A stretch of 64,000 nucleotides of DNA from Pseudorhodoferax sp. Leaf267 (lineage in GTDB: Bacteria; Pseudomonadota; Gammaproteobacteria; Burkholderiales; Burkholderiaceae_C). This document shows positions 1 to 64,000 of this stretch, piece by piece. Position 1 is the first letter of the stretch. Every line of letters begins with the position of its first letter. The DNA lies in assembly GCF_001422405.1 (NCBI RefSeq), contig NZ_LMMV01000001.1:683275-747274 (forward strand). Reading direction: 5' to 3'. Under the pieces are notes generated by a model. It worked only from the letters and a program-made list of their open reading frames with translations, did not search any database and had not been told where the DNA came from. Position numbers and translations under genes: made by a program.

Positions 1-971
1 AAGACGTGACCGGCGCTGGCGCCAGCTTCCCGGCACCGCTGTATTCCAAGTGGGCTGCCGACTACAACAAGGCCACCGGCACCAAGATCAACTACCAGTC
101 CGTGGGCTCCGGCGCCGGCCTGAAGCAGATCGAGGCCAAGACCGTGGACTTCGGCGCCTCCGACGCACCCCTGAAGGACGAAGACCTGGCCGCCAAGGGC
201 CTGATGCAGTTCCCCACCGTGATCGGTGGCGTGATCCCCGTGGTCAACATCGCCGGCATCAAGCCCGGCGAACTGAAGCTGAACGGCCAGGTGCTGGGCG
301 ACATCTACCTGGGCAAGATCACCAAGTGGAACGACCCCGCCATCGTGGCACTGAATGCCGGCGTGAAGCTGCCCGATGCGGCCATCGCCCCGGTGCGCCG
401 CGCCGACGGCTCGGGCACCAGCTTCCTGTTCACGAACTACCTGTCCAAGGTCAACGCCGAGTGGAAGAGCAAGGTCGGCGAAGGCACGGCCGTGAACTGG
501 CCCACCGGCGCGGGTGGCAAGGGCAATGAAGGCGTGGCTGCGTTCGTGGGCCGCCTGCCGAACTCCATCGGCTACGTGGAGTACGCCTACGTCAAGCAGA
601 ACAAGATGAACTACGCGCTGCTGCAGAACGCATCGGGCAAGTTCCCCCAGCCCGATGACGACGCGTTCAAGGCCGCCGCCGCCAACGCCCAGTGGGACAA
701 GAGCTTCTACCAGATCCTCACCAACCAGAACGGCGACGGCGCCTGGCCCATCACGGGCGCGACCTTCATCATCATGCACAAGAAGCAGGACAAGCCGGCC
801 GTCGCGGCCTCGGCGCTGAAGTTCTTCGCCTGGGCCTACAAGGACGGCGACAAGACCTCCAGCGACCTGGACTACGTGCCCATGCCGGCAGCGGTCAAGA
901 CCACGATCCAGAAGTCGTGGGAGCAGGTCGTCGACGCCTCCGGCAAGCCGGTCGCGCTGGCCGCCAACTGA
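1..971 (+). CDS. pstS: Phosphate ABC transporter substrate-binding protein PstS (5' partial)
   Basis: Periplasmic phosphate-binding subunit of the high-affinity Pst importer. The window opens inside the gene at about the mature N-terminus ([13 protein letters not shown]), so essentially only the signal peptide is missing. The loops that coordinate phosphate in this family are visible: ASFPAPLY near residue 6, SVGSGAGL near 32-39 and RADGSGTSF at 132-140. It is first in a co-directional pstS-pstC-pstA-pstB-phoU-phoB-phoR run. Any Pho box would lie upstream, outside the window. Identification is secure. Confidence 0.97.
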
Positions 972-1007
972 TCGCCGGCCGACCCGTCCAACAGCCGAGC
1001 CACCGCC

Positions 1008-2048
1008 GTGTCTTCTACACTTCCAGCGAACGGCGCCCCTTTCGACATGTCCGGCAAGGGTGCTGGCAAAGGGGGCGAACGCGCGATGACAACACCTCCC
1101 CCCAAGAAGGCCCGCAGCGGCCCCATGGTGGACCGCCTGTTCGGGTGGGCTGCCAAGGGCGCGGCATGGCTCACATTGCTGCTGCTGATCGGCATCCTCG
1201 CGTCGCTGGTGCAGGGCGCGTGGCCGGCGATCTCCAAGTACGGCCTGAGCTTCCTGACCAGTACCACCTGGGACCCGGTGCAGGAAGAGTACGGCGGCCT
1301 GGTCATGATCTACGGCACGCTGGCCACGTCCATCATTGCGCTGGTGATCGCCGTGCCGGTGAGCTTCGGCATCGCGCTGTTCCTGACCGAGCTGTCGCCG
1401 GCCTGGCTCAAGCGCCCGCTGGGCACGGCCATCGAGCTGCTGGCGGCGGTGCCGTCCATCGTCTACGGCATGTGGGGCCTCTTGGTGTTCGGCCCCATCC
1501 TGGCCACCTATGTGCAGCAACCGCTGCAAAGCCTTTTCAACGGCGTGCCCTACCTGGGCGCGCTGGTCTCCGGCCCGCCGGTGGGCATCGGCATCCTGTC
1601 GGCCGGCATCATCCTGGCGATCATGATCATCCCGTTCATCGCCTCGGTGATGCGCGACGTGTTCGAAGTGACGCCGCCGCTGCTCAAGGAATCGGCCTAC
1701 GGCCTGGGCGCCACGACCTGGGAAGTGATGTCCCGCGTGGTGCTGCCCTACACCAAGGCCGGCGTGGTCGGCGGCATCATGCTCGGCCTGGGCCGCGCTT
1801 TGGGCGAGACCATGGCCGTGACCTTCGTGATCGGCAACATGAACCAGCTCGACTCGCTGAGCCTGTTCCAGGCTGCCAACTCCATCACCTCGGCCCTGGC
1901 GAATGAATTCGCCGAAGCCGGCGCCGGCCTGCACCAGGCGGCACTGATGTACCTGGGCCTGGTGCTGTTCTTCATCACTTTCGTGGTGCTGTCGTGCTCC
2001 AAGCTGCTGCTGGCCCAGCTGCGCAAGAGCGAGGGAGCGAAATCATGA
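1008..2048 (+). CDS. pstC: Phosphate ABC transporter permease PstC
   Basis: Inner-membrane permease of the Pst importer; it pairs with PstA to form the phosphate channel. It is 346 residues from the GTG at 1008, with a hydrophobic TM1 after a polar N-terminal tail ([16 protein letters not shown]) and further TM segments. The EAA-type loop that contacts PstB is around [14 protein letters not shown]. The start is uncertain: GTG 1008 has no SD, while the in-frame ATG at 1086 follows a G-rich stretch (AAAGGGGGCG) and would give 320 residues. Its stop codon overlaps the pstA start (ATGA), which implies translational coupling. Confidence 0.95.
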
Positions 2049-2932
2049 GCACCACCGCAGAAAACCTGGTCCGCAAGGCAGAGTACGACAAGGGCCGTGC
2101 CGCTAAGTACGCCAGCCGCAAGCGCGTGAACCAAGTCGCGCTGGCCCTGTCGCTCGCGGCCATGGCCTTCGGCGTGTTCTGGCTGGTGTGGATCCTGTGG
2201 GAAACCATCCGCCTGGGCGTCGGTGGCCTGGCGCTCGCCACGTTCACCGAGATGACGCCGCCGCCCAACGAGGTCGGTGGCATCGCCAACGCGTTGTACG
2301 GCTCGTTCCTGATGGTGCTGGTGGCGACCTTCATCGGCACGCCCATCGGCATCATGGCCGGGATCTACCTGGCAGAGTACGAGCCCAAGGGCTGGCTGGC
2401 CTCGGTCACGCGTTTCGTGAACGACATCCTGCTGTCGGCCCCGTCCATCGTGATCGGCCTGTTCGTCTATGCCGTGGTGGTGACGCAGATGCGTGCCTTC
2501 TCGGGCATCGCGGGCTCCATCGCGCTGGCGCTGATCGTGATCCCGGTCGTGATCCGCACCACCGAGAACATGCTGCAACTGGTGCCGCCCGGCTTGCGCG
2601 AAGCCGCCTACGCCCTGGGCACGCCCAAGTGGAAGGTGATCATGAGCATCACGCTGCGGGCCGCACGTGCCGGTGTCGTGACCGGCGTGCTGCTGGCCGT
2701 GGCCCGTATCGCCGGCGAGACCGCGCCGCTGCTGTTCACGGCGCTGAACAACCAGTTCTGGACCTCCAGCATGGGCGAGCCCATGGCCAGCCTGCCGGTC
2801 ACCATCTTCAAGTTCGCCATGAGCCCCTACGAGAACTGGCAGCAACTGGCCTGGGCCGGCGTGTTCCTGATCACCGTGGCGGTCCTCGGCCTGAACATCC
2901 TGGCGCGCGTGCTGACACGCAGCAAGAACTAA
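2045..2932 (+). CDS. pstA: Phosphate ABC transporter permease PstA
   Basis: Second membrane subunit of the phosphate importer, 295 residues. The ATG at 2045 overlaps the pstC stop by 4 nt and has GAGGGAGCG just upstream, so it is preferred over an upstream in-frame codon. The N-terminus is cytoplasmic and basic, followed by TM1 ([19 protein letters not shown]) and more hydrophobic segments. The EAA loop ([16 protein letters not shown]) that docks on PstB is clear. The next gene, pstB, begins 26 bp downstream. Confidence 0.96.
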
Positions 2933-2958
2933 CCGCAACGCAGAGCGAGAGCATCACC

Positions 2959-3738
2959 ATGCCAACCACTGTCACCGCGCCCGAGCGCGCCAAGATCTCC
3001 GTCAAGGACCTGAACTTCTACTACGGCAAGTTCCACGCCCTGAAGGGCATCAACCTGGAAATCCCGGAGAAGAAGGTCACCGCCTTTATCGGCCCGTCGG
3101 GCTGCGGCAAGTCCACGCTGCTGCGCACCTTCAACCGCATGTTCGAGCTGTACCCCGAGCAGCGCGCCGAAGGCCAGATCGTGCTGGACGGCGAGAACCT
3201 GCTGACGTCCAAGCAGGACGTGGCCCTGGTGCGCGCCAAGGTCGGCATGGTCTTCCAGAAGCCCACGCCGTTCCCGATGTCGATCTACGACAACATCGCC
3301 TTCGGCGTGAAGCTGTTCGAGAACCTCAACGCGACCGACATGGACGAGCGTGTGGAATGGGCGCTGCGCAAGGCCGCGCTATGGACCGAGGTGAAGGACA
3401 AGCTGCAGCAGAGCGGCTCCGGCCTCTCGGGCGGCCAGCAGCAACGCCTGTGCATCGCGCGCGGCATCGCGATCAAGCCCGAAGTGCTGCTGCTGGACGA
3501 GCCCTGCTCGGCGCTGGACCCGATCTCCACCTCGAAGATCGAGGAACTGATCACCGAGCTGAAGACCGAATACACGGTGGTGATCGTGACCCACAACATG
3601 CAGCAGGCGGCCCGCTGCAGCGACTACACGGCCTACATGTACCTGGGCGACCTGATGGAGTTCGGCGCCACCGAGGAGCTGTTCTTCAAGCCCAAGCGCA
3701 AGGAGACCGAGGACTACATCACCGGCCGCTTCGGCTAA
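2959..3738 (+). CDS. pstB: Phosphate ABC transporter ATP-binding protein PstB
   Basis: ATPase that powers phosphate import through PstCA, 259 residues, the usual family length. Walker A is GPSGCGKST (45-53); the Q-loop, ABC signature (LSGGQQQR), Walker B ([14 protein letters not shown]) and H-loop (VTHNMQQA) are all intact. The ATG at 2959 was chosen because it begins just before the first nucleotide-binding strand and sits 26 bp after the pstA stop; a much longer in-frame extension upstream only overlaps pstA. phoU follows after 16 bp. Confidence 0.97.
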
Positions 3739-3754
3739 GGCACAGGAGAAACCC

Positions 3755-4452
3755 ATGGCGGACAAACATCTTTCCACGCAGTTCGACACCGAGCTCAATG
3801 CCGTCTCCAGCCGCGTGATGGAGCTCGGCGGGCTGGTCGAATCGCAGATCCGCAAGGCGATCTACGCGCTGTCGCAGTTCAGCAGCGAAGTGGCCGACGA
3901 AGTGGAGGCCACCGAGGCGCGCGTGAACGCGATGGAGGTCGAGATCGACCGCGACCTGGCCTCCATCATCGGCCGGCGCCAGCCCACGGCGCGCGACCTG
4001 CGCCTGCTGCTGGCGATCTCCAAGACCACGGCCAACCTGGAGCGCGTGGGAGACGAGTCGGCCAAGATCGCGCGCATGGTCAAGTCCATCGTCGAGAGCG
4101 GCTCGGCCCGCTCGCTGCCCACGCTGGACCTGCGCGTGTCGGCCGACCTGGCCTCGGGCCTGTTGCGCAAGGCGCTGGATGCGTTCGCGCGGCTGGACAC
4201 GGCCGCGGCGGTCAGCATCCTGAAGGAAGACGACCAGATCGACCGTGAGTTCGACGGCTTCGTGCGCAAACTCATCACCTACATGATGGAAGACCCGCGC
4301 ACGATCTCCGCGAGCCTGGACCTGCTGTTCCTGGCCAAGGCCATCGAGCGCATCGGCGACCACGCCAAGAACATCGCCGAGTTCATCATCTACATCGTCA
4401 AGGGAGCCGACGTGCGCCATGCCAGCATGGAGCAGGTCGAGTCGGCAGTCCT

Positions 4453-4456
<4 letters not shown>
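3755..4456 (+). CDS. phoU: Phosphate signalling protein PhoU
   Basis: Cytoplasmic helical-bundle protein that links Pst transport status to the PhoR-PhoB system and restrains phosphate uptake. It has 233 residues with two tandem PhoU repeats. Acidic E/DxxxD-type metal-binding helices are visible in each half (VGDESAKIARM near 95; IGDHAKNIAEF near 205). A strong SD (AGGAGAAACCC) precedes ATG 3755. The 3' end overlaps phoB by 4 nt, so phosphate uptake and regulation are coupled in one operon. Confidence 0.96.
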
Positions 4457-5202
<746 letters not shown>

Positions 5203-5250
5203 CGGCCAGGCCGGGCGGCCTGTCGTCCGGTTGCAAAGAGAATCGGCGGG

Positions 5251-6588
5251 ATGTGGCTGCGTTTTTCTAGTTTCTTTCTGTTCCTGCTGGGCGGCGCCGG
5301 GGCCGGATGGTTCGTGGCACGCTGGCCGGGCACGAGCGCCGGGCTGCTGCTGGCCGCACTGGCCTGGTGGCTCCTCGACGTGCTGCGCGCGATGCGCGTC
5401 CTGCGCTGGCTGCGTGACGGGCAGACCGGCGAGCCGCCACGCATGCGCGGGATGTGGGGTGAGTTCTCGGATCGGCTGCGCCGCCAGCAACGCCACCACA
5501 GCCAGCGCGTGCAGGACAGCGACCGCCGGCTCGCGCAGTTCCTGCAGGCCATCCAGGCGTCGTCCAACGGCGTGGTGCTGCTCGATGCCGAGGGGCGCAT
5601 CGAGTGGTGCAACCAGATGGCAGCCATGCATTTCGGCTTCGACGAGGAGCGCGACCGGCGCCAGCTGATCGGCAACCTGGTGCGCGACCCCGAGTTCACG
5701 GCCTGCTATGCGCAGGGCGGCGCGGCCACGTTGACGGGGCGCGGCGACAGCGCGGGCCGTCCCATGCGGCTGGCCGTGCGGCTGCACGAATACGGCGAGG
5801 GCAAGCGGCTGATGCTGTCCAACGACGTCACGGCGCTGGAGCAGGCCGAGGCCATGCGGCGCGATTTCGTGGCCAACGTGTCGCACGAGATCCGCACGCC
5901 GCTGACGGTGCTGACCGGCTTCGTCGAGACTTTGCAGTCGCTGCCGCTGGAGGAGGCGGAGCGCGCGCGCTACCTGGAACTGATGTCACAGCAGGCCGCG
6001 CGCATGCAGTCGCTGGTGCACGACCTGCTGACGCTGTCGCGCATCGAGGGCAGCCCGCCGCCGCGCAAGGACGAGTGGACTTCGGCGCAGGAGCTGGCGG
6101 CGCTGTGCGCGCAAGAGGCCGGTGCGTTGTCGTCCTTGCTGACGGCTGGGCAGGGCGCGGCGCATCAGCTGCGTTTCGACCCCGCGCCCGACATGGCGGT
6201 GGCCGGTTCGCGCAGCGAGCTGCAAAGTGCGATGTCCAACCTGGTCAGCAACGCCGTGCGCTACACGCCGGCGGGCGGCAGCATCCACGTGGCCTGGCAG
6301 GGCCTGCCGGACGGCCAGCTGGAGTTCTCCGTCACCGACACCGGGCCGGGCGTCGCGCCCGAGCACCTGCCGCGGCTGACCGAGCGCTTCTACCGCGTGG
6401 ACCGCAGCCGCTCGCGCGAGACGGGTGGCACGGGCCTGGGCCTGGCCATCGTCAAGCACGTGGTGCAGCGCCACGCGGCCGAGCTGCGCGTGCAGTCCAC
6501 GCTGGGCCGCGGCTCGCGCTTCGCGATCGTGTTTCCGAAGCAGCGCCTGCGGCGCACCAGCAGCGAGCCCGCGCCGGCCCTTCAATGA
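5251..6588 (+). CDS. phoR: Phosphate regulon sensor histidine kinase PhoR
   Basis: Membrane-bound kinase/phosphatase partner of PhoB, 445 residues. Two N-terminal hydrophobic segments (about 5-22 and 30-47) form the short PhoR-type hairpin. Then come a PAS domain (about 95-190), the HisKA H-box (VANVSHEIRTPLTVL, H212) and a HATPase_c domain with N-box (NLVSNAVRYTP), DTGPGV and GTGLGL motifs. There is no large periplasmic sensor domain, as expected for PhoR, which senses through PstSCAB-PhoU. The 3' end overlaps the convergent MATE gene by 7 bp. Confidence 0.96.
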   Translation: MWLRFSSFFLFLLGGAGAGWFVARWPGTSAGLLLAALAWWLLDVLRAMRVLRWLRDGQTGEPPRMRGMWGEFSDRLRRQQRHHSQRVQDSDRRLAQFLQAIQASSNGVVLLDAEGRIEWCNQMAAMHFGFDEERDRRQLIGNLVRDPEFTACYAQGGAATLTGRGDSAGRPMRLAVRLHEYGEGKRLMLSNDVTALEQAEAMRRDFVANVSHEIRTPLTVLTGFVETLQSLPLEEAERARYLELMSQQAARMQSLVHDLLTLSRIEGSPPPRKDEWTSAQELAALCAQEAGALSSLLTAGQGAAHQLRFDPAPDMAVAGSRSELQSAMSNLVSNAVRYTPAGGSIHVAWQGLPDGQLEFSVTDTGPGVAPEHLPRLTERFYRVDRSRSRETGGTGLGLAIVKHVVQRHAAELRVQSTLGRGSRFAIVFPKQRLRRTSSEPAPALQ

Positions 6589-7928
6589 GGCAGCGAGCGC
6601 CGCACCGTGCGGCGCAGCAGGGCCAGGAAGATCAGGGCCACCAGGGCCAGCGCCCCGGCACCGGCCATCCAGAACGCCGCCGGTGACTGCAGGGCCGGCC
6701 AAGGGCCGACGCCGCGGTAGGCCAACGCTTGCCCGCCGGCCAGGCCCAGCCCCCACAGCAGCAGGCCGTAGACCACAAGCGGCGCCAGCGTGACGCGGTA
6801 GCAGCGCAGCACGAAGACGCACATGGCCTGCACGGTGTCGGCCAGGTGGTACAGCGCGACCCAGCCCAGCAGCGCAGCCGCGGTCGCGGCCACGGCGGCG
6901 CTGCCGGCGTACAGCGCGGCGATGGGCTCGCGCAACAGGGCGAGCGTGCCGGCCAGCACGACCGCAGCGCTGCAGGCCAGCCGCAGGCCCGTGCGCAGGC
7001 TGGCGCTGGCGCGTGCCGGATCGCCCTGGCCCAGCCACCAGCTCACGCGCGCACTGGTCGCCAGGCCCAGCGACAGCGGCGACATGTAGAGCACCGCCGC
7101 CAGGTTGGATGCGATCTGGTGGCCGGCCGAGGCGACCGTCCCCATGCGTGCGATCAGCAGCGCCATCAGCGTGAACGAGGTCACCTCGACCATCACCGCC
7201 AGGCCGCCCGGCACGCCCAGGCGCAGGAACTCGGAGATGCGGCGCCAGTCCGGGCGCTCGATGCGTTGCCAGATCGCGAAGTCGCGGTACAGCGGCTGGG
7301 TGTGCAGCGTCCACAGCGCCACGCCCAGCATGGCGTAGTTGACGACCAGCGTGGCCCAGGCGCAGCCGACCGCGCCACCTGCGGGCAGGCCCGCGCCGCC
7401 GAAGGCGAACCACAGCGACAAGGGCACCTTGAGCGCCAGCCCGCCGATCTGCAGCCAGGTCACGAGCAGGGGGCGGGCCAGGCTCTGGTTCAGCGTGCTG
7501 TAGAGCCGGAACAGCAGGGCCGGCGGCAGCGAGAGCGCCAGCACGGCCAGGTAGCCTTGCACCTCGGCCTGCAAGGCCGGGGGCACCTCGGCCCAGCGCA
7601 GCAGCGGGCCGGGCGAGAGCAACGCCGCGCAGCCGAGCACGGCGCACAGCGCCACCAGGTACAGAGACTGGCGCACCGAGCGGCCGATCTCGCTCGCGCG
7701 GTCGGCGCCGCGCAGCTCGGCCCAGATCGGCAGCAAGGCTTGCAGCACGCCCATCAGGGCGACGAAGACGCTGATGTAGACTGCCGAGCCCACCGAGAGT
7801 GCCGCCAGCGCCGCGTCGGAATGGCGGCCTGCGACCAGGGTGTCCGTGACGCCGAAGGCCATCACGGCCAGCTGGCCCACGAGCACGGTGGCGGCGTGGC
7901 GGCCGATGACGGACAGGTCCGACGCCAT
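6582..7928 (-). CDS. MATE family efflux transporter
   Basis: Multidrug and toxin extrusion (NorM-type) cation-coupled exporter, 448 residues, close to the family norm, with about 12 hydrophobic segments. The N-terminal half contains the GVTDTLVAGRHSDAALAALS region that matches the MATE signature. It is convergent with phoR (7-bp overlap). Its ATG at 7928 shares a base with the stop of the upstream membrane protein, so the two minus-strand genes are co-transcribed. Substrate cannot be told from sequence. Confidence 0.9.
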   Translation of the reverse strand: MASDLSVIGRHAATVLVGQLAVMAFGVTDTLVAGRHSDAALAALSVGSAVYISVFVALMGVLQALLPIWAELRGADRASEIGRSVRQSLYLVALCAVLGCAALLSPGPLLRWAEVPPALQAEVQGYLAVLALSLPPALLFRLYSTLNQSLARPLLVTWLQIGGLALKVPLSLWFAFGGAGLPAGGAVGCAWATLVVNYAMLGVALWTLHTQPLYRDFAIWQRIERPDWRRISEFLRLGVPGGLAVMVEVTSFTLMALLIARMGTVASAGHQIASNLAAVLYMSPLSLGLATSARVSWWLGQGDPARASASLRTGLRLACSAAVVLAGTLALLREPIAALYAGSAAVAATAAALLGWVALYHLADTVQAMCVFVLRCYRVTLAPLVVYGLLLWGLGLAGGQALAYRGVGPWPALQSPAAFWMAGAGALALVALIFLALLRRTVRRSLPH

Positions 7929-9616
7929 CAGCGCCGGAACAGCAGCATGTCCTCGTCCTTGTCGGCGGGGCGGCGGACCGAGGCGACGAGCGTCCAGGGC
8001 CGTGTGCCGACCGTGTCGCGCATCGTGGAGATGGCGTCGGAGTGCACCAGCAGCCAGGGGCAGTCCGAGGGCTGGTCGCTGGCGTAACGCAGGTCCATCT
8101 GGCCGTGGAAGCGAAAGGCCGCGATCTGCGCGCGCGTGAAGCCGTGGATCTCAACGCAGCCCGGTGCGTCCATGTGGACCTGCACCAGCCGCACCAGCGG
8201 CGCGTAGCTGCGCGCGTAGTTCAGCGTGGGCAGGCCCAGCGTCATGAGCAGGAACCAGCACAGCGCCGTACCGCCGGCCGGCAGCACCAGGCTTTTCCAG
8301 ATGGCCGCGGGGTGGCGTCCGATGCGCCAGCGCACGAGCCAGACCCACACGCCGGTGGCCACCAGGGCCAGCAAAAAGGCCGGCAGCGAGAACACGGGCT
8401 CGAAACCGGGCGCCAGCTTGAACACGTTGGCCGCGGGCTTGGCCGGCACGCCGGTCTGCAGCGAGATCCAAATGACCCAGATCGTGATCGCGCAACTGCT
8501 GAAGAACAGCAGCGTGAACCAGTCGATCAGCGCGGCGGCGCTGCGCTCGAAGGTCGGCAGAGCGAAGGCCGCCAGGGCCGCCAGAGCAGGCAGGCCGAGC
8601 AGCAACGCGCGGTCGGACGGTGGTGCGACCAGGGCGCCGCCGAGGAGCACGAACAGGAACCACAGGGGCACGGCGAAGTGGCGCTCGGGCCGGCCCTGCG
8701 TGAGCTGATGGCGCCAGCGCCACAGCGTCCACAACGCCATGGGCCAGACGGGCCATGTGAACCACAGCAGCAAGCGGCCCAGGCTGCGCCAGGTGCTCCA
8801 CTGCGCGGCCGGCAGGGCCAGGCGCCAGCGCCACAGATCGAGCAACGTGGCCAGCGCCACCACGGCCAGCGTGATGACCAGCACCCACAGGGCATGGCGG
8901 CGCAAGCGGCCCGGCGCGGTCTCGTGGTCGAAGGGCAGCAGGCAGATCCCGGCCCCGCCCAAGCCCAGGAGCGTGGCCACGCTGGGCGCGCCCGACAGTG
9001 CCAGCCCGGCCAGGCCGGCGGACAGTGCCGCCAGCGCCTGGGTCTGCCGGAAGGGCAGGGCGGCCAGGCCGAAAAAGCTCAATGCGGCGAAACCGAGCTG
9101 GGCCAGCGCCGGCGACGTCTCATGCGACAGCTGGGCCAGGCCCAGGCAGGCCAGCAGGGCGAGCAGGCCTCCATCGGCCAGCGCACGTGCATAGTCGGTG
9201 GGCCGTGCCTCGCCGCCGAAGGCGAAGGCCACGGGCTGGGCACGCGGGGCGCGCGCCAGGTAGTACACGCCGTACCAGGTGGAGGCCAGCGCCACCCACA
9301 GCAGCACCATGGACGGCAGCCGCACGGCGAAGGCCGGGTCCACCCAGGCCGGCGCCAGCGCCAGGGCACCGGCGCCCAGCCAGTGCGGCAGCAGCACGCC
9401 CGCCTCGGGCTGGCCCATCAAGGTCGGGCTCAGCCAGGCACTGGTGCCTGCGGCCAGCTCCACCATGTAGCCGAAGGTCGTGACATCGGCGCCCTTGAGT
9501 GGGTCGCGCCCGACGAAACCGGCCAGCACGTAGGCCGCGCACAGCAGCAGCAAGGCCGTGCGCGGCAGGCGCCGCACGGCACTTTGGGCAACGATGGCGG
9601 GGCTGGTCTGGGTCAA
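7928..9616 (-). CDS. Polytopic membrane protein, ArnT/PMT glycosyltransferase-like
   Basis: 562 residues with about 12 predicted membrane spans. The first extracytoplasmic loop after TM1 contains FVGRDPLKGADVTTFGYM, resembling the loop of ArnT/GT39 lipid-sugar transferases where a catalytic acidic residue sits (here RDPLKGAD). A soluble C-terminal tail of about 80 residues (PGCVEIHGFTRAQIAAFRF onward) follows the last TM. It may transfer a lipid-linked sugar to an envelope acceptor, but donor and acceptor are unknown. Translationally coupled to the MATE gene downstream. Family assignment is tentative. Confidence 0.6.
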   Translation of the reverse strand: MTQTSPAIVAQSAVRRLPRTALLLLCAAYVLAGFVGRDPLKGADVTTFGYMVELAAGTSAWLSPTLMGQPEAGVLLPHWLGAGALALAPAWVDPAFAVRLPSMVLLWVALASTWYGVYYLARAPRAQPVAFAFGGEARPTDYARALADGGLLALLACLGLAQLSHETSPALAQLGFAALSFFGLAALPFRQTQALAALSAGLAGLALSGAPSVATLLGLGGAGICLLPFDHETAPGRLRRHALWVLVITLAVVALATLLDLWRWRLALPAAQWSTWRSLGRLLLWFTWPVWPMALWTLWRWRHQLTQGRPERHFAVPLWFLFVLLGGALVAPPSDRALLLGLPALAALAAFALPTFERSAAALIDWFTLLFFSSCAITIWVIWISLQTGVPAKPAANVFKLAPGFEPVFSLPAFLLALVATGVWVWLVRWRIGRHPAAIWKSLVLPAGGTALCWFLLMTLGLPTLNYARSYAPLVRLVQVHMDAPGCVEIHGFTRAQIAAFRFHGQMDLRYASDQPSDCPWLLVHSDAISTMRDTVGTRPWTLVASVRRPADKDEDMLLFRR

Positions 9617-9639
9617 GGCTGGCGGGAAAAGCGGGCAAC

Positions 9640-9672
9640 AAAAAAGGCAGCGCGGTTGAACCGGGCTGCCCT
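9640..9672 (-). terminator. Rho-independent terminator of rpmE2
   Basis: Read on the minus strand, a GGCAGC/GCTGCC stem with an inner GGTT/AACC pairing is followed directly by six T residues. It starts 28 bp after the rpmE2 stop codon and ends that transcript before the next minus-strand gene. Confidence 0.85.
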
Positions 9673-9700
9673 TTGCGCGGGTTGCGTGCGAGGCGGCTGC

Positions 9701-9958
9701 TTACTTGGCAGCGGTCTTGCCGAAACGGTTGCGGAAGCGTTCGACGCGGCCACCCATGTTGTCCACGGACTTCTGCGTGCCCGTGTAGAAAGGATGCGAC
9801 TCGCTGGAGGTATCGAGCTTGTACAGCGGCAGTTCGCGGCCGTCTTCGAGCTTGAGCGTTTCCTTGGTGCTCACGCACGAGCGGGTCACGAACTTGAAGT
9901 TGTTCGACAGGTCCAGGAACACCACTTCGCGGTAGTTCGGGTGGATGCCTTCTTTCAT
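9701..9958 (-). CDS. rpmE2: 50S ribosomal protein L31 type B (bL31B)
   Basis: Ribosomal protein of the large subunit, 85 residues. It is the type B (YkgM-like) form: the N-terminal [14 protein letters not shown] lacks the CxxC zinc ligands of type A, and the internal insertion ([21 protein letters not shown]) is typical of type B. In many bacteria this zinc-free paralog is expressed under zinc limitation. A good SD (AAGGA) precedes ATG 9958. A 21-bp perfect palindrome lies 41 bp upstream, and a strong terminator lies downstream. Confidence 0.97.
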
Positions 9959-9999
9959 GGGAATTCCTTGTGTTTCAGTTGCGGCAGCCGTCCTGTGCC

Positions 10000-10020
10000 T
10001 TGCATGAACCGTTCATGCAA
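10000..10020. promoter_or_regulatory. Perfect 10-1-10 palindrome upstream of rpmE2
   Basis: Arms TTGCATGAAC and GTTCATGCAA around a single C. It lies between the rho stop and the rpmE2 start, 41 bp before the rpmE2 ATG. No T-run follows on either strand, so it is not a classical terminator. An operator for rpmE2 (for example Zur-type control, known for zinc-free ribosomal paralogs) is possible, but the arms do not match the enterobacterial Zur consensus well. Confidence 0.5.
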
Positions 10021-10077
10021 TCCAAAGCCGGGATACTTGCCGCGAAAAGCCTGCGATTATGGCACAGGCCCCGGTAA

Positions 10078-11340
10078 TCAGCCGCCGCGGCGCATCATGT
10101 CGAAGAACTCGTTGTTGGTCTTCGTGGCGCGCATGTTCTTGAGCATCAGCTCCATGGACTCAATCTCGTCCATGTTGTACATGAACTGGCGCAGGATGCG
10201 GCTCTTCTGCAGGATCTCGGGCGCCAGCAACAGTTCCTCGCGGCGCGTGCCGCTGCGGTTGAGCTGCAGCGAGGGGAACACGCGCTTTTCGTACAGGCGG
10301 CGGTCCAGGTGGATTTCGCAGTTGCCCGTGCCCTTGAACTCTTCGAAGATCACTTCGTCCATGCGGCTGCCGGTGTCGACCAGCGCGGTGCCGATGATGG
10401 TCAGCGAGCCGCCTTCTTCCACGTTGCGCGCCGCGCCCAGGAAGCGCTTGGGGCGCTGCAGCGCGTTGGAATCGACACCGCCGGTCAACACCTTGCCCGA
10501 AGAGGGAACGACATTGTTGTAGGCGCGGGCCAGGCGCGTGATGGAGTCCAGCAGGATCACCACGTCCTTCTTGAGCTCGACCAGGCGCTTGGCGCGCTCG
10601 ATCACCATCTCGGCCACGTGCACGTGGCGCGCGGCGGGCTCGTCGAAGGTCGAGGCGATGACCTCGCCCTTCACCGAGCGCTGCATTTCGGTCACTTCTT
10701 CGGGCCGCTCGTCGACCAGCAGCACCATCATGTAGCTGTCGGGGTAGTTGGCCGCGATGGCGTGCGCGATGTGCTGCATCATCACCGTCTTGCCGCTCTT
10801 GGGCGGGGCGACCAGCAGGGCGCGCTGGCCCTTGCCGATGGGCGCGACGATGTCGATGATGCGGCCGGTGATGTTCTCTTCGCCCTTGATGTCGCGCTCG
10901 AGCTTCATCTGCTCCTTGGGGAACAGCGGGGTCAGGTTCTCGAACATGACCTTGTGCTTGTTCTCTTCGGGGCCCCCGCCGTTGACCTTGTCCAGCTTGT
11001 TCAGCGCGAAGTAGCGCTCGCCGTCCTTGGGCGTGCGGACCTCGCCTTCGATCATGTCGCCGGTGTGCAGGTTGAAGCGGCGCACCTGGCTGGGGCTGAT
11101 GTAGATGTCGTCGGTGCTGGCCGTGTAGCTCGTGTCGGGGCTGCGCAGGAAGCCGAAGCCGTCGGGCAGGATCTCCAGCACGCCGTCCGCAATGATCTGC
11201 TCACCGGCACGCGCGCGCTTCTTGATGATCGCGAACATCAGCTCCTGCTTGCGCATGCGCCCCGTGTTCTCGATTTCAAGCTCTTCGGCCTGGCGGAGGA
11301 CTTCGGACACGTGCAGTGCCTTGAGTTCGTTTAAGTGCAT
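10078..11340 (-). CDS. rho: Transcription termination factor Rho
   Basis: Hexameric RNA-dependent ATPase/helicase that ends transcription, 420 residues, the standard length. The N-terminal Rho-N helix bundle ([19 protein letters not shown]) and the cold-shock-like RNA-binding domain ([13 protein letters not shown]) are present. Walker A ([12 protein letters not shown]), Walker B ([16 protein letters not shown]) and the Q/R loops ([16 protein letters not shown]) follow. It lies downstream of trxA on the same strand, a common proteobacterial arrangement. Confidence 0.98.
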
Positions 11341-11530
11341 GGGAAGACTCCGTCGGGAGTTCGTAAAAGCAACGCGGGGGAGGTGGTGCTGGAGAGGCTA
11401 GAGGCGCCTCGTCACCGAATCGAACCGGCGGCTGTGGGGGCCACCGGTGAACTGCTGGGGATTATGACAGGAAAGAGCGGCTTCCCGAGAGGCCGGCGCA
11501 GGGGCCGGCAGGGAAGCGCTGGCGGGGGAC

Positions 11531-11863
11531 TCAGGCCAGTTGCTGGTCGATGAAGGCGGTCAGCTGGGCCTTGCTCATGGCGCCGACCTTGGTGGCCGAC
11601 AGCTCGCCGCCCTTGAAGAGCATCAATGTCGGGATGCCGCGGATGCCGAACTTCGCGGGGATGTCGCGGTTCTCATCGACATTCATCTTGGCGATCTGCA
11701 GCTTGCCCGCATAGCCCGTTGCGACTTCGTCCAGGATGGGCGCGATCATCTTGCACGGCCCGCACCACTCGGCCCAGTAGTCCACCAGGACGGGCGTGCC
11801 GGACTTCAATACATCCGCTTCGAAACTCGCGTCGGACACATGCTTGATCAATTCGTTTGCCAT
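11531..11863 (-). CDS. trxA: Thioredoxin 1
   Basis: Small cytoplasmic dithiol reductase, 110 residues, with the canonical WCGPC active site in strand-helix context ([20 protein letters not shown]) and the cis-proline loop RGIPT. SD GAGGAAG precedes ATG 11863. It is followed after 190 bp by rho on the same strand. That gap contains a GAGGCGCCTC palindrome and no gene. Confidence 0.97.
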
Positions 11864-12033
11864 CTCTGCTTCCTCTGTCGGTGATCGGTACGGCTAAAGT
11901 CGCGGCATTGTGACAGAAACCAAGTACCGTCAAGGGGCACCCGCTTCTATCGAAGCCATAGCGAAATCCCATTCTCGACACATGCGAAAACCTTTGCGCA
12001 GCAGGGTGCTTGCACAGCGCGATGGGCGCTGAC

Positions 12034-13299
12034 ATGGCGCACCGCAACGTGGCCATCGTGGGTGGTGGGCCAGCCGGCTTGATGGCCGCCGAGCGCCTGT
12101 CACAAGCAGGGTGCCAAGTCGACCTGTACGACGCGATGCCTTCCGTGGGGCGCAAGTTTTTGCTGGCCGGCAAGGGCGGGCTGAACCTCACGCATGGCGA
12201 GGATAAGGCCCGCTTCGTGTCGCGCTACGGCGAGCGGCAGGCACATGTGCAGCCCTGGCTCGACATGCTCGATGCACAGGGTGTTCGCGACTGGGCGCAG
12301 GCCCTCGGCATCGCCACCTTCGTAGGCAGCTCCGGCCGCGTTTTCCCCACCGACATGAAGGCCGCGCCGCTGCTGCGCGCCTGGCTGCACCGCCTGCGCG
12401 CTGGCGGCGTGCGCCTGCACATGCGCCACCGCTGGTCGGGTTGGGACGATGCGATGCATCCGCGCTTCGAGACGCCCGATGGTGCACGCAGCATCGAGGC
12501 CGACGCGCTGGTGCTGGCGCTCGGCGGGGCGAGCTGGCCGCGCCTGGGCTCGACCGGGGCCTGGGTCGAGCCGCTGCGCGCACGCGGCGTGGCCGTCGCG
12601 CCCCTGCGGCCGGCCAATTGCGGCTTCGATGTGGCGGCCACGCCGCGCACGGCAGGCGCACCGGGTTGGAGCGCGCATTTCGCCGAGCGCTTCGCTGGCC
12701 AGCCGCTGAAGTCCGTGGCGCTGCGCTGCGACGACGGCCAGGGGGGGCAGTTCCTGCGCAAGGGCGAGTTCGTCGCGACCGCCACCGGCATCGAGGGCAG
12801 CCTGGTCTACGCCGCCTCGGCCTTGCTGCGCGAGCAGATCGCGCGCGAGGGCCAGGCCACGGCTTGGCTGGACCTGCTGCCAGACCGTACGCCCGAGCAG
12901 GTGCTGGGCGCCGTGCGCCATCCCCGCGGCGCGCGATCGCTGTCGAGCCACCTCAAGAGCCGTTTGTCGCTGGACGGCACCAAGCTCGCGCTGCTGTACG
13001 AGATGCTGACGCCCGAGGCCATGCACGACCCTGCTGCGCTGGCCACAGCGATCAAGGCCCTGCCTCTGCCACTTTCTGCCGCGCGGCCGGTCGAGGAAGC
13101 CATCAGCACCGCAGGTGGCGTGGCATTCGATGCGATGGATTCCACTTCGATGCTCAAGGCGCTGCCCGGCGTGTTTTGCGCCGGCGAGATGGTCGACTGG
13201 GAAGCGCCCACCGGCGGCTATCTGCTGACGGCGTGCATGGCCAGCGGTGCCGTGGCCGCCCAGGGCGTGCTGGGCCACTTCGCGGCGGCAGGTCGCTGA
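12034..13299 (+). CDS. BaiN/HI0933-like NAD(P)/FAD-dependent flavoprotein
   Basis: Putative flavoprotein oxidoreductase of the HI0933/BaiN type, 421 residues. The N-terminal Rossmann FAD motif is clear (VAIVGGGPAGLMAAERL), followed by the family signature GRKFLLAGKGGLNLTH. The C-terminal FAD-binding region (GVFCAGEMVDWEAPTGGYLLTACMAS) is intact. The substrate is not known for most members. ATG 12034 is preferred because it places the GGGPAG loop directly at the N-terminus; ATG 12022 and TTG 12010 are in frame with no better SD. Its stop overlaps the start of macA. Confidence 0.88.
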   Translation: MAHRNVAIVGGGPAGLMAAERLSQAGCQVDLYDAMPSVGRKFLLAGKGGLNLTHGEDKARFVSRYGERQAHVQPWLDMLDAQGVRDWAQALGIATFVGSSGRVFPTDMKAAPLLRAWLHRLRAGGVRLHMRHRWSGWDDAMHPRFETPDGARSIEADALVLALGGASWPRLGSTGAWVEPLRARGVAVAPLRPANCGFDVAATPRTAGAPGWSAHFAERFAGQPLKSVALRCDDGQGGQFLRKGEFVATATGIEGSLVYAASALLREQIAREGQATAWLDLLPDRTPEQVLGAVRHPRGARSLSSHLKSRLSLDGTKLALLYEMLTPEAMHDPAALATAIKALPLPLSAARPVEEAISTAGGVAFDAMDSTSMLKALPGVFCAGEMVDWEAPTGGYLLTACMASGAVAAQGVLGHFAAAGR

Positions 13300-14515
13300 T
13301 GGCCACCGCACGCCCGGCGGCGCTTCGCCCGCGCCTGTTGCTCATCCTCGTCGTGCTGCTCGCGCTGGGCTACGGCGTCTACCGCTACGCCTTCACCACC
13401 CCACCGCCCCCTGCCTTCATCACCGCCCCCGCCACGCGCCAGGACATCGAGGACACGGTGCTGGCCAACGGCACGCTGCAGGCCTTCAAGCAGGTCAGCG
13501 TGGGCGCCCAGGTCTCGGGCCAGGTCAAGTCGCTCAAGGTCAAGTTGGGCGACGAGGTGCGGCAGGGCCAGCTGGTGGCCGAGATCGACTCCGTCCCGCA
13601 GCAGAACAAGCTGCGCAATGCCGAGGCCGCGCTGGCCAGCATCCAGGCGCAGCTGGCTTCGGCGCGCGCCACGCTGGCGCAGGGCGAGATCACGCAGGGC
13701 CGCGAGCAGCGCATGCGCGCCGAGGACGCGACCTCGCAAGCCAACCTGGATGCGGCCGATGCCGCCGTGGCCACCGGCCGCGCCAGCGTGCGCGCGCTGC
13801 AGGCCCAGGTCGAGCAGGCGCGCATCACGGTGGATACGGCGCGCGTGGACCTGGGCTACGCACGCATCGTCTCGCCGATCGCCGGCCAGGTCGTGGCCAT
13901 CGTGACGGAGGAGGGCACGACCGTGAACGCCAACCAGGCGGCGCCCACCATCATCATCGTGGCGCAGGTCGACACCATGACCGTGAAGGCGTCGATCTCC
14001 GAGGCCGACGTCACCAGCGTCAAGCCCGGCCAGCGCGTGTACTTCACGATCCTGGGCGAGCCGGACAAGCGCTACCAGGCGCGGCTGCGCACCATCGAGC
14101 CAGCGACCGATGCGATCCGCACCAGCGGTAGCGCCACCGCGCTGGGCAGCAGCACCAGCGCCGCCACCACGGCGAACGCCACGGCCATCTACTACAACGG
14201 CCTGTTCGACGTGGACAACGCGGACCGCGCGCTGCGCATTTCGATGACGGCCCAGGTCTACATCGTGCGCGGCGAGGCCAAGGGCGCGGTGACCATTCCC
14301 GCTGCCGCGCTGAGCGCGCGCACGACCGACGGGCGCTACGAGGTCAGCGTGCTCGACGCGCAGGGCCAGCCACAGGCACGCCAGCTGCGCATCGGCATGA
14401 ACAACAAGGTGCGTGCCCAGGTGCTCGAAGGCCTGGTCGAGGGCGAGCAGGTCGTGCTGGGCGATGCCAAGGCGCTGACCGACAGCGGCCCGCGCCGCGG
14501 CCCGCCGCGCATGTG

Positions 14516-14516
<1 letters not shown>
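13299..14516 (+). CDS. macA: MacA-type periplasmic adaptor of an ABC efflux pump
   Basis: Membrane fusion protein, 405 residues, that links the MacB ABC transporter to a TolC-like outer-membrane channel. It has an N-terminal membrane anchor ([20 protein letters not shown]), a biotinyl-lipoyl-like half-motif ([21 protein letters not shown]), a long alpha-helical hairpin (about 95-175) and beta-barrel/MPD domains. The ATG at 13299 overlaps the TGA of the flavoprotein gene. It overlaps macB by one base (or 4 nt if macB starts at GTG 14513), giving a coupled macAB pair. No tolC is nearby. Confidence 0.92.
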
Positions 14517-16491
<1,975 letters not shown>

Positions 16492-16495
<4 letters not shown>

Positions 16496-17517
16496 TCAGC
16501 GGGGCTGGGGGCCAGTGCCTTGTCCAGCTCGTCCATCTCGCGCTGGTCCCAGCTGTTCTTGACCTCCAGAATGCGCGGCAGGATGGTGTCGAACACGGCC
16601 ACCAGCGCCGGGTCGAAATGGCTGCCGCTGCCCTCGTGCAGCATGGCCATGATGCGGTCCAGCGGCCAGGCCTCCTTGTAAGGGCGGCGCATGCTCAGCG
16701 CGTCGAACACGTCGGCGATGGCCACGATGCGCGCCGACTCGGGGATGTCCTTGCCGGCCAGCCCGGTGGGGTAGCCGGTGCCGTCCCACCGCTCGTGGTG
16801 GCACAGCGCGATCTCGGCTGCCAGCACGAAGACCGGCGCGTCGCTCTTGACCAGGATGTCGTGGCCGATGCGCGGGTGCGTGCGCATCACCTCCCATTCC
16901 GCTGCGTCCAGCTTGCCCGGCTTGCGCAGGATGGTGTGCGGGATGCCGACCTTGCCCGTGTCGTGCATGGGGGCGGCCAGCTCCAGCATGCCCGCGCGCT
17001 CCTTGGTCCAGCCATGCGCCTCGGCCAGCAGCCTGGCGTAGGCGGCCATGCGCCAGATGTGCACGCCGGTGTCGTTGTCGTTGTAGTGGCCGGCCTCGCC
17101 CAGCATGTAGATCGCCGTGCGGTAGCTTTTTTCCAGCGCCGTGGCGCGCACCAGCGACAGGTGCGTGCGCACGCGGGCCCGCACGATGAGCGGCGATACC
17201 GGCTTGACGATGTAGTCCACGCCACCAGCGGCAAAGCCGGCCGCCTCGTCGCCCACATCGGACAGCGCGGTCACGAAGATCACCGGCGTGTCGTGCGTGG
17301 CTGGGTTGGCCTTGAGCTGACGGCACAGGTCGTAGCCGTCCATGTCGGGCATGCGGATGTCCAGCAGGATCAGCGAGGGCTGGTGCTTGGCGGCTGCAGC
17401 GAGGGCTTCGGCGCCGCTGCGTGCGAACACCAGCGCATGGTCGGGAGCCAGGATCTGGCGCAGCGTGGCGAGGTTGCTGGGCTCGTCGTCGACGATGAGG
17501 ATGGGACGGTGCGGCAT
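16492..17517 (-). CDS. Response regulator with HD-GYP c-di-GMP phosphodiesterase domain
   Basis: 341-residue RpfG-like regulator. The receiver domain (1-120) has the acidic pair (VDDE) and phosphoacceptor in [13 protein letters not shown]. The HD-GYP domain shows the catalytic HD ([11 protein letters not shown]), the second histidine block ([11 protein letters not shown]) and the GYP signature ([14 protein letters not shown]), so cyclic-di-GMP hydrolysis is likely. The start at 17517 ([12 protein letters not shown]) is chosen because it begins at the receiver's first strand. The hybrid kinase gene ends 34 bp upstream on the same strand, so the two probably form a phosphorelay unit. Confidence 0.92.
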
Positions 17518-17551
17518 GCGGGTGTCCTCTGGGGGGTGCGGGTGCTGGTCC

Positions 17552-20500
17552 TCAAGCTGCCGTGACGGACGCATCGAGCATGCGTCTGACCAGCGCTTCG
17601 GTACCGCGGAAGTCGAAGTCGTCCAGCAGGCGCTGCAAGGCCTGGTGCTCGCCGGGCGGCAATGCGGTGGCAAGCGCTGCCATCACCGGCTCGGCGTGGG
17701 AGGGGTCGTCGTGGTCCAGGGTCTGCAGCAGGTCGTGCAGCAGGCTCAAGGCTTCGGGCGAATGCGTTGCGCGTGGGGCGGCGGGATCGGCCTGCGGTGG
17801 CTCGACCGTGCCGTCGGCCTGCAGGCGCGCGATGGACGTGCAGGCCTCGCCCAGGGCCTGGCCCAGCCGGTCCAGTGCGCCGGTCGCGTCCAGCCCCTCG
17901 CTCAGCAGCCGCTCCACGTCGGTGGCCAGCTGCGCCGTATCGGGCAGGGCCAGGTGCGCGGCCACACCGCGCAGGCGGTGGGCAAGGGCGGCGGCCGCAT
18001 CCTGCTCGCCGTGCGCCAGGTGCCGCCCGATCTGCTGGGCCGTGTCCGCATGGTCGCGCACGAACTTCGCAAGAAAGCGGCCATAGACCTGCCGGTCGTT
18101 CCAGATCTGCAGGCCCTGCGCGACGTCGATGCCGGGCGCGTCGGGTGGCGGCGTCACGACGATGCGTGCGCGCGCGACTTGCGCCGGCAGGGCCGGCGCC
18201 TGGCCGGTCAGGCGCCGGATCAGCGCCACGGCATGGCCCACGTCGAACGGCTTGCTGATGAACTCGTTCATGCCGGCTGCACGCGCGGCGTCCTGCTGTG
18301 TCTTGAAGGCGCCCGCGGTCAGCGCCACGATGGGCAGTTGCGCCGTGGCCGGATCCGCATGCGCACGGATACGGCGCGTGGCCTCGATGCCGTCCATGAC
18401 CGGCATCTGCACGTCCATGAGCACGATGTCGATGCCGTGCGCACGGTCTTTCAGCCGGTCCAGGGCCTGTTCGCCATCAGCGGCCAGCATCACGTCGGCG
18501 CCCTGGCTTTCCAGGATGCGCTGCGCGACTTCCCGGTTGATCTCGCTGTCGTCCACGACGAGGATGTGCAGGCCCGAGAGCTTGCGTTCGCGGGCCGCCT
18601 CCACCAATGGCGCCGCGCCGGCCACGGTGGCGCGCTTGCGCTGCGCTGCGACCACGGCGTCGTAGAGCTTGGAGCCGGTCAGCGGCTTGTCCACCACGGC
18701 ATCGAGCACGTCCTGGCCGGCGGCGTCCAGCAGGCTGGCGCGCGCATGGGCCGTGACCATGATCACGATCGGGCATTCGCCCACGGCCACGGTGGTGCGG
18801 ATCGCGCGGGCTGCGGCCAGCCCGTCCATGCCGCTCATCTGCCAGTCCAGCAGCACGACGTCGGGCAGGGTGCGGCGCGTGGCGCGGTCGGCGATGGTCT
18901 CCAGGGCCGCGCGGCCCGACTCCACGGCATCGATCTGCCAGCCCAGCGACCGGGCCGTGGCCACGGCGGCCTCCCGGCCGATCGAGCTGTCGTCGGCCAC
19001 GAGGGCGCTGACCTGCAGCATGGCCGGCGAGGAGAAATGTGACGGAGGTGCTAGCTCGAACGGCAGCGTGAACCAGAACTCGCTGCCCTGGCCCAGTACG
19101 CTGTTCACGCCGATCTCGCCGCCCATCAGCTCCACGAGTTGGCGGCAGATGCTCAGGCCCAGGCCCGTGCCGCCGAAGCGGCGCGTGGTCGAGGTGTCGG
19201 CCTGCGTGAACGGCGAGAAGATGTCGGCCTGTGTCTCCGGCCCCATGCCGATGCCCGTGTCTGTCACGGAAAAGCGCAGCACCAGCTGGCGCTGGTCGCG
19301 CCGCAGCAGGCGCATCTGCACGGCCACCTGGCCGCTGTCGGTGAACTTGATGGCGTTGCCCGTCAGGTTCACGAGCACCTGCTCCAGACGCAAGGCGTCG
19401 CCGACCAGGTGGCCGGTGCCGACCGGCGGCGGCGCGATCACCAGGGCCAGCGCCTTGTCGCCGGCATTGACGCCCATGATGGTGGCCACGTTGTCGATCA
19501 CGTCGCCGAGCCGGAACGGTGCGTGCTCGATCTCCAGGCGGCCGGCCTCGATCTTCGAGATGTCCAAGATGTGATTGATGATGCCCAGCAGCGTGCGGCC
19601 CGCGGAATGGATCTTGCGCACCAGCGCCAATGGCTCGTGGCCCACGGTGCTGCGCTCGAGCAGATAGGCCAGGCCCAGGATGGCGTTCAGCGGAGTGCGG
19701 ACCTCGTGGCTCATGTTCGCGACGAACTCGGCCTTGGCGCGGCTGGCCTTCTCGGCGACGTCGCGTGCCAGCATGAGTTCCGTCTCGGCCTGCTTCAGGG
19801 CCGAGATGTCTTGCAGGAACACCATCGTGGCCATGCCCTCGGACAGCTGCACGGATGCGCTGGCCGCCAGAACCGGCAGCTGGGTGCCGTCCTTGCGCAC
19901 GCTGTAGGTCTCGGCGGCCTGGCTGGGCAGTTGCCCTGTGCTGCGCGCCTGCATGCCCACTGCCAACGCGGCATGGCTGTTCGCTGCGAAAAAATCTCGC
20001 CAGGGCATTCCTTGCAGGCTATCGGTGTCGGCATAGCCGTGCATGGCCAGGAATCCCTGGTTCGTGTAGTCGAACAGCCCGCCGCGCAGGATGGCCACTG
20101 CCACGGGGGCGCGCTCGATCAGCATGCGAAAGCGCATCTCCGACAGCTTGAGCGCGGTCTCGGCGCGCCGGCTGGTGATGTCGCGCACCACCGCCAGGAA
20201 GCGCGGTGCCCGTTCGGCGGTGGCCGGCAGGTACTGCAGGAACACTTCGACCGGGATCGCATGGCCGTCGCGGTGGCGGTGCGTGGCCTCGATCAGCTGC
20301 GACGGCTGCTCGCCGGCCACCAACGGGCGCGTGCGCTCGCGGTATTGCTCGGGCGTGGTGTCCCACAGCAGGTCGGGCGGGCTCATCAGCAGCAGCGCGT
20401 CCTCGCTGTAGCCGGTGGTGCGGATTGCGCCTTCGTTCACGTAGATGAATCGCAGGGTCTGGGCATCGAGGATGAACACGCAGTCCAGCGTCTCGTCCAG

Positions 20501-21931
20501 CATGTTCTTGAAATCGCGCAGCTCCGCTTCGCGCGCGGCGATCAGGCCGGCTGCGCGCTTGCGCTCGGTGATGTCCATGTGCGTGCCGGTCATGCGCACG
20601 GCGCGGCCCGTGCCGTCGCGCTGCACGACATTGCCGCGCGACAGGATCCACACCCAGTGGCCATCGGCGTGGCGCATGCGGTACTCGGCCTCGTAGCGTT
20701 GCGCGCGGCCGTTCACATGGGCCTCGACCTGCAGCTGGACGGCCTTCCAGTCCTCGGGCTCCATGCGCTCGTGCCAGGGCTGGCGTTCCAGCTGCATCTG
20801 GGCCGGCGTCAGCCCCAGGATCGCGCAGCCCCGTTCGTCCATCACGTGCTGATTGGTGGTGATGTTCCAGTCCCACAGGCCCAGGTCTGCGCCGCGCAGT
20901 GCCAGCGCCACGCGTTCCTCGCTCTCCAGGCGTGCGGCCCGGCTGGCCTGGTCCAGCAGCGCCATCTGCGTGCGGCGGCGCTGCAGCAGCCACAGGCTCA
21001 GGCTGCAGGCCAGCGCCAGGCCCATGAACAGCAGGGCATAGGCGCGTGCCTGCTGCCAGATCGGTGCATAGATCGCCGCGCGCGAGCGGCCCACCGCCAC
21101 CAGCAGCGCGTTGTCCATGTTGAGGGCGGGCGGTTGCACCTTGCGCAGCGCGACCAGGCGCTCCGGATCGCCGTCGCTGCCGCTGCCCATCGACACCAGT
21201 GCGGTGGCATCGTTGCCGGTCTGCCGCTGCGCCAGCGTGTCGGCCAGAGGCAGGCGCGAAACGGCCTCGCTGGCCATGGCGGGGCTGACCTGGAACGGCT
21301 GGCCCCGGCCATGCAGCACCGAGGCCCACATGTCCGGTGCGTAAACGACCGAGCCGAGCACACTGCCGAAGTATTCCGGGTCGAGCGTGGCGGTCACAAG
21401 CAGGCCCAGCCCCCCGCCGGCTGCGACAGATGCCTTGGCCACATTGATGGCCACGCTGCCCAGATAGGAGCGAAACGGCGCGGACAGGTGCAGCACCTCA
21501 TCGCTGGGCTGCGCGCTCGCACTGCGGAAGTAGTCGCGCTCGCGGTAGTTGCGCCCCAGCAGCTCAGGCCGGTTCGACGCGAGCACCGTGCCCTGCGCGT
21601 CCATCACGGCCAGTGTGCGCACGCCGGGCATGACGTCGGCAAGCGCACGCAGTTGCGGCTCGCCGGATTGCGCCATCGGCGCCGGCCAGTGCGCCGCACT
21701 GGCCAGCACGGTCTGCAGCGCCCGGTCGATGCCTTCGAGCTGGCGGCGGATGTTGTGCTCGACCACCTGCGCCTGCGTCTGCAGGCGCGCCCGCTCTGCG
21801 CCATCGATGCGTTGGTGCTCCTGCACCAGCGCGTACGCCATCACACCCCCTAGCGCCACCACGACGGCCATCAGAACAATCCATTCGCGAACCGGCGCAG
21901 AACGCCGACCCGAGATTTGATTTGCTTTCAT
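17552..21931 (-). CDS. Multi-PAS hybrid sensor histidine kinase with two receivers and an Hpt domain
   Basis: 1459-residue membrane kinase. TM1 is at about 17-36, followed by a periplasmic sensor of roughly 250 residues (dCache/CHASE-like, with WASVLHGRGQPFQV) and TM2 near 295. Three PAS/PAC modules follow, then HisKA (FVANMSHEVRTPLNAILG) and HATPase_c (DTGIGM, GTGLGLSICRQL). Two receivers (LLDWQMSGMDG; LMDVQMPVMDG) and an Hpt domain (AHRLRGVAAHL) complete it. The Hpt histidine could pass phosphate to the adjacent HD-GYP regulator, connecting an extracellular signal to c-di-GMP turnover. The stimulus is unknown. Confidence 0.93.
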   Translation of the reverse strand: MKANQISGRRSAPVREWIVLMAVVVALGGVMAYALVQEHQRIDGAERARLQTQAQVVEHNIRRQLEGIDRALQTVLASAAHWPAPMAQSGEPQLRALADVMPGVRTLAVMDAQGTVLASNRPELLGRNYRERDYFRSASAQPSDEVLHLSAPFRSYLGSVAINVAKASVAAGGGLGLLVTATLDPEYFGSVLGSVVYAPDMWASVLHGRGQPFQVSPAMASEAVSRLPLADTLAQRQTGNDATALVSMGSGSDGDPERLVALRKVQPPALNMDNALLVAVGRSRAAIYAPIWQQARAYALLFMGLALACSLSLWLLQRRRTQMALLDQASRAARLESEERVALALRGADLGLWDWNITTNQHVMDERGCAILGLTPAQMQLERQPWHERMEPEDWKAVQLQVEAHVNGRAQRYEAEYRMRHADGHWVWILSRGNVVQRDGTGRAVRMTGTHMDITERKRAAGLIAAREAELRDFKNMLDETLDCVFILDAQTLRFIYVNEGAIRTTGYSEDALLLMSPPDLLWDTTPEQYRERTRPLVAGEQPSQLIEATHRHRDGHAIPVEVFLQYLPATAERAPRFLAVVRDITSRRAETALKLSEMRFRMLIERAPVAVAILRGGLFDYTNQGFLAMHGYADTDSLQGMPWRDFFAANSHAALAVGMQARSTGQLPSQAAETYSVRKDGTQLPVLAASASVQLSEGMATMVFLQDISALKQAETELMLARDVAEKASRAKAEFVANMSHEVRTPLNAILGLAYLLERSTVGHEPLALVRKIHSAGRTLLGIINHILDISKIEAGRLEIEHAPFRLGDVIDNVATIMGVNAGDKALALVIAPPPVGTGHLVGDALRLEQVLVNLTGNAIKFTDSGQVAVQMRLLRRDQRQLVLRFSVTDTGIGMGPETQADIFSPFTQADTSTTRRFGGTGLGLSICRQLVELMGGEIGVNSVLGQGSEFWFTLPFELAPPSHFSSPAMLQVSALVADDSSIGREAAVATARSLGWQIDAVESGRAALETIADRATRRTLPDVVLLDWQMSGMDGLAAARAIRTTVAVGECPIVIMVTAHARASLLDAAGQDVLDAVVDKPLTGSKLYDAVVAAQRKRATVAGAAPLVEAARERKLSGLHILVVDDSEINREVAQRILESQGADVMLAADGEQALDRLKDRAHGIDIVLMDVQMPVMDGIEATRRIRAHADPATAQLPIVALTAGAFKTQQDAARAAGMNEFISKPFDVGHAVALIRRLTGQAPALPAQVARARIVVTPPPDAPGIDVAQGLQIWNDRQVYGRFLAKFVRDHADTAQQIGRHLAHGEQDAAAALAHRLRGVAAHLALPDTAQLATDVERLLSEGLDATGALDRLGQALGEACTSIARLQADGTVEPPQADPAAPRATHSPEALSLLHDLLQTLDHDDPSHAEPVMAALATALPPGEHQALQRLLDDFDFRGTEALVRRMLDASVTAA

Positions 21932-22181
21932 TTCATAGCATTATCGGGTCTTAAATGTTGCACTTTTCAGGCGGATTGGTTGTGCACACAGTTGTACCAC
22001 CTTCTGTGCGCCGGGCGGAACGCACGAGTGGATGCTGTGAGAGATGCGTCGGGCCCGTGCGGCGTGCCCGGCCGACGGAAGGAATGCGGTAGACGTGAAA
22101 TGAAGGCCGAGTGGGAGCAGAGCGTCCCGACAGCCATGTCGTGGCACCGTCGTGGCACCAGCCGGACAGAAAAGATTGGGG
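21932..22181. other. Non-coding host DNA left of attL
   Basis: 250 bp between the hybrid-kinase start and the integrated element. No supported gene. Without the element this would be the native downstream flank of ffs: on the minus strand the ffs 3' arm would continue into a C-rich stretch then AATCTTTTCTG. An 11-bp sequence at 21957-21967 (GTTGCACTTTT) recurs inverted at 22256-22266 inside the element. Confidence 0.6.
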
Positions 22182-22198
22182 GGTGACGAGCCTTGACC
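22182..22198 (+). repeat. attL: 17-bp direct repeat, displaced ffs 3' end
   Basis: GGTGACGAGCCTTGACC, identical to 36953-36969. The right-hand copy forms the 3' arm of the 4.5S RNA terminal stem. This left-hand copy is the fragment displaced by integration and marks the left boundary of the 14.8-kb element. Confidence 0.85.
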
Positions 22199-22289
22199 AC
22201 GTCAAAATCTTCAGCATATCCTTTGAAATCAACAGCTTACGAAGACTGATATTCCAAAAGTGCAACACCAAAGTGTCACGCGAGAGGCT

Positions 22290-22964
22290 CTATTTTACGA
22301 TTTCAATGAGAGCCCTCGACCACTCTCTTTCCATGCCGAAGAACTGGTAGTTTGGATGGGCTGCCGCCTCGTTCAGAGCGTTGCCAATGACTTCAGCCGC
22401 TCGTGCAGCACTTGGCAGCGAACCGTCTGCCGGGCCGTGCATGACCACTCCGCTAGATAGTTCCGCGTCTAACACGTGGAGAGCTTGGCCAAGGTGCGTC
22501 CTACCGTCGAGAACCACCGCCAGCGTTTCTGCATGAGGCAATTGATCTACAGGCAGCCGGTCGAGAGCTTGCGCATAAAGACGCAGGCGGCCCGCCGCGA
22601 AAGCAGTTCCAAGGCTCGTGCCTGTGAACACTGCGTCTCTGCGTTCGATTGCGACCTTTTTCAGTGTGAAGTGGGCTTCCAAGAACACTGCGCCCTGCAG
22701 CTTTAGGATTCGCCGTATTTCCTCATCCTGAGCTTTTTTAGCGCGTCTGTTTTCTAGGTCGTGCTGCCACGCGACTACTGCGCCGGTAGCGGCAATAGCG
22801 ACAATGGAGCCGACTGCTTGGACCCACGCAGGTGCGTTGATGTGGTCCAACCATCTGGCGATAGTGTTGTACCCCGGTACGATGGCGAGAACGGCGATAA
22901 CTGCAATCAGGACAGCCACGCACATCCATATCCGCTCAAACCAGCTCGTTTCCTTGCTTTCCAT
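22290..22964 (-). CDS. Membrane-anchored protein of unknown function beside attL
   Basis: 224 residues from ATG 22964, which has a good SD (AGAGGGGCGGAG). Two N-terminal hydrophobic segments (about 12-33 and 47-65; the second includes PAWVQAVGSIVAIAATGAVVAW) are followed by a basic linker and a mostly helical cytoplasmic domain of about 150 residues with no catalytic motif I can recognise. It is the outermost gene of the element and the only leftward gene with a strong SD, so it may be an independently acquired cargo gene. Such positions often hold immunity or lysogenic-conversion genes, but nothing in the sequence proves that. Confidence 0.7.
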   Translation of the reverse strand: MESKETSWFERIWMCVAVLIAVIAVLAIVPGYNTIARWLDHINAPAWVQAVGSIVAIAATGAVVAWQHDLENRRAKKAQDEEIRRILKLQGAVFLEAHFTLKKVAIERRDAVFTGTSLGTAFAAGRLRLYAQALDRLPVDQLPHAETLAVVLDGRTHLGQALHVLDAELSSGVVMHGPADGSLPSAARAAEVIGNALNEAAAHPNYQFFGMEREWSRALIEIVK

Positions 22965-23084
22965 CTCCGCCCCTCTTTTCGGGGAAGTGTGCCTTACCTG
23001 CTTTGAAGGTGAGCGAATGTCAAGGTCGAAAAAAGCAGGTGCAGAGCATGGCCAGAAAGCCACGTCCACACCTGCAAACCTATC

Positions 23085-26051
23085 TCACTTCAAAGCCATC
23101 GCATCCATCTGGTTGCTCGGAAAACTACCGTACTTTTCCACGGTCGCATTCCACTGCGGAGTGCCTGCCAGCATCGCCGCCCGCAGCGCAAAGCGCCGGG
23201 TGTCGTTCACCCGCTCTCCCTGCTTGTTGACGTAGGTGGTCATCACGGCCGCCTTGAACCCCTCGGCGTCCCCGCTGGCCACCGCAGCCCATGCTTTCTT
23301 GAACTGGTCCGCACCTCCCACGGAATAGGCGATGTCGGTCATGACTGCCTGTTGGGTGGGGGACATGCGATTCCACAGACCCGGCTGGGCAGCCTCAGCG
23401 GCCCTCTGTGCCCGCTGGGTGTACGTCGGTAGGGTTACCTGCAGCAGCCTGCGGGCCTGGTCCTGCGTGAGCTGGGCGCGGCCCTCGATGACGTCTTGAA
23501 TGCGGTCCTCGGGGACACCAGCACGCTTGAGGTCAGCATCTCGCGTTGCCGCGTTGGCCTTCAGGTTGTAGCCCATCCCCAGGTTGTTGCCGGCATCCTT
23601 CGCGGGGTCCGGGTAGGCCTGCAACACCGTGCCTTCGGCCATCGTGATGAGCGATGCGGCCAGAGATGCCCCGATGGCACCCGGGGATGCGACGGCCTGC
23701 GTGGTGAAGCTCGCAGCAATCTGGGCCGTAAGCTTGTTGTCGACACGGGCCCCACGCTGGCGGACGAACTGCAGGGAGCTGGTGTCCACCGGGCCCAGGG
23801 CCAGGAGTGGAATGGACTTCACCCGTGCCAGCATCTCAGCCTCGCCAGCGGTATGGAGCTTGCCCAGCTCGGCAGCGCCTAGACCCGGTACGCCTACCTT
23901 GCGAATCTTGGCCAGGAGGGGGCCGTGAGCTGCCAGAAAGGCAAGGTCAACCTGGCCGGATCGGACCTGCTTGAAGATGGCCTCGATGCCTGCCTTCTCC
24001 TCGGGGGTCTCGAACATCTTGGTGGACCTCAGCTCCTGCTGCATCTCCTGCAGGGTTTTGGACTCAATGTGACGAATGGCAGAGCCGTTCTGCATGACCA
24101 CCTGGAATCGGCCAGTGTCCCCGGTAGGTAGGAAGTTGACTTGCCAGCCATCGGCCTGACCGACCGACAATCCGGCCCGCTGCTCCTCGGTGACGCGCTT
24201 GGAATAGGCAGACAGCGCCTCCTGCGCGAGCTGGCCACCGGACCCCGCAGGCACCTTCACGGCAATGCGGGTGTTGGTGTCGTGAATGAAGTTCTTAGAG
24301 GTCCAGTCCGCCGCGAATTCCTTCAAGGCCTCCGGGGAAGCATTGGGGTTCTTGGCGTAGTAGTCCTGCACAGCGCGGCCGGCCATAGCGGTGACCGCAG
24401 GGGCATTGCTGGGCCGACCGTTGCCACCTGCCCACTGAGGCCACCATGAGGAACCCTGAACGTCCTTGTAGACCGTCGCAAGCTTGTCCTTGAACTCTGG
24501 CGATGCGGCCACGGCAGCCGCTGCGGCCTTGCCTTCGGGGGACACAGCACGGTAGGCGCCCTGGTAGGCCGCTTCCTTGTCGCCACTGCCCAGGCCAGCC
24601 ACATAGCCCCGCATTACTTCGGCCGTGTCACCCTTGAAGTAGATGTCCCGGAATGCGGGGTCTGTGGAGTAGGCCTTGTAGATGGCCGCTGCAGCCTCGA
24701 AGGCGGGCGTAGGAGCCTTCCCGGGCATCGAGGTTACCGTGGTATTGATGAACTGCTCCAGGGCCTGCAGAGGGGCCTTAGCGCCCGTGGCGGACTGTGC
24801 CCGCATCAACTGCTCGGCAGTGGTTGCCACCGTGGCCACATCACCCTGGCGGGCAGCCTCAGCCATGCGCAGGGCATGGGGGCCTAGGTTGGCCTCTAGG
24901 ACTTTCTGCTGGTCTGCAGGATCTAGGAGCCACATCTGGCGGTTGTCGTATGCGGACTGCAACTGTTGGATGCCGAGCTTTTCCACTGCAGCAGCCTGGG
25001 CCCGCTTCCAGTAGGCAAAGGCTTCATCATGGGTAGCGAACGGACCGGACTTGCCCATGTTGGCCCGGATCACATCCAGGGTGATGGATGCCGGGTCATC
25101 CTTAAGCTGTTGCTCCAGCTTGGTCATGGTCACAAAGTTGCGTTGCTGGCTGTCGTCCTTCAGCTTCGCATCGGACAAGGCCTGCGCCTGGTTGCGAGCT
25201 GCCTGGATGTTGTTGGCCAGCTCGGGGTTATGCGCCCCCAGGGAAAGCCCATCGGCCCCCTTGCGGTCGAACAGGTCGAACACACCAGGGTTGCCGCCCA
25301 TCTTGGTAGACAGCGCCGTCAGCGTGGAAAGCAAGCTCCCGGCCGCTTCCTTTTTGGACATACCCAGGGACTCAGCCTGCGGCAGGAGGCGACTGGTGTA
25401 GATGTCGAACAGCGCATCAGGTGGCAGGTCTGCCCGCAGGTTGTCGGTGAAGCTCTGGGCCACCGTGGCGTTACGGGTTTCGTCATGTCGCAGCATCGCG
25501 CGGCGCTGGGCATCGGCACGCACCTGGACCTCAAAGGCGTTGACCTGATTGCCGACCTGCGCAGCCAGGATCGGCACACCTTCCAGGCCGCCCAAGGACT
25601 TTGCGCGGTATTCACCCAGGAAGGCGTCCACATTGAAGCCGGGTTGCTCCTTGGCCTCGTTGTAGGCTGCGAGGCCCTGGTCTTTGGCCTTGATGCCTTC
25701 ACGCTGGCCAAGAGCCGTGGAAAACGCTTCCCGGTAGTGCTTGCCGAGCGCCGGGGGGACCTGAGCTGGCGTAGGGTTGCCCGCGAACTCCATCGCTGAC
25801 TTGCCGGTCATATCCAGGGCATCGGCCTGCTGCTGGGCCAGTGCGTTGACCTCTGCCCGTTGTGCTTCGATCTGGGCTTGCTCCAGTTGCATGGAGCTGG
25901 CCGCGTAGCGCTGCAAAGAGGGGTTCAGTTCGGAAAGGCCACGGATGAGGCCTTCCATTTCGTGATTGGGCGCAGGGGCCTGAATGCCCCAATTCTGCTG
26001 AGTGGCTACGACACGATCAAGGACCGGGCCGCGCTGGTTGCTGGTTGCCAT
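23085..26051 (-). CDS. Ejection/internal-virion-like protein with C-terminal GH24-like lysozyme domain
   Basis: 988 residues, mostly Ala/Gln-rich helices typical of podovirus internal core or ejection proteins. The last 190 residues or so (from about 802) resemble phage lysozyme (GH24): AEGTVLQAYPDP with Glu near 806 as the expected acid, then GNNLGMGYNLK where most relatives have G..TIGYGhN, and a closing RRFALRAAML helix. The usual catalytic Thr is therefore not in place, so activity is uncertain. It is last in a run 28654-26703-26384-26051 with short gaps. In phages such proteins cross the cell wall during DNA entry. Finding one without capsid or tail genes is odd. Confidence 0.7.
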   Translation of the reverse strand: MATSNQRGPVLDRVVATQQNWGIQAPAPNHEMEGLIRGLSELNPSLQRYAASSMQLEQAQIEAQRAEVNALAQQQADALDMTGKSAMEFAGNPTPAQVPPALGKHYREAFSTALGQREGIKAKDQGLAAYNEAKEQPGFNVDAFLGEYRAKSLGGLEGVPILAAQVGNQVNAFEVQVRADAQRRAMLRHDETRNATVAQSFTDNLRADLPPDALFDIYTSRLLPQAESLGMSKKEAAGSLLSTLTALSTKMGGNPGVFDLFDRKGADGLSLGAHNPELANNIQAARNQAQALSDAKLKDDSQQRNFVTMTKLEQQLKDDPASITLDVIRANMGKSGPFATHDEAFAYWKRAQAAAVEKLGIQQLQSAYDNRQMWLLDPADQQKVLEANLGPHALRMAEAARQGDVATVATTAEQLMRAQSATGAKAPLQALEQFINTTVTSMPGKAPTPAFEAAAAIYKAYSTDPAFRDIYFKGDTAEVMRGYVAGLGSGDKEAAYQGAYRAVSPEGKAAAAAVAASPEFKDKLATVYKDVQGSSWWPQWAGGNGRPSNAPAVTAMAGRAVQDYYAKNPNASPEALKEFAADWTSKNFIHDTNTRIAVKVPAGSGGQLAQEALSAYSKRVTEEQRAGLSVGQADGWQVNFLPTGDTGRFQVVMQNGSAIRHIESKTLQEMQQELRSTKMFETPEEKAGIEAIFKQVRSGQVDLAFLAAHGPLLAKIRKVGVPGLGAAELGKLHTAGEAEMLARVKSIPLLALGPVDTSSLQFVRQRGARVDNKLTAQIAASFTTQAVASPGAIGASLAASLITMAEGTVLQAYPDPAKDAGNNLGMGYNLKANAATRDADLKRAGVPEDRIQDVIEGRAQLTQDQARRLLQVTLPTYTQRAQRAAEAAQPGLWNRMSPTQQAVMTDIAYSVGGADQFKKAWAAVASGDAEGFKAAVMTTYVNKQGERVNDTRRFALRAAMLAGTPQWNATVEKYGSFPSNQMDAMALK

Positions 26052-26063
26052 GGGAAAGGGGTT

Positions 26064-26384
26064 CTAAAGGCCGTGGCCGGATGGATTGATGACGATGGCG
26101 CAGAGCATGGGCGCAGGGTCTAGGACCGCTTCATGCGTGCATGCGGTGGCCGTTAGAACTACGTGGTCCGCGATGGGGCACCAGGCGTTGAAGCTGGCCA
26201 TAGGGTGCTGAGGGGGTCTGCATGCGACCTGGGCCTTATCTCCCGGCCGGACACCCGGGAAGGGCACTACAGCCACCGACAGCAGGGGCAGGCCGTCCGA
26301 GGTGTGTGGATTGGGGGCGTAGGGCTCCCATTGCACGACCTTGCAGACAGCAGCCCCAGCGTTCAGGGTGTCAAGGCTGGCCAT
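26064..26384 (-). CDS. Small phage-type protein of unknown function
   Basis: 106 residues, starting at ATG 26384 inside the 3' end of the preceding gene (14-bp overlap) and ending 12 bp before the 988-residue protein. No recognised domain. It is Pro/Val/Ala rich with four cysteines (AVCK, VACR, AWCP, TACTHE) and has no signal peptide. Tight packing with its neighbours is the main support that it is real. Confidence 0.6.
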   Translation of the reverse strand: MASLDTLNAGAAVCKVVQWEPYAPNPHTSDGLPLLSVAVVPFPGVRPGDKAQVACRPPQHPMASFNAWCPIADHVVLTATACTHEAVLDPAPMLCAIVINPSGHGL

Positions 26385-26703
26385 TCGGCTTGGCGGCTAC
26401 CGGAGGCGTAAAGACCGGACGGCGGAATACGGGCTCTCCTAGACCGAACTCCACTTCATCGCCTGGCTTTGGCGGCAGCTCCATCGGCGTTTCGGGGCGG
26501 GGCCGCCCATAAGCATCGAGCCACTCGGCCGGCACGTTGATGGGAAGCTGGCCGGCGTAAGAGGGGCCGTGGTGGTAGTGAGTTCTGGTCAGGCCCACAT
26601 GATTGGCCTTGGCGCGGCTTGGATAGGTGGTCTCCCAAGGTGTGACGAGGCCTGTAGCAGGAGGAAGGGCAGAGCCTGGAATGGCTTGATTGATAACGGG
26701 CAT
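26371..26703 (-). CDS. Small proline-rich phage-type protein of unknown function
   Basis: 110 residues, Pro/Gly rich (PMELPPKPGDEVEFGLGEPVF), with no membrane segment or known motif. It starts at ATG 26703 after a weak purine stretch (GAAAGAA) and overlaps the next gene by 14 bp. The operon position between the 86-residue gene and the ejection-like protein suggests a virion-related or morphogenesis role, but this is inference only. Confidence 0.6.
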   Translation of the reverse strand: MPVINQAIPGSALPPATGLVTPWETTYPSRAKANHVGLTRTHYHHGPSYAGQLPINVPAEWLDAYGRPRPETPMELPPKPGDEVEFGLGEPVFRRPVFTPPVAAKPNGQP

Positions 26704-26789
26704 GGTGTTCTTTCAGGAAATGGAAACGAGGAAATGAAAAAGCCCAGCGATTGCCGGGCCTGAGGTGCGAAGTGCGTGGGTGATGAGGG

Positions 26790-27050
26790 TCACATCTGGG
26801 TCTGCTTGGCCTGGTCTGCGACATAGGCGCGGTAGCGGTGCAGCAGGTCCGTCATGGGGCTGGAAAAGTTGACATCAAGGTAGCTCAGGGCTGACTTAAA
26901 GGCCTTGGACTGCACTGTCTCCGCCCAGGTCTTCACGGCAGCCTCGTGCCCCTCGAAGCCCGACGACAGGCACCAGCGATGGATGAATGTCTCCAGCCGG
27001 ACCACGGGGTCAGCGTGAAGCTTCTTGAAGGTGCCGCGACCTCTGGTCAT
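26790..27050 (-). CDS. Small phage-type protein of unknown function
   Basis: 86 residues from ATG 27050, which overlaps the stop of the preceding gene (ATGA), a coupling that fixes this start rather than longer in-frame extensions. Basic N-terminus (TRGRGTFKKLH), then an amphipathic helical body with aromatic residues (LETFIHRWCL, LLHRYRAYVAD). No recognised family. Confidence 0.65.
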   Translation of the reverse strand: MTRGRGTFKKLHADPVVRLETFIHRWCLSSGFEGHEAAVKTWAETVQSKAFKSALSYLDVNFSSPMTDLLHRYRAYVADQAKQTQM

Positions 27051-27895
27051 TGGTTGACGCCAGCGGCGCGGGCTTGCTTCGCTGCGTACTCGCGGGCCAG
27101 GTGCTGGAAGGGCTTCACGTCTCGGGCAACAGTCAGCGAGGAGATAGCGCCTTGCAAGCCACGCTGGCCGCGACACCATGCGAAGAACTCATCAGCCTGC
27201 GCAGGGCTCACGCCTTCGGCAGCCACCGAGCGCACCACGGCGTCCCGGAACATCCCGAAGGCCGACTGCACATGCTCCTGAGCCCGCGCGGGGTCCATGC
27301 CACCCTCACGGGCCAGCCGGTCAGCCGCTGCATCCAGGTCGGTGCCGTCAAGGCATGCCAGGGTTGCTACCGCTACCGTCTTGTCGTAGACCGGTTGCGG
27401 CATGTCTGCAATGTCGGTCTCGAAGGCCTGCCACTCGGCATCGTCGAAGTGGTCAGCGGATGGCAGCTTGTCGGCCTCAGGGGGCGTGAGGGGGTCCGGG
27501 GTGGCCGTGGTGGCCGTGGTGGCCTCAGACTTTCCCAGGCTGGCAACGTCCATAAAACCGCCATGGCCATCGGCTCGCACAGCCCCCATGCGCACGGCAT
27601 TGGCGACTGAGGTGCGCATGCCTTCCACCACCACGGTTCCGCCGTTGTACGGCTGGAAACTCGCCATCACGCCGGGGCGGCTGGCCTGGTCTTCATAGGC
27701 GTTGTAGGTGGTGCGGCCCTTGGCTTCGGTCTCGCCCGTGCGCATGTTCACGGACAGCGTGGGGCTATTGAAGCGGCCTACGGTGGAGAAGGCCTCGGCC
27801 ATGGGGTTGTGGACTGCTGCGTCTTCCTGGCCGTGGGTGACGCGGGTCACGCCGCCATGTTGGGAGATGTTGCCGGATTGGTATTGGATGGTCAT
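27047..27895 (-). CDS. Phage-type protein of unknown function
   Basis: 282 residues. The N-terminal third is polar and beta-rich (MTIQYQSGNISQHGG...), followed by a Thr/Pro/Ala linker (about 120-140) and a helical C-terminal half (PAQADEFFAWCRGQRGLQGAI). The two-part build is reminiscent of virion assembly or scaffold proteins, but I recognise no family. ATG 27895 has no SD. The 3' end is coupled by a 4-nt overlap to the 86-residue gene. Confidence 0.6.
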   Translation of the reverse strand: MTIQYQSGNISQHGGVTRVTHGQEDAAVHNPMAEAFSTVGRFNSPTLSVNMRTGETEAKGRTTYNAYEDQASRPGVMASFQPYNGGTVVVEGMRTSVANAVRMGAVRADGHGGFMDVASLGKSEATTATTATPDPLTPPEADKLPSADHFDDAEWQAFETDIADMPQPVYDKTVAVATLACLDGTDLDAAADRLAREGGMDPARAQEHVQSAFGMFRDAVVRSVAAEGVSPAQADEFFAWCRGQRGLQGAISSLTVARDVKPFQHLAREYAAKQARAAGVNQ

Positions 27896-27922
27896 TGGTG
27901 GTGGTGCGGGAAGTGAAGGGGA

Positions 27923-28654
27923 TCAGTGAGAGACAGGACTGGCAGCCCCAGTGATGACGAAGGGCGCGCGGTGCGCCTCATAGGTGGCCTGGCGGCGCTT
28001 GGCCTCGGCCTCGGCCTTGTCGGTGGCCGCTACGGCGATGGCCGCCAGGAGACCGGACAAGGTATTTCGGATCGTGGCTCCAAGGGAGTTGAGCGCCGCC
28101 ACGCTGGGGCGTGTGGGATAGCCGCGCTTGCTGGTGCGAAGTGCCGATGCCGACATATTGCGGGGCCGTGGGGCCAGCCGTAGGACCGCCTGGCTGATGA
28201 GGTGGTTTTCGGAATCCACCGTGGGCAACCTGGTGGCCTTGCGGCTGATGTAGAGGGCCACGGCTGCCACCTCGGCTAGGACGGTGATAGCTGCGACGCC
28301 TGCATCTGCCAGTCGGCAGACCTCATAGTCAAGGCCTGGCTTGTTGGTCCCGCCCTTGTGCTGGACGTACAGGCCATTGATGAACGACACCCCGGACAGG
28401 ATGCCGGGATGGTTCTGGTTATCAGCGAACAGGGCTAAGACCTCGGCTCTTTCGAGCGCCCAAGCCTTCGGGTCAGTCTTGGGGGCCAGGGCATGGCCGC
28501 GCCGCTTGTGCATGTCGTAGTGGTGGCCGCAGAGCTTGCGAAAACCGGAGGTCTTGCCTCCGCAGCCGGGGACGCTGCAAACTTGCTTGGCGGACAGTTC
28601 GCGTGCCCTCGCGGCCGCAGCACCGGTGCCGGTGGGGTGTGTGTTGCTGTACAT
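27923..28654 (-). CDS. Zinc-motif phage-type protein
   Basis: 243 residues. Near residues 26-53 there is a compact Cys/His cluster (CSVPGCGGKTSGFRKLCGHH) with a CxxxxC...CxxH pattern followed by YDMHKRRG, a zinc-binding motif seen in several small phage proteins. The rest is helical, with an Ala-rich segment (AAITVLAEVAAVALYISRK) that may touch membrane or pack as a helix. ATG 28654 has no SD. It is the first gene after the terminator at 28843-28890, so it should have its own promoter in the gap. Confidence 0.6.
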   Translation of the reverse strand: MYSNTHPTGTGAAAARARELSAKQVCSVPGCGGKTSGFRKLCGHHYDMHKRRGHALAPKTDPKAWALERAEVLALFADNQNHPGILSGVSFINGLYVQHKGGTNKPGLDYEVCRLADAGVAAITVLAEVAAVALYISRKATRLPTVDSENHLISQAVLRLAPRPRNMSASALRTSKRGYPTRPSVAALNSLGATIRNTLSGLLAAIAVAATDKAEAEAKRRQATYEAHRAPFVITGAASPVSH

Positions 28655-28842
28655 GGTGATGTGAATGTGAATGGCTTAGGCATGCCTACGGCTGACCTCT
28701 GGAGACAGAGGAGCGCGAGGGGGCCTGCGGGGGTGTGGGGTGGCCTGGGAATCAGACCTGTTAGACAGACCTGTGAAGGAATGCCCTAGGCATGCTGCGA
28801 TAGCCTTGAAACGGCCCGGGAAGCCGCGCCAGCATTGGGTGA

Positions 28843-28890
28843 AAAACAAGACCCAGCTCCTACAGCTCTATAGGGCGAGGGTCTTGTTTT
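28843..28890 (-). terminator. Strong intrinsic terminator after the helicase-like gene
   Basis: Perfect 12-bp inverted repeat AAAACAAGACCC / GGGTCTTGTTTT with a 24-nt loop. On the minus strand the 3' arm is followed by a T-tract. It overlaps the stop codon of the helicase-like gene by two bases and separates the terS-like/helicase unit from the leftward genes. The A/T-rich arms make it possibly bidirectional. Confidence 0.85.
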
Positions 28891-30781
28891 ATGTGGGCTT
28901 GAACCCGTACAGTTCCGCCGTGGACCTCACCAGTGAGCGGCCGTCTAAGGCCCAACCATGCAAAGCGAGGTTGAGCTTTCCAACTGCACGGCTGAACGCA
29001 TGGCCATCGCTCCGGCCTGGGCCTATCTGCATGGCAGCCTTCAGCTTGATGCTGGAGACTTTCGTTATGGCTGCGTCAAGGGTCCGAAGCTGTCCGAGGA
29101 TGCGCCCCAGCATCTCATCCGCAATGTTCGAGGATGAGGACTTCTCTAAGTACAGCGGGTCGGGGAAGAACCACTGTGCCCTAGGCATGACCTTATCTAG
29201 GATGGTCTTCAGCGTAGCGCTGCGGTGGATAAGGTGCAGGCGCATCGGGTTGGCCAGGCCGTTGTTCAGGTTCCTGCAGGAGCCCCGTGATGCTGCCTGC
29301 ATGACTGCACCAGCAATCTCCGACTCCATGATTCTGTTCACCATGTCGTAGGGCGTCGATGCAGCCATGTTGCCCATCTGCCCCCGCGCTGCTGCGCTGA
29401 GGTCGATATGGCTACGGTGCAGACATCCCACCAGGATGACACTCTGGCAATGCTCTTTCATGTTCAGGCCCAGGTGATCCCCCCAGGTCAGCCACTCGAA
29501 ACGCTTGCGCGGCGCAGTGTCCCCCTGGCCGGCCGGTGCTCTCTCCTCCAGGTCGAAACCTTCGGCTGTAAGGGCTTCGCGCAGGCGCTTGGCCACGTCC
29601 AGGCCGTCCCTAGGAATGAAGTTGACCAGGAGGAAGCACCGGGCCGGGTCTTCCAGCGCCTCACGCCGGATGATGGCTAGGACTTCCTTGATGACCTTCG
29701 CATTCTCGACACCAGCCTGCTTCAGGGTCTGCTCGACGGCACTGCGGGAGCCCGAGGCCATGATCTGATGAACCTCGACCTGCTCAAAGGACTTGAGGGA
29801 GTCCAGCTCGAAATCCTTCATGTGCTTGATGCTGGTGTCCAGGTTCACAAGGTCCGAGATGGGGCCTGATGCGTCCAGCACGACTACATTGCGCAGGTGC
29901 TTGGAAACGGCCTGACGGATGGAAATGATGCCGTCCCCCTGGGCTGTCTTTAGGACCTGAAGCTGCGACATGGCCACACTGAGGAATTCCTCCAGGGTGT
30001 GCCGATACTGCCCGAGGTCGCGGCTGCATCGCTGGATCAGGGACTGCCATGCGTCGATGGTCTCCTGGTCCCGTTCGGGCAGCCACAGGGGCCGCCCTCG
30101 GTTCTCGGCATCGCCAGCCTCATCCATGAATTCAAGCTGGGTTTCGATCAGGTCTGTGCAGTCGCTGACGAACTGGAACAGCGAGGCCAGGTGATGGTCC
30201 TTGGAGGTCTTCGCCATGCCCCCTAGGAGGCTTTCAGCCAGCTTGAGGCGACGCACAGCGAACGACCACGAGTCAGAGACGATCAGCGCCTCATCGTAGA
30301 GGCACAGGGCCCGGTCAACACCCTGGTGCTGCCCGAACAGCTCGAAGTCTCGCCCAGACCTCACGCGGGAATGCGTCACGAGTTGATAGAGCCGGTCAGC
30401 GTCCCCGGTAGATGGAACACTGGCAGTCAACACCGAATGCTTGATGCCGATGTCCCCAACGGGCACGCCCTTGGCAATCAGGCCCTTGTAGGTGTCGCAC
30501 AGGCTCTCCACCTTGCTTGCTGCGATGGACACCGGGATACGGTAGCCCAGCCGGTGTAGGGCCGTGATGAAGGCAATGATGCTGGCCGATTTGCCCATGC
30601 CTGCCGGGATCGGGAAGGCCTTGCGGCCGTGCTCCGTGCCAGCGCAGTAGCTCGCGCAGGTGTCCAGGAGCTGATAAAGGGCGGCCTTGTGCATGCTGCT
30701 CAGGACGTTGCGGCGCTCTAGGTCTGCCTTGAGGATCGCGAATGCTGTTTGGGTCAGCGTGAGGGTGTCGATGGTGGTCAT
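28889..30781 (-). CDS. SF2 helicase-like ATPase of the element
   Basis: 630 residues. Motif I PAGMGKSAS (59-67), a Walker B-like LYDEAL (161-166), VVVLDAS (299-305, like the motif III LDAT of some DNA helicases) and a motif VI-like QAASRGSCR (495-503) suggest an SF2 DNA helicase. No nuclease or primase signature is visible. In satellites and plasmids such proteins often drive replication. A large-terminase identity was considered because a TerS-like gene precedes it, but the motif VI pattern favours a helicase. ATG 30781 has no SD. It is 122 bp downstream of the TerS-like gene on the same strand. Confidence 0.65.
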   Translation of the reverse strand: MTTIDTLTLTQTAFAILKADLERRNVLSSMHKAALYQLLDTCASYCAGTEHGRKAFPIPAGMGKSASIIAFITALHRLGYRIPVSIAASKVESLCDTYKGLIAKGVPVGDIGIKHSVLTASVPSTGDADRLYQLVTHSRVRSGRDFELFGQHQGVDRALCLYDEALIVSDSWSFAVRRLKLAESLLGGMAKTSKDHHLASLFQFVSDCTDLIETQLEFMDEAGDAENRGRPLWLPERDQETIDAWQSLIQRCSRDLGQYRHTLEEFLSVAMSQLQVLKTAQGDGIISIRQAVSKHLRNVVVLDASGPISDLVNLDTSIKHMKDFELDSLKSFEQVEVHQIMASGSRSAVEQTLKQAGVENAKVIKEVLAIIRREALEDPARCFLLVNFIPRDGLDVAKRLREALTAEGFDLEERAPAGQGDTAPRKRFEWLTWGDHLGLNMKEHCQSVILVGCLHRSHIDLSAAARGQMGNMAASTPYDMVNRIMESEIAGAVMQAASRGSCRNLNNGLANPMRLHLIHRSATLKTILDKVMPRAQWFFPDPLYLEKSSSSNIADEMLGRILGQLRTLDAAITKVSSIKLKAAMQIGPGRSDGHAFSRAVGKLNLALHGWALDGRSLVRSTAELYGFKPT

Positions 30782-30903
30782 GAGGATGAGTCAGGCATGG
30801 ATGCCGCAGGGTGAGATATAGATGCCCTCCAGGCCGCAGGCACGGAAGGACGCGTGCAGGCAGCCCCGCACTGTGTAGGGGTCCCCGACACATCGACCCA
30901 GCC

Positions 30904-31278
30904 TCAGTCCGTCAGGAACGGCACTTCCAGGCCCAGGATGGGGCCTGCGGGCGCTTGGGAAGCGAGCATGTCAATCAGGTGCCTGGTCTCGGAGAGGACG
31001 CCCAGGGAGGGCTCCGGGGCCCTTGCCGCCTCGATGGTCCGGGTTATGTACAGAGACCTCAGCTCCTCCAGTTGCACCACTTCCAGCTCAGTCAGCGGGC
31101 GGTAGCTCAAGGCCGACTGCTGCCCCAGGAAGGTCCGGGCTGCCATCAGCAGCGTCATGGGCGTGGTAGACCGCTTGCGGCTCAGCTCCTCCTGCAGGCG
31201 CTGGCACACGAGGCCGTGAAGGTGTTCTAGGCTGGACCACGGGGCCATGCCGTTGGTAGGGGGTGTCGTCATCATCAT
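30904..31278 (-). CDS. Small terminase (DNA-packaging)-like protein
   Basis: 124 residues, all helical. The region LHGLVCQRLQEEL...TPMTLLMAARTFLGQQ fits the layout of short podovirus packaging proteins (LHxxV..L..R...ATA.ELS.ARQFLKDN), the T7 gp18-type small terminase family. The match is by pattern only. If right, the element can mark its own DNA for packaging by a helper phage, as PICI TerS proteins do. It begins with three consecutive ATG codons (31278 first) after a weak CAAGAA. It is divergent from the serine recombinase across a 226-bp promoter region. Confidence 0.5.
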   Translation of the reverse strand: MMMTTPPTNGMAPWSSLEHLHGLVCQRLQEELSRKRSTTPMTLLMAARTFLGQQSALSYRPLTELEVVQLEELRSLYITRTIEAARAPEPSLGVLSETRHLIDMLASQAPAGPILGLEVPFLTD

Positions 31279-31403
31279 TTCTTGAGTCGTGGTGGTGGTT
31301 TGGACAGGAAGCCACAGCGAGGTATGCCTGGCTGGGTCCCACAGCGGCGCACGGGGGCCGGTGGTGGTTTGATGGGGATTCGTGGTGTGGTCATGGCTGG
31401 TGC

Positions 31404-31498
31404 CTATACCGAAAGGGTCTGAGGAAAAAGGGGTGTGCTCCCCTCTGAGGAGGAGTGCAGAAAACAGCTATACCAAAACCACTAGGTAACGGTATAGT
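31404..31498. promoter_or_regulatory. CTATACC repeats before the serine recombinase (operator or res subsites)
   Basis: CTATACC occurs at 31404-31410 and 31468-31474, and inverted (GGTATAG) at 31491-31497, the last two forming a dyad with 16 bp between arms. A -10-like TATAGT (31493-31498) overlaps the inverted copy only 6 bp before the recombinase ATG, so binding there would block transcription. A GGTGGTGGTTTG repeat also lies upstream. Compatible with autoregulation or with a resolution site. Confidence 0.5.
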
Positions 31499-31504
31499 CG
31501 GGGC

Positions 31505-32113
31505 ATGACAAAGAAGCCCTGCAAAGTCGCCATCTATGCCCGCGTGAGCACCACGGACCAGACCTGCGAGAACCAGCTACGGGACCTCAGGGCCGCCGCA
31601 GACCGCCAGGGGTGGACAGTGGTTCAGGAGTTCATCGAGGCGCCTATCAGCGGCTCGAAGGCCCGTGACCAGCGCCCACAGCTTGATGCCATGCTCAAGG
31701 CCGTGTCAGCCCGAAAGGTGGACATGGTCATGGCGTGGTCCGTAGACCGCCTGGGGCGCTCCATGCTGGACCTGATGAACACCCTGCAGGCTGTCCGGGA
31801 GAAGGGCGCAGGGATGTACCTCCACCAGAACAACCTAGACACCACCACCAAGGATGGCCGGGCCATGTTCGGGATGCTCGGCATCTTTGCGGAGTACGAG
31901 CGGGAGATGATCCAGGAACGGGTACGGGCAGGCATGGCCAGGGCGAAGGCAAACCCCACGCCTGGCAAACAGGCCATCGGGCGGCCCAAGGTCCAGCAGG
32001 GCATCGAGGACAGCATCAAGGAACTGAGGTCCCAAGGTATGGGCATCCTCAAGGTAGCCAGGACACTGGGGTGTGGTGTCTCCACCGTCCAGCGTGTGAT
32101 GGCTGCTGTCTGA
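31505..32113 (+). CDS. Serine recombinase (resolvase/invertase family)
   Basis: 202-residue small serine recombinase. The N-terminal catalytic domain has YARVSTTDQ with nucleophile Ser15, the arginine-bearing SVDRLGRSM segment and the E-helix region (FAEYEREMIQERVRAGMARAKA). The C-terminal helix-turn-helix (GMGILKVARTLGCGVSTVQRVM) binds DNA. It may resolve multimers of the excised element or invert a segment. Because a separate tyrosine integrase exists, it is probably not the integrase. There is no clear SD; a -10-like TATAGT sits 6 bp before the ATG. Confidence 0.92.
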   Translation: MTKKPCKVAIYARVSTTDQTCENQLRDLRAAADRQGWTVVQEFIEAPISGSKARDQRPQLDAMLKAVSARKVDMVMAWSVDRLGRSMLDLMNTLQAVREKGAGMYLHQNNLDTTTKDGRAMFGMLGIFAEYEREMIQERVRAGMARAKANPTPGKQAIGRPKVQQGIEDSIKELRSQGMGILKVARTLGCGVSTVQRVMAAV

Positions 32114-32622
32114 GCTAGGGTCTACCTGTCTGGCAAGGGCCGGGGTATGGTGCCTCCACAGCCCCCGTAAAGGGCCTCATTGCCAGCATTCACGCTGCGA
32201 TGCGGGTGCATCCTGGTGCCTCATCAGGCAGGCGCTGGGACGAGGTGGGTAGCCTTGGGAGAGTGAGGGCTGGCAGCCGACTGGCCTTGGGGAACTGAGG
32301 GGGCCATGGGGGAATCTGGGCCGTTGGGCTTATCAGATACCCCCTCGGAAAAGTTCGCCGGAAATCGCCGTCTTCCACCCGGTGGAAGATGCTCGGCCTA
32401 ATAGTCCGACAACCGCTCCGAGTGCGCCAGGCCCCCTCGGTCACCTTCACGCCGCCTAAACACCCACCTTTGCCCCAGGGTCCCCCCTCATCCTGATGAG
32501 GACACCTAGAGGCTTCCTCAGGCTACCTAAGGACGGCATCAGGCTGGCTGCATCATGGCTGGGGGTATGAACACAGAGGCATAGCCCACCTTGTCTAGGC
32601 TGCACCTGCGGGCTGTCCTCGC
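32114..32622. other. Gene-poor stretch with two palindromes
   Basis: About 510 bp with no supportable gene. It contains CTTCCACC-C-GGTGGAAG (32372-32388, 8-1-8) and CCTCATC-CT-GATGAGG (32486-32501, 7-2-7), plus two copies of CCCCCTCGG near 32340 and 32430. These could be regulatory or replication/packaging sites. Confidence 0.5.
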
Positions 32623-32799
32623 TCACTCATGAGACACAGGCCTCAGCCACTCAGAGGCCGCCTCAGCAGGCCCCAGCTCCCTCAGCCGCTCATCGGCCCA
32701 AAGCTCCCCCGCGACCTCCTCAAGCTGCTCAGGGTCCACCGTGCGCCACTGGCGCTGCAGGCGGTGGGCACATGCTGCAATCCAGAGTTCGCGGTCCAT
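32623..32799 (-). CDS. Small hypothetical protein
   Basis: 58 residues from ATG 32799 (or 70 from TTG 32835); neither has a clear SD. The sequence is amphipathic and Glu/Leu/Trp rich (WRTVDPEQLEEVAGELWADERL), ends with ASEWLRPV, and reads like a folded helical protein rather than a shadow frame. No family recognised. Palindromes at 32888-32935 lie upstream and could control it. Confidence 0.45.
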   Translation of the reverse strand: MDRELWIAACAHRLQRQWRTVDPEQLEEVAGELWADERLRELGPAEAASEWLRPVSHE

Positions 32800-33139
32800 G
32801 GCATGTACTGTACGCTCATCCAGTGGTGATGCCAAGGGCTGCTGAGGCGGCGAAGGGGGGCCCGTGCCCTCGGGGAGGCCGTGCTAGTGAACAGCCGCTG
32901 TTCAGGGGGTGGTTTTAGTGTCACATCGTGTGACAGAACCTGCCAGGTTGCGCCAGCCAGGCCTTGCGGTCGAACTACCAGCCGGGTAAGACCCAAGCCG
33001 CTGGCGCAAGCACATTAATCAGTGACGGCCATCATCAAAGTGGGGGATAGAGCCTCAACTTTCGGCCCTTTGGCGGGATGGCTCATCGTGACCAAGCGTG
33101 GCAGTATGGTGGCCCCACATCTTCTTAGAAGGATTCGCA
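32800..33139. other. Non-coding stretch with a cluster of perfect inverted repeats
   Basis: No supported gene. Three perfect inverted repeats lie within 122 bp: TGAACAG-CCG-CTGTTCA (32888-32904), TGTCACA-TCG-TGTGACA (32919-32935) and TTGCGCCAGC ... GCTGGCGCAA (32948-32957 with 33000-33009, 42-nt loop holding GGGT-AAG-ACCC). The first two are both 7-3-7 with centres 31 bp apart, about three helical turns. Candidate operator pair, origin or packaging site. Confidence 0.6.
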
Positions 33140-33475
33140 ATGACTCCCGCAGGCCGTCTCGTCGTCTCCATGCTTGTTGCCTTCAGCCCATCTGCATTCG
33201 CATGTGAAGGAACTGTAGAACTTGCTGGAGGTCCGGTAGGTTGTCGAAGTTATGAGGGAGCAACTAGAACAATCAACTTCCCTAGAAGCGAATGTAGTTT
33301 TCAGCGCATGCCAACAGTGAATATCTCAACCGCTACAGGCTCAGCAAACGATAGCCTTGAGGTGAACGTCCTAAGCAGGACACGCACAAGCTTCACAGTA
33401 AAGATCACCACCGCTGGCAGGAACAGAAACGAAGTCTGCGCACCCACAAGCTTTAGCTGGTCCGCCTCGGAATAA
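33140..33475 (+). CDS. Secreted small protein, H-type-lectin-like
   Basis: 111 residues from ATG 33140, which has a good SD (AGAAGGA). The signal peptide MTPAGRLVVSMLVAFSPSAFA is followed by Cys; the site is not a perfect lipobox. The mature part is beta-rich: FPRSECSFQRMPTVNIS, LEVNVLSRTRTSFTVKI, ending SFSWSAS. Spacing of the PxVxxS, SFTVKI and WSA elements resembles the H-type lectin (discoidin-like) domain. Its codon use is less GC-rich than the host genes, suggesting recent acquisition. Probably a cargo gene modifying the host surface; function not established. Confidence 0.55.
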   Translation: MTPAGRLVVSMLVAFSPSAFACEGTVELAGGPVGCRSYEGATRTINFPRSECSFQRMPTVNISTATGSANDSLEVNVLSRTRTSFTVKITTAGRNRNEVCAPTSFSWSASE

Positions 33476-33856
33476 GTTCGTACCTGTGGGCCGTCGGCGA
33501 CGGCTCCAGAACCCTTCAGGCCGCCTCAAGCTCCACAGGGGTTGCCACTCCCTGCCCGCGAGCCTGAAGGCCGCCAGGAATCCCTCCAGGGCTTCCAGGG
33601 GCTGTGCATAGCCTCACGCCCCCTGCAGGACCTCCTGGCGCCCCCAGGCCGCCCAGTGCCCGCTATGGGACCCGCAGGCGTCTGCGGCCTTCGCCTTGTT
33701 TGCCCGACGACGAATCTTGGCTAGCAGAGCCTTGCGCCGCACACGAGGCGTCAAGCTGCTGATCGTTCGATAAAAGCCCGTTGCGACTCGCAAATCGAGC
33801 GATCAGCTTCATTTTCGATGTTAGTGTTGCAGTGTTCACAACTTTCAGGGATGAAA
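33476..33856. other. GC-rich non-coding or decayed stretch with a dispersed repeat
   Basis: About 380 bp with no supported gene. It holds the repeat TCAGGCCGCCTCAAGCTC (33516-33533), which recurs with one mismatch at 34107-34124, and several CAGG/CCTGG-rich inverted segments. Composition flips between very GC-rich (33480-33700) and AT-richer (after 33760). Confidence 0.5.
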
Positions 33857-34042
33857 ATGAAGCGTTTCAAAATCTCGGACTTTGCTTTTCTTGTCATTTT
33901 TGTGGTCAGCGGTTTGTCGCTGACTTTGAAGCTTGAGCAGAATCTGCCAACATCATGGACAATGGTTGAAGCCATCGCGCCCGGCGTATTTCTTTTTTCA
34001 GCGAACCTTTGGCGCGTGCTGGAAAGATTCTCGCCACACTGA
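33857..34042 (+). CDS. Small predicted membrane protein
   Basis: 61 residues from ATG 33857, which has CAGGG 6 nt upstream. It has a basic N-terminus (MKRFKISD), one clear TM segment (FAFLVIFVVSGLSLTL) and a second weaker hydrophobic stretch (APGVFLFSANLW). AT-richer codon use than surrounding sequence. No family recognised; the small size makes the call uncertain. Confidence 0.4.
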   Translation: MKRFKISDFAFLVIFVVSGLSLTLKLEQNLPTSWTMVEAIAPGVFLFSANLWRVLERFSPH

Positions 34043-34106
34043 CCTTTACCGGCTGATTGGACCTGGCGCCGACCAAGCAGATTACTGCGGAAGCCTTGAT
34101 AGCCCC

Positions 34107-34124
34107 TCAGGCCGCCTGAAGCTC
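34107..34124. repeat. 18-bp dispersed repeat (17/18 match to 33516-33533)
   Basis: TCAGGCCGCCTGAAGCTC here and TCAGGCCGCCTCAAGCTC at 33516-33533. The copies are 591 bp apart in direct orientation within the small-cargo region, so recombination between them could delete 33857-34042 and neighbours. Confidence 0.7.
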
Positions 34125-34319
34125 TCCCGGATGACTTATTAGTTCCTCCGGGTCTTCGCATTCCCGAGCTACCGCCAATAATTCCTCGGCGGTGGGGAAA
34201 TAGATGTCCTCGGCAGTTTCCAGGATTGGCATCCATTCAGGATAGTAGGTCCTGCGGTAAGCCTCGGTCATCTTGAAGTTCGTCGGGCCTTCGGGAGTCA
34301 TCACTGCAAAAATAATCAC
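34107..34319 (-). CDS. Small hypothetical protein
   Basis: 70 residues from GTG 34319, with AGGA about 11 nt upstream; ATG at 34301 is an alternative start. It is acidic (ETAEDIYFPTAEELLAVARECEDPEEL) and has no membrane segment or known motif. Its last codons and stop lie inside an 18-bp repeat shared with 33516-33533, so the C-terminus may have been reshaped by recombination. Confidence 0.4.
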   Translation of the reverse strand: MIIFAVMTPEGPTNFKMTEAYRRTYYPEWMPILETAEDIYFPTAEELLAVARECEDPEELISHPGELQAA

Positions 34320-34410
34320 GGGTTCTATTCCTGTTAGATGCCGTGCACTGTGCAGCGGCGCCGCTAATGTGCCTCAGAAAACACACGGCGAAACAGGCGT
34401 AACGATATAT

Positions 34411-34483
34411 TTGAACCCCAATAGACTTCTGTGATACAGTCCCAAATTGTCGCTCCAGACATAATAGTCTCATTACTGAGACT
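34411..34483. promoter_or_regulatory. Putative promoter and operator-like dyad before the 75-residue membrane protein
   Basis: TTGAAC (34411-34416) and TACAGT (34435-34440) are spaced 18 bp, a plausible weak sigma-70 promoter reading rightward. A perfect 7-4-7 dyad AGTCTCA-TTAC-TGAGACT (34466-34483) lies just downstream, where a repressor could act. No repressor gene is recognisable in the element. Confidence 0.4.
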
Positions 34484-34543
34484 GTCCCACTAGGCGGACC
34501 GTTTACTAGCCGTTACACTGCCCTCCAGTTGCATGGGGGAAGC

Positions 34544-34771
34544 ATGGAATTTGTTGGAAGCTCTCTGCGTGTCTGCGGACTGCTGTGCGTCAGCTTCGGG
34601 CTGCTGCGCATCGTGGCCGGGGCTGTTGACCCGCTCACCCAGGGCGCATGGGCGCTAGGGCTGCTCATGGCGGCCATGGGGGCTGGTGCCCTCATGCTGG
34701 GTACAGCACTCATCAGGAAGGCCGCTGCGACGACCGAAAGGGCACCGGTGCCCGCCGCACTGGCTGACTAG
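34544..34771 (+). CDS. Small two-helix membrane protein
   Basis: 75 residues from ATG 34544, preceded by GGGGGAAGC. Two TM helices (VCGLLCVSFGLLRIVAGAV; GLLMAAMGAGALMLGTALI) with a basic, Ala/Pro-rich C-terminus (RKAAATTERAPVPAALAD). The layout is holin-like (two TM helices, charged tail), but no lysis cassette is adjacent, so a different small membrane role is equally likely. Confidence 0.5.
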   Translation: MEFVGSSLRVCGLLCVSFGLLRIVAGAVDPLTQGAWALGLLMAAMGAGALMLGTALIRKAAATTERAPVPAALAD

Positions 34772-34772
34772 C

Positions 34773-35120
34773 TCAGGTACTTCGCATCGGCCGGGGAGAG
34801 GCCGGGGAGAGGCCGGGGGCCTCATCCGGCTGGCCTGTGGTGGCATCGAAGGGGTCCGGGGTGGCTGCAGCTTCCTGCTCGTTGAACCAGCGGCGGATGC
34901 TGCACGGGTAGGAGAGGACGCCAGGAATTTCCTGTCCAACGGGAAAATCTTGGACAAGCCACAGTGCGTCCGGGACTTCGTTCTTGGTGCAGATGCCTGG
35001 GAAAGCCGCAGCCACCCACTCGGAGAACTTCTGGTAGCTCGGGCGGCCCCGGCTGTCGGTCTTGACCACGGGGCGGTTCGTGTCCACCTTGCCGTGCATA
35101 AGGGCCACGCCTACTTCCAA
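34773..35120 (-). CDS. Small phage-type protein downstream of the integrase
   Basis: 115 residues from TTG 35120; GTG 35108 (GGAAG nearby) or ATG 35099 are alternatives. The sequence KFSEWVAAAFPGICTK...SIRRWFNEQEAA looks folded and real. No family recognised. It is in the same frame as the integrase, and the frame stays open back to the integrase stop codon, so it may have arisen as, or be expressed as, a read-through extension. The 3' end contains an 11-bp tandem GGCCGGGGAGA repeat (34789-34819). Confidence 0.55.
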   Translation of the reverse strand: MEVGVALMHGKVDTNRPVVKTDSRGRPSYQKFSEWVAAAFPGICTKNEVPDALWLVQDFPVGQEIPGVLSYPCSIRRWFNEQEAAATPDPFDATTGQPDEAPGLSPASPRPMRST

Positions 35121-35177
35121 CCAGAGAACCCGTTGTTCCTCTGCGGTTGCCTTGATGCGGCCCCAGGAGCGTTGGCC

Positions 35178-36848
35178 CTATTTCGGAGCTCGGTAGACCC
35201 TGGGCAGCTCCGGGAACCTCAATGCCTCCACAGCTTTCCTGAGGGTCTCGGGCTTGTGATGGGTGTAAACCCTGGCCCCCGTGCTGCCCTTGGCCTCATG
35301 GCCGCAAATGCGGTCTATGACCGTCTCGGATACGCCAGCCTCCACCATCTCACTGCGCACCGTGTGCCGGAACGAGTGGAAGTCATGGACGAGGCCCAGC
35401 TCGTTCCGGTACGCACCGAACCAATCCGAGAAGTAGCCGCCTGGCTTGTTCTTGCGCAGGGGCAGGGCGGGCCACAACCGGCCCCCAGGGGGCACAGACG
35501 CCACGTAGTCCAGGAAGCCAAGGCGCACCAGCTCACTGTGGATTGGGACCGTGCGAACCCCGGCAGCAGTCTTGATCTGTTGGCCGTCCCCCTCATCGGT
35601 CAGGGACATCATCGGCACTGGGCCAGCCGGATCGATATCCGCCACCGTGAGCTGGGCCAGCTCGCTCACCCGTGCGCCACTGTGGAGAGCGAGGAGGGGA
35701 ATCCAGTACGCGGCATCCTTGCCAGCTCGCCACGCTGTCGGCAGCGAGTAGGACGTGAACAGGTCATCGGCAAACAACTTGGCCAATTGCTCCTGTGACC
35801 ACGGTTTGCGCCTGGTGGTGGTCGCGGCTTCGATCTTCAGGCCGACCCAGGGATTCCTAGGGATGACCTCAAGGTCCTGATACGCGTACTTCAACAGTGA
35901 CTTCACCCAGGTCAGCCTGTCGCGCGCAGTCTTGCTGGCCGTGCCCTTGGCCATGAGGTGAGCCCGGAATGCATCACCCTCATGTCGAGCCAGCTTGGCT
36001 AGGTCTGGGTTACCGGTGAACTCCTCGAACAGCACGAGGGCCCGCTCGCAGGCCTTCACGGCATCCTCGGAAACCTTCTTGCTGGCCTTCCAGCGGGTGA
36101 AAACTTCCCGGAGCTTCATCGGCTTCGCTGGGGCGGCCTGAGCGTCCCTGTGGGGCTCTGGGGGCGTCAGGACCACTGCACCAGCATCGCGGCGCACCAC
36201 GGCCTCAACAGCCTGCCGGTAGTGCTGCAGGGCCAGCATCAGCGCTTCGCGTGCCCCGGGTGTTGCTACGTCGAAGGCAAGGCCCAGCTTCCTCGCTTCT
36301 GCTTCCACAAGAGGAAGGACCCCGGCCCTGTAGCGGGTGATGAGGGATGCAGCAGCGTCGGCATCCCTGTACAGGTTCAGCTCTGCCAGCGTTGCAGCCT
36401 CCTTGCGGCTTAGGCCTTCAAGGGCAGAGCGGGGAGCGTGTGGCTTGGGGGCGCCCCCGGACAGCGTGAGGACTTGCAGCGGGCCAGCGGTGGCCGCCTG
36501 CAGCTCCCGAAGGATGTTCGGGGCCTCGGGGTCGTCGCGTAGCCAGTCGTCCTGCCTGAGCACGGTAGCACCCACGCGCTGTGCCAGTTCAAGTGCCAGT
36601 TCGGGGGTGATGACTTCCAGGCGTTGCGGGTTCAGTTCCAGCCGCTTGGCCTCGAACTGTTGGAACAGCTCGGCGCGCCTCACGGAAGCCTTGAGGTTGG
36701 CCTCTCGCACGTTGCTGGTGCCTAGGGATTCGATGATGCGAGAGCGACCTAATGCGGCCCTGAGGTCCATGGGGACCACCACGCGCAACTGGTAGACGCC
36801 AGCCCGCAAATGCAGGCCAGGAAACTTAGCCATTGGATCAACTTTCAT
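35178..36848 (-). CDS. int: Tyrosine integrase of the element
   Basis: Site-specific recombinase, 556 residues from ATG 36848 (or 551 from ATG 36833). It has an N-terminal DUF6538-like domain (FPGLHLRAGVYQLRVVVP), a SAM-like core-binding domain and a catalytic domain. The catalytic residues are visible: Arg in LHSGARVSELAQL, HxxR in HSFRHTVRSEM, the later His in ICGHEAKG and the nucleophile Tyr in ARVYTHH. A longer in-frame extension to 37058 would cross ffs and is rejected. It lies beside the ffs-proximal attachment site, as expected for an integrase that targets the 3' end of this RNA gene. Confidence 0.94.
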   Translation of the reverse strand: MKVDPMAKFPGLHLRAGVYQLRVVVPMDLRAALGRSRIIESLGTSNVREANLKASVRRAELFQQFEAKRLELNPQRLEVITPELALELAQRVGATVLRQDDWLRDDPEAPNILRELQAATAGPLQVLTLSGGAPKPHAPRSALEGLSRKEAATLAELNLYRDADAAASLITRYRAGVLPLVEAEARKLGLAFDVATPGAREALMLALQHYRQAVEAVVRRDAGAVVLTPPEPHRDAQAAPAKPMKLREVFTRWKASKKVSEDAVKACERALVLFEEFTGNPDLAKLARHEGDAFRAHLMAKGTASKTARDRLTWVKSLLKYAYQDLEVIPRNPWVGLKIEAATTTRRKPWSQEQLAKLFADDLFTSYSLPTAWRAGKDAAYWIPLLALHSGARVSELAQLTVADIDPAGPVPMMSLTDEGDGQQIKTAAGVRTVPIHSELVRLGFLDYVASVPPGGRLWPALPLRKNKPGGYFSDWFGAYRNELGLVHDFHSFRHTVRSEMVEAGVSETVIDRICGHEAKGSTGARVYTHHKPETLRKAVEALRFPELPRVYRAPK

Positions 36849-36952
36849 GCTCGTTGTTCGAGAGAAAGTGACACGCTGGTGTGCAACGTCCGGCAGCTCT
36901 AAGTCTTTGATTTCGCTTAAGTTGTTGAGAACAAAAGGAAATGTTGTAAAAA

Positions 36953-36969
36953 GGTGACGAGCCTTGACC
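36953..36969 (+). repeat. attR: 17-bp direct repeat at the ffs 3' end
   Basis: GGTGACGAGCCTTGACC, identical to attL at 22182-22198. On the minus strand it reads as the 3' arm of the 4.5S RNA terminal stem. On the element side, the ffs minus-strand transcript runs on from this arm into TTTTTAC. Confidence 0.88.
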
Positions 36970-37050
36970 CCGGCACTGGCTCCACAGTTAGGGCTGCTTG
37001 GTTCCCCACCTGACCCGGTTGGCCGCTTCACCATGCGGGAAGGCCCGTCG
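36955..37050 (-). ncRNA. ffs: 4.5S signal recognition particle RNA
   Basis: Small SRP RNA that binds Ffh for co-translational targeting of membrane proteins. On the minus strand the conserved core GGTCAGGTGGGGAACCAAGC followed by AGCC shows the GGAA tetraloop on a TGG/CCA stem and the asymmetric-loop AGCAG. The ends pair: GACGGGCCTT with AAGGCTCGTC forms a 10-bp stem with one G-U. Length is about 96 nt. It is divergent from dnaX, a common neighbour in this group. A -10-like TACAAT (37057-37062) lies 7 bp upstream. Its 3' arm is the insertion site of the mobile element and remains intact. Confidence 0.9.
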
Positions 37051-37056
37051 GGGCGC

Positions 37057-37062
37057 ATTGTA
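37057..37062 (-). promoter_or_regulatory. -10 element of the ffs promoter
   Basis: On the minus strand TACAAT ends 6-7 bp before the predicted 5' end of the SRP RNA (about 37050). No convincing -35 box is seen, so this is a partial promoter call. Confidence 0.45.
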
Positions 37063-37110
37063 GCCGCGGCGCCGGATGGCCCCGCCGGACCGGCTTCGTA
37101 GAATGCGCCG

Positions 37111-38985
37111 ATGTCCTATCTCGTGCTGGCCCGCAAATTCCGACCCAAGACTTTCGGCGAGATGGTGGGGCAGGAGCATGTGGTGCGGGCGCTGGAGAAT
37201 GCGCTGACCAGCCAGCGGCTGCACCACGCCTACCTGTTCACGGGCACGCGCGGCGTCGGCAAGACCACGGTCTCACGCATCCTGGCCAAGTCGCTGAACT
37301 GCCAGGGCCTGGATGGCCAGGGCGGTGTGACGGCCACGCCCTGCGGCCAATGCCAGGCCTGCCGCGAGATCGACGCCGGCCGTTTCATTGACTACACCGA
37401 ACTGGACGCGGCCTCCAACCGTGGGGTGGACGAGGTCCAGACCCTGCTGGAGCAGGCGGTCTACAAGCCGGTGCAGGGCCGCTTCAAGGTCTTCATGATC
37501 GACGAAGTCCACATGCTGACGAACACGGCCTTCAACGCCATGCTCAAGACGCTGGAGGAGCCGCCCGAGTACCTGAAGTTCGTGCTGGCCACGACCGATC
37601 CGCAGAAGGTGCCAGTCACCGTGCTGTCGCGCTGCCTGCAATTCAACTTGCGGCCGATGGCCCCGGAAACGGTGCGCGAACATCTGGCGCGCGTTCTGGC
37701 CAGCGAAAGCGTGCCGGCCGACGACGCCTCACTGCGCCTGCTGGCGCGCGCCGCGCGTGGCTCCATGCGCGATGCGCTGTCGCTGACCGACCAGGCCATT
37801 GCCTTCGGCGCCGGCGCGCTCGAAGAGGCCACGGTGCGCCAGATGCTGGGCAGCGCCGACCGCGGCCATGTGCTGCGCCTGATCGAGGCCCTGGCCGCAG
37901 CCGATGGCAGGACGGTGGTGGACACCTGCGAGGAACTGCGCCGCCAGGGCCTGTCGGCCGCGGCCACGCTGGAAGACATGGCGACCGTGCTGCAGCGCAT
38001 GGCCGTGCTGCAGGCTGTGCCCGCCGGAGTGCAGGCGGGCGACGACCCCGAGGCGCTGGACGCGGCCCGCCTGGCTGCCGCGCTACCGCCCGACGAGACG
38101 CAGCTGCTCTACAGCATCTGCCTGCACGGCAGGGCCGAGCTGGGCCTGGCCCCCGACGAATATGCCGGCCTGACCATGGTCCTGCTGCGGCTGCTGGCCT
38201 TCAAGCCCGCAACTGCCACGGTGGCAGCGGCGGAAAAAAAAACTCCGCTTGACGGCCGCGCCGGCCTGAGCGGCGCGCCTGTCGCACCGTCGGCGCCATC
38301 GGCGCCGCCGCGCGCACCGGTCGCCGCGGCCACCGTGCTGGCCCCGGCACCGCCGGCCCGCGTGCCCGCAGCCCCGGCACAGCCTGAACGCCTGCGCGTT
38401 GTCGACATGCCGCCCGTGCAGGTCATCGCGCCCGCACCCGCGCCGCTCGCCGCGCAGGCCGCGACCGAGATGCCGCCCGACATGGTGGCGATCGCCGTGC
38501 GCGACCAGCCCGAGCCCGGCGCACGTCAGCAGCCGCGCGCCGGTGCCACGCCGGCGCGCCTGGTCGCGACCGAGGAGGGCGAGCTGTGGCACCAGACGGT
38601 GCAGCAGCTGATCGCGGCCGAGGCCATCAACGCATTGCCACGGGAGCTCGCGCTGCAGTCGCAGCTCATCGCGCGCGATGGCGACCACTGGATGCTGCGC
38701 GTGGAGCGCGAGTCGCTGAACCAGCCTGCCAGCCGAGAGCGTCTGCGCGCGGCGCTCGAGCAGGCCGGCCACGGTGCGCGGCTGAGCGTGGAGGTCGGTG
38801 TCGTGACCGACAGCCCCGCGCGCCGCAATGCTGCGTTCGCGCAGGAACGCCAGCGTGCGGCCGAAGAGACCGTGCGCAACGACGCCTTCGTCCAGGCGAT
38901 GGTGCGCGACTTTGGCGCCAAAATCGTCGCCAGCGGCATCAAGCCGATCCCCCCATCTTCACATTCACAAGCAACTAGGAGTTAA
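37111..38985 (+). CDS. dnaX: DNA polymerase III subunits tau and gamma
   Basis: Clamp-loader ATPase and replisome organiser, 624 residues. AAA+ motifs: Walker [13 protein letters not shown], four zinc-ligand cysteines (CQGLDGQGG...CGQCQAC), Walker B MIDEVHML and sensor 1 LATTDP. A Pro/Ala-rich linker (about 380-480) precedes the tau C-terminal domain. Codons 375-377 form a run of nine A (38234-38242). A -1 shift there gives AAC TCC GCT TGA, ending after 380 residues, which would be gamma. A GC-rich stem-loop follows. There is no SD at the ATG, and a TAGAAT box lies only 6 bp upstream. Confidence 0.96.
38233..38279 (+). other. Programmed frameshift or slippage site for DnaX gamma
   Basis: G followed by nine A (38234-38242) in codons GAA AAA AAA. 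The -1 frame then reads AAC TCC GCT TGA with the stop at 38250-38252. A stem-loop follows, with CCGCT (38245-38249) pairing to AGCGG and an inner CGGCC/GGCC. This matches the known dnaX logic of an A-run, an early stop and a downstream stimulator. Confidence 0.75.
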
Positions 38986-38987
38986 GC

Positions 38988-39320
38988 ATGTTCAACAAGG
39001 GACAACTGGCAGGCCTTATGAAGCAGGCCCAGGCCATGCAGGACAACCTGAAGAAGGCGCAGGACGAACTGGCATTCATCGAGGTCGAGGGCGAGTCCGG
39101 CGCCGGCCTGGTCAAGGTCCTCATGACCTGCAAGCACGACGTCAAGCGCATCACCATCGATCCCAGCCTGCTGGCCGACGACAAGGACATGCTCGAAGAC
39201 CTGGTGGCTGCCGCCTTCAATGCCGCCGTGCGCAAGGCCGAGGAGACCAGCCAGGAAAAGATGGGCAAGCTCACGGCGGGCATGCCTGGCCTGCCCGGAG
39301 GCATGAAGTTCCCGTTCTGA
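38988..39320 (+). CDS. ybaB: YbaB/EbfC family nucleoid-associated protein
   Basis: 110-residue DNA-binding dimer, standard length, with the family pattern [24 protein letters not shown], a central beta hairpin ([30 protein letters not shown]) and the C-terminal Met/Gly-rich tail ([13 protein letters not shown]). It starts 2 bp after the dnaX stop, and recR follows after 12 bp, the classic dnaX-ybaB-recR operon. SD TAGGAGT precedes the ATG. Confidence 0.96.
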
Positions 39321-39332
39321 GCGTGCCATCCA

Positions 39333-39923
39333 TTGGCTGATTCGGGATCCCTTCAGGCCCTGGTCGAGGGCCTGCGCCGCCTGCCCGGCGTGGGTGCGAA
39401 GTCGGCCTCGCGCATGGCTTTCCATCTGCTGCAGCATGACCGGCCGGGCGCTCTGTCGCTGTCGCGCGCGCTGTCGCAGGCGGTCGAGCAGGTGCAGCAC
39501 TGCGCGCTGTGCCACACCTTCACCGAGGCCGAGATCTGCAGCACCTGCAGCGACCCGCGGCGCGATGCCGCCAAGCTGTGCGTGGTGGAGACGCCGGCTG
39601 ACCAATCGGCCATCGAGCGCACGGCTGCGTTCAAGGGGCTGTACTTCGTGCTGATGGGCAAGCTGAGCCCGCTGGACGGCATCGGTCCGAAGGACATCGG
39701 CCTGCACGAGCTCGTGGACCGCGCCTGCGACGGCGTGGTGCAGGAGGTGATCCTGGCCACCAACTTCACGGCCGAGGGCGAAGCCACGGCCCATGCCATC
39801 GGTGCCACGCTGAAGGCACGCGGCCTGCAGGTCACGCGGCTGGCGCGCGGTGTGCCGGCCGGCAGCGAACTGGAGTACGTGGACCTGTCCACCATCGCCC
39901 ACGCGCTGGTCGACCGGCGTTGA
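39333..39923 (+). CDS. recR: Recombination mediator RecR
   Basis: 196-residue RecFOR-pathway protein that helps RecA load at gaps. Helix-hairpin-helix near the N-terminus ([17 protein letters not shown]), a four-cysteine zinc finger ([16 protein letters not shown]) and a Toprim domain ([29 protein letters not shown]) are all present. The start is TTG at 39333, because no ATG fits the family N-terminus ([20 protein letters not shown]). Confidence 0.95.
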
Positions 39924-40047
39924 GGGCCGTGTCGCTGCCTGCGACATCCGCCATCCGGTGTACGTGCTTTCCCGAGCGGGGATGTTCCCGATGCCTGCGT
40001 GAAGAGGCGATGACTATGCTGGCCCACAGCTTGCCTCAACGCCCTGC

Positions 40048-41094
40048 ATGCCGCCCACCCTCCTGCAACGACGCCGTTTCTCGGTCGCCGGTCTCGCGCT
40101 GGCAGCCAGCATCGCCGCGCCCGCGCTGCATGCACAGAGCCGGCCCGAAAAGGCGAGGCTGACCCTGGCCGTGGGCGGCAAGGCCACGCTGTACTACCTG
40201 CCCCTGACCATTGCGGAGCAGTTGGGCTACTTCAAGGAAGAAGGGCTGGACGTCGACATCCAGGACTTCAGCGGAGGCGCGCGCGCGCTGCAGGCCGTGC
40301 TGGCCGGCAGTGCCGACGTCTGCTCGGGGGCGTTCGAACACACCATCAACCTGCAGAGCAGCAACCGCATGTTCCAGGCTTTCGTGCTGCAGGGCCGGGC
40401 ACCGCAGATCGCGGTCGGCGTGTCCACGCGCACGATGGTCGGCTACAGCGGCGTGGGCTCGCTGCGCGGGCGCAGGATCGGCGTGTCGGCGCCCGGCTCA
40501 TCGACCAACATGGTGGCGCGCCTGCTGCTGTCGCGCTTCGGTGTGCGGCATGGCGAGGTCGAGTTCGTCGGCGTGGGCACGGGCGCAGGCGCCCTGGAGG
40601 CGCTGCGCGCGGGCCAGCTCGATGCCATGAGCAACACCGAGCCGGTCATGACCATGCTGGAGCTGCAGGGCGACGTGCGCATCATCGCGGACACGCGCAC
40701 GCTCAAGGGCACGCAGGAACTGTTCGGCGGCGCCATGCCGGCGGCTTGCCTGTACGCGCCGGAGGCCTTCGTGCAGAAACATCCGCGCACCTGCCAGGCG
40801 CTGGCCCATGCCATCGTGCACGCGCTCAAATGGCTGCAGACCGCCGGCCCCGGCGACATCGTCAAGACGGTGCCCGAGAACAACCTGCTCGGCGACCGCG
40901 CGCTGTATCTGGCGTCGTTCCACAAGATGCGCGAGGCCATCTCGCCCGACGGCTTGATGCCGGAGGACGGCGCCGCGACGGCGCTGCGGGCGCTGGCCAG
41001 CTTCGACACCGCGCTCAAGCCCGATCGCATCGACCTGGCCCGGCTCTACACCAACATGTTTGCGCGCAAGGCCAAGGACCGGTTCAAGATCTGA
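40048..41094 (+). CDS. ABC transporter substrate-binding protein (SsuA/NMT1-like)
   Basis: 348-residue periplasmic binding protein. The N-terminus has a Tat-like twin-arginine signal (QRRRFSVAGLALAAS) with cleavage near LHAQ. The NMT1/THI5-like domain follows (YYLPLTIAEQLGYFKEEGLDVDI), with GGARALQAVLAGSADVCSG as the typical pocket loop. Relatives bind sulfonates, nitrate, taurine or thiamine precursors; the ligand here cannot be told. No permease or ATPase gene is adjacent, so it is an orphan component or works with a distant system. Confidence 0.85.
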   Translation: MPPTLLQRRRFSVAGLALAASIAAPALHAQSRPEKARLTLAVGGKATLYYLPLTIAEQLGYFKEEGLDVDIQDFSGGARALQAVLAGSADVCSGAFEHTINLQSSNRMFQAFVLQGRAPQIAVGVSTRTMVGYSGVGSLRGRRIGVSAPGSSTNMVARLLLSRFGVRHGEVEFVGVGTGAGALEALRAGQLDAMSNTEPVMTMLELQGDVRIIADTRTLKGTQELFGGAMPAACLYAPEAFVQKHPRTCQALAHAIVHALKWLQTAGPGDIVKTVPENNLLGDRALYLASFHKMREAISPDGLMPEDGAATALRALASFDTALKPDRIDLARLYTNMFARKAKDRFKI

Positions 41095-41205
41095 ACGTCT
41101 CCGCTTGTCCCTCGACAAGATCAACATTTGAGCGAATTTCCTGGTCCATTTGGCACCGATTTGTGTCTAAACTAGGCCACGATCAATCGCTGAACGGGGG
41201 AGCGC

Positions 41206-42828
41206 ATGCGGGACAACCAACCTGTCACGGGCCATGAATACCAGTTTCCTCCTGAGCAGACCCTGGTCTCGGTAACGGACCTCAAGGGCCGCATCACGTA
41301 CTGCAATCCGGCGTTCATCGAGGTCAGCGGGTTCACGCGTGAGGAGCTGCTGGGCCAGCCGCACAACCTGGTCCGCCATCCCGACATGCCGCCCGAGGCG
41401 TTCCGCGACCTGTGGAGCACGATCCAGAGCGGTTTGCCCTGGAGCGGGCTGGTCAAGAACCGCCGCAAGAACGGTGACCACTACTGGGTGCAGGCCAACG
41501 CCACGCCGATGATGGATGGCGCGCGTATCACGGGTTTCCTGTCGGTGCGCACGGTGCCATCGCGGGCCATGGTCGACGGTGCGCAACGCCTTTATGCCGA
41601 CATGCGCGAGGACGCGCGCGCCGGCCGGGTGCGCCATGCGCTGCACCGTGGCGACCTGGTGCGGCGCGACCTGCTGGGACGCCTGCGCCACGCGCTCACG
41701 CCGCAGACCAATGGCAAGCTGCTGATCGTGCAACTGCTCGCAGCGGCGGCCATCGTGGCGGCGGGTGCGGCGGGCCTGCCGCTGTGGGCCGTGGCGCTGG
41801 TGGCCGTGCTGGCGGTGGGGGCCGCCGTGTGGGGCACGCGCAGGCTCATGCTCGATCCACTCAAGGGCCTGGTGCGGGACGCCAACCGCCTCGCGTCGGG
41901 CGACTTGTCGCACCGCGTGGCCACCGATGCCAGCGGCGATGTGGGCCGGCTGCAGCGCGCGCTGATGCAGATGTCGGTGAACCTGCGCACCGTGGTGTCC
42001 GACGTGCGCCAGGAGCTGGGCCAGCTCAGCGCGGCCGTGGGCGAGATCGCCGCCGGCAACCACGACCTGTCGGCGCGCACCGAGTCGCAGGCCAGCAGCC
42101 TGCAGCAGACCTCGGCGTCGATGGAGCAGATCCACGGCACCGTGCAGCAGAGCGCCATGTCGGCCACGCGCGGGGCCGAGCTGGCGCGCGCGACATCCGA
42201 GGTCACGCACCGCAGCAACGAGGCCGTGCTGGCCGTGGCCGAGACCATGGAGCGCATCACGCAGTCGTCCAAGCAGATTGGCGACATCGTGCAGCTGATC
42301 GAGGGCGTGGCGTTCCAGACCAACATCCTGGCGCTGAACGCAGCGGTGGAGGCTGCGCGCGCCGGGGAGAGCGGTCGCGGCTTTGCGGTCGTGGCTACCG
42401 AGGTGCGGGCCCTGGCCCAGCGCAGCTCGGGCGCGGCGCGCGAGATCCGCCAGCTCATCGCCGAGTCGGCCACGCGCGTGGACCAGGGCAGCAGCCGAAC
42501 GGCCGATGCGCGCTCGCGCATGCAGCAGGCGCTGGAGTCGGTGTCCAAGGTCAGCACCGCGCTGGAGGAGATCAGCACGGCCGCGCTCGAGCAGCAGAGC
42601 GGCATCGCGCAGATCAATGCGGGCGTCAACCAGATCGACGACATCACACAGCAGAACGCGGCGCTGGTCGAGCAGCTCGCGGCAGCCGCGCAGTCGCTGC
42701 AGGGGCGGGCCCAGGGTGTGAGCGACTCGATGCGGCTGTTCCGGCTGGCCAGCGGCGAGGCCTCGCTGTCGGAGATGGACGCCGTGGCCCTGCGGCGCGA
42801 GGCGCGCGCGAGCCTGGTCGCGGCTTAG
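41206..42828 (+). CDS. PAS-domain methyl-accepting chemotaxis protein (Aer-like)
   Basis: 540 residues. An N-terminal PAS domain (about 10-120; [32 protein letters not shown]) resembles the FAD-binding aerotaxis receptor Aer. A hydrophobic hairpin (about 172-206), a HAMP region and the MCP signalling domain follow. The hairpin tip is nearly invariant ([40 protein letters not shown] region, about 362-382). It has no periplasmic sensor and likely senses redox or oxygen through PAS. SD GGGGGAG precedes ATG 41206. No CheW-binding pentapeptide is seen at the C-terminus. Confidence 0.92.
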
Positions 42829-44363
42829 CGCCTGCGCACGGCGCGCTTGGCAGGCGCGGCGGTGGCGCGTGCCTTGGCCTGGGGCGCCGCCGCGCGCGTC
42901 GAGGCCCGGGCAGTGGCACGCGTGGCGGCACGAGTGGTGGCACGCACGGGCAGGAACAGTGTGACGGCCTCGCCGGGGCGGAACGTGGCCGAGGCCTTCA
43001 CGTCGTTCCAGTCGGCCACCAGGTCGGCATTGAGCCGGTAGCGGCGCGCAATGCTGGCCACGGTGTCCTTGCGGCCGGCCTTGACCACGGCCTTGCGCGT
43101 GACGGCTTCGGGTGCCAGGCTCAGGTAGGCGTTGTCCGCCAGGTGGCCGGCCACATCGCCCATCTTGGCCGAGCGCGGCACGATCAGCGCCGAGCCGGCC
43201 TTGATCAGCATGCGCGGCGGGATGTTGTTCACGCTGCGCAGGTCGGTCTCGGTCATGCCCACGCGTTGTGCCGCGGCGGCCACCGTCATCGTGGTGGGCA
43301 CCGTCCAGGCGCCCCAGCTCGCATACTGGCCCTGCGAGTAAGCCTCCAGGTTGCGGCGAAAGACCAGCGCGTTGTCCCAGGGCAAGAGGATCTGCGGCGT
43401 GCCCGCGGCCAGGATGACCTGCTTGTTCGTCGACGGGTTCAGCGCGCGGAAGTCGTCCAGCGTGATGTCGGCCAGCTGCGCAGCCAGGGCCACGTCGATG
43501 TCGCGCACGATCTCCACGCTCTGGAAGTAGGGGTGGTTCTCGATCAGCGGCAGCTCGGCATTGAACTGCTGCGGCGTGGCCACGATGTTCTTGACCGCCT
43601 GGAGCTTGGGCACGTAGAGGCGCGTCTCGGCTGGCATGTTCAGGTCGGTGTAGCCGGTGGGCAGGCCCGCCTTCTGGTTGCGCGCGATGGCGCGGCCGAC
43701 ACTGCCTTCTCCCCAGTTGTAGGCCGCCAGCGCCAGGTGCCAGTCGCCGAACATGTTGTAGAGCTTCTGCAGGTAGTCCAGTGCCGCCTTGGTGGAGGCC
43801 AGCACGTCGCGCCGGTCGTCGCGGAAGATGTTCTGCCGCAGGTCGAAGTAGGTGCCCGTGGCCGGCATGAACTGCCACATGCCGGCGGCCTTGGCCGAGG
43901 ACACGGCCTGCGGGTTGAACGCGCTCTCGATATAGGGCAGCAGCGCCAGCTCGGTGGGCATGCCGCGCACCTCGAGCTCCTCGACGATGTGGAACAGGTA
44001 CTTGCTGGAGCGCTCGGTCATGCGCTGGATGTAGTCGGGCCGCGTGGCATACCACTGCTCGCGGTCTCGCACCAGGTCGCCCTGCAGGTCGGGCATGGCA
44101 AAGCCGCGGCGGATGCGTTCCCACAGGTCGGCCGGGGGCAACTGCAGCGTGACCGCGCCGGACTGCGCCTGTGCCGCGGTGATGGGGCGCAGCGGGCCCG
44201 TCGGAATGATGGCGACATGCGGCGACACGCCGATGGCGGGCTGGTCCACGCGCACGGTGCGCGAGGGGTCGGTGGTGTCGGGTGCGGAGGCGGTCTTGTC
44301 GAGGTTGGCGCAGCCTGTGATCACCACCACCAGGGCTACGCAGAAAAATTTCAGAAGATTCAT
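42825..44363 (-). CDS. mltD: Membrane-bound lytic murein transglycosylase D
   Basis: 512-residue lipoprotein that cleaves peptidoglycan glycan strands. Signal and lipobox: LVVVITGC at the N-terminus. The GH23 SLT domain has catalytic Glu in [20 protein letters not shown] and the QFMPATG and YNWGEGSV motifs. Two LysM-type repeats follow, and the C-terminus is a strongly basic Arg/Ala/Thr tail that may bind envelope polymers. The start at ATG 44363 is fixed by the signal peptide; longer in-frame sequence upstream runs into the gloB remnant. It is convergent with the MCP gene (4-bp overlap). Confidence 0.93.
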
Positions 44364-44749
44364 TGGAATTCGTGATGCCACTGACGCCGTGCCATGGGCA
44401 CGCGCGCGTCGTCGTGGGTGCTGCGGTCGAAACCCCGTGCCGCTCGTACGGCTCCGGGTTCGCGTGCGCGCAGACAAGGAGAGGGGGCTGCGTGCACTGC
44501 GCGCTGTAGTGGAGCGCATTGGCGCGGCGAGGTTCCGCGCCACGCGTAAATTTCGGTTCGGCTCGGGTGCCAGCCGGCCCGGCCGGCATGGTGGGGGGTG
44601 ACTAGAATCGGCCGCAGTTGCAGGCCGCTGCGCTGCAGTGCCTCCAAGGCCGGCTGCGCATCGCCAGGATCGACCACCAGGGCAGCTTGCCCGTCGTGCA
44701 GCATCCAGATGTAGTTGTCGGCGAAAGCGGGCAGCGGAATGAGTTCCAT
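44360..44749 (-). pseudogene. gloB: Decayed hydroxyacylglutathione hydrolase (glyoxalase II) remnant
   Basis: The first 50 or so codons read as GloB ([40 protein letters not shown]) up to where the metal site THHHADH should be; here it is TPHHAGRAG, so ligands are lost. About 150 codons of the middle are missing. The last 40 codons still resemble the GloB C-terminus ([23 protein letters not shown] against a usual NPFLR.REP; VFAALRQWKNEF). The frame is open over 129 codons, but the product cannot bind the metal pair. Its ATG overlaps the methyltransferase ATG on the opposite strand, and its stop overlaps the mltD start. Confidence 0.75.
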
Positions 44750-45578
44750 GAGCGGTCAAATTATAGGTTTGCACGATTGGTTGGAGACCCCACCGGGGCG
44801 CTACCTGCTGGCCTGGGAGCAAGCCGCCTTCGACCGTGCCGTGGCCGATGTCTTCGGCTACCACGCACTGCAGATGGGTGTGGCCGAACTCGAGGGCCTG
44901 CGCGCCAGCCGCATCCAGCACCGCTGGCTCACGCTGGACGAGCCGCGCTCCCTGCAGCGCGCGCCGCAGCGCGTTGCTCTGGTCAACGATTTCTCTGCCT
45001 TGCCGTTCGCCGAGAACAGTCTGGACCTGGTGCTGCTGCCGCATGCGCTGGAGCTGAGCCCCGACCCGCATGCGACCTTGCGCGAGGTCGAGCGCGTCCT
45101 CGTGCCCGAGGGCCGTGCCGTGATCTGCGGCTTCAACGCGGCCAGCCTGTGGGGCCTGCGCCAGCGCCGCGCGCGACTGTACCGGCGGCTCGGCCTCGGC
45201 CGGCTCTACCTGCCGGCCGAGGGCGATTTCATCGGCTACTGGCGCCTGCGTGACTGGCTGCGGCTGCTGAGCTTCGAGGTCGAGTCCGGCCGCTTCGGCT
45301 GCTACCGCCCGGCCGTGGACAGCGATTCCATGCTCGGCCGTTTCTCCTGGATGGACCCGGCCGGCGAACGTTGCTGGCCCATCCTGGGCGCGGTCTATTT
45401 CGTGGTCGCAGTCAAGCGGGTGCGCGGCATGCGCCTGCTCGAGACGCGCTGGAAGAGCAAGCCGGCCATCGCGTCGGCGCCCGTGTCCGTTGCCAGCCGG
45501 GGCCGCAAGCGCCCCATTGCCGAGCCGGCCCATGCCGCGCCCGCAGCTCCCCTCACTTCATCACAAGGAACCCGTTGA
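44748..45578 (+). CDS. SAM-dependent methyltransferase-like protein
   Basis: 276 residues. The C-terminal half of a class I methyltransferase fold is clear ([19 protein letters not shown], then [20 protein letters not shown]). The N-terminal SAM-binding glycine motif is weak or absent ([12 protein letters not shown] in its place), so cofactor binding is uncertain. It ends with an Ala/Pro-rich tail. ATG 44748 follows GGAATGAG and is divergent from, and overlapping, the gloB start. The stop overlaps the rnhA TTG start, so the pair is coupled. In related genomes it sits between gloB and rnhA. Confidence 0.8.
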
Positions 45579-46024
45579 ACCACGTCGAGATCTACACCGA
45601 TGGCGCCTGCAAGGGCAACCCTGGCCCGGGCGGCTGGGGCGTCGTCTTGAAATCGGGCACGCTCGAGAAGGAACTGTTCGGCGGCGAGCTGGGCACGACC
45701 AACAACCGCATGGAAATGATGGCCGTGATCGAGGCCCTGTCCGCGCTCAAGCAGCCCTGCGAGGTCACGCTGTACCTGGACAGCGAATACGTGCGCAAGG
45801 GCATCACGGAGTGGATCCGTGGCTGGAAGGCGCGCGGCTGGCAGACCGCTGCCAAGCAACCCGTCAAGAACGTCGAGCTGTGGCAACGCCTGGATGCGCT
45901 GGTCGCCAATGGCGGCCACAAGATCGACTGGCGCTGGGTGCGCGGCCACGCCGGCAACCCCGGCAACGAGCGCGCCGACATGCTGGCCAACCGCGGCGTG
46001 GACAAGGCCCTGGGACGGGCCTGA
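45575..46024 (+). CDS. rnhA: Ribonuclease HI
   Basis: 149-residue endonuclease that degrades RNA in RNA-DNA hybrids. Catalytic acids are visible: D in [16 protein letters not shown] in [14 protein letters not shown] in [12 protein letters not shown] and D in [12 protein letters not shown]. The start is TTG 45575 with SD AAGGA, overlapping the methyltransferase stop. Length and order match the family. Confidence 0.97.
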
Positions 46025-46037
46025 GCCGGCCTCGGCT

Positions 46038-47411
46038 TCAGCGCTCGTAGCGCTTGCGCATGGCCCGGGCCGCCATGGCCTCGGGCACGTTGCGCGAGCC
46101 GCCCAGCCACAGCTCCTTGATCTCTCCCTTGGCGCCGCGCACCAGGCGCACCTCTTCGCCGAAGCTGGCGTAGCCGTTGGCCTGCGACATCACCGCGCGG
46201 TCCTTGCCGTGCGGCGTGAGCTCAGTGGCATCGGTGAAGGGCAGGCCGAAGCTGGGTGAGACGGCAAACACCCGGTCGCGCATCGGCACCAGGTCGGTCG
46301 GCCCCCATGGGCTCCAGAATCGGCCATCCCAGGCGCGTGTGGCCGCGGTCGGTGCGCCGTGGCGCTCGAACGTCTGCAGGATCTGCACCAGGCCGTCCAT
46401 CCACTGCCACGAGAAGCCATCGATGGAGTTGCACAGGACCGAGATGGACAGCTGCTGCGCCGGCAGAGCCAGGCTGCGCGAGACAAAGCCTTGAAAGCCG
46501 CCGGTGTGGCCGACCCAATCCCAGCCCTGGTGGCCACCCTGCATCACACCCAGCCCGTACCAGCCCGGCGCGCTGCTGTGCGGCACGGCCCAGTGGCGGC
46601 GCAGCATCTCGCGCCGGCTCGCCGGGCTCAGCACGCTGCGGCGCGCATCGGGCAACAGCTGGGCGTAGAAGCTGGCCACATCGGCCGCGGTGCTGACGAA
46701 GCCGGCAGCCGGCGCCAGCGCGTGCGTGGACTGGTCGCCCGGCACCACCACGCGACGGCCCAGCAGCAGCTTGCCCGAGTGCCCGCGCGCCAGCAGCTTG
46801 GCGCAGGCCGCGTCGGCGTCGGCGTCGACCAGCGTCTCGCGCAGCCCGGCGGCATCGAGGATCTCGCGCTGCATCCAGTCACCGTAAGCCTCGCCGGTCA
46901 GCGCCTCGATGACCTGGCCCAGCAGCGCAAAGCCATGGTTCGAATACTTGAAGCGGCTGTTCGGCTCCAGTGGCGGCGCCTCGGCCAGTTGCTGCATCAG
47001 TTCGCGCTGGCCGAGAAAGGGCCGCCGATCCTGGAACTGGCCGGCATCGGGCCCGTCGCGCGTGGTGCCCGCGCTGTGCGAGAGCAGCTGTGCCAATGTC
47101 GCCTCGGCCAGGCGCGGGTGCAGGCCTGCGATGTGCTGGCCGACCGGGTCGTCGAGTTGCAGCAGGCCGGCTTCGCGCAGCTTGAGGATGCCCGCTGCCG
47201 TGAAGCTCTTGGAATGCGAGGCGATGCGGAACCGGTGCCGCGGCGTCAGGCGTTTGCCGGCCGGCAGGTCGGCATGGCCCAGCGCCAGCTCCAATACCGT
47301 GCGCTGGCGGTGGTTCACGGCCAGCGACACGCCAGGCCGCTCCGTGGCGCGCATCTGCATCTCCATCCAGCGCGGGACGTACTCCAGCGCGGCACGTGTC
47401 CAAGGCTCCAT
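46038..47411 (-). CDS. Serine hydrolase of the beta-lactamase/penicillin-binding family (class C type)
   Basis: 457 residues. SxxK nucleophile motif in FRIASHSKSFTA, YxN in FKYSNHGFALLG and HTG in DWVGHTGGFQGF give the serine beta-lactamase-like active site. There is no signal peptide, so it is probably cytoplasmic, and more likely an esterase or peptidase than an antibiotic-resistance enzyme. A C-terminal domain of about 100 residues extends beyond the catalytic core. It is convergent with rnhA and divergent from sbcB. Confidence 0.88.
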   Translation of the reverse strand: MEPWTRAALEYVPRWMEMQMRATERPGVSLAVNHRQRTVLELALGHADLPAGKRLTPRHRFRIASHSKSFTAAGILKLREAGLLQLDDPVGQHIAGLHPRLAEATLAQLLSHSAGTTRDGPDAGQFQDRRPFLGQRELMQQLAEAPPLEPNSRFKYSNHGFALLGQVIEALTGEAYGDWMQREILDAAGLRETLVDADADAACAKLLARGHSGKLLLGRRVVVPGDQSTHALAPAAGFVSTAADVASFYAQLLPDARRSVLSPASRREMLRRHWAVPHSSAPGWYGLGVMQGGHQGWDWVGHTGGFQGFVSRSLALPAQQLSISVLCNSIDGFSWQWMDGLVQILQTFERHGAPTAATRAWDGRFWSPWGPTDLVPMRDRVFAVSPSFGLPFTDATELTPHGKDRAVMSQANGYASFGEEVRLVRGAKGEIKELWLGGSRNVPEAMAARAMRKRYER

Positions 47412-47500
47412 CGCATGCTCCGTGGGTTTGTTGCTCTGGCAGTGACGGAGAATACGTCGGGCAGGCCTGATGGCCTGCCCCTTCTTCCATCTTGCACTCC

Positions 47501-48946
47501 ATGGCCCACACCTTCCTCTGGCACGACTACGAGACCTTCGGCGCCAATGTGCGGCGCGACCGGCCCGCGCAGTTTGCCGGCATCCGCACCGACGCCGAGC
47601 TCAACGAGATCGGCGGGCCCATGATGTGGTACTGCCAGCCCGCGCCGGACTTCCTGCCCGATCCGGTGTCTTGCCTCATCACCGGCATCACGCCGCAGAC
47701 CTGCCTGGAGCGCGGCATGCCGGAGGCCGAGTTCGCCACGCGCATCCATGATGCGCTGGCGCAGCCCGGCACCATTGGCGTGGGCTACAACACCATCCGG
47801 TTCGACGACGAGATCACGCGCCACCTGTTCTGGCGCAGCCTGATGGACCCGTACGCGCGCGAGTGGCAGAACGGCTGCGGCCGCTGGGACCTGCTCGACG
47901 TGGTGCGCATGACCTATGCGCTGCGGCCCGACGGCATCACCTGGCCCGAGCGGCCCGAGGGCGGCGGCGTGAGCTTCCGGCTCGAGCACCTGTCGGCCGC
48001 CAACGGCCTGGCGCACGAGGCCGCGCACGATGCGCTGTCGGACGTGCGCGCCACGATTGCGCTGGCGCGCCTGATCCGCCAGCAGCAGCCGCGGCTGTTC
48101 GACTTCTGCTTCTCGCTGTGCCGCAAGGACCGCGTCGCCGCCGAGCTCGGCCTGCCCACCACGCAACAGACGGCCAGGCCGTTCCTGCACGTGTCGGGCA
48201 TGTTCCCGCCCGAGCGCGGCTGCATCGCGCTGATGTGGCCGCTGGCGATGCACCCGACCAACCGCAACGAGCTGATCGCGTGGGACCTGCGGTTCGACCC
48301 GAGCGAGCTCGACGGCCTGTCGGTCGACGACGCGCGGCTGCGCCTGTTCAGCCGCAGCGATGCGCTGCCCGAGGGCGTGACGCGGCTGCCCATCAAGACC
48401 GTGCACCTGAACAAGTCGCCCATGGTCGTGTCCTCGCTCAAGACGCTGAGCCCGGCCCTGGCCACGCGCTGGGCGCTGGACCTGCAGGCCCAGCTGGCAC
48501 ATGCCCACATCGCCCGCGCGCTGCCCGACCTGAGCGCGCTGTGGGCCGGCCTGTTCCAGCGCGATGCGCCGGCCCGCGCCGACGTGGACGAAGACCTGTA
48601 CGGCGGTTTCCTCGCGCCATCGGACCGCAAGCGGCTGGACCACCTGCGCGGCCTGTCGCCGCAGGCGCTGGCACAGGCGCGCAACAGCTTCGACGACCCG
48701 CGCCTGCACGAACTCGTGTTCCGCTACCGCGCGCGCAACTTCCCCGCCACGCTGACGGCGGAGGAAGCCGAACGCTGGGAGGAGCACCGCAGCGCGCGCC
48801 TGCTCGAAGGCGAGGGCGGCGTGCGCAACGTGGACCAGATGCTCGAAGCGCTGGAGGCTGCCGCCCAGACCGCCGATGCACGCGGCATGGAGATCCTCGA
48901 AGCCCTGCACGAGTACATGGAGGCCATCGTGCCTGAGCCTGTCTGA
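47501..48946 (+). CDS. sbcB: Exodeoxyribonuclease I
   Basis: 481-residue 3'-5' single-strand DNA exonuclease (DnaQ superfamily plus the SbcB SH3-like C-terminal region). Exo motifs: DYETFG (ExoI), GVGYNTIRFDDEI (ExoII) and HDALSDVRATIALARL (ExoIII). ATG 47501 is preferred to the TTG nine bases upstream because the mature family start AHTFLWHDYETFG follows it. Its stop shares a base with the start of the sirtuin gene. Confidence 0.94.
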   Translation: MAHTFLWHDYETFGANVRRDRPAQFAGIRTDAELNEIGGPMMWYCQPAPDFLPDPVSCLITGITPQTCLERGMPEAEFATRIHDALAQPGTIGVGYNTIRFDDEITRHLFWRSLMDPYAREWQNGCGRWDLLDVVRMTYALRPDGITWPERPEGGGVSFRLEHLSAANGLAHEAAHDALSDVRATIALARLIRQQQPRLFDFCFSLCRKDRVAAELGLPTTQQTARPFLHVSGMFPPERGCIALMWPLAMHPTNRNELIAWDLRFDPSELDGLSVDDARLRLFSRSDALPEGVTRLPIKTVHLNKSPMVVSSLKTLSPALATRWALDLQAQLAHAHIARALPDLSALWAGLFQRDAPARADVDEDLYGGFLAPSDRKRLDHLRGLSPQALAQARNSFDDPRLHELVFRYRARNFPATLTAEEAERWEEHRSARLLEGEGGVRNVDQMLEALEAAAQTADARGMEILEALHEYMEAIVPEPV

Positions 48947-49764
48947 TGGATGCGCTTGCCGACTTCGCCCGCCGCCATCGGCGCCTGTTCGTGCTGACCG
49001 GTGCCGGCTGCAGCACCGAGTCCGGCATTCCCGACTACCGCGACACCAACGGCGACTGGAAACGGCCGCAGCCCGTCACCTTCCAGGCCTTCACGGGCGA
49101 CGACGCGACGCGGCGTCGCTACTGGGCGCGCAGCCTGGTCGGCTGGCCCACGATGGCGCAGGCCCGGCCCGGCCCGGCCCATGCGGCGCTGGCGCAGCTG
49201 GAGGCCGCCGGCCATGTGGAGCTGCTCGTGACGCAGAACGTCGACGGCCTGCACAGCGCGGCTGGCAGCCAGCAGGTGATCGACCTGCACGGGCGCATCG
49301 GCACGGTGGTGTGCCTGGGCTGCGGCACGCGGTCGCCGCGCGCCGCCTTGCAGGAGCTGCTGCGCGCGCGCAACCCGGCCTGGGCCGCACTGGAGGCGCG
49401 TGCGGCGCCCGATGGCGATGCCGACCTGGAGCACGACGATTTCGCCAGTTTCGCCGTGCCGCCATGCCCGGACTGCGGCGGCATGCTCAAGCCCGATGTG
49501 GTGTTCTTCGGCGAGAGCGTGCCGCGCGATCGCGTGGACGCCGCGCAGGCGGCACTGGCGCGTGCCGATGCCGTGCTGGTCGCCGGCTCGTCGCTGATGG
49601 TGTATTCGGGCTACCGTTTCGTGCAGACCGCCGCGCAGCTCGGCAAGCCGATCGCCGCGGTGAACATCGGGCGCACGCGCGCCGACGACCTGCTCGGCCT
49701 GAAGGTCGAAAGCCCTGTCGGCGCACGCCTGCAGGCGCTGGTCTCCGAGCTTGCCGCGCCCTGA
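48946..49764 (+). CDS. SIR2-family NAD-dependent protein deacylase
   Basis: 272 residues with the full sirtuin set: GAGCSTESGIPDYRD (NAD loop), TQNVDGLH, catalytic His in DLHGRIG, zinc cysteines CLGCG and CPDCGG, and the GSSLMVYSG and NIGRTRAD nucleotide contacts. The length and architecture fit class II (SIRT4-like) bacterial sirtuins. It is coupled to sbcB by a one-base stop/start overlap. Confidence 0.93.
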   Translation: MDALADFARRHRRLFVLTGAGCSTESGIPDYRDTNGDWKRPQPVTFQAFTGDDATRRRYWARSLVGWPTMAQARPGPAHAALAQLEAAGHVELLVTQNVDGLHSAAGSQQVIDLHGRIGTVVCLGCGTRSPRAALQELLRARNPAWAALEARAAPDGDADLEHDDFASFAVPPCPDCGGMLKPDVVFFGESVPRDRVDAAQAALARADAVLVAGSSLMVYSGYRFVQTAAQLGKPIAAVNIGRTRADDLLGLKVESPVGARLQALVSELAAP

Positions 49765-49863
49765 GGCCAGGCAGGACTTTGCCTGCCGCATGCACTGCGC
49801 AACCTGGGCTTTACATGGGCTGCCTAGCATGGCCCTGTCACGATGCACTCCAAGAGGACGACC

Positions 49864-50283
49864 ATGAACCACAGACCCTTGCTGGCCACCACGATGGCGA
49901 TCGTGCTGGGCTTTTCCAGCCTCGCCGCCACGGCCCAACCGCGCGACCGCGACGAGCGCGGCCCCGGCCACGGGCAACACGACCGTGGTGATCGGCGCGG
50001 CGGGCCGGATCGCCATCGCGACGCCGACCACCGCGGCCACGGGCAAAAGGCCCGGCATGGAAATCCGCACGACCATGGCCGCGGCGTCGGCCCCGAGCAC
50101 CGCTACCACCGTGGCGACCGCCTGCCGCCCGGCCTGCGCACGCGGCACTACGTGGTCGAGGACTGGCGCGGCCACCGCCTGAGCGCGCCGCCGCGCGGCT
50201 ATCGCTGGCTGCAGGTCGATTCCGATTACGTGCTGATCGCCGTGGCCACGGGCCTGATCGCGCAGATCGTGTTGTCGAACTGA
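49864..50283 (+). CDS. RcnB-family periplasmic protein
   Basis: 139 residues. Signal peptide (MNHRPLLATTMAIVLGFSSLAATAQ), then a very His/Arg/Asp/Gly-rich segment (about 27-85) that could bind metal, then the RcnB domain (YVVEDWRGHRLSAPPRGYRWLQVDSDYVLIAVATGLI). RcnB modulates nickel/cobalt homeostasis in E. coli; most homologues are uncharacterised. SD AGAGGACG precedes ATG 49864. Confidence 0.85.
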   Translation: MNHRPLLATTMAIVLGFSSLAATAQPRDRDERGPGHGQHDRGDRRGGPDRHRDADHRGHGQKARHGNPHDHGRGVGPEHRYHRGDRLPPGLRTRHYVVEDWRGHRLSAPPRGYRWLQVDSDYVLIAVATGLIAQIVLSN

Positions 50284-50293
50284 CGCTGGCGTG

Positions 50294-50998
50294 TCAGGGG
50301 GCGGGCGGGATGTTGAGCCCCCTGGCCACCGCCGGCCGCGCGACGAACGCGTCCAGCACGCGCTGCACCGCGGGGAAGCTGTCGAAGCCCACGATGTCGC
50401 GCGCGCCGTAGAAGCCCACGAGGTTGCGCACCCACGGGAAGATCGCGATGTCGGCGATCCCGTAGTCTTCGCCCATGATCCACGCGCGAGCGGCCAGGCG
50501 CTGCTCCAGGACCCCCAGCAAGCGCTTGGACTCGGCCACGTAGCGGTCGCGCGGGCGTTTGTCCTCGAAGTCCTTGCCGGCGAATTTGTGGAAGAAGCCG
50601 AGCTGGCCGAACATCGGCCCGATGCCGCCCATCTGGAACATCACCCACTGCAGCGTCTCGTAGCGCGCGGCGTCATCGGTGGGCATGAGCTGGCCGGTCT
50701 TGGCTGCCAGGTAGACCAGGATCGCACCGGATTCGAACAGCGCCAGCGGCTTGCCGTCCGGGCCGTTCGGGTCCAGGATGGCCGGGATCTTGTTGTTCGG
50801 GTTCAGCGACAGGAAGGCCGGCGACATCTGGTCGTTCTGGTCGAAGGCCACGCGGTGCACTTCATATGGCAGGCCGGTTTCCTCGAGCGCGATCGACACC
50901 TTCACGCCGTTGGGCGTGGGCAGCGAATACAGCTGCAGCCGGTCGGGATGCTGCGCAGGCCATTTCTGGGTGATGGGAAAGGCGGACAGGTCGGGCAT
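50294..50998 (-). CDS. Glutathione S-transferase, YfcG/YghU-like
   Basis: 234 residues with an N-terminal thioredoxin-like domain (LYSLPTPNGVKVSIALEETGLPYEVHRVAF; NNKIPAILDP; FESGAILVYLA) and a helical C-terminal domain (MGEDYGIADIAIFPWVRNL). The TPNG motif in place of the Tyr/Ser nucleophile matches the disulfide-bond oxidoreductase (Nu-class) GSTs. Its 3' end converges on the RcnB-like gene 10 bp away. Confidence 0.9.
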   Translation of the reverse strand: MPDLSAFPITQKWPAQHPDRLQLYSLPTPNGVKVSIALEETGLPYEVHRVAFDQNDQMSPAFLSLNPNNKIPAILDPNGPDGKPLALFESGAILVYLAAKTGQLMPTDDAARYETLQWVMFQMGGIGPMFGQLGFFHKFAGKDFEDKRPRDRYVAESKRLLGVLEQRLAARAWIMGEDYGIADIAIFPWVRNLVGFYGARDIVGFDSFPAVQRVLDAFVARPAVARGLNIPPAP

Positions 50999-51263
50999 GG
51001 TGCGGGTGGTGCTGGCAGTGGAAGGGAGCGCAGCATACCCAGGCGCGCGGAGATCTGCTCAGCCCGGCGCGCGGCGGCCCAGTAGCCGGCACTTCCATGG
51101 CCGTCACGCTGGCCACGGGCGCGTTGCACTGCGTGGGCGTGCGCAGCCAGCGCCCTGCGTGGCGTGCCAGCAGCATGCCAGCGGCCATGCGACGAAGGCC
51201 AGGCCGAACCAGGCGCTGGACCCTCGGTGGGCGAGCCAGGCACCGGCTGGTGCGGGCGCGATG

Positions 51264-52544
51264 CTATCGACGCGCGGGCATGAAGGCTGTCGTGTCCGCC
51301 CGGCCGGGCAGGTGCAGCTGCGCCTGTGCGGCCGGTGTTTGCGCCAGCAGCCGGCCGTGGCGCCAGACCTTGAGCCGCGTGGCCCGCAGCCGGATGGCCT
51401 CCACCGGGTCGCGCGCCTGCAGCAGCACGAAGCTGGCATCGCAGCCTGGCGCGAGCCCGTAGCCCGGCAGGTGCATCACGCGCGCCGCGTTCACGGTCAC
51501 GGCGTCGAAGCACTGCCGCATGCCGGCCTGGCTGGTCATCTGCGCCACGTGCAGGCCCATGTGGGCCACTTCCAGCATGTCGGCCGAGCCCAGGCTGTAC
51601 CACGGGTCCATCACGCAGTCGTGGCCGAAGGCGACGTTGACGCCGGCCGCCAGCAGCTCGGGCACACGCGTCATGCCGCGGCGTTTGGGGTAGCTGTCGT
51701 GCCGGCCCTGCAGCGTGATGTTGATGAGCGGGTTGGCGATGACACTGACGCCGGACTCCGCGACCAGGGGCAGTAGCTTCGAGACGTAGTAGTTGTCCAT
51801 GCTGTGCATGGAGGTGCAGTGCGAGCCGGTCACGCGGCCGTGCAGGCCCAGGCGCTGGCACTCGTAGGCCAGCGTCTCGATGTGGCGCGACAGCGGGTCG
51901 TCCGACTCGTCGCAGTGCATGTCGACCAGCTTGCCGCGCGCGGCCGCGATCTCGCACAGCAGCTTCACGCTGGCCGCGCCGTCGGCCATGGTGCGCTCGA
52001 AATGCGGAATGCCGCCGACCACGTCCACGCCCTTGTCGAGCGCGCGTTCCAGGCTGGCCACGCCGCCGGCCGTACGCAGCACGCCGTCCTGTGGAAAGGC
52101 CACGAGCTGCAGATCGAGGTAGGGGGCCACGCGCTGTTTCACATCGAGCAAGGCATCGACGGCCAGCAGGCTGGCGTCGCTGGTGTCCACATGCGTGCGG
52201 ATCGCCAGCAGCCCCTTGGCCACGGCCCAGTCGCAATAGGCCAGCGCGCGCTCGACCAGGGCGTCGGCCGTCAGGTCGGGCTTGAGCTCGCCCCACAGCG
52301 CGATGCCCTCCAGCAGCGTGCCGCTGGCGTTCACGCGTGGCAGGCCGTAGCTGAGCGTGGCGTCCATGTGGAAATGCGGATCGACGAAAGGCGGGCTGAC
52401 GAGCAGGCCGCCCGCATCCAGCGTTTCGTGCGCGGGTGCGGCCAGCCCGGGGCTCACCTCGACGATGCGGCCGTCCTGCACGGCGATGGACATGTCGCTG
52501 CGGCCATCGGGCAGCGTGGCGTGGGTGACGAGCAGGTCGAGCAT
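51264..52544 (-). CDS. codA: Cytosine deaminase-like amidohydrolase
   Basis: 426 residues of the CodA/amidohydrolase type. Metal and catalytic motifs line up with CodA: PHFHMD, HCDESDDP, TGSHCTSM and GHDCVMDPWYSLG (E. coli has GHDDVFDPW; one Asp is Cys here). Cytosine to uracil is the most likely reaction, with a related ring deaminase possible. ATG 52544 begins at MLDLLVTHATLPDG. It is last in a minus-strand run behind the ABC importer genes, fitting uptake followed by deamination. Confidence 0.85.
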   Translation of the reverse strand: MLDLLVTHATLPDGRSDMSIAVQDGRIVEVSPGLAAPAHETLDAGGLLVSPPFVDPHFHMDATLSYGLPRVNASGTLLEGIALWGELKPDLTADALVERALAYCDWAVAKGLLAIRTHVDTSDASLLAVDALLDVKQRVAPYLDLQLVAFPQDGVLRTAGGVASLERALDKGVDVVGGIPHFERTMADGAASVKLLCEIAAARGKLVDMHCDESDDPLSRHIETLAYECQRLGLHGRVTGSHCTSMHSMDNYYVSKLLPLVAESGVSVIANPLINITLQGRHDSYPKRRGMTRVPELLAAGVNVAFGHDCVMDPWYSLGSADMLEVAHMGLHVAQMTSQAGMRQCFDAVTVNAARVMHLPGYGLAPGCDASFVLLQARDPVEAIRLRATRLKVWRHGRLLAQTPAAQAQLHLPGRADTTAFMPARR

Positions 52545-52582
52545 CGGTGGGCGCCTTGCGTGTATGGGGGGATGTCGAAGTG

Positions 52583-53503
52583 TCAGCGCTCGCCCTTGCG
52601 GTAGGGCTTCATCAGCGCCTGAGGGTAGCTGGCCTTGCGCGCCACCAGCACCAGCGCTGCGATCGACAGCACGTAGGGCAGCATCAGGTACAGCTGGAAG
52701 GGCAGGGCCGCGCTGCCGGCCTGCTGCAGCCGCAGCTGCAGCGCATCGAAGAACGCGAACAGCAGGGCGCCCAGCAAGGCCTTGCCCGGGCGCCAGGACG
52801 CGAACACCACCAGCGCCACGCAGATCCAGCCGCGGCCGTTCACCATGTTGAAGAAGAAGGCATTGAAGGCCGACAGCGTGAGAAAGCTGCCGGCCACGCC
52901 CATCAGTGCCGAGCCGGCCACGATGGCGCCTGTGCGCAGCCGCACGACCGACAGGCCCTGGCCCTCGGCCGCGCCTGGGTTCTCGCCGACCATGCGCACC
53001 GCCAGGCCCAGCGGCGTGCGCGCCAGGCCCCAGGCCATCAGCGGCACGAGCAGCAGCGCCAGCAGCGTGAGCGGGGTCTGCGCACCCAGCACGGGAACGG
53101 GCAGCCAGTCCATGGCCGCGAACGGCGTGACCGTGGGCGGCGTGCTGACCTTGGGGAAGCTCACGCGGTAGCCGTAGTACGACAGTGCCGTCGCCAGCAT
53201 GGTGATGCCCAGGCCCGCCACATGCTGCGACAGCGCCAGGCCCACCGTCAGCAGCGCATGCAGCAGGCCGAAGGCCGCGCCGACCAGCGCCGCGACCGCG
53301 ACGCCGCCCCACAGCGGCAGGCCCTGGTAGACGGCCAGCCAGCCCGCGAATGCGCCCGCGACCATGATGCCTTCGATGCCCAGGTTCAGCACGCCGGCGC
53401 GCTCGCACAGCAGCACGCCCAGCGTGCCCAGGATCAACGGCGTGGCGATGCGCAGCACGGCAACCCAGAAGGCCGGGTTGGCGAGGATGTCGAACAGTTC
53501 CAT
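52583..53503 (-). CDS. Nucleoside/nucleobase-type ABC permease
   Basis: 306-residue inner-membrane permease of the BPD_transp_2 (RbsC/YufQ-like) type with about 8-10 TM helices. The signature GVLNLGIEGIMVAGAFAGW near residue 40 is that of BMP-dependent nucleoside importers. The start at 53503 overlaps the stop of the preceding permease gene. Longer in-frame sequence upstream is a shadow of that gene. It ends 38 bp before the deaminase gene. Confidence 0.9.
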   Translation of the reverse strand: MELFDILANPAFWVAVLRIATPLILGTLGVLLCERAGVLNLGIEGIMVAGAFAGWLAVYQGLPLWGGVAVAALVGAAFGLLHALLTVGLALSQHVAGLGITMLATALSYYGYRVSFPKVSTPPTVTPFAAMDWLPVPVLGAQTPLTLLALLLVPLMAWGLARTPLGLAVRMVGENPGAAEGQGLSVVRLRTGAIVAGSALMGVAGSFLTLSAFNAFFFNMVNGRGWICVALVVFASWRPGKALLGALLFAFFDALQLRLQQAGSAALPFQLYLMLPYVLSIAALVLVARKASYPQALMKPYRKGER

Positions 53504-54564
53504 CACTTCCAGCGCAGGCGGTATTGCGTGAGCAGCGTGGCCACCAGCACCGCGATCAGCGAGGCCGCCACGATCACGTCGGCGATGTAGGTCGGCACGC
53601 CCACGGCGCGGCTCATGCTGTCGGCGCCCACCAGCACGCCTGCCACGAACACGGCCGCGGCCAGCACGCCCAGCGGATGCAGGCCGGCGAGCATCGCGAT
53701 CACGATGCCGCTGTAGCCGTAGCCGGGCGACATGTCCAGCGTCACGTAACCGGCGCGGCCTGCCACCTCGATGGCGCCGGCCAGGCCGGCCAGTGCGCCG
53801 GACAGCAGGGCCGTCAGCACCACCGTGCGCGTGACCGGCACGCCCGCGAAGGCCGCGGCGCGCGCGTTGGCACCCACGGCGCGGATCTGGAAACCCAGCA
53901 GCGTGTGCTTGAACACCAGCCACACGGCCAGGGCCAGCCCGGCCGCGATCAGCAGCCCGGTGTGCACGCGCGTCTGCGCCACGAGCTTGGCCAGCTCCAA
54001 TGCAGGCTGCAGGCCCACGCTTTGCGGCCAGCCCATGGACAAAGGGTCCTTCATGGGGCCGTCCAGCAGCGCGCCCACGCCCAGCAGCACGATGAAGTTC
54101 AGCAGCAGCGTGGTCACGACCTCGTCCACGCCGAGCCGGGTCTTCATCAGCGCCGGCCCGAGCAGCAGCAGCGCGCCGGCCAGTGCCGCAGCTGCCAGCA
54201 TCAGCGCGAACAGCAGCGGCCCGGGCAGCGGCAGGCCGCTGCCGCCATGCAGGCCCCCCACGGCGACAGCGGCGAGCGCCCCCGCGTAGAGCTGGCCCTC
54301 GGCGCCGATGTTGAACAGCCTTGCCTTGAACGCCACGGCTGCGGCCAGGCCGGTCAGGATCAGCGGGATCGCGCGCGTCAGCGTCTCGCTCCATGCGAAG
54401 ACCGAGCCGAAGCCGCCCCGCAGCAGCAGCGCATAGGTGCGGCCCACGGGTGCGCCGGCCCAGGCCACCAGCAGCGCGCTGACGAGCAGCGTGAACAGCA
54501 CGGCGCCCACCGGTGCCAGAACCAGGGCGGCGCGCGAGGCGGCGTTGCGGCGCTCCAGTCTCAT
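53503..54564 (-). CDS. Nucleoside/nucleobase-type ABC permease
   Basis: 353-residue partner permease (YufP-like) with about 9 TM helices. Family features: FKARLFNIGAEGQLYAGAL, PGYGYSGIVIAMLAGLHPLG and a short basic C-terminus (LTQYRLRWK). ATG 54564 overlaps the ATPase stop by 4 bp. With the neighbouring permease and the twin ATPase it forms the membrane part of a BMP-type importer. Confidence 0.9.
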   Translation of the reverse strand: MRLERRNAASRAALVLAPVGAVLFTLLVSALLVAWAGAPVGRTYALLLRGGFGSVFAWSETLTRAIPLILTGLAAAVAFKARLFNIGAEGQLYAGALAAVAVGGLHGGSGLPLPGPLLFALMLAAAALAGALLLLGPALMKTRLGVDEVVTTLLLNFIVLLGVGALLDGPMKDPLSMGWPQSVGLQPALELAKLVAQTRVHTGLLIAAGLALAVWLVFKHTLLGFQIRAVGANARAAAFAGVPVTRTVVLTALLSGALAGLAGAIEVAGRAGYVTLDMSPGYGYSGIVIAMLAGLHPLGVLAAAVFVAGVLVGADSMSRAVGVPTYIADVIVAASLIAVLVATLLTQYRLRWK

Positions 54565-56117
54565 GCGCCCGCCATGTCCAGGCCGATGGCTTCGCGCGTC
54601 CAGGCCTCGGCCGGCCGCGTGGCCGTGAGCCTGCCGCCATGCATGACGGCCACCTGGTCGCCCAGGGCCAGCACCTCGTCCAGGTCGTCGGAAATCAGCA
54701 GCACGGCGGCACCGCCATCGCGCGCCAGCAGCAACTGCTGCTGCACGAACGACACCGCGCCGATGTCCAGCCCCCAGGTCGGCTGGTGCGCCACGATCAG
54801 GCGCGGCACGCCGCCGCGCTGGCCGCGCTGGTCCGGCGTCGTCAGTGCGCGGCCCAGGATCAGCTTTTGCATGTTGCCGCCCGACAGGCTGCGGGCCGCG
54901 GCGTCCAGCCCGGCGCCGCGCACGTCGTAGGCCCTGGCGATGGCCTGTGCATGGGCGCGTGCGGCCTCGCGGCGGATCCAGCGCAGGCCCAGCGGCCCCC
55001 AGCGCGAGAAGGCCGAGGACTGCAGGCGCTCGGACACCGCGTTCTCCCACACCGGCAGGTCGCCCACCACGCCCACGGCATGCCGGTCCTCCGGCACGCG
55101 CGCCACGCCGCGGCTGACCAGCCAGGCCGGCGAAGGCCGCAACGGCTTGCCGCCCAGCAGCAGCCTGCCGGCGGTCGCCCGACGCGTGCCCGACAGCAGC
55201 TCGGCCAGCGCCACTTGGCCGTTGCCGGACACGCCCGCGATCGCGGTGATCTCCCCGCTGCGCAGGGTCAGTGAGACGCCGCGCAGGCGGTCGTGGCCGC
55301 GCCCCTCGGTGCTGACACCGTCGAGCACGCAGGCCGCATCGCGCACCTCGGCGGCCCGGTGGCGCGCCGGGGGGGCGACCGCGTGGCCGACCATCCATTG
55401 CGCCAGCTGTGCTTGCGTGACGCCTTCGCTGCGCGCCTGCGCCACCAGCTTGCCGCCGCGCAGCACGGCGATGCGCTGCGAGACGCGCAGCACTTCGGCC
55501 AGCTTGTGGCTGATGAAAATCACGGACAGGCCTTCGGCCACCATCTGCGCGAGCGTGTCGAACAGCGCCTCGCTCTCGCCAGGCGTCAGCACGGCCGTGG
55601 GCTCGTCCAGGATCAGGATGCGCGCGCCGCGGTACAGCGCCTTGAGGATCTCCACGCGCTGGCGTTCACCGACCGACAGGCTGGCCACGCGCGCGTCCGG
55701 GTCGACCTGCAGGCCGAAGCGCCGGGCCTGCTGCAACAGCCGCGTGCGGGCCATCGCGCGGCGCGACCAGGGCTGCCACAGCGGCTCGGTGCCGAGCACC
55801 ACGTTGTCCAGCACCGTGAGGTTGTCGGCCAGCATGAAATGCTGGTGCACCATCCCGATGCCCGCGGCCAGTGCGGCACGCGGCTGGCCCGGCGCCAGGG
55901 GCGCGCCGAAGACCTCGATGCTCCCCGCATCGGCGACGTAGTGGCCGAACAGGATGGACATCAGCGTGGACTTGCCCGCGCCGTTCTCGCCGAGCAGCGC
56001 GAGCACTTCGCCGGCGTGCAAGTCCAGCGAGATGTCGTCGTTGGCCGTCAGCGCGCCGAAGCGTTTGGTCACGCCGCGGATGCGCAGCACGGGGCGGTTG
56101 GATGAGTCGTCGGCCAT
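54561..56117 (-). CDS. Twin-domain ABC ATPase of a BMP-type importer
   Basis: 518 residues with two ABC domains. The first has GENGAGKSTLMS, LSVGERQRVEILKAL and LILDEPTAVLTP. The second has GVSGNGQVALAELLSG, where a canonical Walker A lysine is lacking, and LSGGNMQKLILGRAL. A degenerate second site is normal in this sugar/nucleoside importer class. The gene is divergent from the response-regulator operon at 56306. Co-directional permeases and deaminase follow with 4-bp and 1-bp overlaps. Confidence 0.92.
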   Translation of the reverse strand: MADDSSNRPVLRIRGVTKRFGALTANDDISLDLHAGEVLALLGENGAGKSTLMSILFGHYVADAGSIEVFGAPLAPGQPRAALAAGIGMVHQHFMLADNLTVLDNVVLGTEPLWQPWSRRAMARTRLLQQARRFGLQVDPDARVASLSVGERQRVEILKALYRGARILILDEPTAVLTPGESEALFDTLAQMVAEGLSVIFISHKLAEVLRVSQRIAVLRGGKLVAQARSEGVTQAQLAQWMVGHAVAPPARHRAAEVRDAACVLDGVSTEGRGHDRLRGVSLTLRSGEITAIAGVSGNGQVALAELLSGTRRATAGRLLLGGKPLRPSPAWLVSRGVARVPEDRHAVGVVGDLPVWENAVSERLQSSAFSRWGPLGLRWIRREAARAHAQAIARAYDVRGAGLDAAARSLSGGNMQKLILGRALTTPDQRGQRGGVPRLIVAHQPTWGLDIGAVSFVQQQLLLARDGGAAVLLISDDLDEVLALGDQVAVMHGGRLTATRPAEAWTREAIGLDMAGA

Positions 56118-56305
56118 GGCGCGAGCGGCAAGGAGCGGGGCGTTCGTTGTTGGTGCGATGGCGCTGGCCGATGCAGCATCCGTGCCACAGGCAGCGGGCC
56201 GGGTCGTTGCGCCGATGATGCAGGATATCCGGTGGCAGGGCCTAGAATCGTTTGCACATCCATCGAGTATTGCGTCCAGCCGGCAGCTGCCGCACCATTG
56301 GCCCC

Positions 56306-56686
56306 ATGTCCAGCGCGCCCCGCAAAACCCTCCTGATCGTCGACGACAGCCGCGTGTCGCGCATGATGATCCGTTCGCTGGTCACCGCGCATCGGCCGCA
56401 GTGGACGATCCATGAAGCAGTCAGCGGCGACGAGGCGCTGCGCATCGTGGCCGAGTCGGTGCCGGACCACATCACGATGGACATCAACATGCCAGGCACC
56501 ATGGGCACCGATGTCGCCGAGCGCATTTCCCACGAGCATCCCGGGCTGCGCATGGTGCTGTTCTCGGCCAACGTGCAGGACAGCCACCAGTCGCGCGCAC
56601 GGTCCATGGGCGCGAAGTTCGTGGCCAAACCCGTCAACGAGAAAAGCGTGCTGCAGGCGCTGAATTTTTTCGACGAGGGCCTGTGA
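56306..56686 (+). CDS. Single-domain response regulator (CheY-like)
   Basis: 126 residues, receiver domain only. Acidic pair VDDSR, phosphoacceptor in ITMDINMPGTMG and conserved Lys in FVAKPVNEKS. ATG 56306 begins just before the first strand; an in-frame extension to 56252 has no support. It overlaps the cheC-like gene by 4 nt and is probably its phospho-substrate. The gap 56118-56305 holds the divergent promoters. Confidence 0.9.
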   Translation: MSSAPRKTLLIVDDSRVSRMMIRSLVTAHRPQWTIHEAVSGDEALRIVAESVPDHITMDINMPGTMGTDVAERISHEHPGLRMVLFSANVQDSHQSRARSMGAKFVAKPVNEKSVLQALNFFDEGL

Positions 56687-57294
56687 TCGAACTGACCGAG
56701 CTGCAGACCGACGCCCTGGCCGAAGTCTTCAACGTAGGCGCCGGCCACGCCGCGGCCAGCCTGTCGGAGATCGTGGGCGACGAGGTGCTGCTGTCGGTGC
56801 CGCGCATCGCGTTCTACCGGCGCAGCGAGCTGGGCACCGGCGTGCTGGCCCTGCAGGGCGAGCGCATCGGCGCCGTGCGCCAGGATTTCAGCGGCCCGTT
56901 CACGATCAATGCTTCCTTGCTGTTCACCGAGGACAAGGCGCTGGAGATCGTGCGCGAGATGATCGGCTCGCAGGTCAGCGTCGACGACCTCGTGGACTTC
57001 GAGCACGAGGCCATGTGCGAGCTGGGCAACATCATCCTGAATGCCTGCATGTCGGCCGTGGCCAACATGCTGGACATCGAGCTGGACAGCACCTTGCCCG
57101 AGTACGCGGTGGACCAGATGGACACCGTGATCGACGAACTCACGGCCGATCTCGGCCAGCCCATCGTGCTCGTGCTGCACATCGACCTGACCATCGAGAA
57201 GCGCGAAACCGACGGGGTTCTGGTGTTTTTGCTCAGCTCGGCTTCCTTCCACGAGCTGATCGCTGCCATCGACCGCTTCCTAGCGCGCATCTGA
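56683..57294 (+). CDS. cheC: CheC-like CheY-P phosphatase
   Basis: 203 residues from GTG 56683. Two CheC phosphatase motifs are present: DALAEVFNVGAGHAA (DxxxExxN) near 10-25 and HEAMCELGNIILNACM (ExxN) near 107-122. It has CheC length, with no CheD next to it. It probably dephosphorylates the adjacent receiver and may tune a signalling output that includes the following diguanylate cyclase. Confidence 0.88.
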   Translation: MIELTELQTDALAEVFNVGAGHAAASLSEIVGDEVLLSVPRIAFYRRSELGTGVLALQGERIGAVRQDFSGPFTINASLLFTEDKALEIVREMIGSQVSVDDLVDFEHEAMCELGNIILNACMSAVANMLDIELDSTLPEYAVDQMDTVIDELTADLGQPIVLVLHIDLTIEKRETDGVLVFLLSSASFHELIAAIDRFLARI

Positions 57295-57315
57295 GTTCCC
57301 CGGGGTGCTGAACCG

Positions 57316-58311
57316 ATGACGCCTTCAAGTGCGATGGTCAACTGGCCCTTGCTGGCGGATGCCGTGACCATGGGCCTGATCCTGCTCGACGAGGGCGGCC
57401 GCGTGCTGCACTGGAATGCCTGGGTCACGCGCCATAGCGGGGTGGCCCTCGCGCAGGCGCAAGGCCGGCCGCTCGAGGAGGTGTTCCCCGACGCCTTGCC
57501 GCAGCCGTTCCGCCAAGCCGTGCGCAATGGGCTGCAGCGCCGCCTGCCCATCGTGCTGTCCAACGTGCTGCACCACTCGCCGCTGCCGCTGTTCTCGCGG
57601 CACGAGCACCGCGCGGGCAACCTGCGCATGCCGCAGTCGGTGACGATCACGCCCGTGGCGCAGCCCGGCGCGCACCACCTGTGTCTGATCCAGGTGACCG
57701 ATGCGAGCGTGGTGACCAAGCGCGAGCGGGTACTGCAGTCGCGCACCGACAAGCTCACGCGCGAGGCCGTGGTCGACGGCTTGACCGGCGTCTACAACCG
57801 CAAGTACTTCGACCAGAAGCTGAGCGCGGAACTGGAGCGCGCCCAGCGCAGCCACACGCCCGTGTCCCTGCTCATGCTCGACGTGGACAGCTTCAAGGCC
57901 TACAACGACACCTATGGCCATCCGGCCGGCGACCGCGTGCTGATCGCCATTGCGGACGCGGTGCGCGAGCAGGTCAACCGCGCCACCGATGTGCTGGCGC
58001 GCTATGGTGGCGAGGAGTTCGCCGCCGTGCTGCCTGCGTCCGACAAGCTCGGTGCGCAAGGGATCGCCGAGAAGATCCGCCGCGCGGTCGAGGCCCTGGC
58101 GATCCCGCATGCGGCTTCGACCGTGGCCGCGTATGTCACCGTCAGCCTGGGCGTGGCCTGCCACGATGCGCGCTCGCCTTGCACGGCCACCGAGCTGCTG
58201 GAGATGGCCGACCGCGCGCTCTACGACGCCAAGCGCAATGGCCGCAACCAGGTGCGCTGGACGGTCAGCGGCGCCTCGCCGCTGGACTCGTTCCCGTCCA
58301 CGCTGCGCTGA
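57316..58311 (+). CDS. PAS-GGDEF diguanylate cyclase
   Basis: 331 residues. An N-terminal PAS domain (ILLDEGGRVLHWNAWVTRHSG) is followed by a GGDEF domain with GGEEF active site (RYGGEEFAAVLP) and an intact inhibitory RxxD site (RATD) five residues before it, so it should make c-di-GMP under product feedback. It is third in the response regulator-cheC cassette, 21 bp after cheC. It converges with the BMP gene at a 6-bp gap. Confidence 0.94.
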   Translation: MTPSSAMVNWPLLADAVTMGLILLDEGGRVLHWNAWVTRHSGVALAQAQGRPLEEVFPDALPQPFRQAVRNGLQRRLPIVLSNVLHHSPLPLFSRHEHRAGNLRMPQSVTITPVAQPGAHHLCLIQVTDASVVTKRERVLQSRTDKLTREAVVDGLTGVYNRKYFDQKLSAELERAQRSHTPVSLLMLDVDSFKAYNDTYGHPAGDRVLIAIADAVREQVNRATDVLARYGGEEFAAVLPASDKLGAQGIAEKIRRAVEALAIPHAASTVAAYVTVSLGVACHDARSPCTATELLEMADRALYDAKRNGRNQVRWTVSGASPLDSFPSTLR

Positions 58312-58317
58312 CGCGCA

Positions 58318-59319
58318 TTACTTCGCGGTCGGCTTGGGCTGCGTGTCGTCGACCTTCACGGCGAACTTTCCGGCCAGGATCTCTGCCTGGCGCGCGCGCA
58401 CCTTGGCCACGATGTCGGCCGGGACCTTCTTCTCGAAGGTGCCCAGCGGCGCGAGCTCCGAGCCCTTGTATTGCATGTGCGAGAACTTGCCGAAGTCATC
58501 CGCCTTGTACTGGCCGGCCTTGACCTGCCTGAGTGCCTCGTCGATCGTCGGCTCCATGTTCCACACGGCCGTGGCGACCACCGTGTCGGGGTACTGCGCC
58601 TGCGTGTCCACCACGTTGCCGATCGCCAGCTTGCCGCGCTCCTTGGCCGCGTCGCTGACGCCGAAGCGCTCGGCGTAGAGCAGGTCCACGCCCTTGTCGA
58701 TCATGGCGAAGGCGGCCTCCTTGGCCTTGGGCGGGTCGAACCAGCTGTTGATGAAGGTGATGGTGAACTCCACCTGGGGGTTGGTCTCGCGCGCGCCGGC
58801 CATGAAGGCGTTCATGAGACGGTTCACCTCGGGGATGGGGTTGCCGCCCACCATGCCGATCTTGTTGCTCTTGGTCATGCCGCCGGCAACCATGCCGGAG
58901 AGGTAGGCGGGCTCCTGGATGTAGTTGTCGAACACGCTGAAGTTCGGCGCCTGCGGCTTGCCCGAGCTGCCCATCAGGAACATGGTCTTGGGGAAGTCCC
59001 TGGCGACGCGACGCGCCGCGGCCTCCACAGCAAAGGCCTCGCCCACGATGAGCTGGTTGCCGCCGTTCACGTACTCGCGCATGACGCGCTCGTAGTCGGC
59101 ATTGGCCACGTTTTCGGTCGCCTTGTACTCGATCTCGCCGCGCGCCTCGGCTGCCTTGAGCGCCTTGTGGATGCGGCCCACCCACTGCTGTTCGAACGGC
59201 ACGGTGTAGACCGCGGCGACCTTGAGCTTGGCCTGGGCCCAGGCCATGGACGGCAGGCCTGCAGCCAGGGCGATGGCAAGGGCGGTGGATTGCGTGAGCA
59301 GATGGCGGCGCTGGTGCAC
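58318..59319 (-). CDS. BMP-family ABC substrate-binding protein
   Basis: 333 residues, periplasmic. The signal peptide carries a twin-arginine-like HQRRHLLTQS start and cleaves near MAWAQ. The BMP/PnrA fold is clear (KVAAVYTVPFEQQWVG; IVGEAFAVEAAARRVARDFP; NKIGMVGGNPIPEVNRLMNAF). It is the likely binding protein for the permeases and ATPase at 52583-56117, now separated from them by the regulator cassette. Nucleosides or bases are the expected ligands. It follows the LOG-family gene after 43 bp. Confidence 0.92.
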   Translation of the reverse strand: MHQRRHLLTQSTALAIALAAGLPSMAWAQAKLKVAAVYTVPFEQQWVGRIHKALKAAEARGEIEYKATENVANADYERVMREYVNGGNQLIVGEAFAVEAAARRVARDFPKTMFLMGSSGKPQAPNFSVFDNYIQEPAYLSGMVAGGMTKSNKIGMVGGNPIPEVNRLMNAFMAGARETNPQVEFTITFINSWFDPPKAKEAAFAMIDKGVDLLYAERFGVSDAAKERGKLAIGNVVDTQAQYPDTVVATAVWNMEPTIDEALRQVKAGQYKADDFGKFSHMQYKGSELAPLGTFEKKVPADIVAKVRARQAEILAGKFAVKVDDTQPKPTAK

Positions 59320-59362
59320 GGGGGAACTCCTTGAGGCGGCGGTGGATGGTGGATCGGGGACT

Positions 59363-60196
59363 TCAGTGCAACTGGAAGTGCGTGGCCAGCAGGTCGATGA
59401 GCTGCTCGGGGTCTTCCACGAACTGGATCAGGTTGGTGACTTCACCAGCACGGATCGTGCCCAGGCGCGTCATCTCGTCGATGCGCTGCTCCAGGCCCTT
59501 CCAATACACCTCGCGCTTGCCGAGCAGGTAGACGGGAACCGGGTCGAGTTGCTGGCTCTTGATCGACTCGATGATCTGGAAGGTTTCCCACTCGGTGCCG
59601 GTGCCGCCCGGGGCGATCACCACGGCGGCCGAGTGCAGCACCATCATCGATTCGCGCATCGCCACGCTGGAGAAGATCAGCCCGTCGCTGACGATGGGCT
59701 GGCCGCGGTAGGTCTGGAACGCCAGGCGCGCGTCGCCCTGGTCGCGCGCAGGGCCGTAGTAGGTGGTGTAGCCGATGCTCGGGCCGCCCGCCTCGGTTGC
59801 GCCGCGGCTGGCCGCTTCCATGATGCCGGGGCCGGCGCCCGTCAGGATGGGCAGCTTGTCGCCGTGCGCGCCGGTCCATTGCCGCGCGAACAGACGGATG
59901 CCCTGGTAGAGCTGCCCGTTGTCGGTGGCGGGCGCGCCTTCCTTGTCCTCGGCCAGGCGCGAGCTGCCGTAGATGGCGACGAAGCCGCGCGGGTACTTGC
60001 CGGCCTTGAAGCGCTCGGCGCAGTGCAGGTCGCGCGCCATGTCGGCGGCAGCCAGCCTGTTTTCCGTGCCCTTGTAGGGGCCGGTGTAGCTGGCGTTGGG
60101 GGCGGTGCTGGTGCAGGCGGCGTCGCCCGCCGGCGTGCTGGCGCAGCCCTGCAGCACCAGCAGGGCGGCCGTCGTGACAATCCACAGCGTACGCAT
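59363..60196 (-). CDS. LOG-family lipoprotein
   Basis: 277 residues from ATG 60196. Signal with lipobox (LLVLQGC), then a LOG (Lysine decarboxylase-like) nucleotide phosphoribohydrolase domain: LPILTGAGPGIMEAASRGA and the signature PGGTGTEWETFQ. LOG enzymes release a base from nucleoside monophosphates and are usually cytoplasmic; an exported, membrane-anchored copy is unusual. Position between bmp and upp suggests a role in nucleotide or base scavenging at the envelope. Its start is 10 bp after the upp stop. Confidence 0.82.
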   Translation of the reverse strand: MRTLWIVTTAALLVLQGCASTPAGDAACTSTAPNASYTGPYKGTENRLAAADMARDLHCAERFKAGKYPRGFVAIYGSSRLAEDKEGAPATDNGQLYQGIRLFARQWTGAHGDKLPILTGAGPGIMEAASRGATEAGGPSIGYTTYYGPARDQGDARLAFQTYRGQPIVSDGLIFSSVAMRESMMVLHSAAVVIAPGGTGTEWETFQIIESIKSQQLDPVPVYLLGKREVYWKGLEQRIDEMTRLGTIRAGEVTNLIQFVEDPEQLIDLLATHFQLH

Positions 60197-60206
60197 GGCC
60201 GCCTGC

Positions 60207-60836
60207 CTACTTCGTTCCAAAAATGCGGTCGCCGGCATCGCCCAGGCCCGGCAGGATGTAGCCGTGGTCGTTGAGCTGGCGGTCGATGGCGGCGGTGTAG
60301 ATCGGCACGTCGGGATGCGACTTGTGGAAGGCGGCGATGCCCTCGGGGCAGGTCAGCAGGCAGACGAACTTGATGGACTTGGGGCTCAGCTCCTTGAGCC
60401 GCTCCACGGCTGCGATGGCCGAGTTGCCGGTGGCCAGCATCGGGTCGACCACCACGATGTCGCGCTCGTGCATGTCGTGCGGCATCTTGAAGTAGTACTC
60501 CACGGCGGTCAGCGTCTTGGGGTCGCGGTACAGGCCCACATGGCCCACGCGCGCGCCCGGCACGATGTTGAGCATGCCCTCCAGGATGCCGTTGCCGGCG
60601 CGCAGGATGGACACGAAGACCAGCTTCTTGCCGTCGATCACCTTGGAGGTCATGGTCTCCAGCGGGGTCTCGATCTCGATGTCCTGCATCGCCATGTCGC
60701 GCGTGACCTCGTAGGCCATCAGGCTGGACAGCTCGTTGAGCAGCCGGCGGAAGGTGTTGGTGCTGGCGTCCTTGCGGCGCATCAGCGTGAGCTTGTGCTG
60801 CACCAGGGGGTGGTCGATCAGGTGGACGTTGGACAT
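60207..60836 (-). CDS. upp: Uracil phosphoribosyltransferase
   Basis: 209-residue enzyme making UMP from uracil and PRPP. PRPP-binding loop [14 protein letters not shown] and uracil-binding [17 protein letters not shown] are intact. ATG 60836 ([16 protein letters not shown]) matches the family N-terminus; ATG 60860 is an in-frame alternative. It also serves as the Urc6 step of the URC uracil-degradation route, which fits its place 28 bp behind urc4. Confidence 0.95.
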
Positions 60837-60864
60837 GGTCGGTTGTTCGAGTTGTTGCATGGTT

Positions 60865-62142
60865 CTAGAAGACGGTGCCATCGCTGTGGATGGCGAACGG
60901 TGGCGAGCCGCCACGCAAGCGTTGTGCCAGCAGGCGGCCGGTGGCCCAGGTGCCACCCTCGAGCACGCAGGCCAGCGGCATCTGCGCGGCCGCGCCGCCC
61001 AGCCGTGCGCGCACCAGCGGCGCCAGCGCATCGAGCAGCGCCACTGTCAGCGCGCGCCACTCGACGATCAGCTCGTCGCCCGGGTGCCAGACGCGGTTGG
61101 CGTTGGACGGCTCGGTCAGCACGAGCACGCCGGCGTCCAGCAGCAGGCCGCCGTTGCGGTACTCGGGCAGGCCGGTCAGCGCATCGACGCCATCGACATG
61201 CACGCCAGCCCACTGGAAGGGCTCCAGCAACGAGTAGGTCAGCCATTGCGACAGCTTGTGGAACGGCATCCATCCGGCCGTGAGGCCCGCGCCGGGCACG
61301 GCGTCGTGGCGCCAGCAGTCGCCGAGCGGAACGGTGCCGATGGCGTTCTGCGCGGGCCAGATCGGCGAGAGCGACATCAGCAGCTGCGACAGGATGTCGT
61401 GCGCGCTGATCGTGGCGGTGGGCGCGATCGTGGACGGCCCCAGCGGGCTCACCAGCATGTCGAACAGGCCGCCCGGCCGACCCTGCGGGCCGAACACCTC
61501 GGGCTGCGCTGCCAGCGTCTCGCCCAGCCGGCGCAGCAGCACCACGCGGCCGTCGATGCCGACCAGCGGGTTGACCGAACTGACCTGGAAGGCTGCGGCC
61601 AGCCGGTCGGCCACCAGGCCCCGCAGCGCGGCGGCATCGACCTGCAGCGGATGCGCCGGGTCGCTGGAGAACAGGCCGGCCGTGAAGGCGTGGAAGCTGG
61701 CCACCGCCAGGCCTTCGGAGCGCGTGAACACCTGGCCGCTGGCGGACTCGTGGTACTGCCAGTCCGGCCCGGCGCCGGCATCGAGCAGCACGCTGACGAG
61801 CGCCAGGTCGATCAGCGCGCGCGCCTTGGCGGGTGCGGCCAGGCCCGCCAGCCGCTTGTCGAGCTCGGCCTTGCGGTCCACGCCACCGGCCTCGAAATGG
61901 CGCCAGCGGCTGTGGAACGGGATCACGAGGCTGGGGTAGCGCTCACGCGTGAGATCGGCGACCTGTCCGGCCGCGGTCTGCAGCGCGGCGTCGTCGACCG
62001 TGAACCAGCGCGAGGCGCCGACACGGGCGCGTTCGAGCAGGTGGGAGGCGCGCTTGCGAATGGCCGTGGTCGTGCGCAGCGCGGCGGCCGCGCCCTCGGC
62101 GTGTTGCGTGTCCAGCTCGGAGCTGATGCCTTCGAACGTCAT
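60865..62142 (-). CDS. urc4: URC4/Urg3 family protein (DUF1688)
   Basis: 425 residues from ATG 62142. Family landmarks include [19 protein letters not shown], a central Ser/Pro-rich loop and [18 protein letters not shown] with FQWAGV. DUF1688 proteins take part in the URC pathway that opens the uracil ring from the nucleotide level, first described in yeast. It lies between urc1 and upp, supporting that assignment. Confidence 0.88.
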
Positions 62143-62266
62143 GCGAAAACCTCCGTGCTGCGCACTGCGGTGCGAGCTGGCTTGGGGCGGCCCGGTGCAG
62201 ATGTCATGGGGGTACCTTCGCACTGCGTGCTGCGGTGCTGAGCCTCTTCAGGCGGCCGTGCGAGGC

Positions 62267-63526
<1,260 letters not shown>

Positions 63527-63614
63527 GATGGTTCCTTGGGGTTCGATTCAATGTAGCGATGCGGCATGCACGTGACAAGCTCGCACACTCTATGCCACAA
63601 CGGGGCCGGCCCGC

Positions 63615-64000
63615 TCATGGACGTGGCAGCGCGAACGGCGGCGCGCCGGGCGCTGGCTCGTGCCGCAACCGCTGCCAGATGGCCTGCAGCGCGCCGCGCG
63701 TGTCCATGGGGCCGGTGACCGCGACGGGCGCGACGGGCTGCCAGGCGGCGCTCGCCGAGGCGCGCTCGGCGATCAGGTACTGGAAGCTGTAGGCGGGCTC
63801 GGCGCCCATGCGCAGGTCCGACAGCACGAGCCGGTCGCCATCGGCCACGGCCTTCATGAAGCCGCTGGAGAACCACAGCAGCCGGGCCACGGGCGGTGTG
63901 TGCGCGAGCGCCTGCAGCGCCGCGGTCTCGCCGGCATACGGCTGGAACCGCATGGGCCCGTGGTCGGCCCACAGCGAGCGGTAGCCTTCCAGCATGCCAC
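63615..64000 (-). CDS. DUF457/YdjM-like metal-dependent hydrolase (3' part only)
   Basis: The window ends inside this gene. About 128 C-terminal residues are visible, including LLWFSSGFMKAVADGDRLVLSDLRMGAEPAYSFQYL, which matches the C-terminal region of membrane-bound YdjM-like hydrolases. The N-terminal membrane and metal-binding parts are outside the window. The short last segment is Pro/Ala-rich. Confidence 0.8.
   Translation of the reverse strand, partial: GMLEGYRSLWADHGPMRFQPYAGETAALQALAHTPPVARLLWFSSGFMKAVADGDRLVLSDLRMGAEPAYSFQYLIAERASASAAWQPVAPVAVTGPMDTRGALQAIWQRLRHEPAPGAPPFALPRP

Follow-up and report, generated by a model that had tools for sequence, protein, structure and literature searches.

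A small integrative element at the 4.5S RNA gene of Pseudorhodoferax sp. Leaf267 encodes a T7 gp15-type ejection protein and may be a satellite of T7-like phages

The window analyzed here is a 64,000-nt stretch of contig NZ_LMMV01000001.1 of Pseudorhodoferax sp. Leaf267. In it, a perfect 17-bp direct repeat (GGTGACGAGCCTTGACC) encloses an element of 14,771 bp that adjoins ffs, the host gene for 4.5S (SRP) RNA. When both strands of the window were searched, copies of this core were found only at 22182 and 36953, and exact identity between the two stops at the 17-bp edges. Comparison of the 3' region of ffs with the ≈22 kb to its left gave no exact match longer than 17; in 300 Markov-1 sequences, the longest match averaged 9.6 and never exceeded 12. 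The ffs gene (36953–37049, minus strand) matches RF00169 at full length (59.7 bits, model positions 1–97), which makes the ffs-side att core copy (36953–36969) exactly the last 17 nt of the gene, with an exact repeat of this end in the distal att copy (22182–22198). Insertion at the 3' end with this core thus leaves ffs complete. The repeat and its coincidence with the ffs 3' end, both described in an earlier note on this DNA, were thereby confirmed. In five out of five congeners (19.9 kb per genome, up to three mismatches allowed), a single core copy was present, at ffs, with ≈390–750 bp between the end of the kinase alignment and that of ffs. This indicates an empty site, for which the earlier note had proposed to look; the repeat at both sites without the element, which would have spoken against an insertion, was seen in none of the five. 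The G+C content is ≈0.69 outside the element and 0.55–0.66 inside. A far-end repeat of the target, ffs or tRNA, was present in 11 of 17 sequences examined. The ffs gene, set apart in the earlier note from the usual tRNA/tmRNA targets, is an already known one: a pneumococcal prophage (PMC8637289) and type I-F3b CRISPR-associated transposons (PMC11406308) are both recorded to insert there.

The tyrosine integrase gene noted beside the ffs copy (35178–36848, minus strand; start codon inferred, open frame reaching 37058) matched the DUF6538 and Phage_integrase domains. A genome scan placed 25 of 45 integrase relatives at ffs, and 24 ffs integrases, including that of Leaf267, formed one branch of the integrase tree with a support of 96. 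The Leaf267 element sits as expected for this branch, against the ffs 3' end and with a second core copy at its distal end. Whether or not the elements are satellites, the analysis defines an ffs-specific integrase branch in Burkholderiales.

Towards the distal end, the element encodes a 988-aa protein (23085–26051, minus strand) with a C-terminal phage-lysozyme domain, previously described as an ejection-like lysozyme protein. Judged by its sequence, this is an internal virion (ejection) protein of the T7 gp15 type. A full-length alignment of 796 columns pairs it with the protein located between gp14 and gp16 in a T7-like phage contig, where portal, capsid, tail, polymerase and terminase are encoded as well, and the family is tied to T7 gp15 through phage contig G116:C270. 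Each of the 11 viral relatives is surrounded by T7-like structural genes; where these neighbors were found, the order is tail tube B, gp13, gp14, gp15-type, gp16. Homology over the full length, together with a place between gp14 and gp16, is what marks the T7 gp15 family. The viral relatives in IMG/VR were reached only by a three-member family alignment; with the 988-aa query alone, IMG/VR scans and tblastn against INPHARED phages gave no match, and neither did tblastn of INPHARED with its phage-contig relative. Only two PDB fold matches of the 988-aa model had E ≤ 0.001, both of them T7 core proteins; with a pLDDT of 64 and TM-scores of 0.14–0.27 to T7 proteins, this match supports, but does not prove, the gp15 identity. 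Comparison of the family profile with the gp15 and gp16 families of phages YIMV22061 and BB8 was not significant (probability 3 and 0.1), and neither of the gp15 types discussed here, when used as a sequence profile, retrieved a T7 chain from the PDB. The lysozyme domain match falls slightly below the Pfam cut-off (20.3 vs 22.3 bits), and the lysozyme residues E806 and D815 are invariant in all three family members.

The genes flanking gp15 are all on the minus strand. On the distal att side of gp15 is the gene for a 259-aa protein (22290–23069; weak match to phrog_33632, E = 1e-4). Upstream of gp15 are ORFs of 106 aa (26064–26384, immediately adjacent) and 110 aa (26371–26703), followed by a 282-aa protein (27047–27895) with a relative in a Piscinibacter ffs element (37% over 203 aa, E = 4e-27), and a 243-aa protein with a Cys/His-rich N-terminus (27923–28654; weak HNH match, E = 0.016). 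A gene of similar appearance by eye, with no BLAST match, precedes the 282-aa relative in the Piscinibacter element.

Two of the earlier gene assignments fared less well. The 630-aa ATPase-like protein (28889–30781, minus strand), read before as a helicase, has helicase-like motifs by eye only and no curated family match above cut-off, and its structure model was unusable (mean pLDDT 38), so that the helicase reading stays unproven. It was found in only two of 399 genomes of the order, its own and G089 (30%), where the relative adjoins another tyrosine integrase (L009); an IMG/VR scan and tblastn of INPHARED phages with this protein gave no match. The 124-aa candidate T7-type small terminase, TerS (30904–31278, minus strand), does resemble PF11123 (E = 0.023), but at 15.2 bits, below the cut-off of 27.5. 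Against a T7-type TerS profile it scored 6.3 bits, where the best of 1,000 shuffles reached 4.6. The same profile gave no significant match in any other element among the six-frame ORFs of 15 elements, in which the candidate ranked fourth (E = 5.8), and its pairwise scores with five phage candidates were reached by 6, 2, 171, 333 and 457 of 500 shuffles. The similarity is weak, and the profile results are mixed. The serine recombinase (resolvase/invertase type; 31505–32113, plus strand) was borne out by a match to PF00239 (Resolvase; E = 1.4e-45) and has relatives in 11 of the 45 scanned loci, as well as in G020 and Polaromonas. The gp15 block is oriented differently in an Aquabacterium element; inversion by the serine recombinase was considered, and no convincing inverted repeats were seen. 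Next to the integrase is a 115-aa protein (34773–35120, minus strand) distantly related to a 245-aa protein of a tRNA-Ser element, G693 (30% over 84 aa, E = 8e-5).

Fifteen elements, mostly from Burkholderiales hosts, were compared. Eight, including that of Leaf267, carry a gp15-type gene, with one of the copies split and another reduced to a remnant, and one related element carries gp13 and gp14 in addition. The other seven had no gp15 by these profiles, although both ends were found for four of them, and gp15 is therefore not in every member of the group. Relatives in several genera share parts of a backbone made up of integrase, serine resolvase and gp15. A gene order conserved throughout the ffs elements was rejected, and so was conservation of the whole gene set: what recurs besides the integrase is mainly the resolvase, gp15 and some small genes, and for most of the Leaf267 cargo the comparison with the other elements gave no relative. 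T7-type profiles for portal, scaffold, capsid, tail tube, gp16 and large terminase (TerL) matched in none of the 15 elements and none of the 45 loci, whereas profiles from the same phage proteins found portal, major capsid, tail tube, TerL and RNA polymerase in a control contig (L120/L121). The general family scans of the group listed the top 25 families, and the absence of capsid and portal is that of the T7-type profiles. Within these terms, the earlier statement that capsid, portal, tail and large terminase are missing stands, and relatives with capsid and tail genes, which would have pointed to simple prophage decay, were not found. The element is thus an integrated, bounded element without a capsid, portal and tail set of its own, as is general for phage satellites.

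The gp15 genes of the elements are connected to those of phages. A second gp15 type occurred once in 299 genomes of the family, inside an ffs element. Element gp15s of this type were interleaved with phage gp15s, and a single element clade was rejected (p-AU = 2.8e-6, or 1.9e-4 without a half-length row), although the four elements concerned have integrases that fell in one nine-row branch (support 99). With the 988-aa type, a single clade of element copies was not rejected (p-AU = 0.078). Two element gp15s are 41–47% identical to gp15 of Limnohabitans phage YIMV22061 and 33–34% to that of Bordetella phage BB8. A promoter-like repeat of YIMV22061, chosen by eye, had a near match in one of the 15 elements, not that of Leaf267.

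We considered the possibility that the elements are remnants of temperate T7-like phages with a related integrase, and gp15 a leftover. Seven integrase relatives were found in IMG/VR, all at ≤40% identity. Contigs with related integrases (30–40%; L033 and L113–L117) were judged T7-like by eye from gene content, and one of them (L033) also matches the gp16 profile. Besides the related integrase, the longer of these contigs have T7-like core proteins; TerL- and TerS-like genes lie near the integrase (by eye), while the elements have no TerL match. The T7-like phage contig with the gp15-position protein has a weak integrase-like match (E = 3e-4). Such relatives leave room for an origin by decay, as do the split gp15 of Variovorax KK3, the remnant in V. 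boronicumulans and a T7-like RNA polymerase fragment in a Micavibrio element (L076), the only one among the 45 loci. However, the same virion protein is full-length in several genera while the other T7 genes sought are missing; portal, major capsid, tail tube, TerL and RNA polymerase, expected of a complete or recently decayed prophage, had no profile match in the 15 elements. The interleaving of gp15 also contrasts with the branch formed by the element integrases, the five IMG/VR phage integrases placed in the tree formed a separate branch outside the ffs and other element branches, and resolvase and defense-type cargo recur. Decay is therefore an unlikely explanation.

We consider it equally improbable that the element is an integrated defense island that is never packaged, its cell-made gp15 either excluding T7-like phages that infect the cell or spoiling their cores. 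Several related elements do carry defense-type genes (SMODS with S_4TM, Abi_C, type I restriction and a type IV-A CRISPR helicase), gp15 works inside the particle, where a mismatched copy could poison assembly, and a matched inhibitor would be equally compatible with gp15 being exchanged between elements and T7-like phages. Yet the complete length and conserved lysozyme residues exceed the needs of a decoy, gp13 and gp14 are retained beside gp15 in one element, and PADLOC gave no match in the four Leaf267 proteins scanned. Movement by conjugation or generalized transduction with gp15 as a passenger is very unlikely: the cargo is very mixed over the ffs branch and seven of the 15 elements lack gp15 by these profiles, but gp15 was found repeatedly, and no relaxase or conjugation family was among the Pfam matches of ten Leaf267 proteins or the 25 of 36 families listed for 112 proteins of nine elements.

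The best explanation, to which we give a probability of a little under 0.6, is that T7-like (Autographiviridae-type) phages have satellite-like parasites in a group of small integrative elements, of which this is one. The preference for a satellite over a degraded prophage, already expressed in the earlier note, now draws on the bounded insertion, the empty site, an ejection protein without the T7-type capsid, portal, tail-tube and large-terminase genes sought, and relatives in several genera with parts of the same backbone; the gene set as a whole is not conserved, and the terminase and helicase assignments are weak. The interleaving of element and phage gp15s and the defense-type cargo of related elements also speak for this reading. 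The anatomy is a tyrosine integrase of the ffs branch, a 17-bp core and one recognized intact virion protein, the gp15-type. Infection by a T7-like phage would trigger excision of the element, which would be copied and then enter the heads of the helper, with the candidate TerS possibly directing this packaging. The element gp15 would join the internal core beside or in place of that of the helper, forming a peptidoglycan-opening tunnel to deliver a genome ≈1/3 of the helper's length, and exchange with T7-like phages may keep the protein matched to available helpers. That these elements represent a new satellite family preying on T7-like phages, using the helper's head and tail with an exchanged gp15 of their own, so that piracy would aim at control of genome delivery and not at capsid size, is a more tentative proposal, at slightly less than even odds.

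Satellites of the PICI/SaPI type have a tyrosine integrase at a fixed site, a length of roughly 12–17 kb and no capsid genes. The Leaf267 element shares these traits and possibly a small terminase, but differs in its gp15-type protein and in the T7-like podophages implied as helpers, and no PICI-specific family was among the library matches listed for the elements here. P4-like satellites are likewise small and integrase-bearing, with defense cargo as in relatives of our element, which differ in that no P4-type capsid-sizing, decoration or alpha-primase family (alpha, Sid, Psu, Delta) was among the Pfam/PHROG matches listed (the top 25 families in the group scans). Tycheposons and VEIMEs are also proposed phage satellite families, but marine (PMC11389934), whereas the hosts of the elements compared here are mostly Burkholderiales. 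YIMV22061 and BB8 (Autographiviridae records), to which two element gp15s are related, are whole T7-like phage genomes, in which the 988-aa protein had no tblastn match.

Known satellites take over capsid size, packaging or tails. If the present reading is true, DNA delivery would be a further step that phage parasites can capture, and T7-like phages would be suggested as helpers of elements whose only recognized virion gene is an ejection protein. It raises the question of why an element with a genome ≈1/3 as long as its helper's should bring its own. Taken together, the sequence comparisons suggest that scattered small elements, several with T7-type inner ejection proteins as their only recognized particle genes, may parasitize T7-like phages in a new way.

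The element (22182-36969) is a site-specific insertion that carries an intact gp15 gene and lacks the other T7 structural genes that were looked for, and one type of gp15 found in related elements has been exchanged with T7-like phages. The 17-bp core occurs only twice in the window, at 22182-22198 and 36953-36969; in 300 Markov-1 sequences, matches to the ffs 3′ region reached at most 12. Rfam places a full-length ffs at 36953-37049 on the reverse strand (59.7 bits), so that the right core copy, placed by the earlier note in the 3′ arm of ffs, is the exact 3′ end of a complete 4.5S RNA gene. Comparison with congeners confirmed the empty site: in all five (19.9 kb fetched from each) the core was present once, at ffs, with the end of the hybrid-kinase region about 390-750 bp away from it. 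Two core copies here versus a single core there mark out an insertion of 14,771 bp. The left edge was set by the repeat alone, since the intergenic sequence at that end did not align with the congeners.

The integrase had 17 matches at E ≤ 1e-30 in 13 of 299 family genomes. Six of these, its own and five others, adjoin ffs, and a tRNA gene lies within the fetched locus for nine of the remaining eleven. A single scan of 84,980 genomes, with the six ffs integrases aligned as the query, yielded 45 loci; an ffs motif preceded the integrase match by 160-353 bp in 22, and Rfam added ffs at three more, giving 25 of 45. In a quick 58-row tree, from which five short rows had been dropped, the 21 ffs-labelled rows and the three Rfam-ffs rows formed a single 24-row branch (SH-aLRT 96); a six-row tRNA-Ser group and integrases from T7-like phage contigs made up branches of their own. 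The earlier note set ffs apart from the usual tRNA and tmRNA targets; insertion at ffs is already on record, for a pneumococcal prophage (PMC8637289) as well as type I-F3b CRISPR-associated transposons (PMC11406308). Related integrases were also seen in the IMG/VR loci L033 and L113-L117, T7-like by eye, near lysozyme, TerL- and TerS-like genes; L033 is probably a prophage, since it adjoins a flagellar-like host gene.

A second target-end copy was found 3.7-16.9 kb downstream in 11 of 17 sequences examined; three of the other six had matches of 11-12 bases only, and in three the target was not located by the script. Besides the 14,771 bp of this element, the distances between copies were 11,638 bp (genome G020), 16,880 bp (Polaromonas), 11,747 bp (Variovorax KK3), 13,064 bp (Aquabacterium, tRNA-Ser), 13,571 bp (Piscinibacter), 13,320 bp (Pelomonas UHG3, tRNA-Ser), 14,764 bp (Curvibacter), 12,910 bp (Roseateles), 6,665 bp (V. 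boronicumulans) and 3,749 bp (AER3). The ffs elements of Curvibacter (L036/L037), Roseateles (L038/L039) and Limnohabitans (L066) have no short core at the far end, where the repeat spans 120 bp, the entire ffs, or 98 bp, the greater part of it; in L066 the ffs motif occurs twice, and Rfam gives no full gene for the second copy.

The 988-aa protein (23085..26051, reverse strand), previously described as an ejection-like lysozyme protein, is a gp15-type ejection protein with a lysozyme domain. Pfam detected only the C-terminal phage lysozyme, slightly below threshold. Full-length relatives (35% and 30%) were found in two tRNA-Ser elements, from an Aquabacterium MAG and the proteobacterial MAG YF3, and all three family members share the lysozyme residues E806 and D815, with a spacing that matches that of the catalytic Glu and Asp of T4 lysozyme. 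At E ≤ 0.001 the predicted model (pLDDT 64) matched two PDB entries. Each is of a T7 core protein, and one bears the title of the gp15-gp16 core complex; a viral library gave 33 matches at the same cutoff, several of which are named as internal virion proteins. A C-terminal match from a genome search led to contig G116:C270, which is assigned to a T7-like phage because it matches profiles for portal, scaffold, capsid, tail tube, gp13, gp14, gp16, TerL, RNA and DNA polymerases, exonuclease and primase-helicase (TerL and DNA polymerase each in two frames). Between its gp14 and gp16 lies a 978-aa protein whose alignment with the 988-aa family spans 796 columns (probability 99, E 3.5e-18, 21% identity). 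In IMG/VR, all 11 contigs with a relative of the 988-aa protein have T7-like structural genes beside it. In locus L071 (Burkholderiales MAG, tRNA-Ser), a 589-aa protein at 13812-15581, between integrase and serine recombinase, has an N-terminus weakly similar to the gp15 of phage contig G116:C270 (L120; E 3e-6 in a seven-protein search) and no PHROG match.

A second gp15 type, that of Limnohabitans phage YIMV22061 and Bordetella phage BB8, occurs in four ffs elements (G020, Polaromonas and two Variovorax) as phrog_23202, an internal virion protein; one copy is split over two frames. The two types are far apart, since their direct comparison gave no significant match. The YIMV-type profile did not match G116:C270. 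In a tree of nine second-type proteins, the G020 copy pairs with that of an IMG/VR T7-like phage (100/99), the Polaromonas copy with that of YIMV22061 (92/92), and the two Variovorax copies form a pair. A single clade of element copies was rejected (p-AU 2.8e-6, or 1.9e-4 when the half-length row is left out), and the starred branches require no fewer than two switches between element and phage, in either direction. One nine-row branch (support 99) contains the integrases of these four elements. For the 988-aa type, which has long branches, monophyly of the element copies was not rejected (p-AU 0.078). The second type occurred once in 299 family genomes, inside an ffs element, and the 988-aa type, in 399 order genomes, only here and as the partial match in G116:C270.

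A gp15-type gene was found in 8 of 15 elements, including three 988-aa copies and a remnant in a fifth ffs element, and in none of the other seven by the profiles used; in the YF3 element, gp13 and gp14 are present as well. At E ≤ 1, none of the 15 matched a profile for portal, scaffold, capsid, tail tube A or B, gp16, TerL, RNA polymerase or DNA polymerase, in agreement, for this element, with the earlier note, which had listed no capsid, portal, tail or large terminase. The 45 loci, which start just ahead of the integrase and total 387,214 bp, gave no match at E ≤ 0.01 to profiles for portal, scaffold, capsid, tail tube, gp16, TerL, TerS or DNA polymerase, and the only matches beyond gp13, gp14 and gp15 were a polymerase fragment in L076 and a marginal tail fibre (E 0.009). 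Many loci stop about 10 kb past the integrase, and a contig end cuts some short; the gp15 counts are therefore lower bounds and the absences partial. When 112 proteins from nine elements were scanned more generally, integrases, resolvases, internal virion proteins, antirepressors and defence-type genes were recovered, and the 25 of 75 PHROG families and 25 of 36 Pfam families listed include none for capsid, portal, tail or terminase. Further scans, each of ten large proteins, gave no such family above cut-off; one Phi6_P8 match reached 17.8 bits versus a cut-off of 27. A rival, less probable reading is that the elements are decayed T7-like prophages.

L076, a tRNA-Ala element in an alphaproteobacterial MAG (Micavibrio sp. 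UBA6212, 12208-18340), contains two gp13-like proteins (one within a 543-aa fusion), a gp14-like frame and the T7-like RNA polymerase fragment, and is a similar kind of element beyond Burkholderiales.

A pure defence role is another rival reading, also less probable. The 13.3-kb tRNA-Ser element of Pelomonas sp. UHG3 carries, at about 6000-11700 of L107, a type IV-A DinG-like helicase, a CRISPR-associated protein and a repeat-rich stretch resembling a CRISPR array by eye. A Polaromonas MAG (L100, 16122-17926) has a CBASS-like SMODS nucleotidyltransferase and S_4TM effector pair directly after the ffs-element integrase, and a UmuC-like polymerase inside the element. The only relative found of the ATPase-like 630-aa protein (28889..30781, reverse strand) is at 30% identity in L009 (2-3110), at a contig start near serS, adjoining another tyrosine integrase; no tRNA was found there.

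Satellite families named in a 2024 review include P4-like, PICI, cfPICI, PLE, PICMI, VEIMEs and tycheposons, and virulent helpers are noted (PMC11389934). The full-text literature searched, with subscription journals largely outside it, yielded no satellite with an internal virion or ejection protein or a link to Autographiviridae. The TerS-like gene of the earlier note survives only as a weak 124-aa candidate (30904..31278, reverse strand) that ranks fourth among six-frame ORFs, which lowers confidence slightly. Seven elements (this one, G020, Polaromonas, Variovorax KK3, Aquabacterium, Piscinibacter and Pelomonas UHG3) have a mean size of about 13.6 kb, about one third of two phage records (40.7 and 41.6 kb). 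T7 gp15 forms a periplasmic tunnel. The element would excise and then be packaged in a T7-like helper, where its own gp15 may be used in the particle core and the TerS candidate might have some role.
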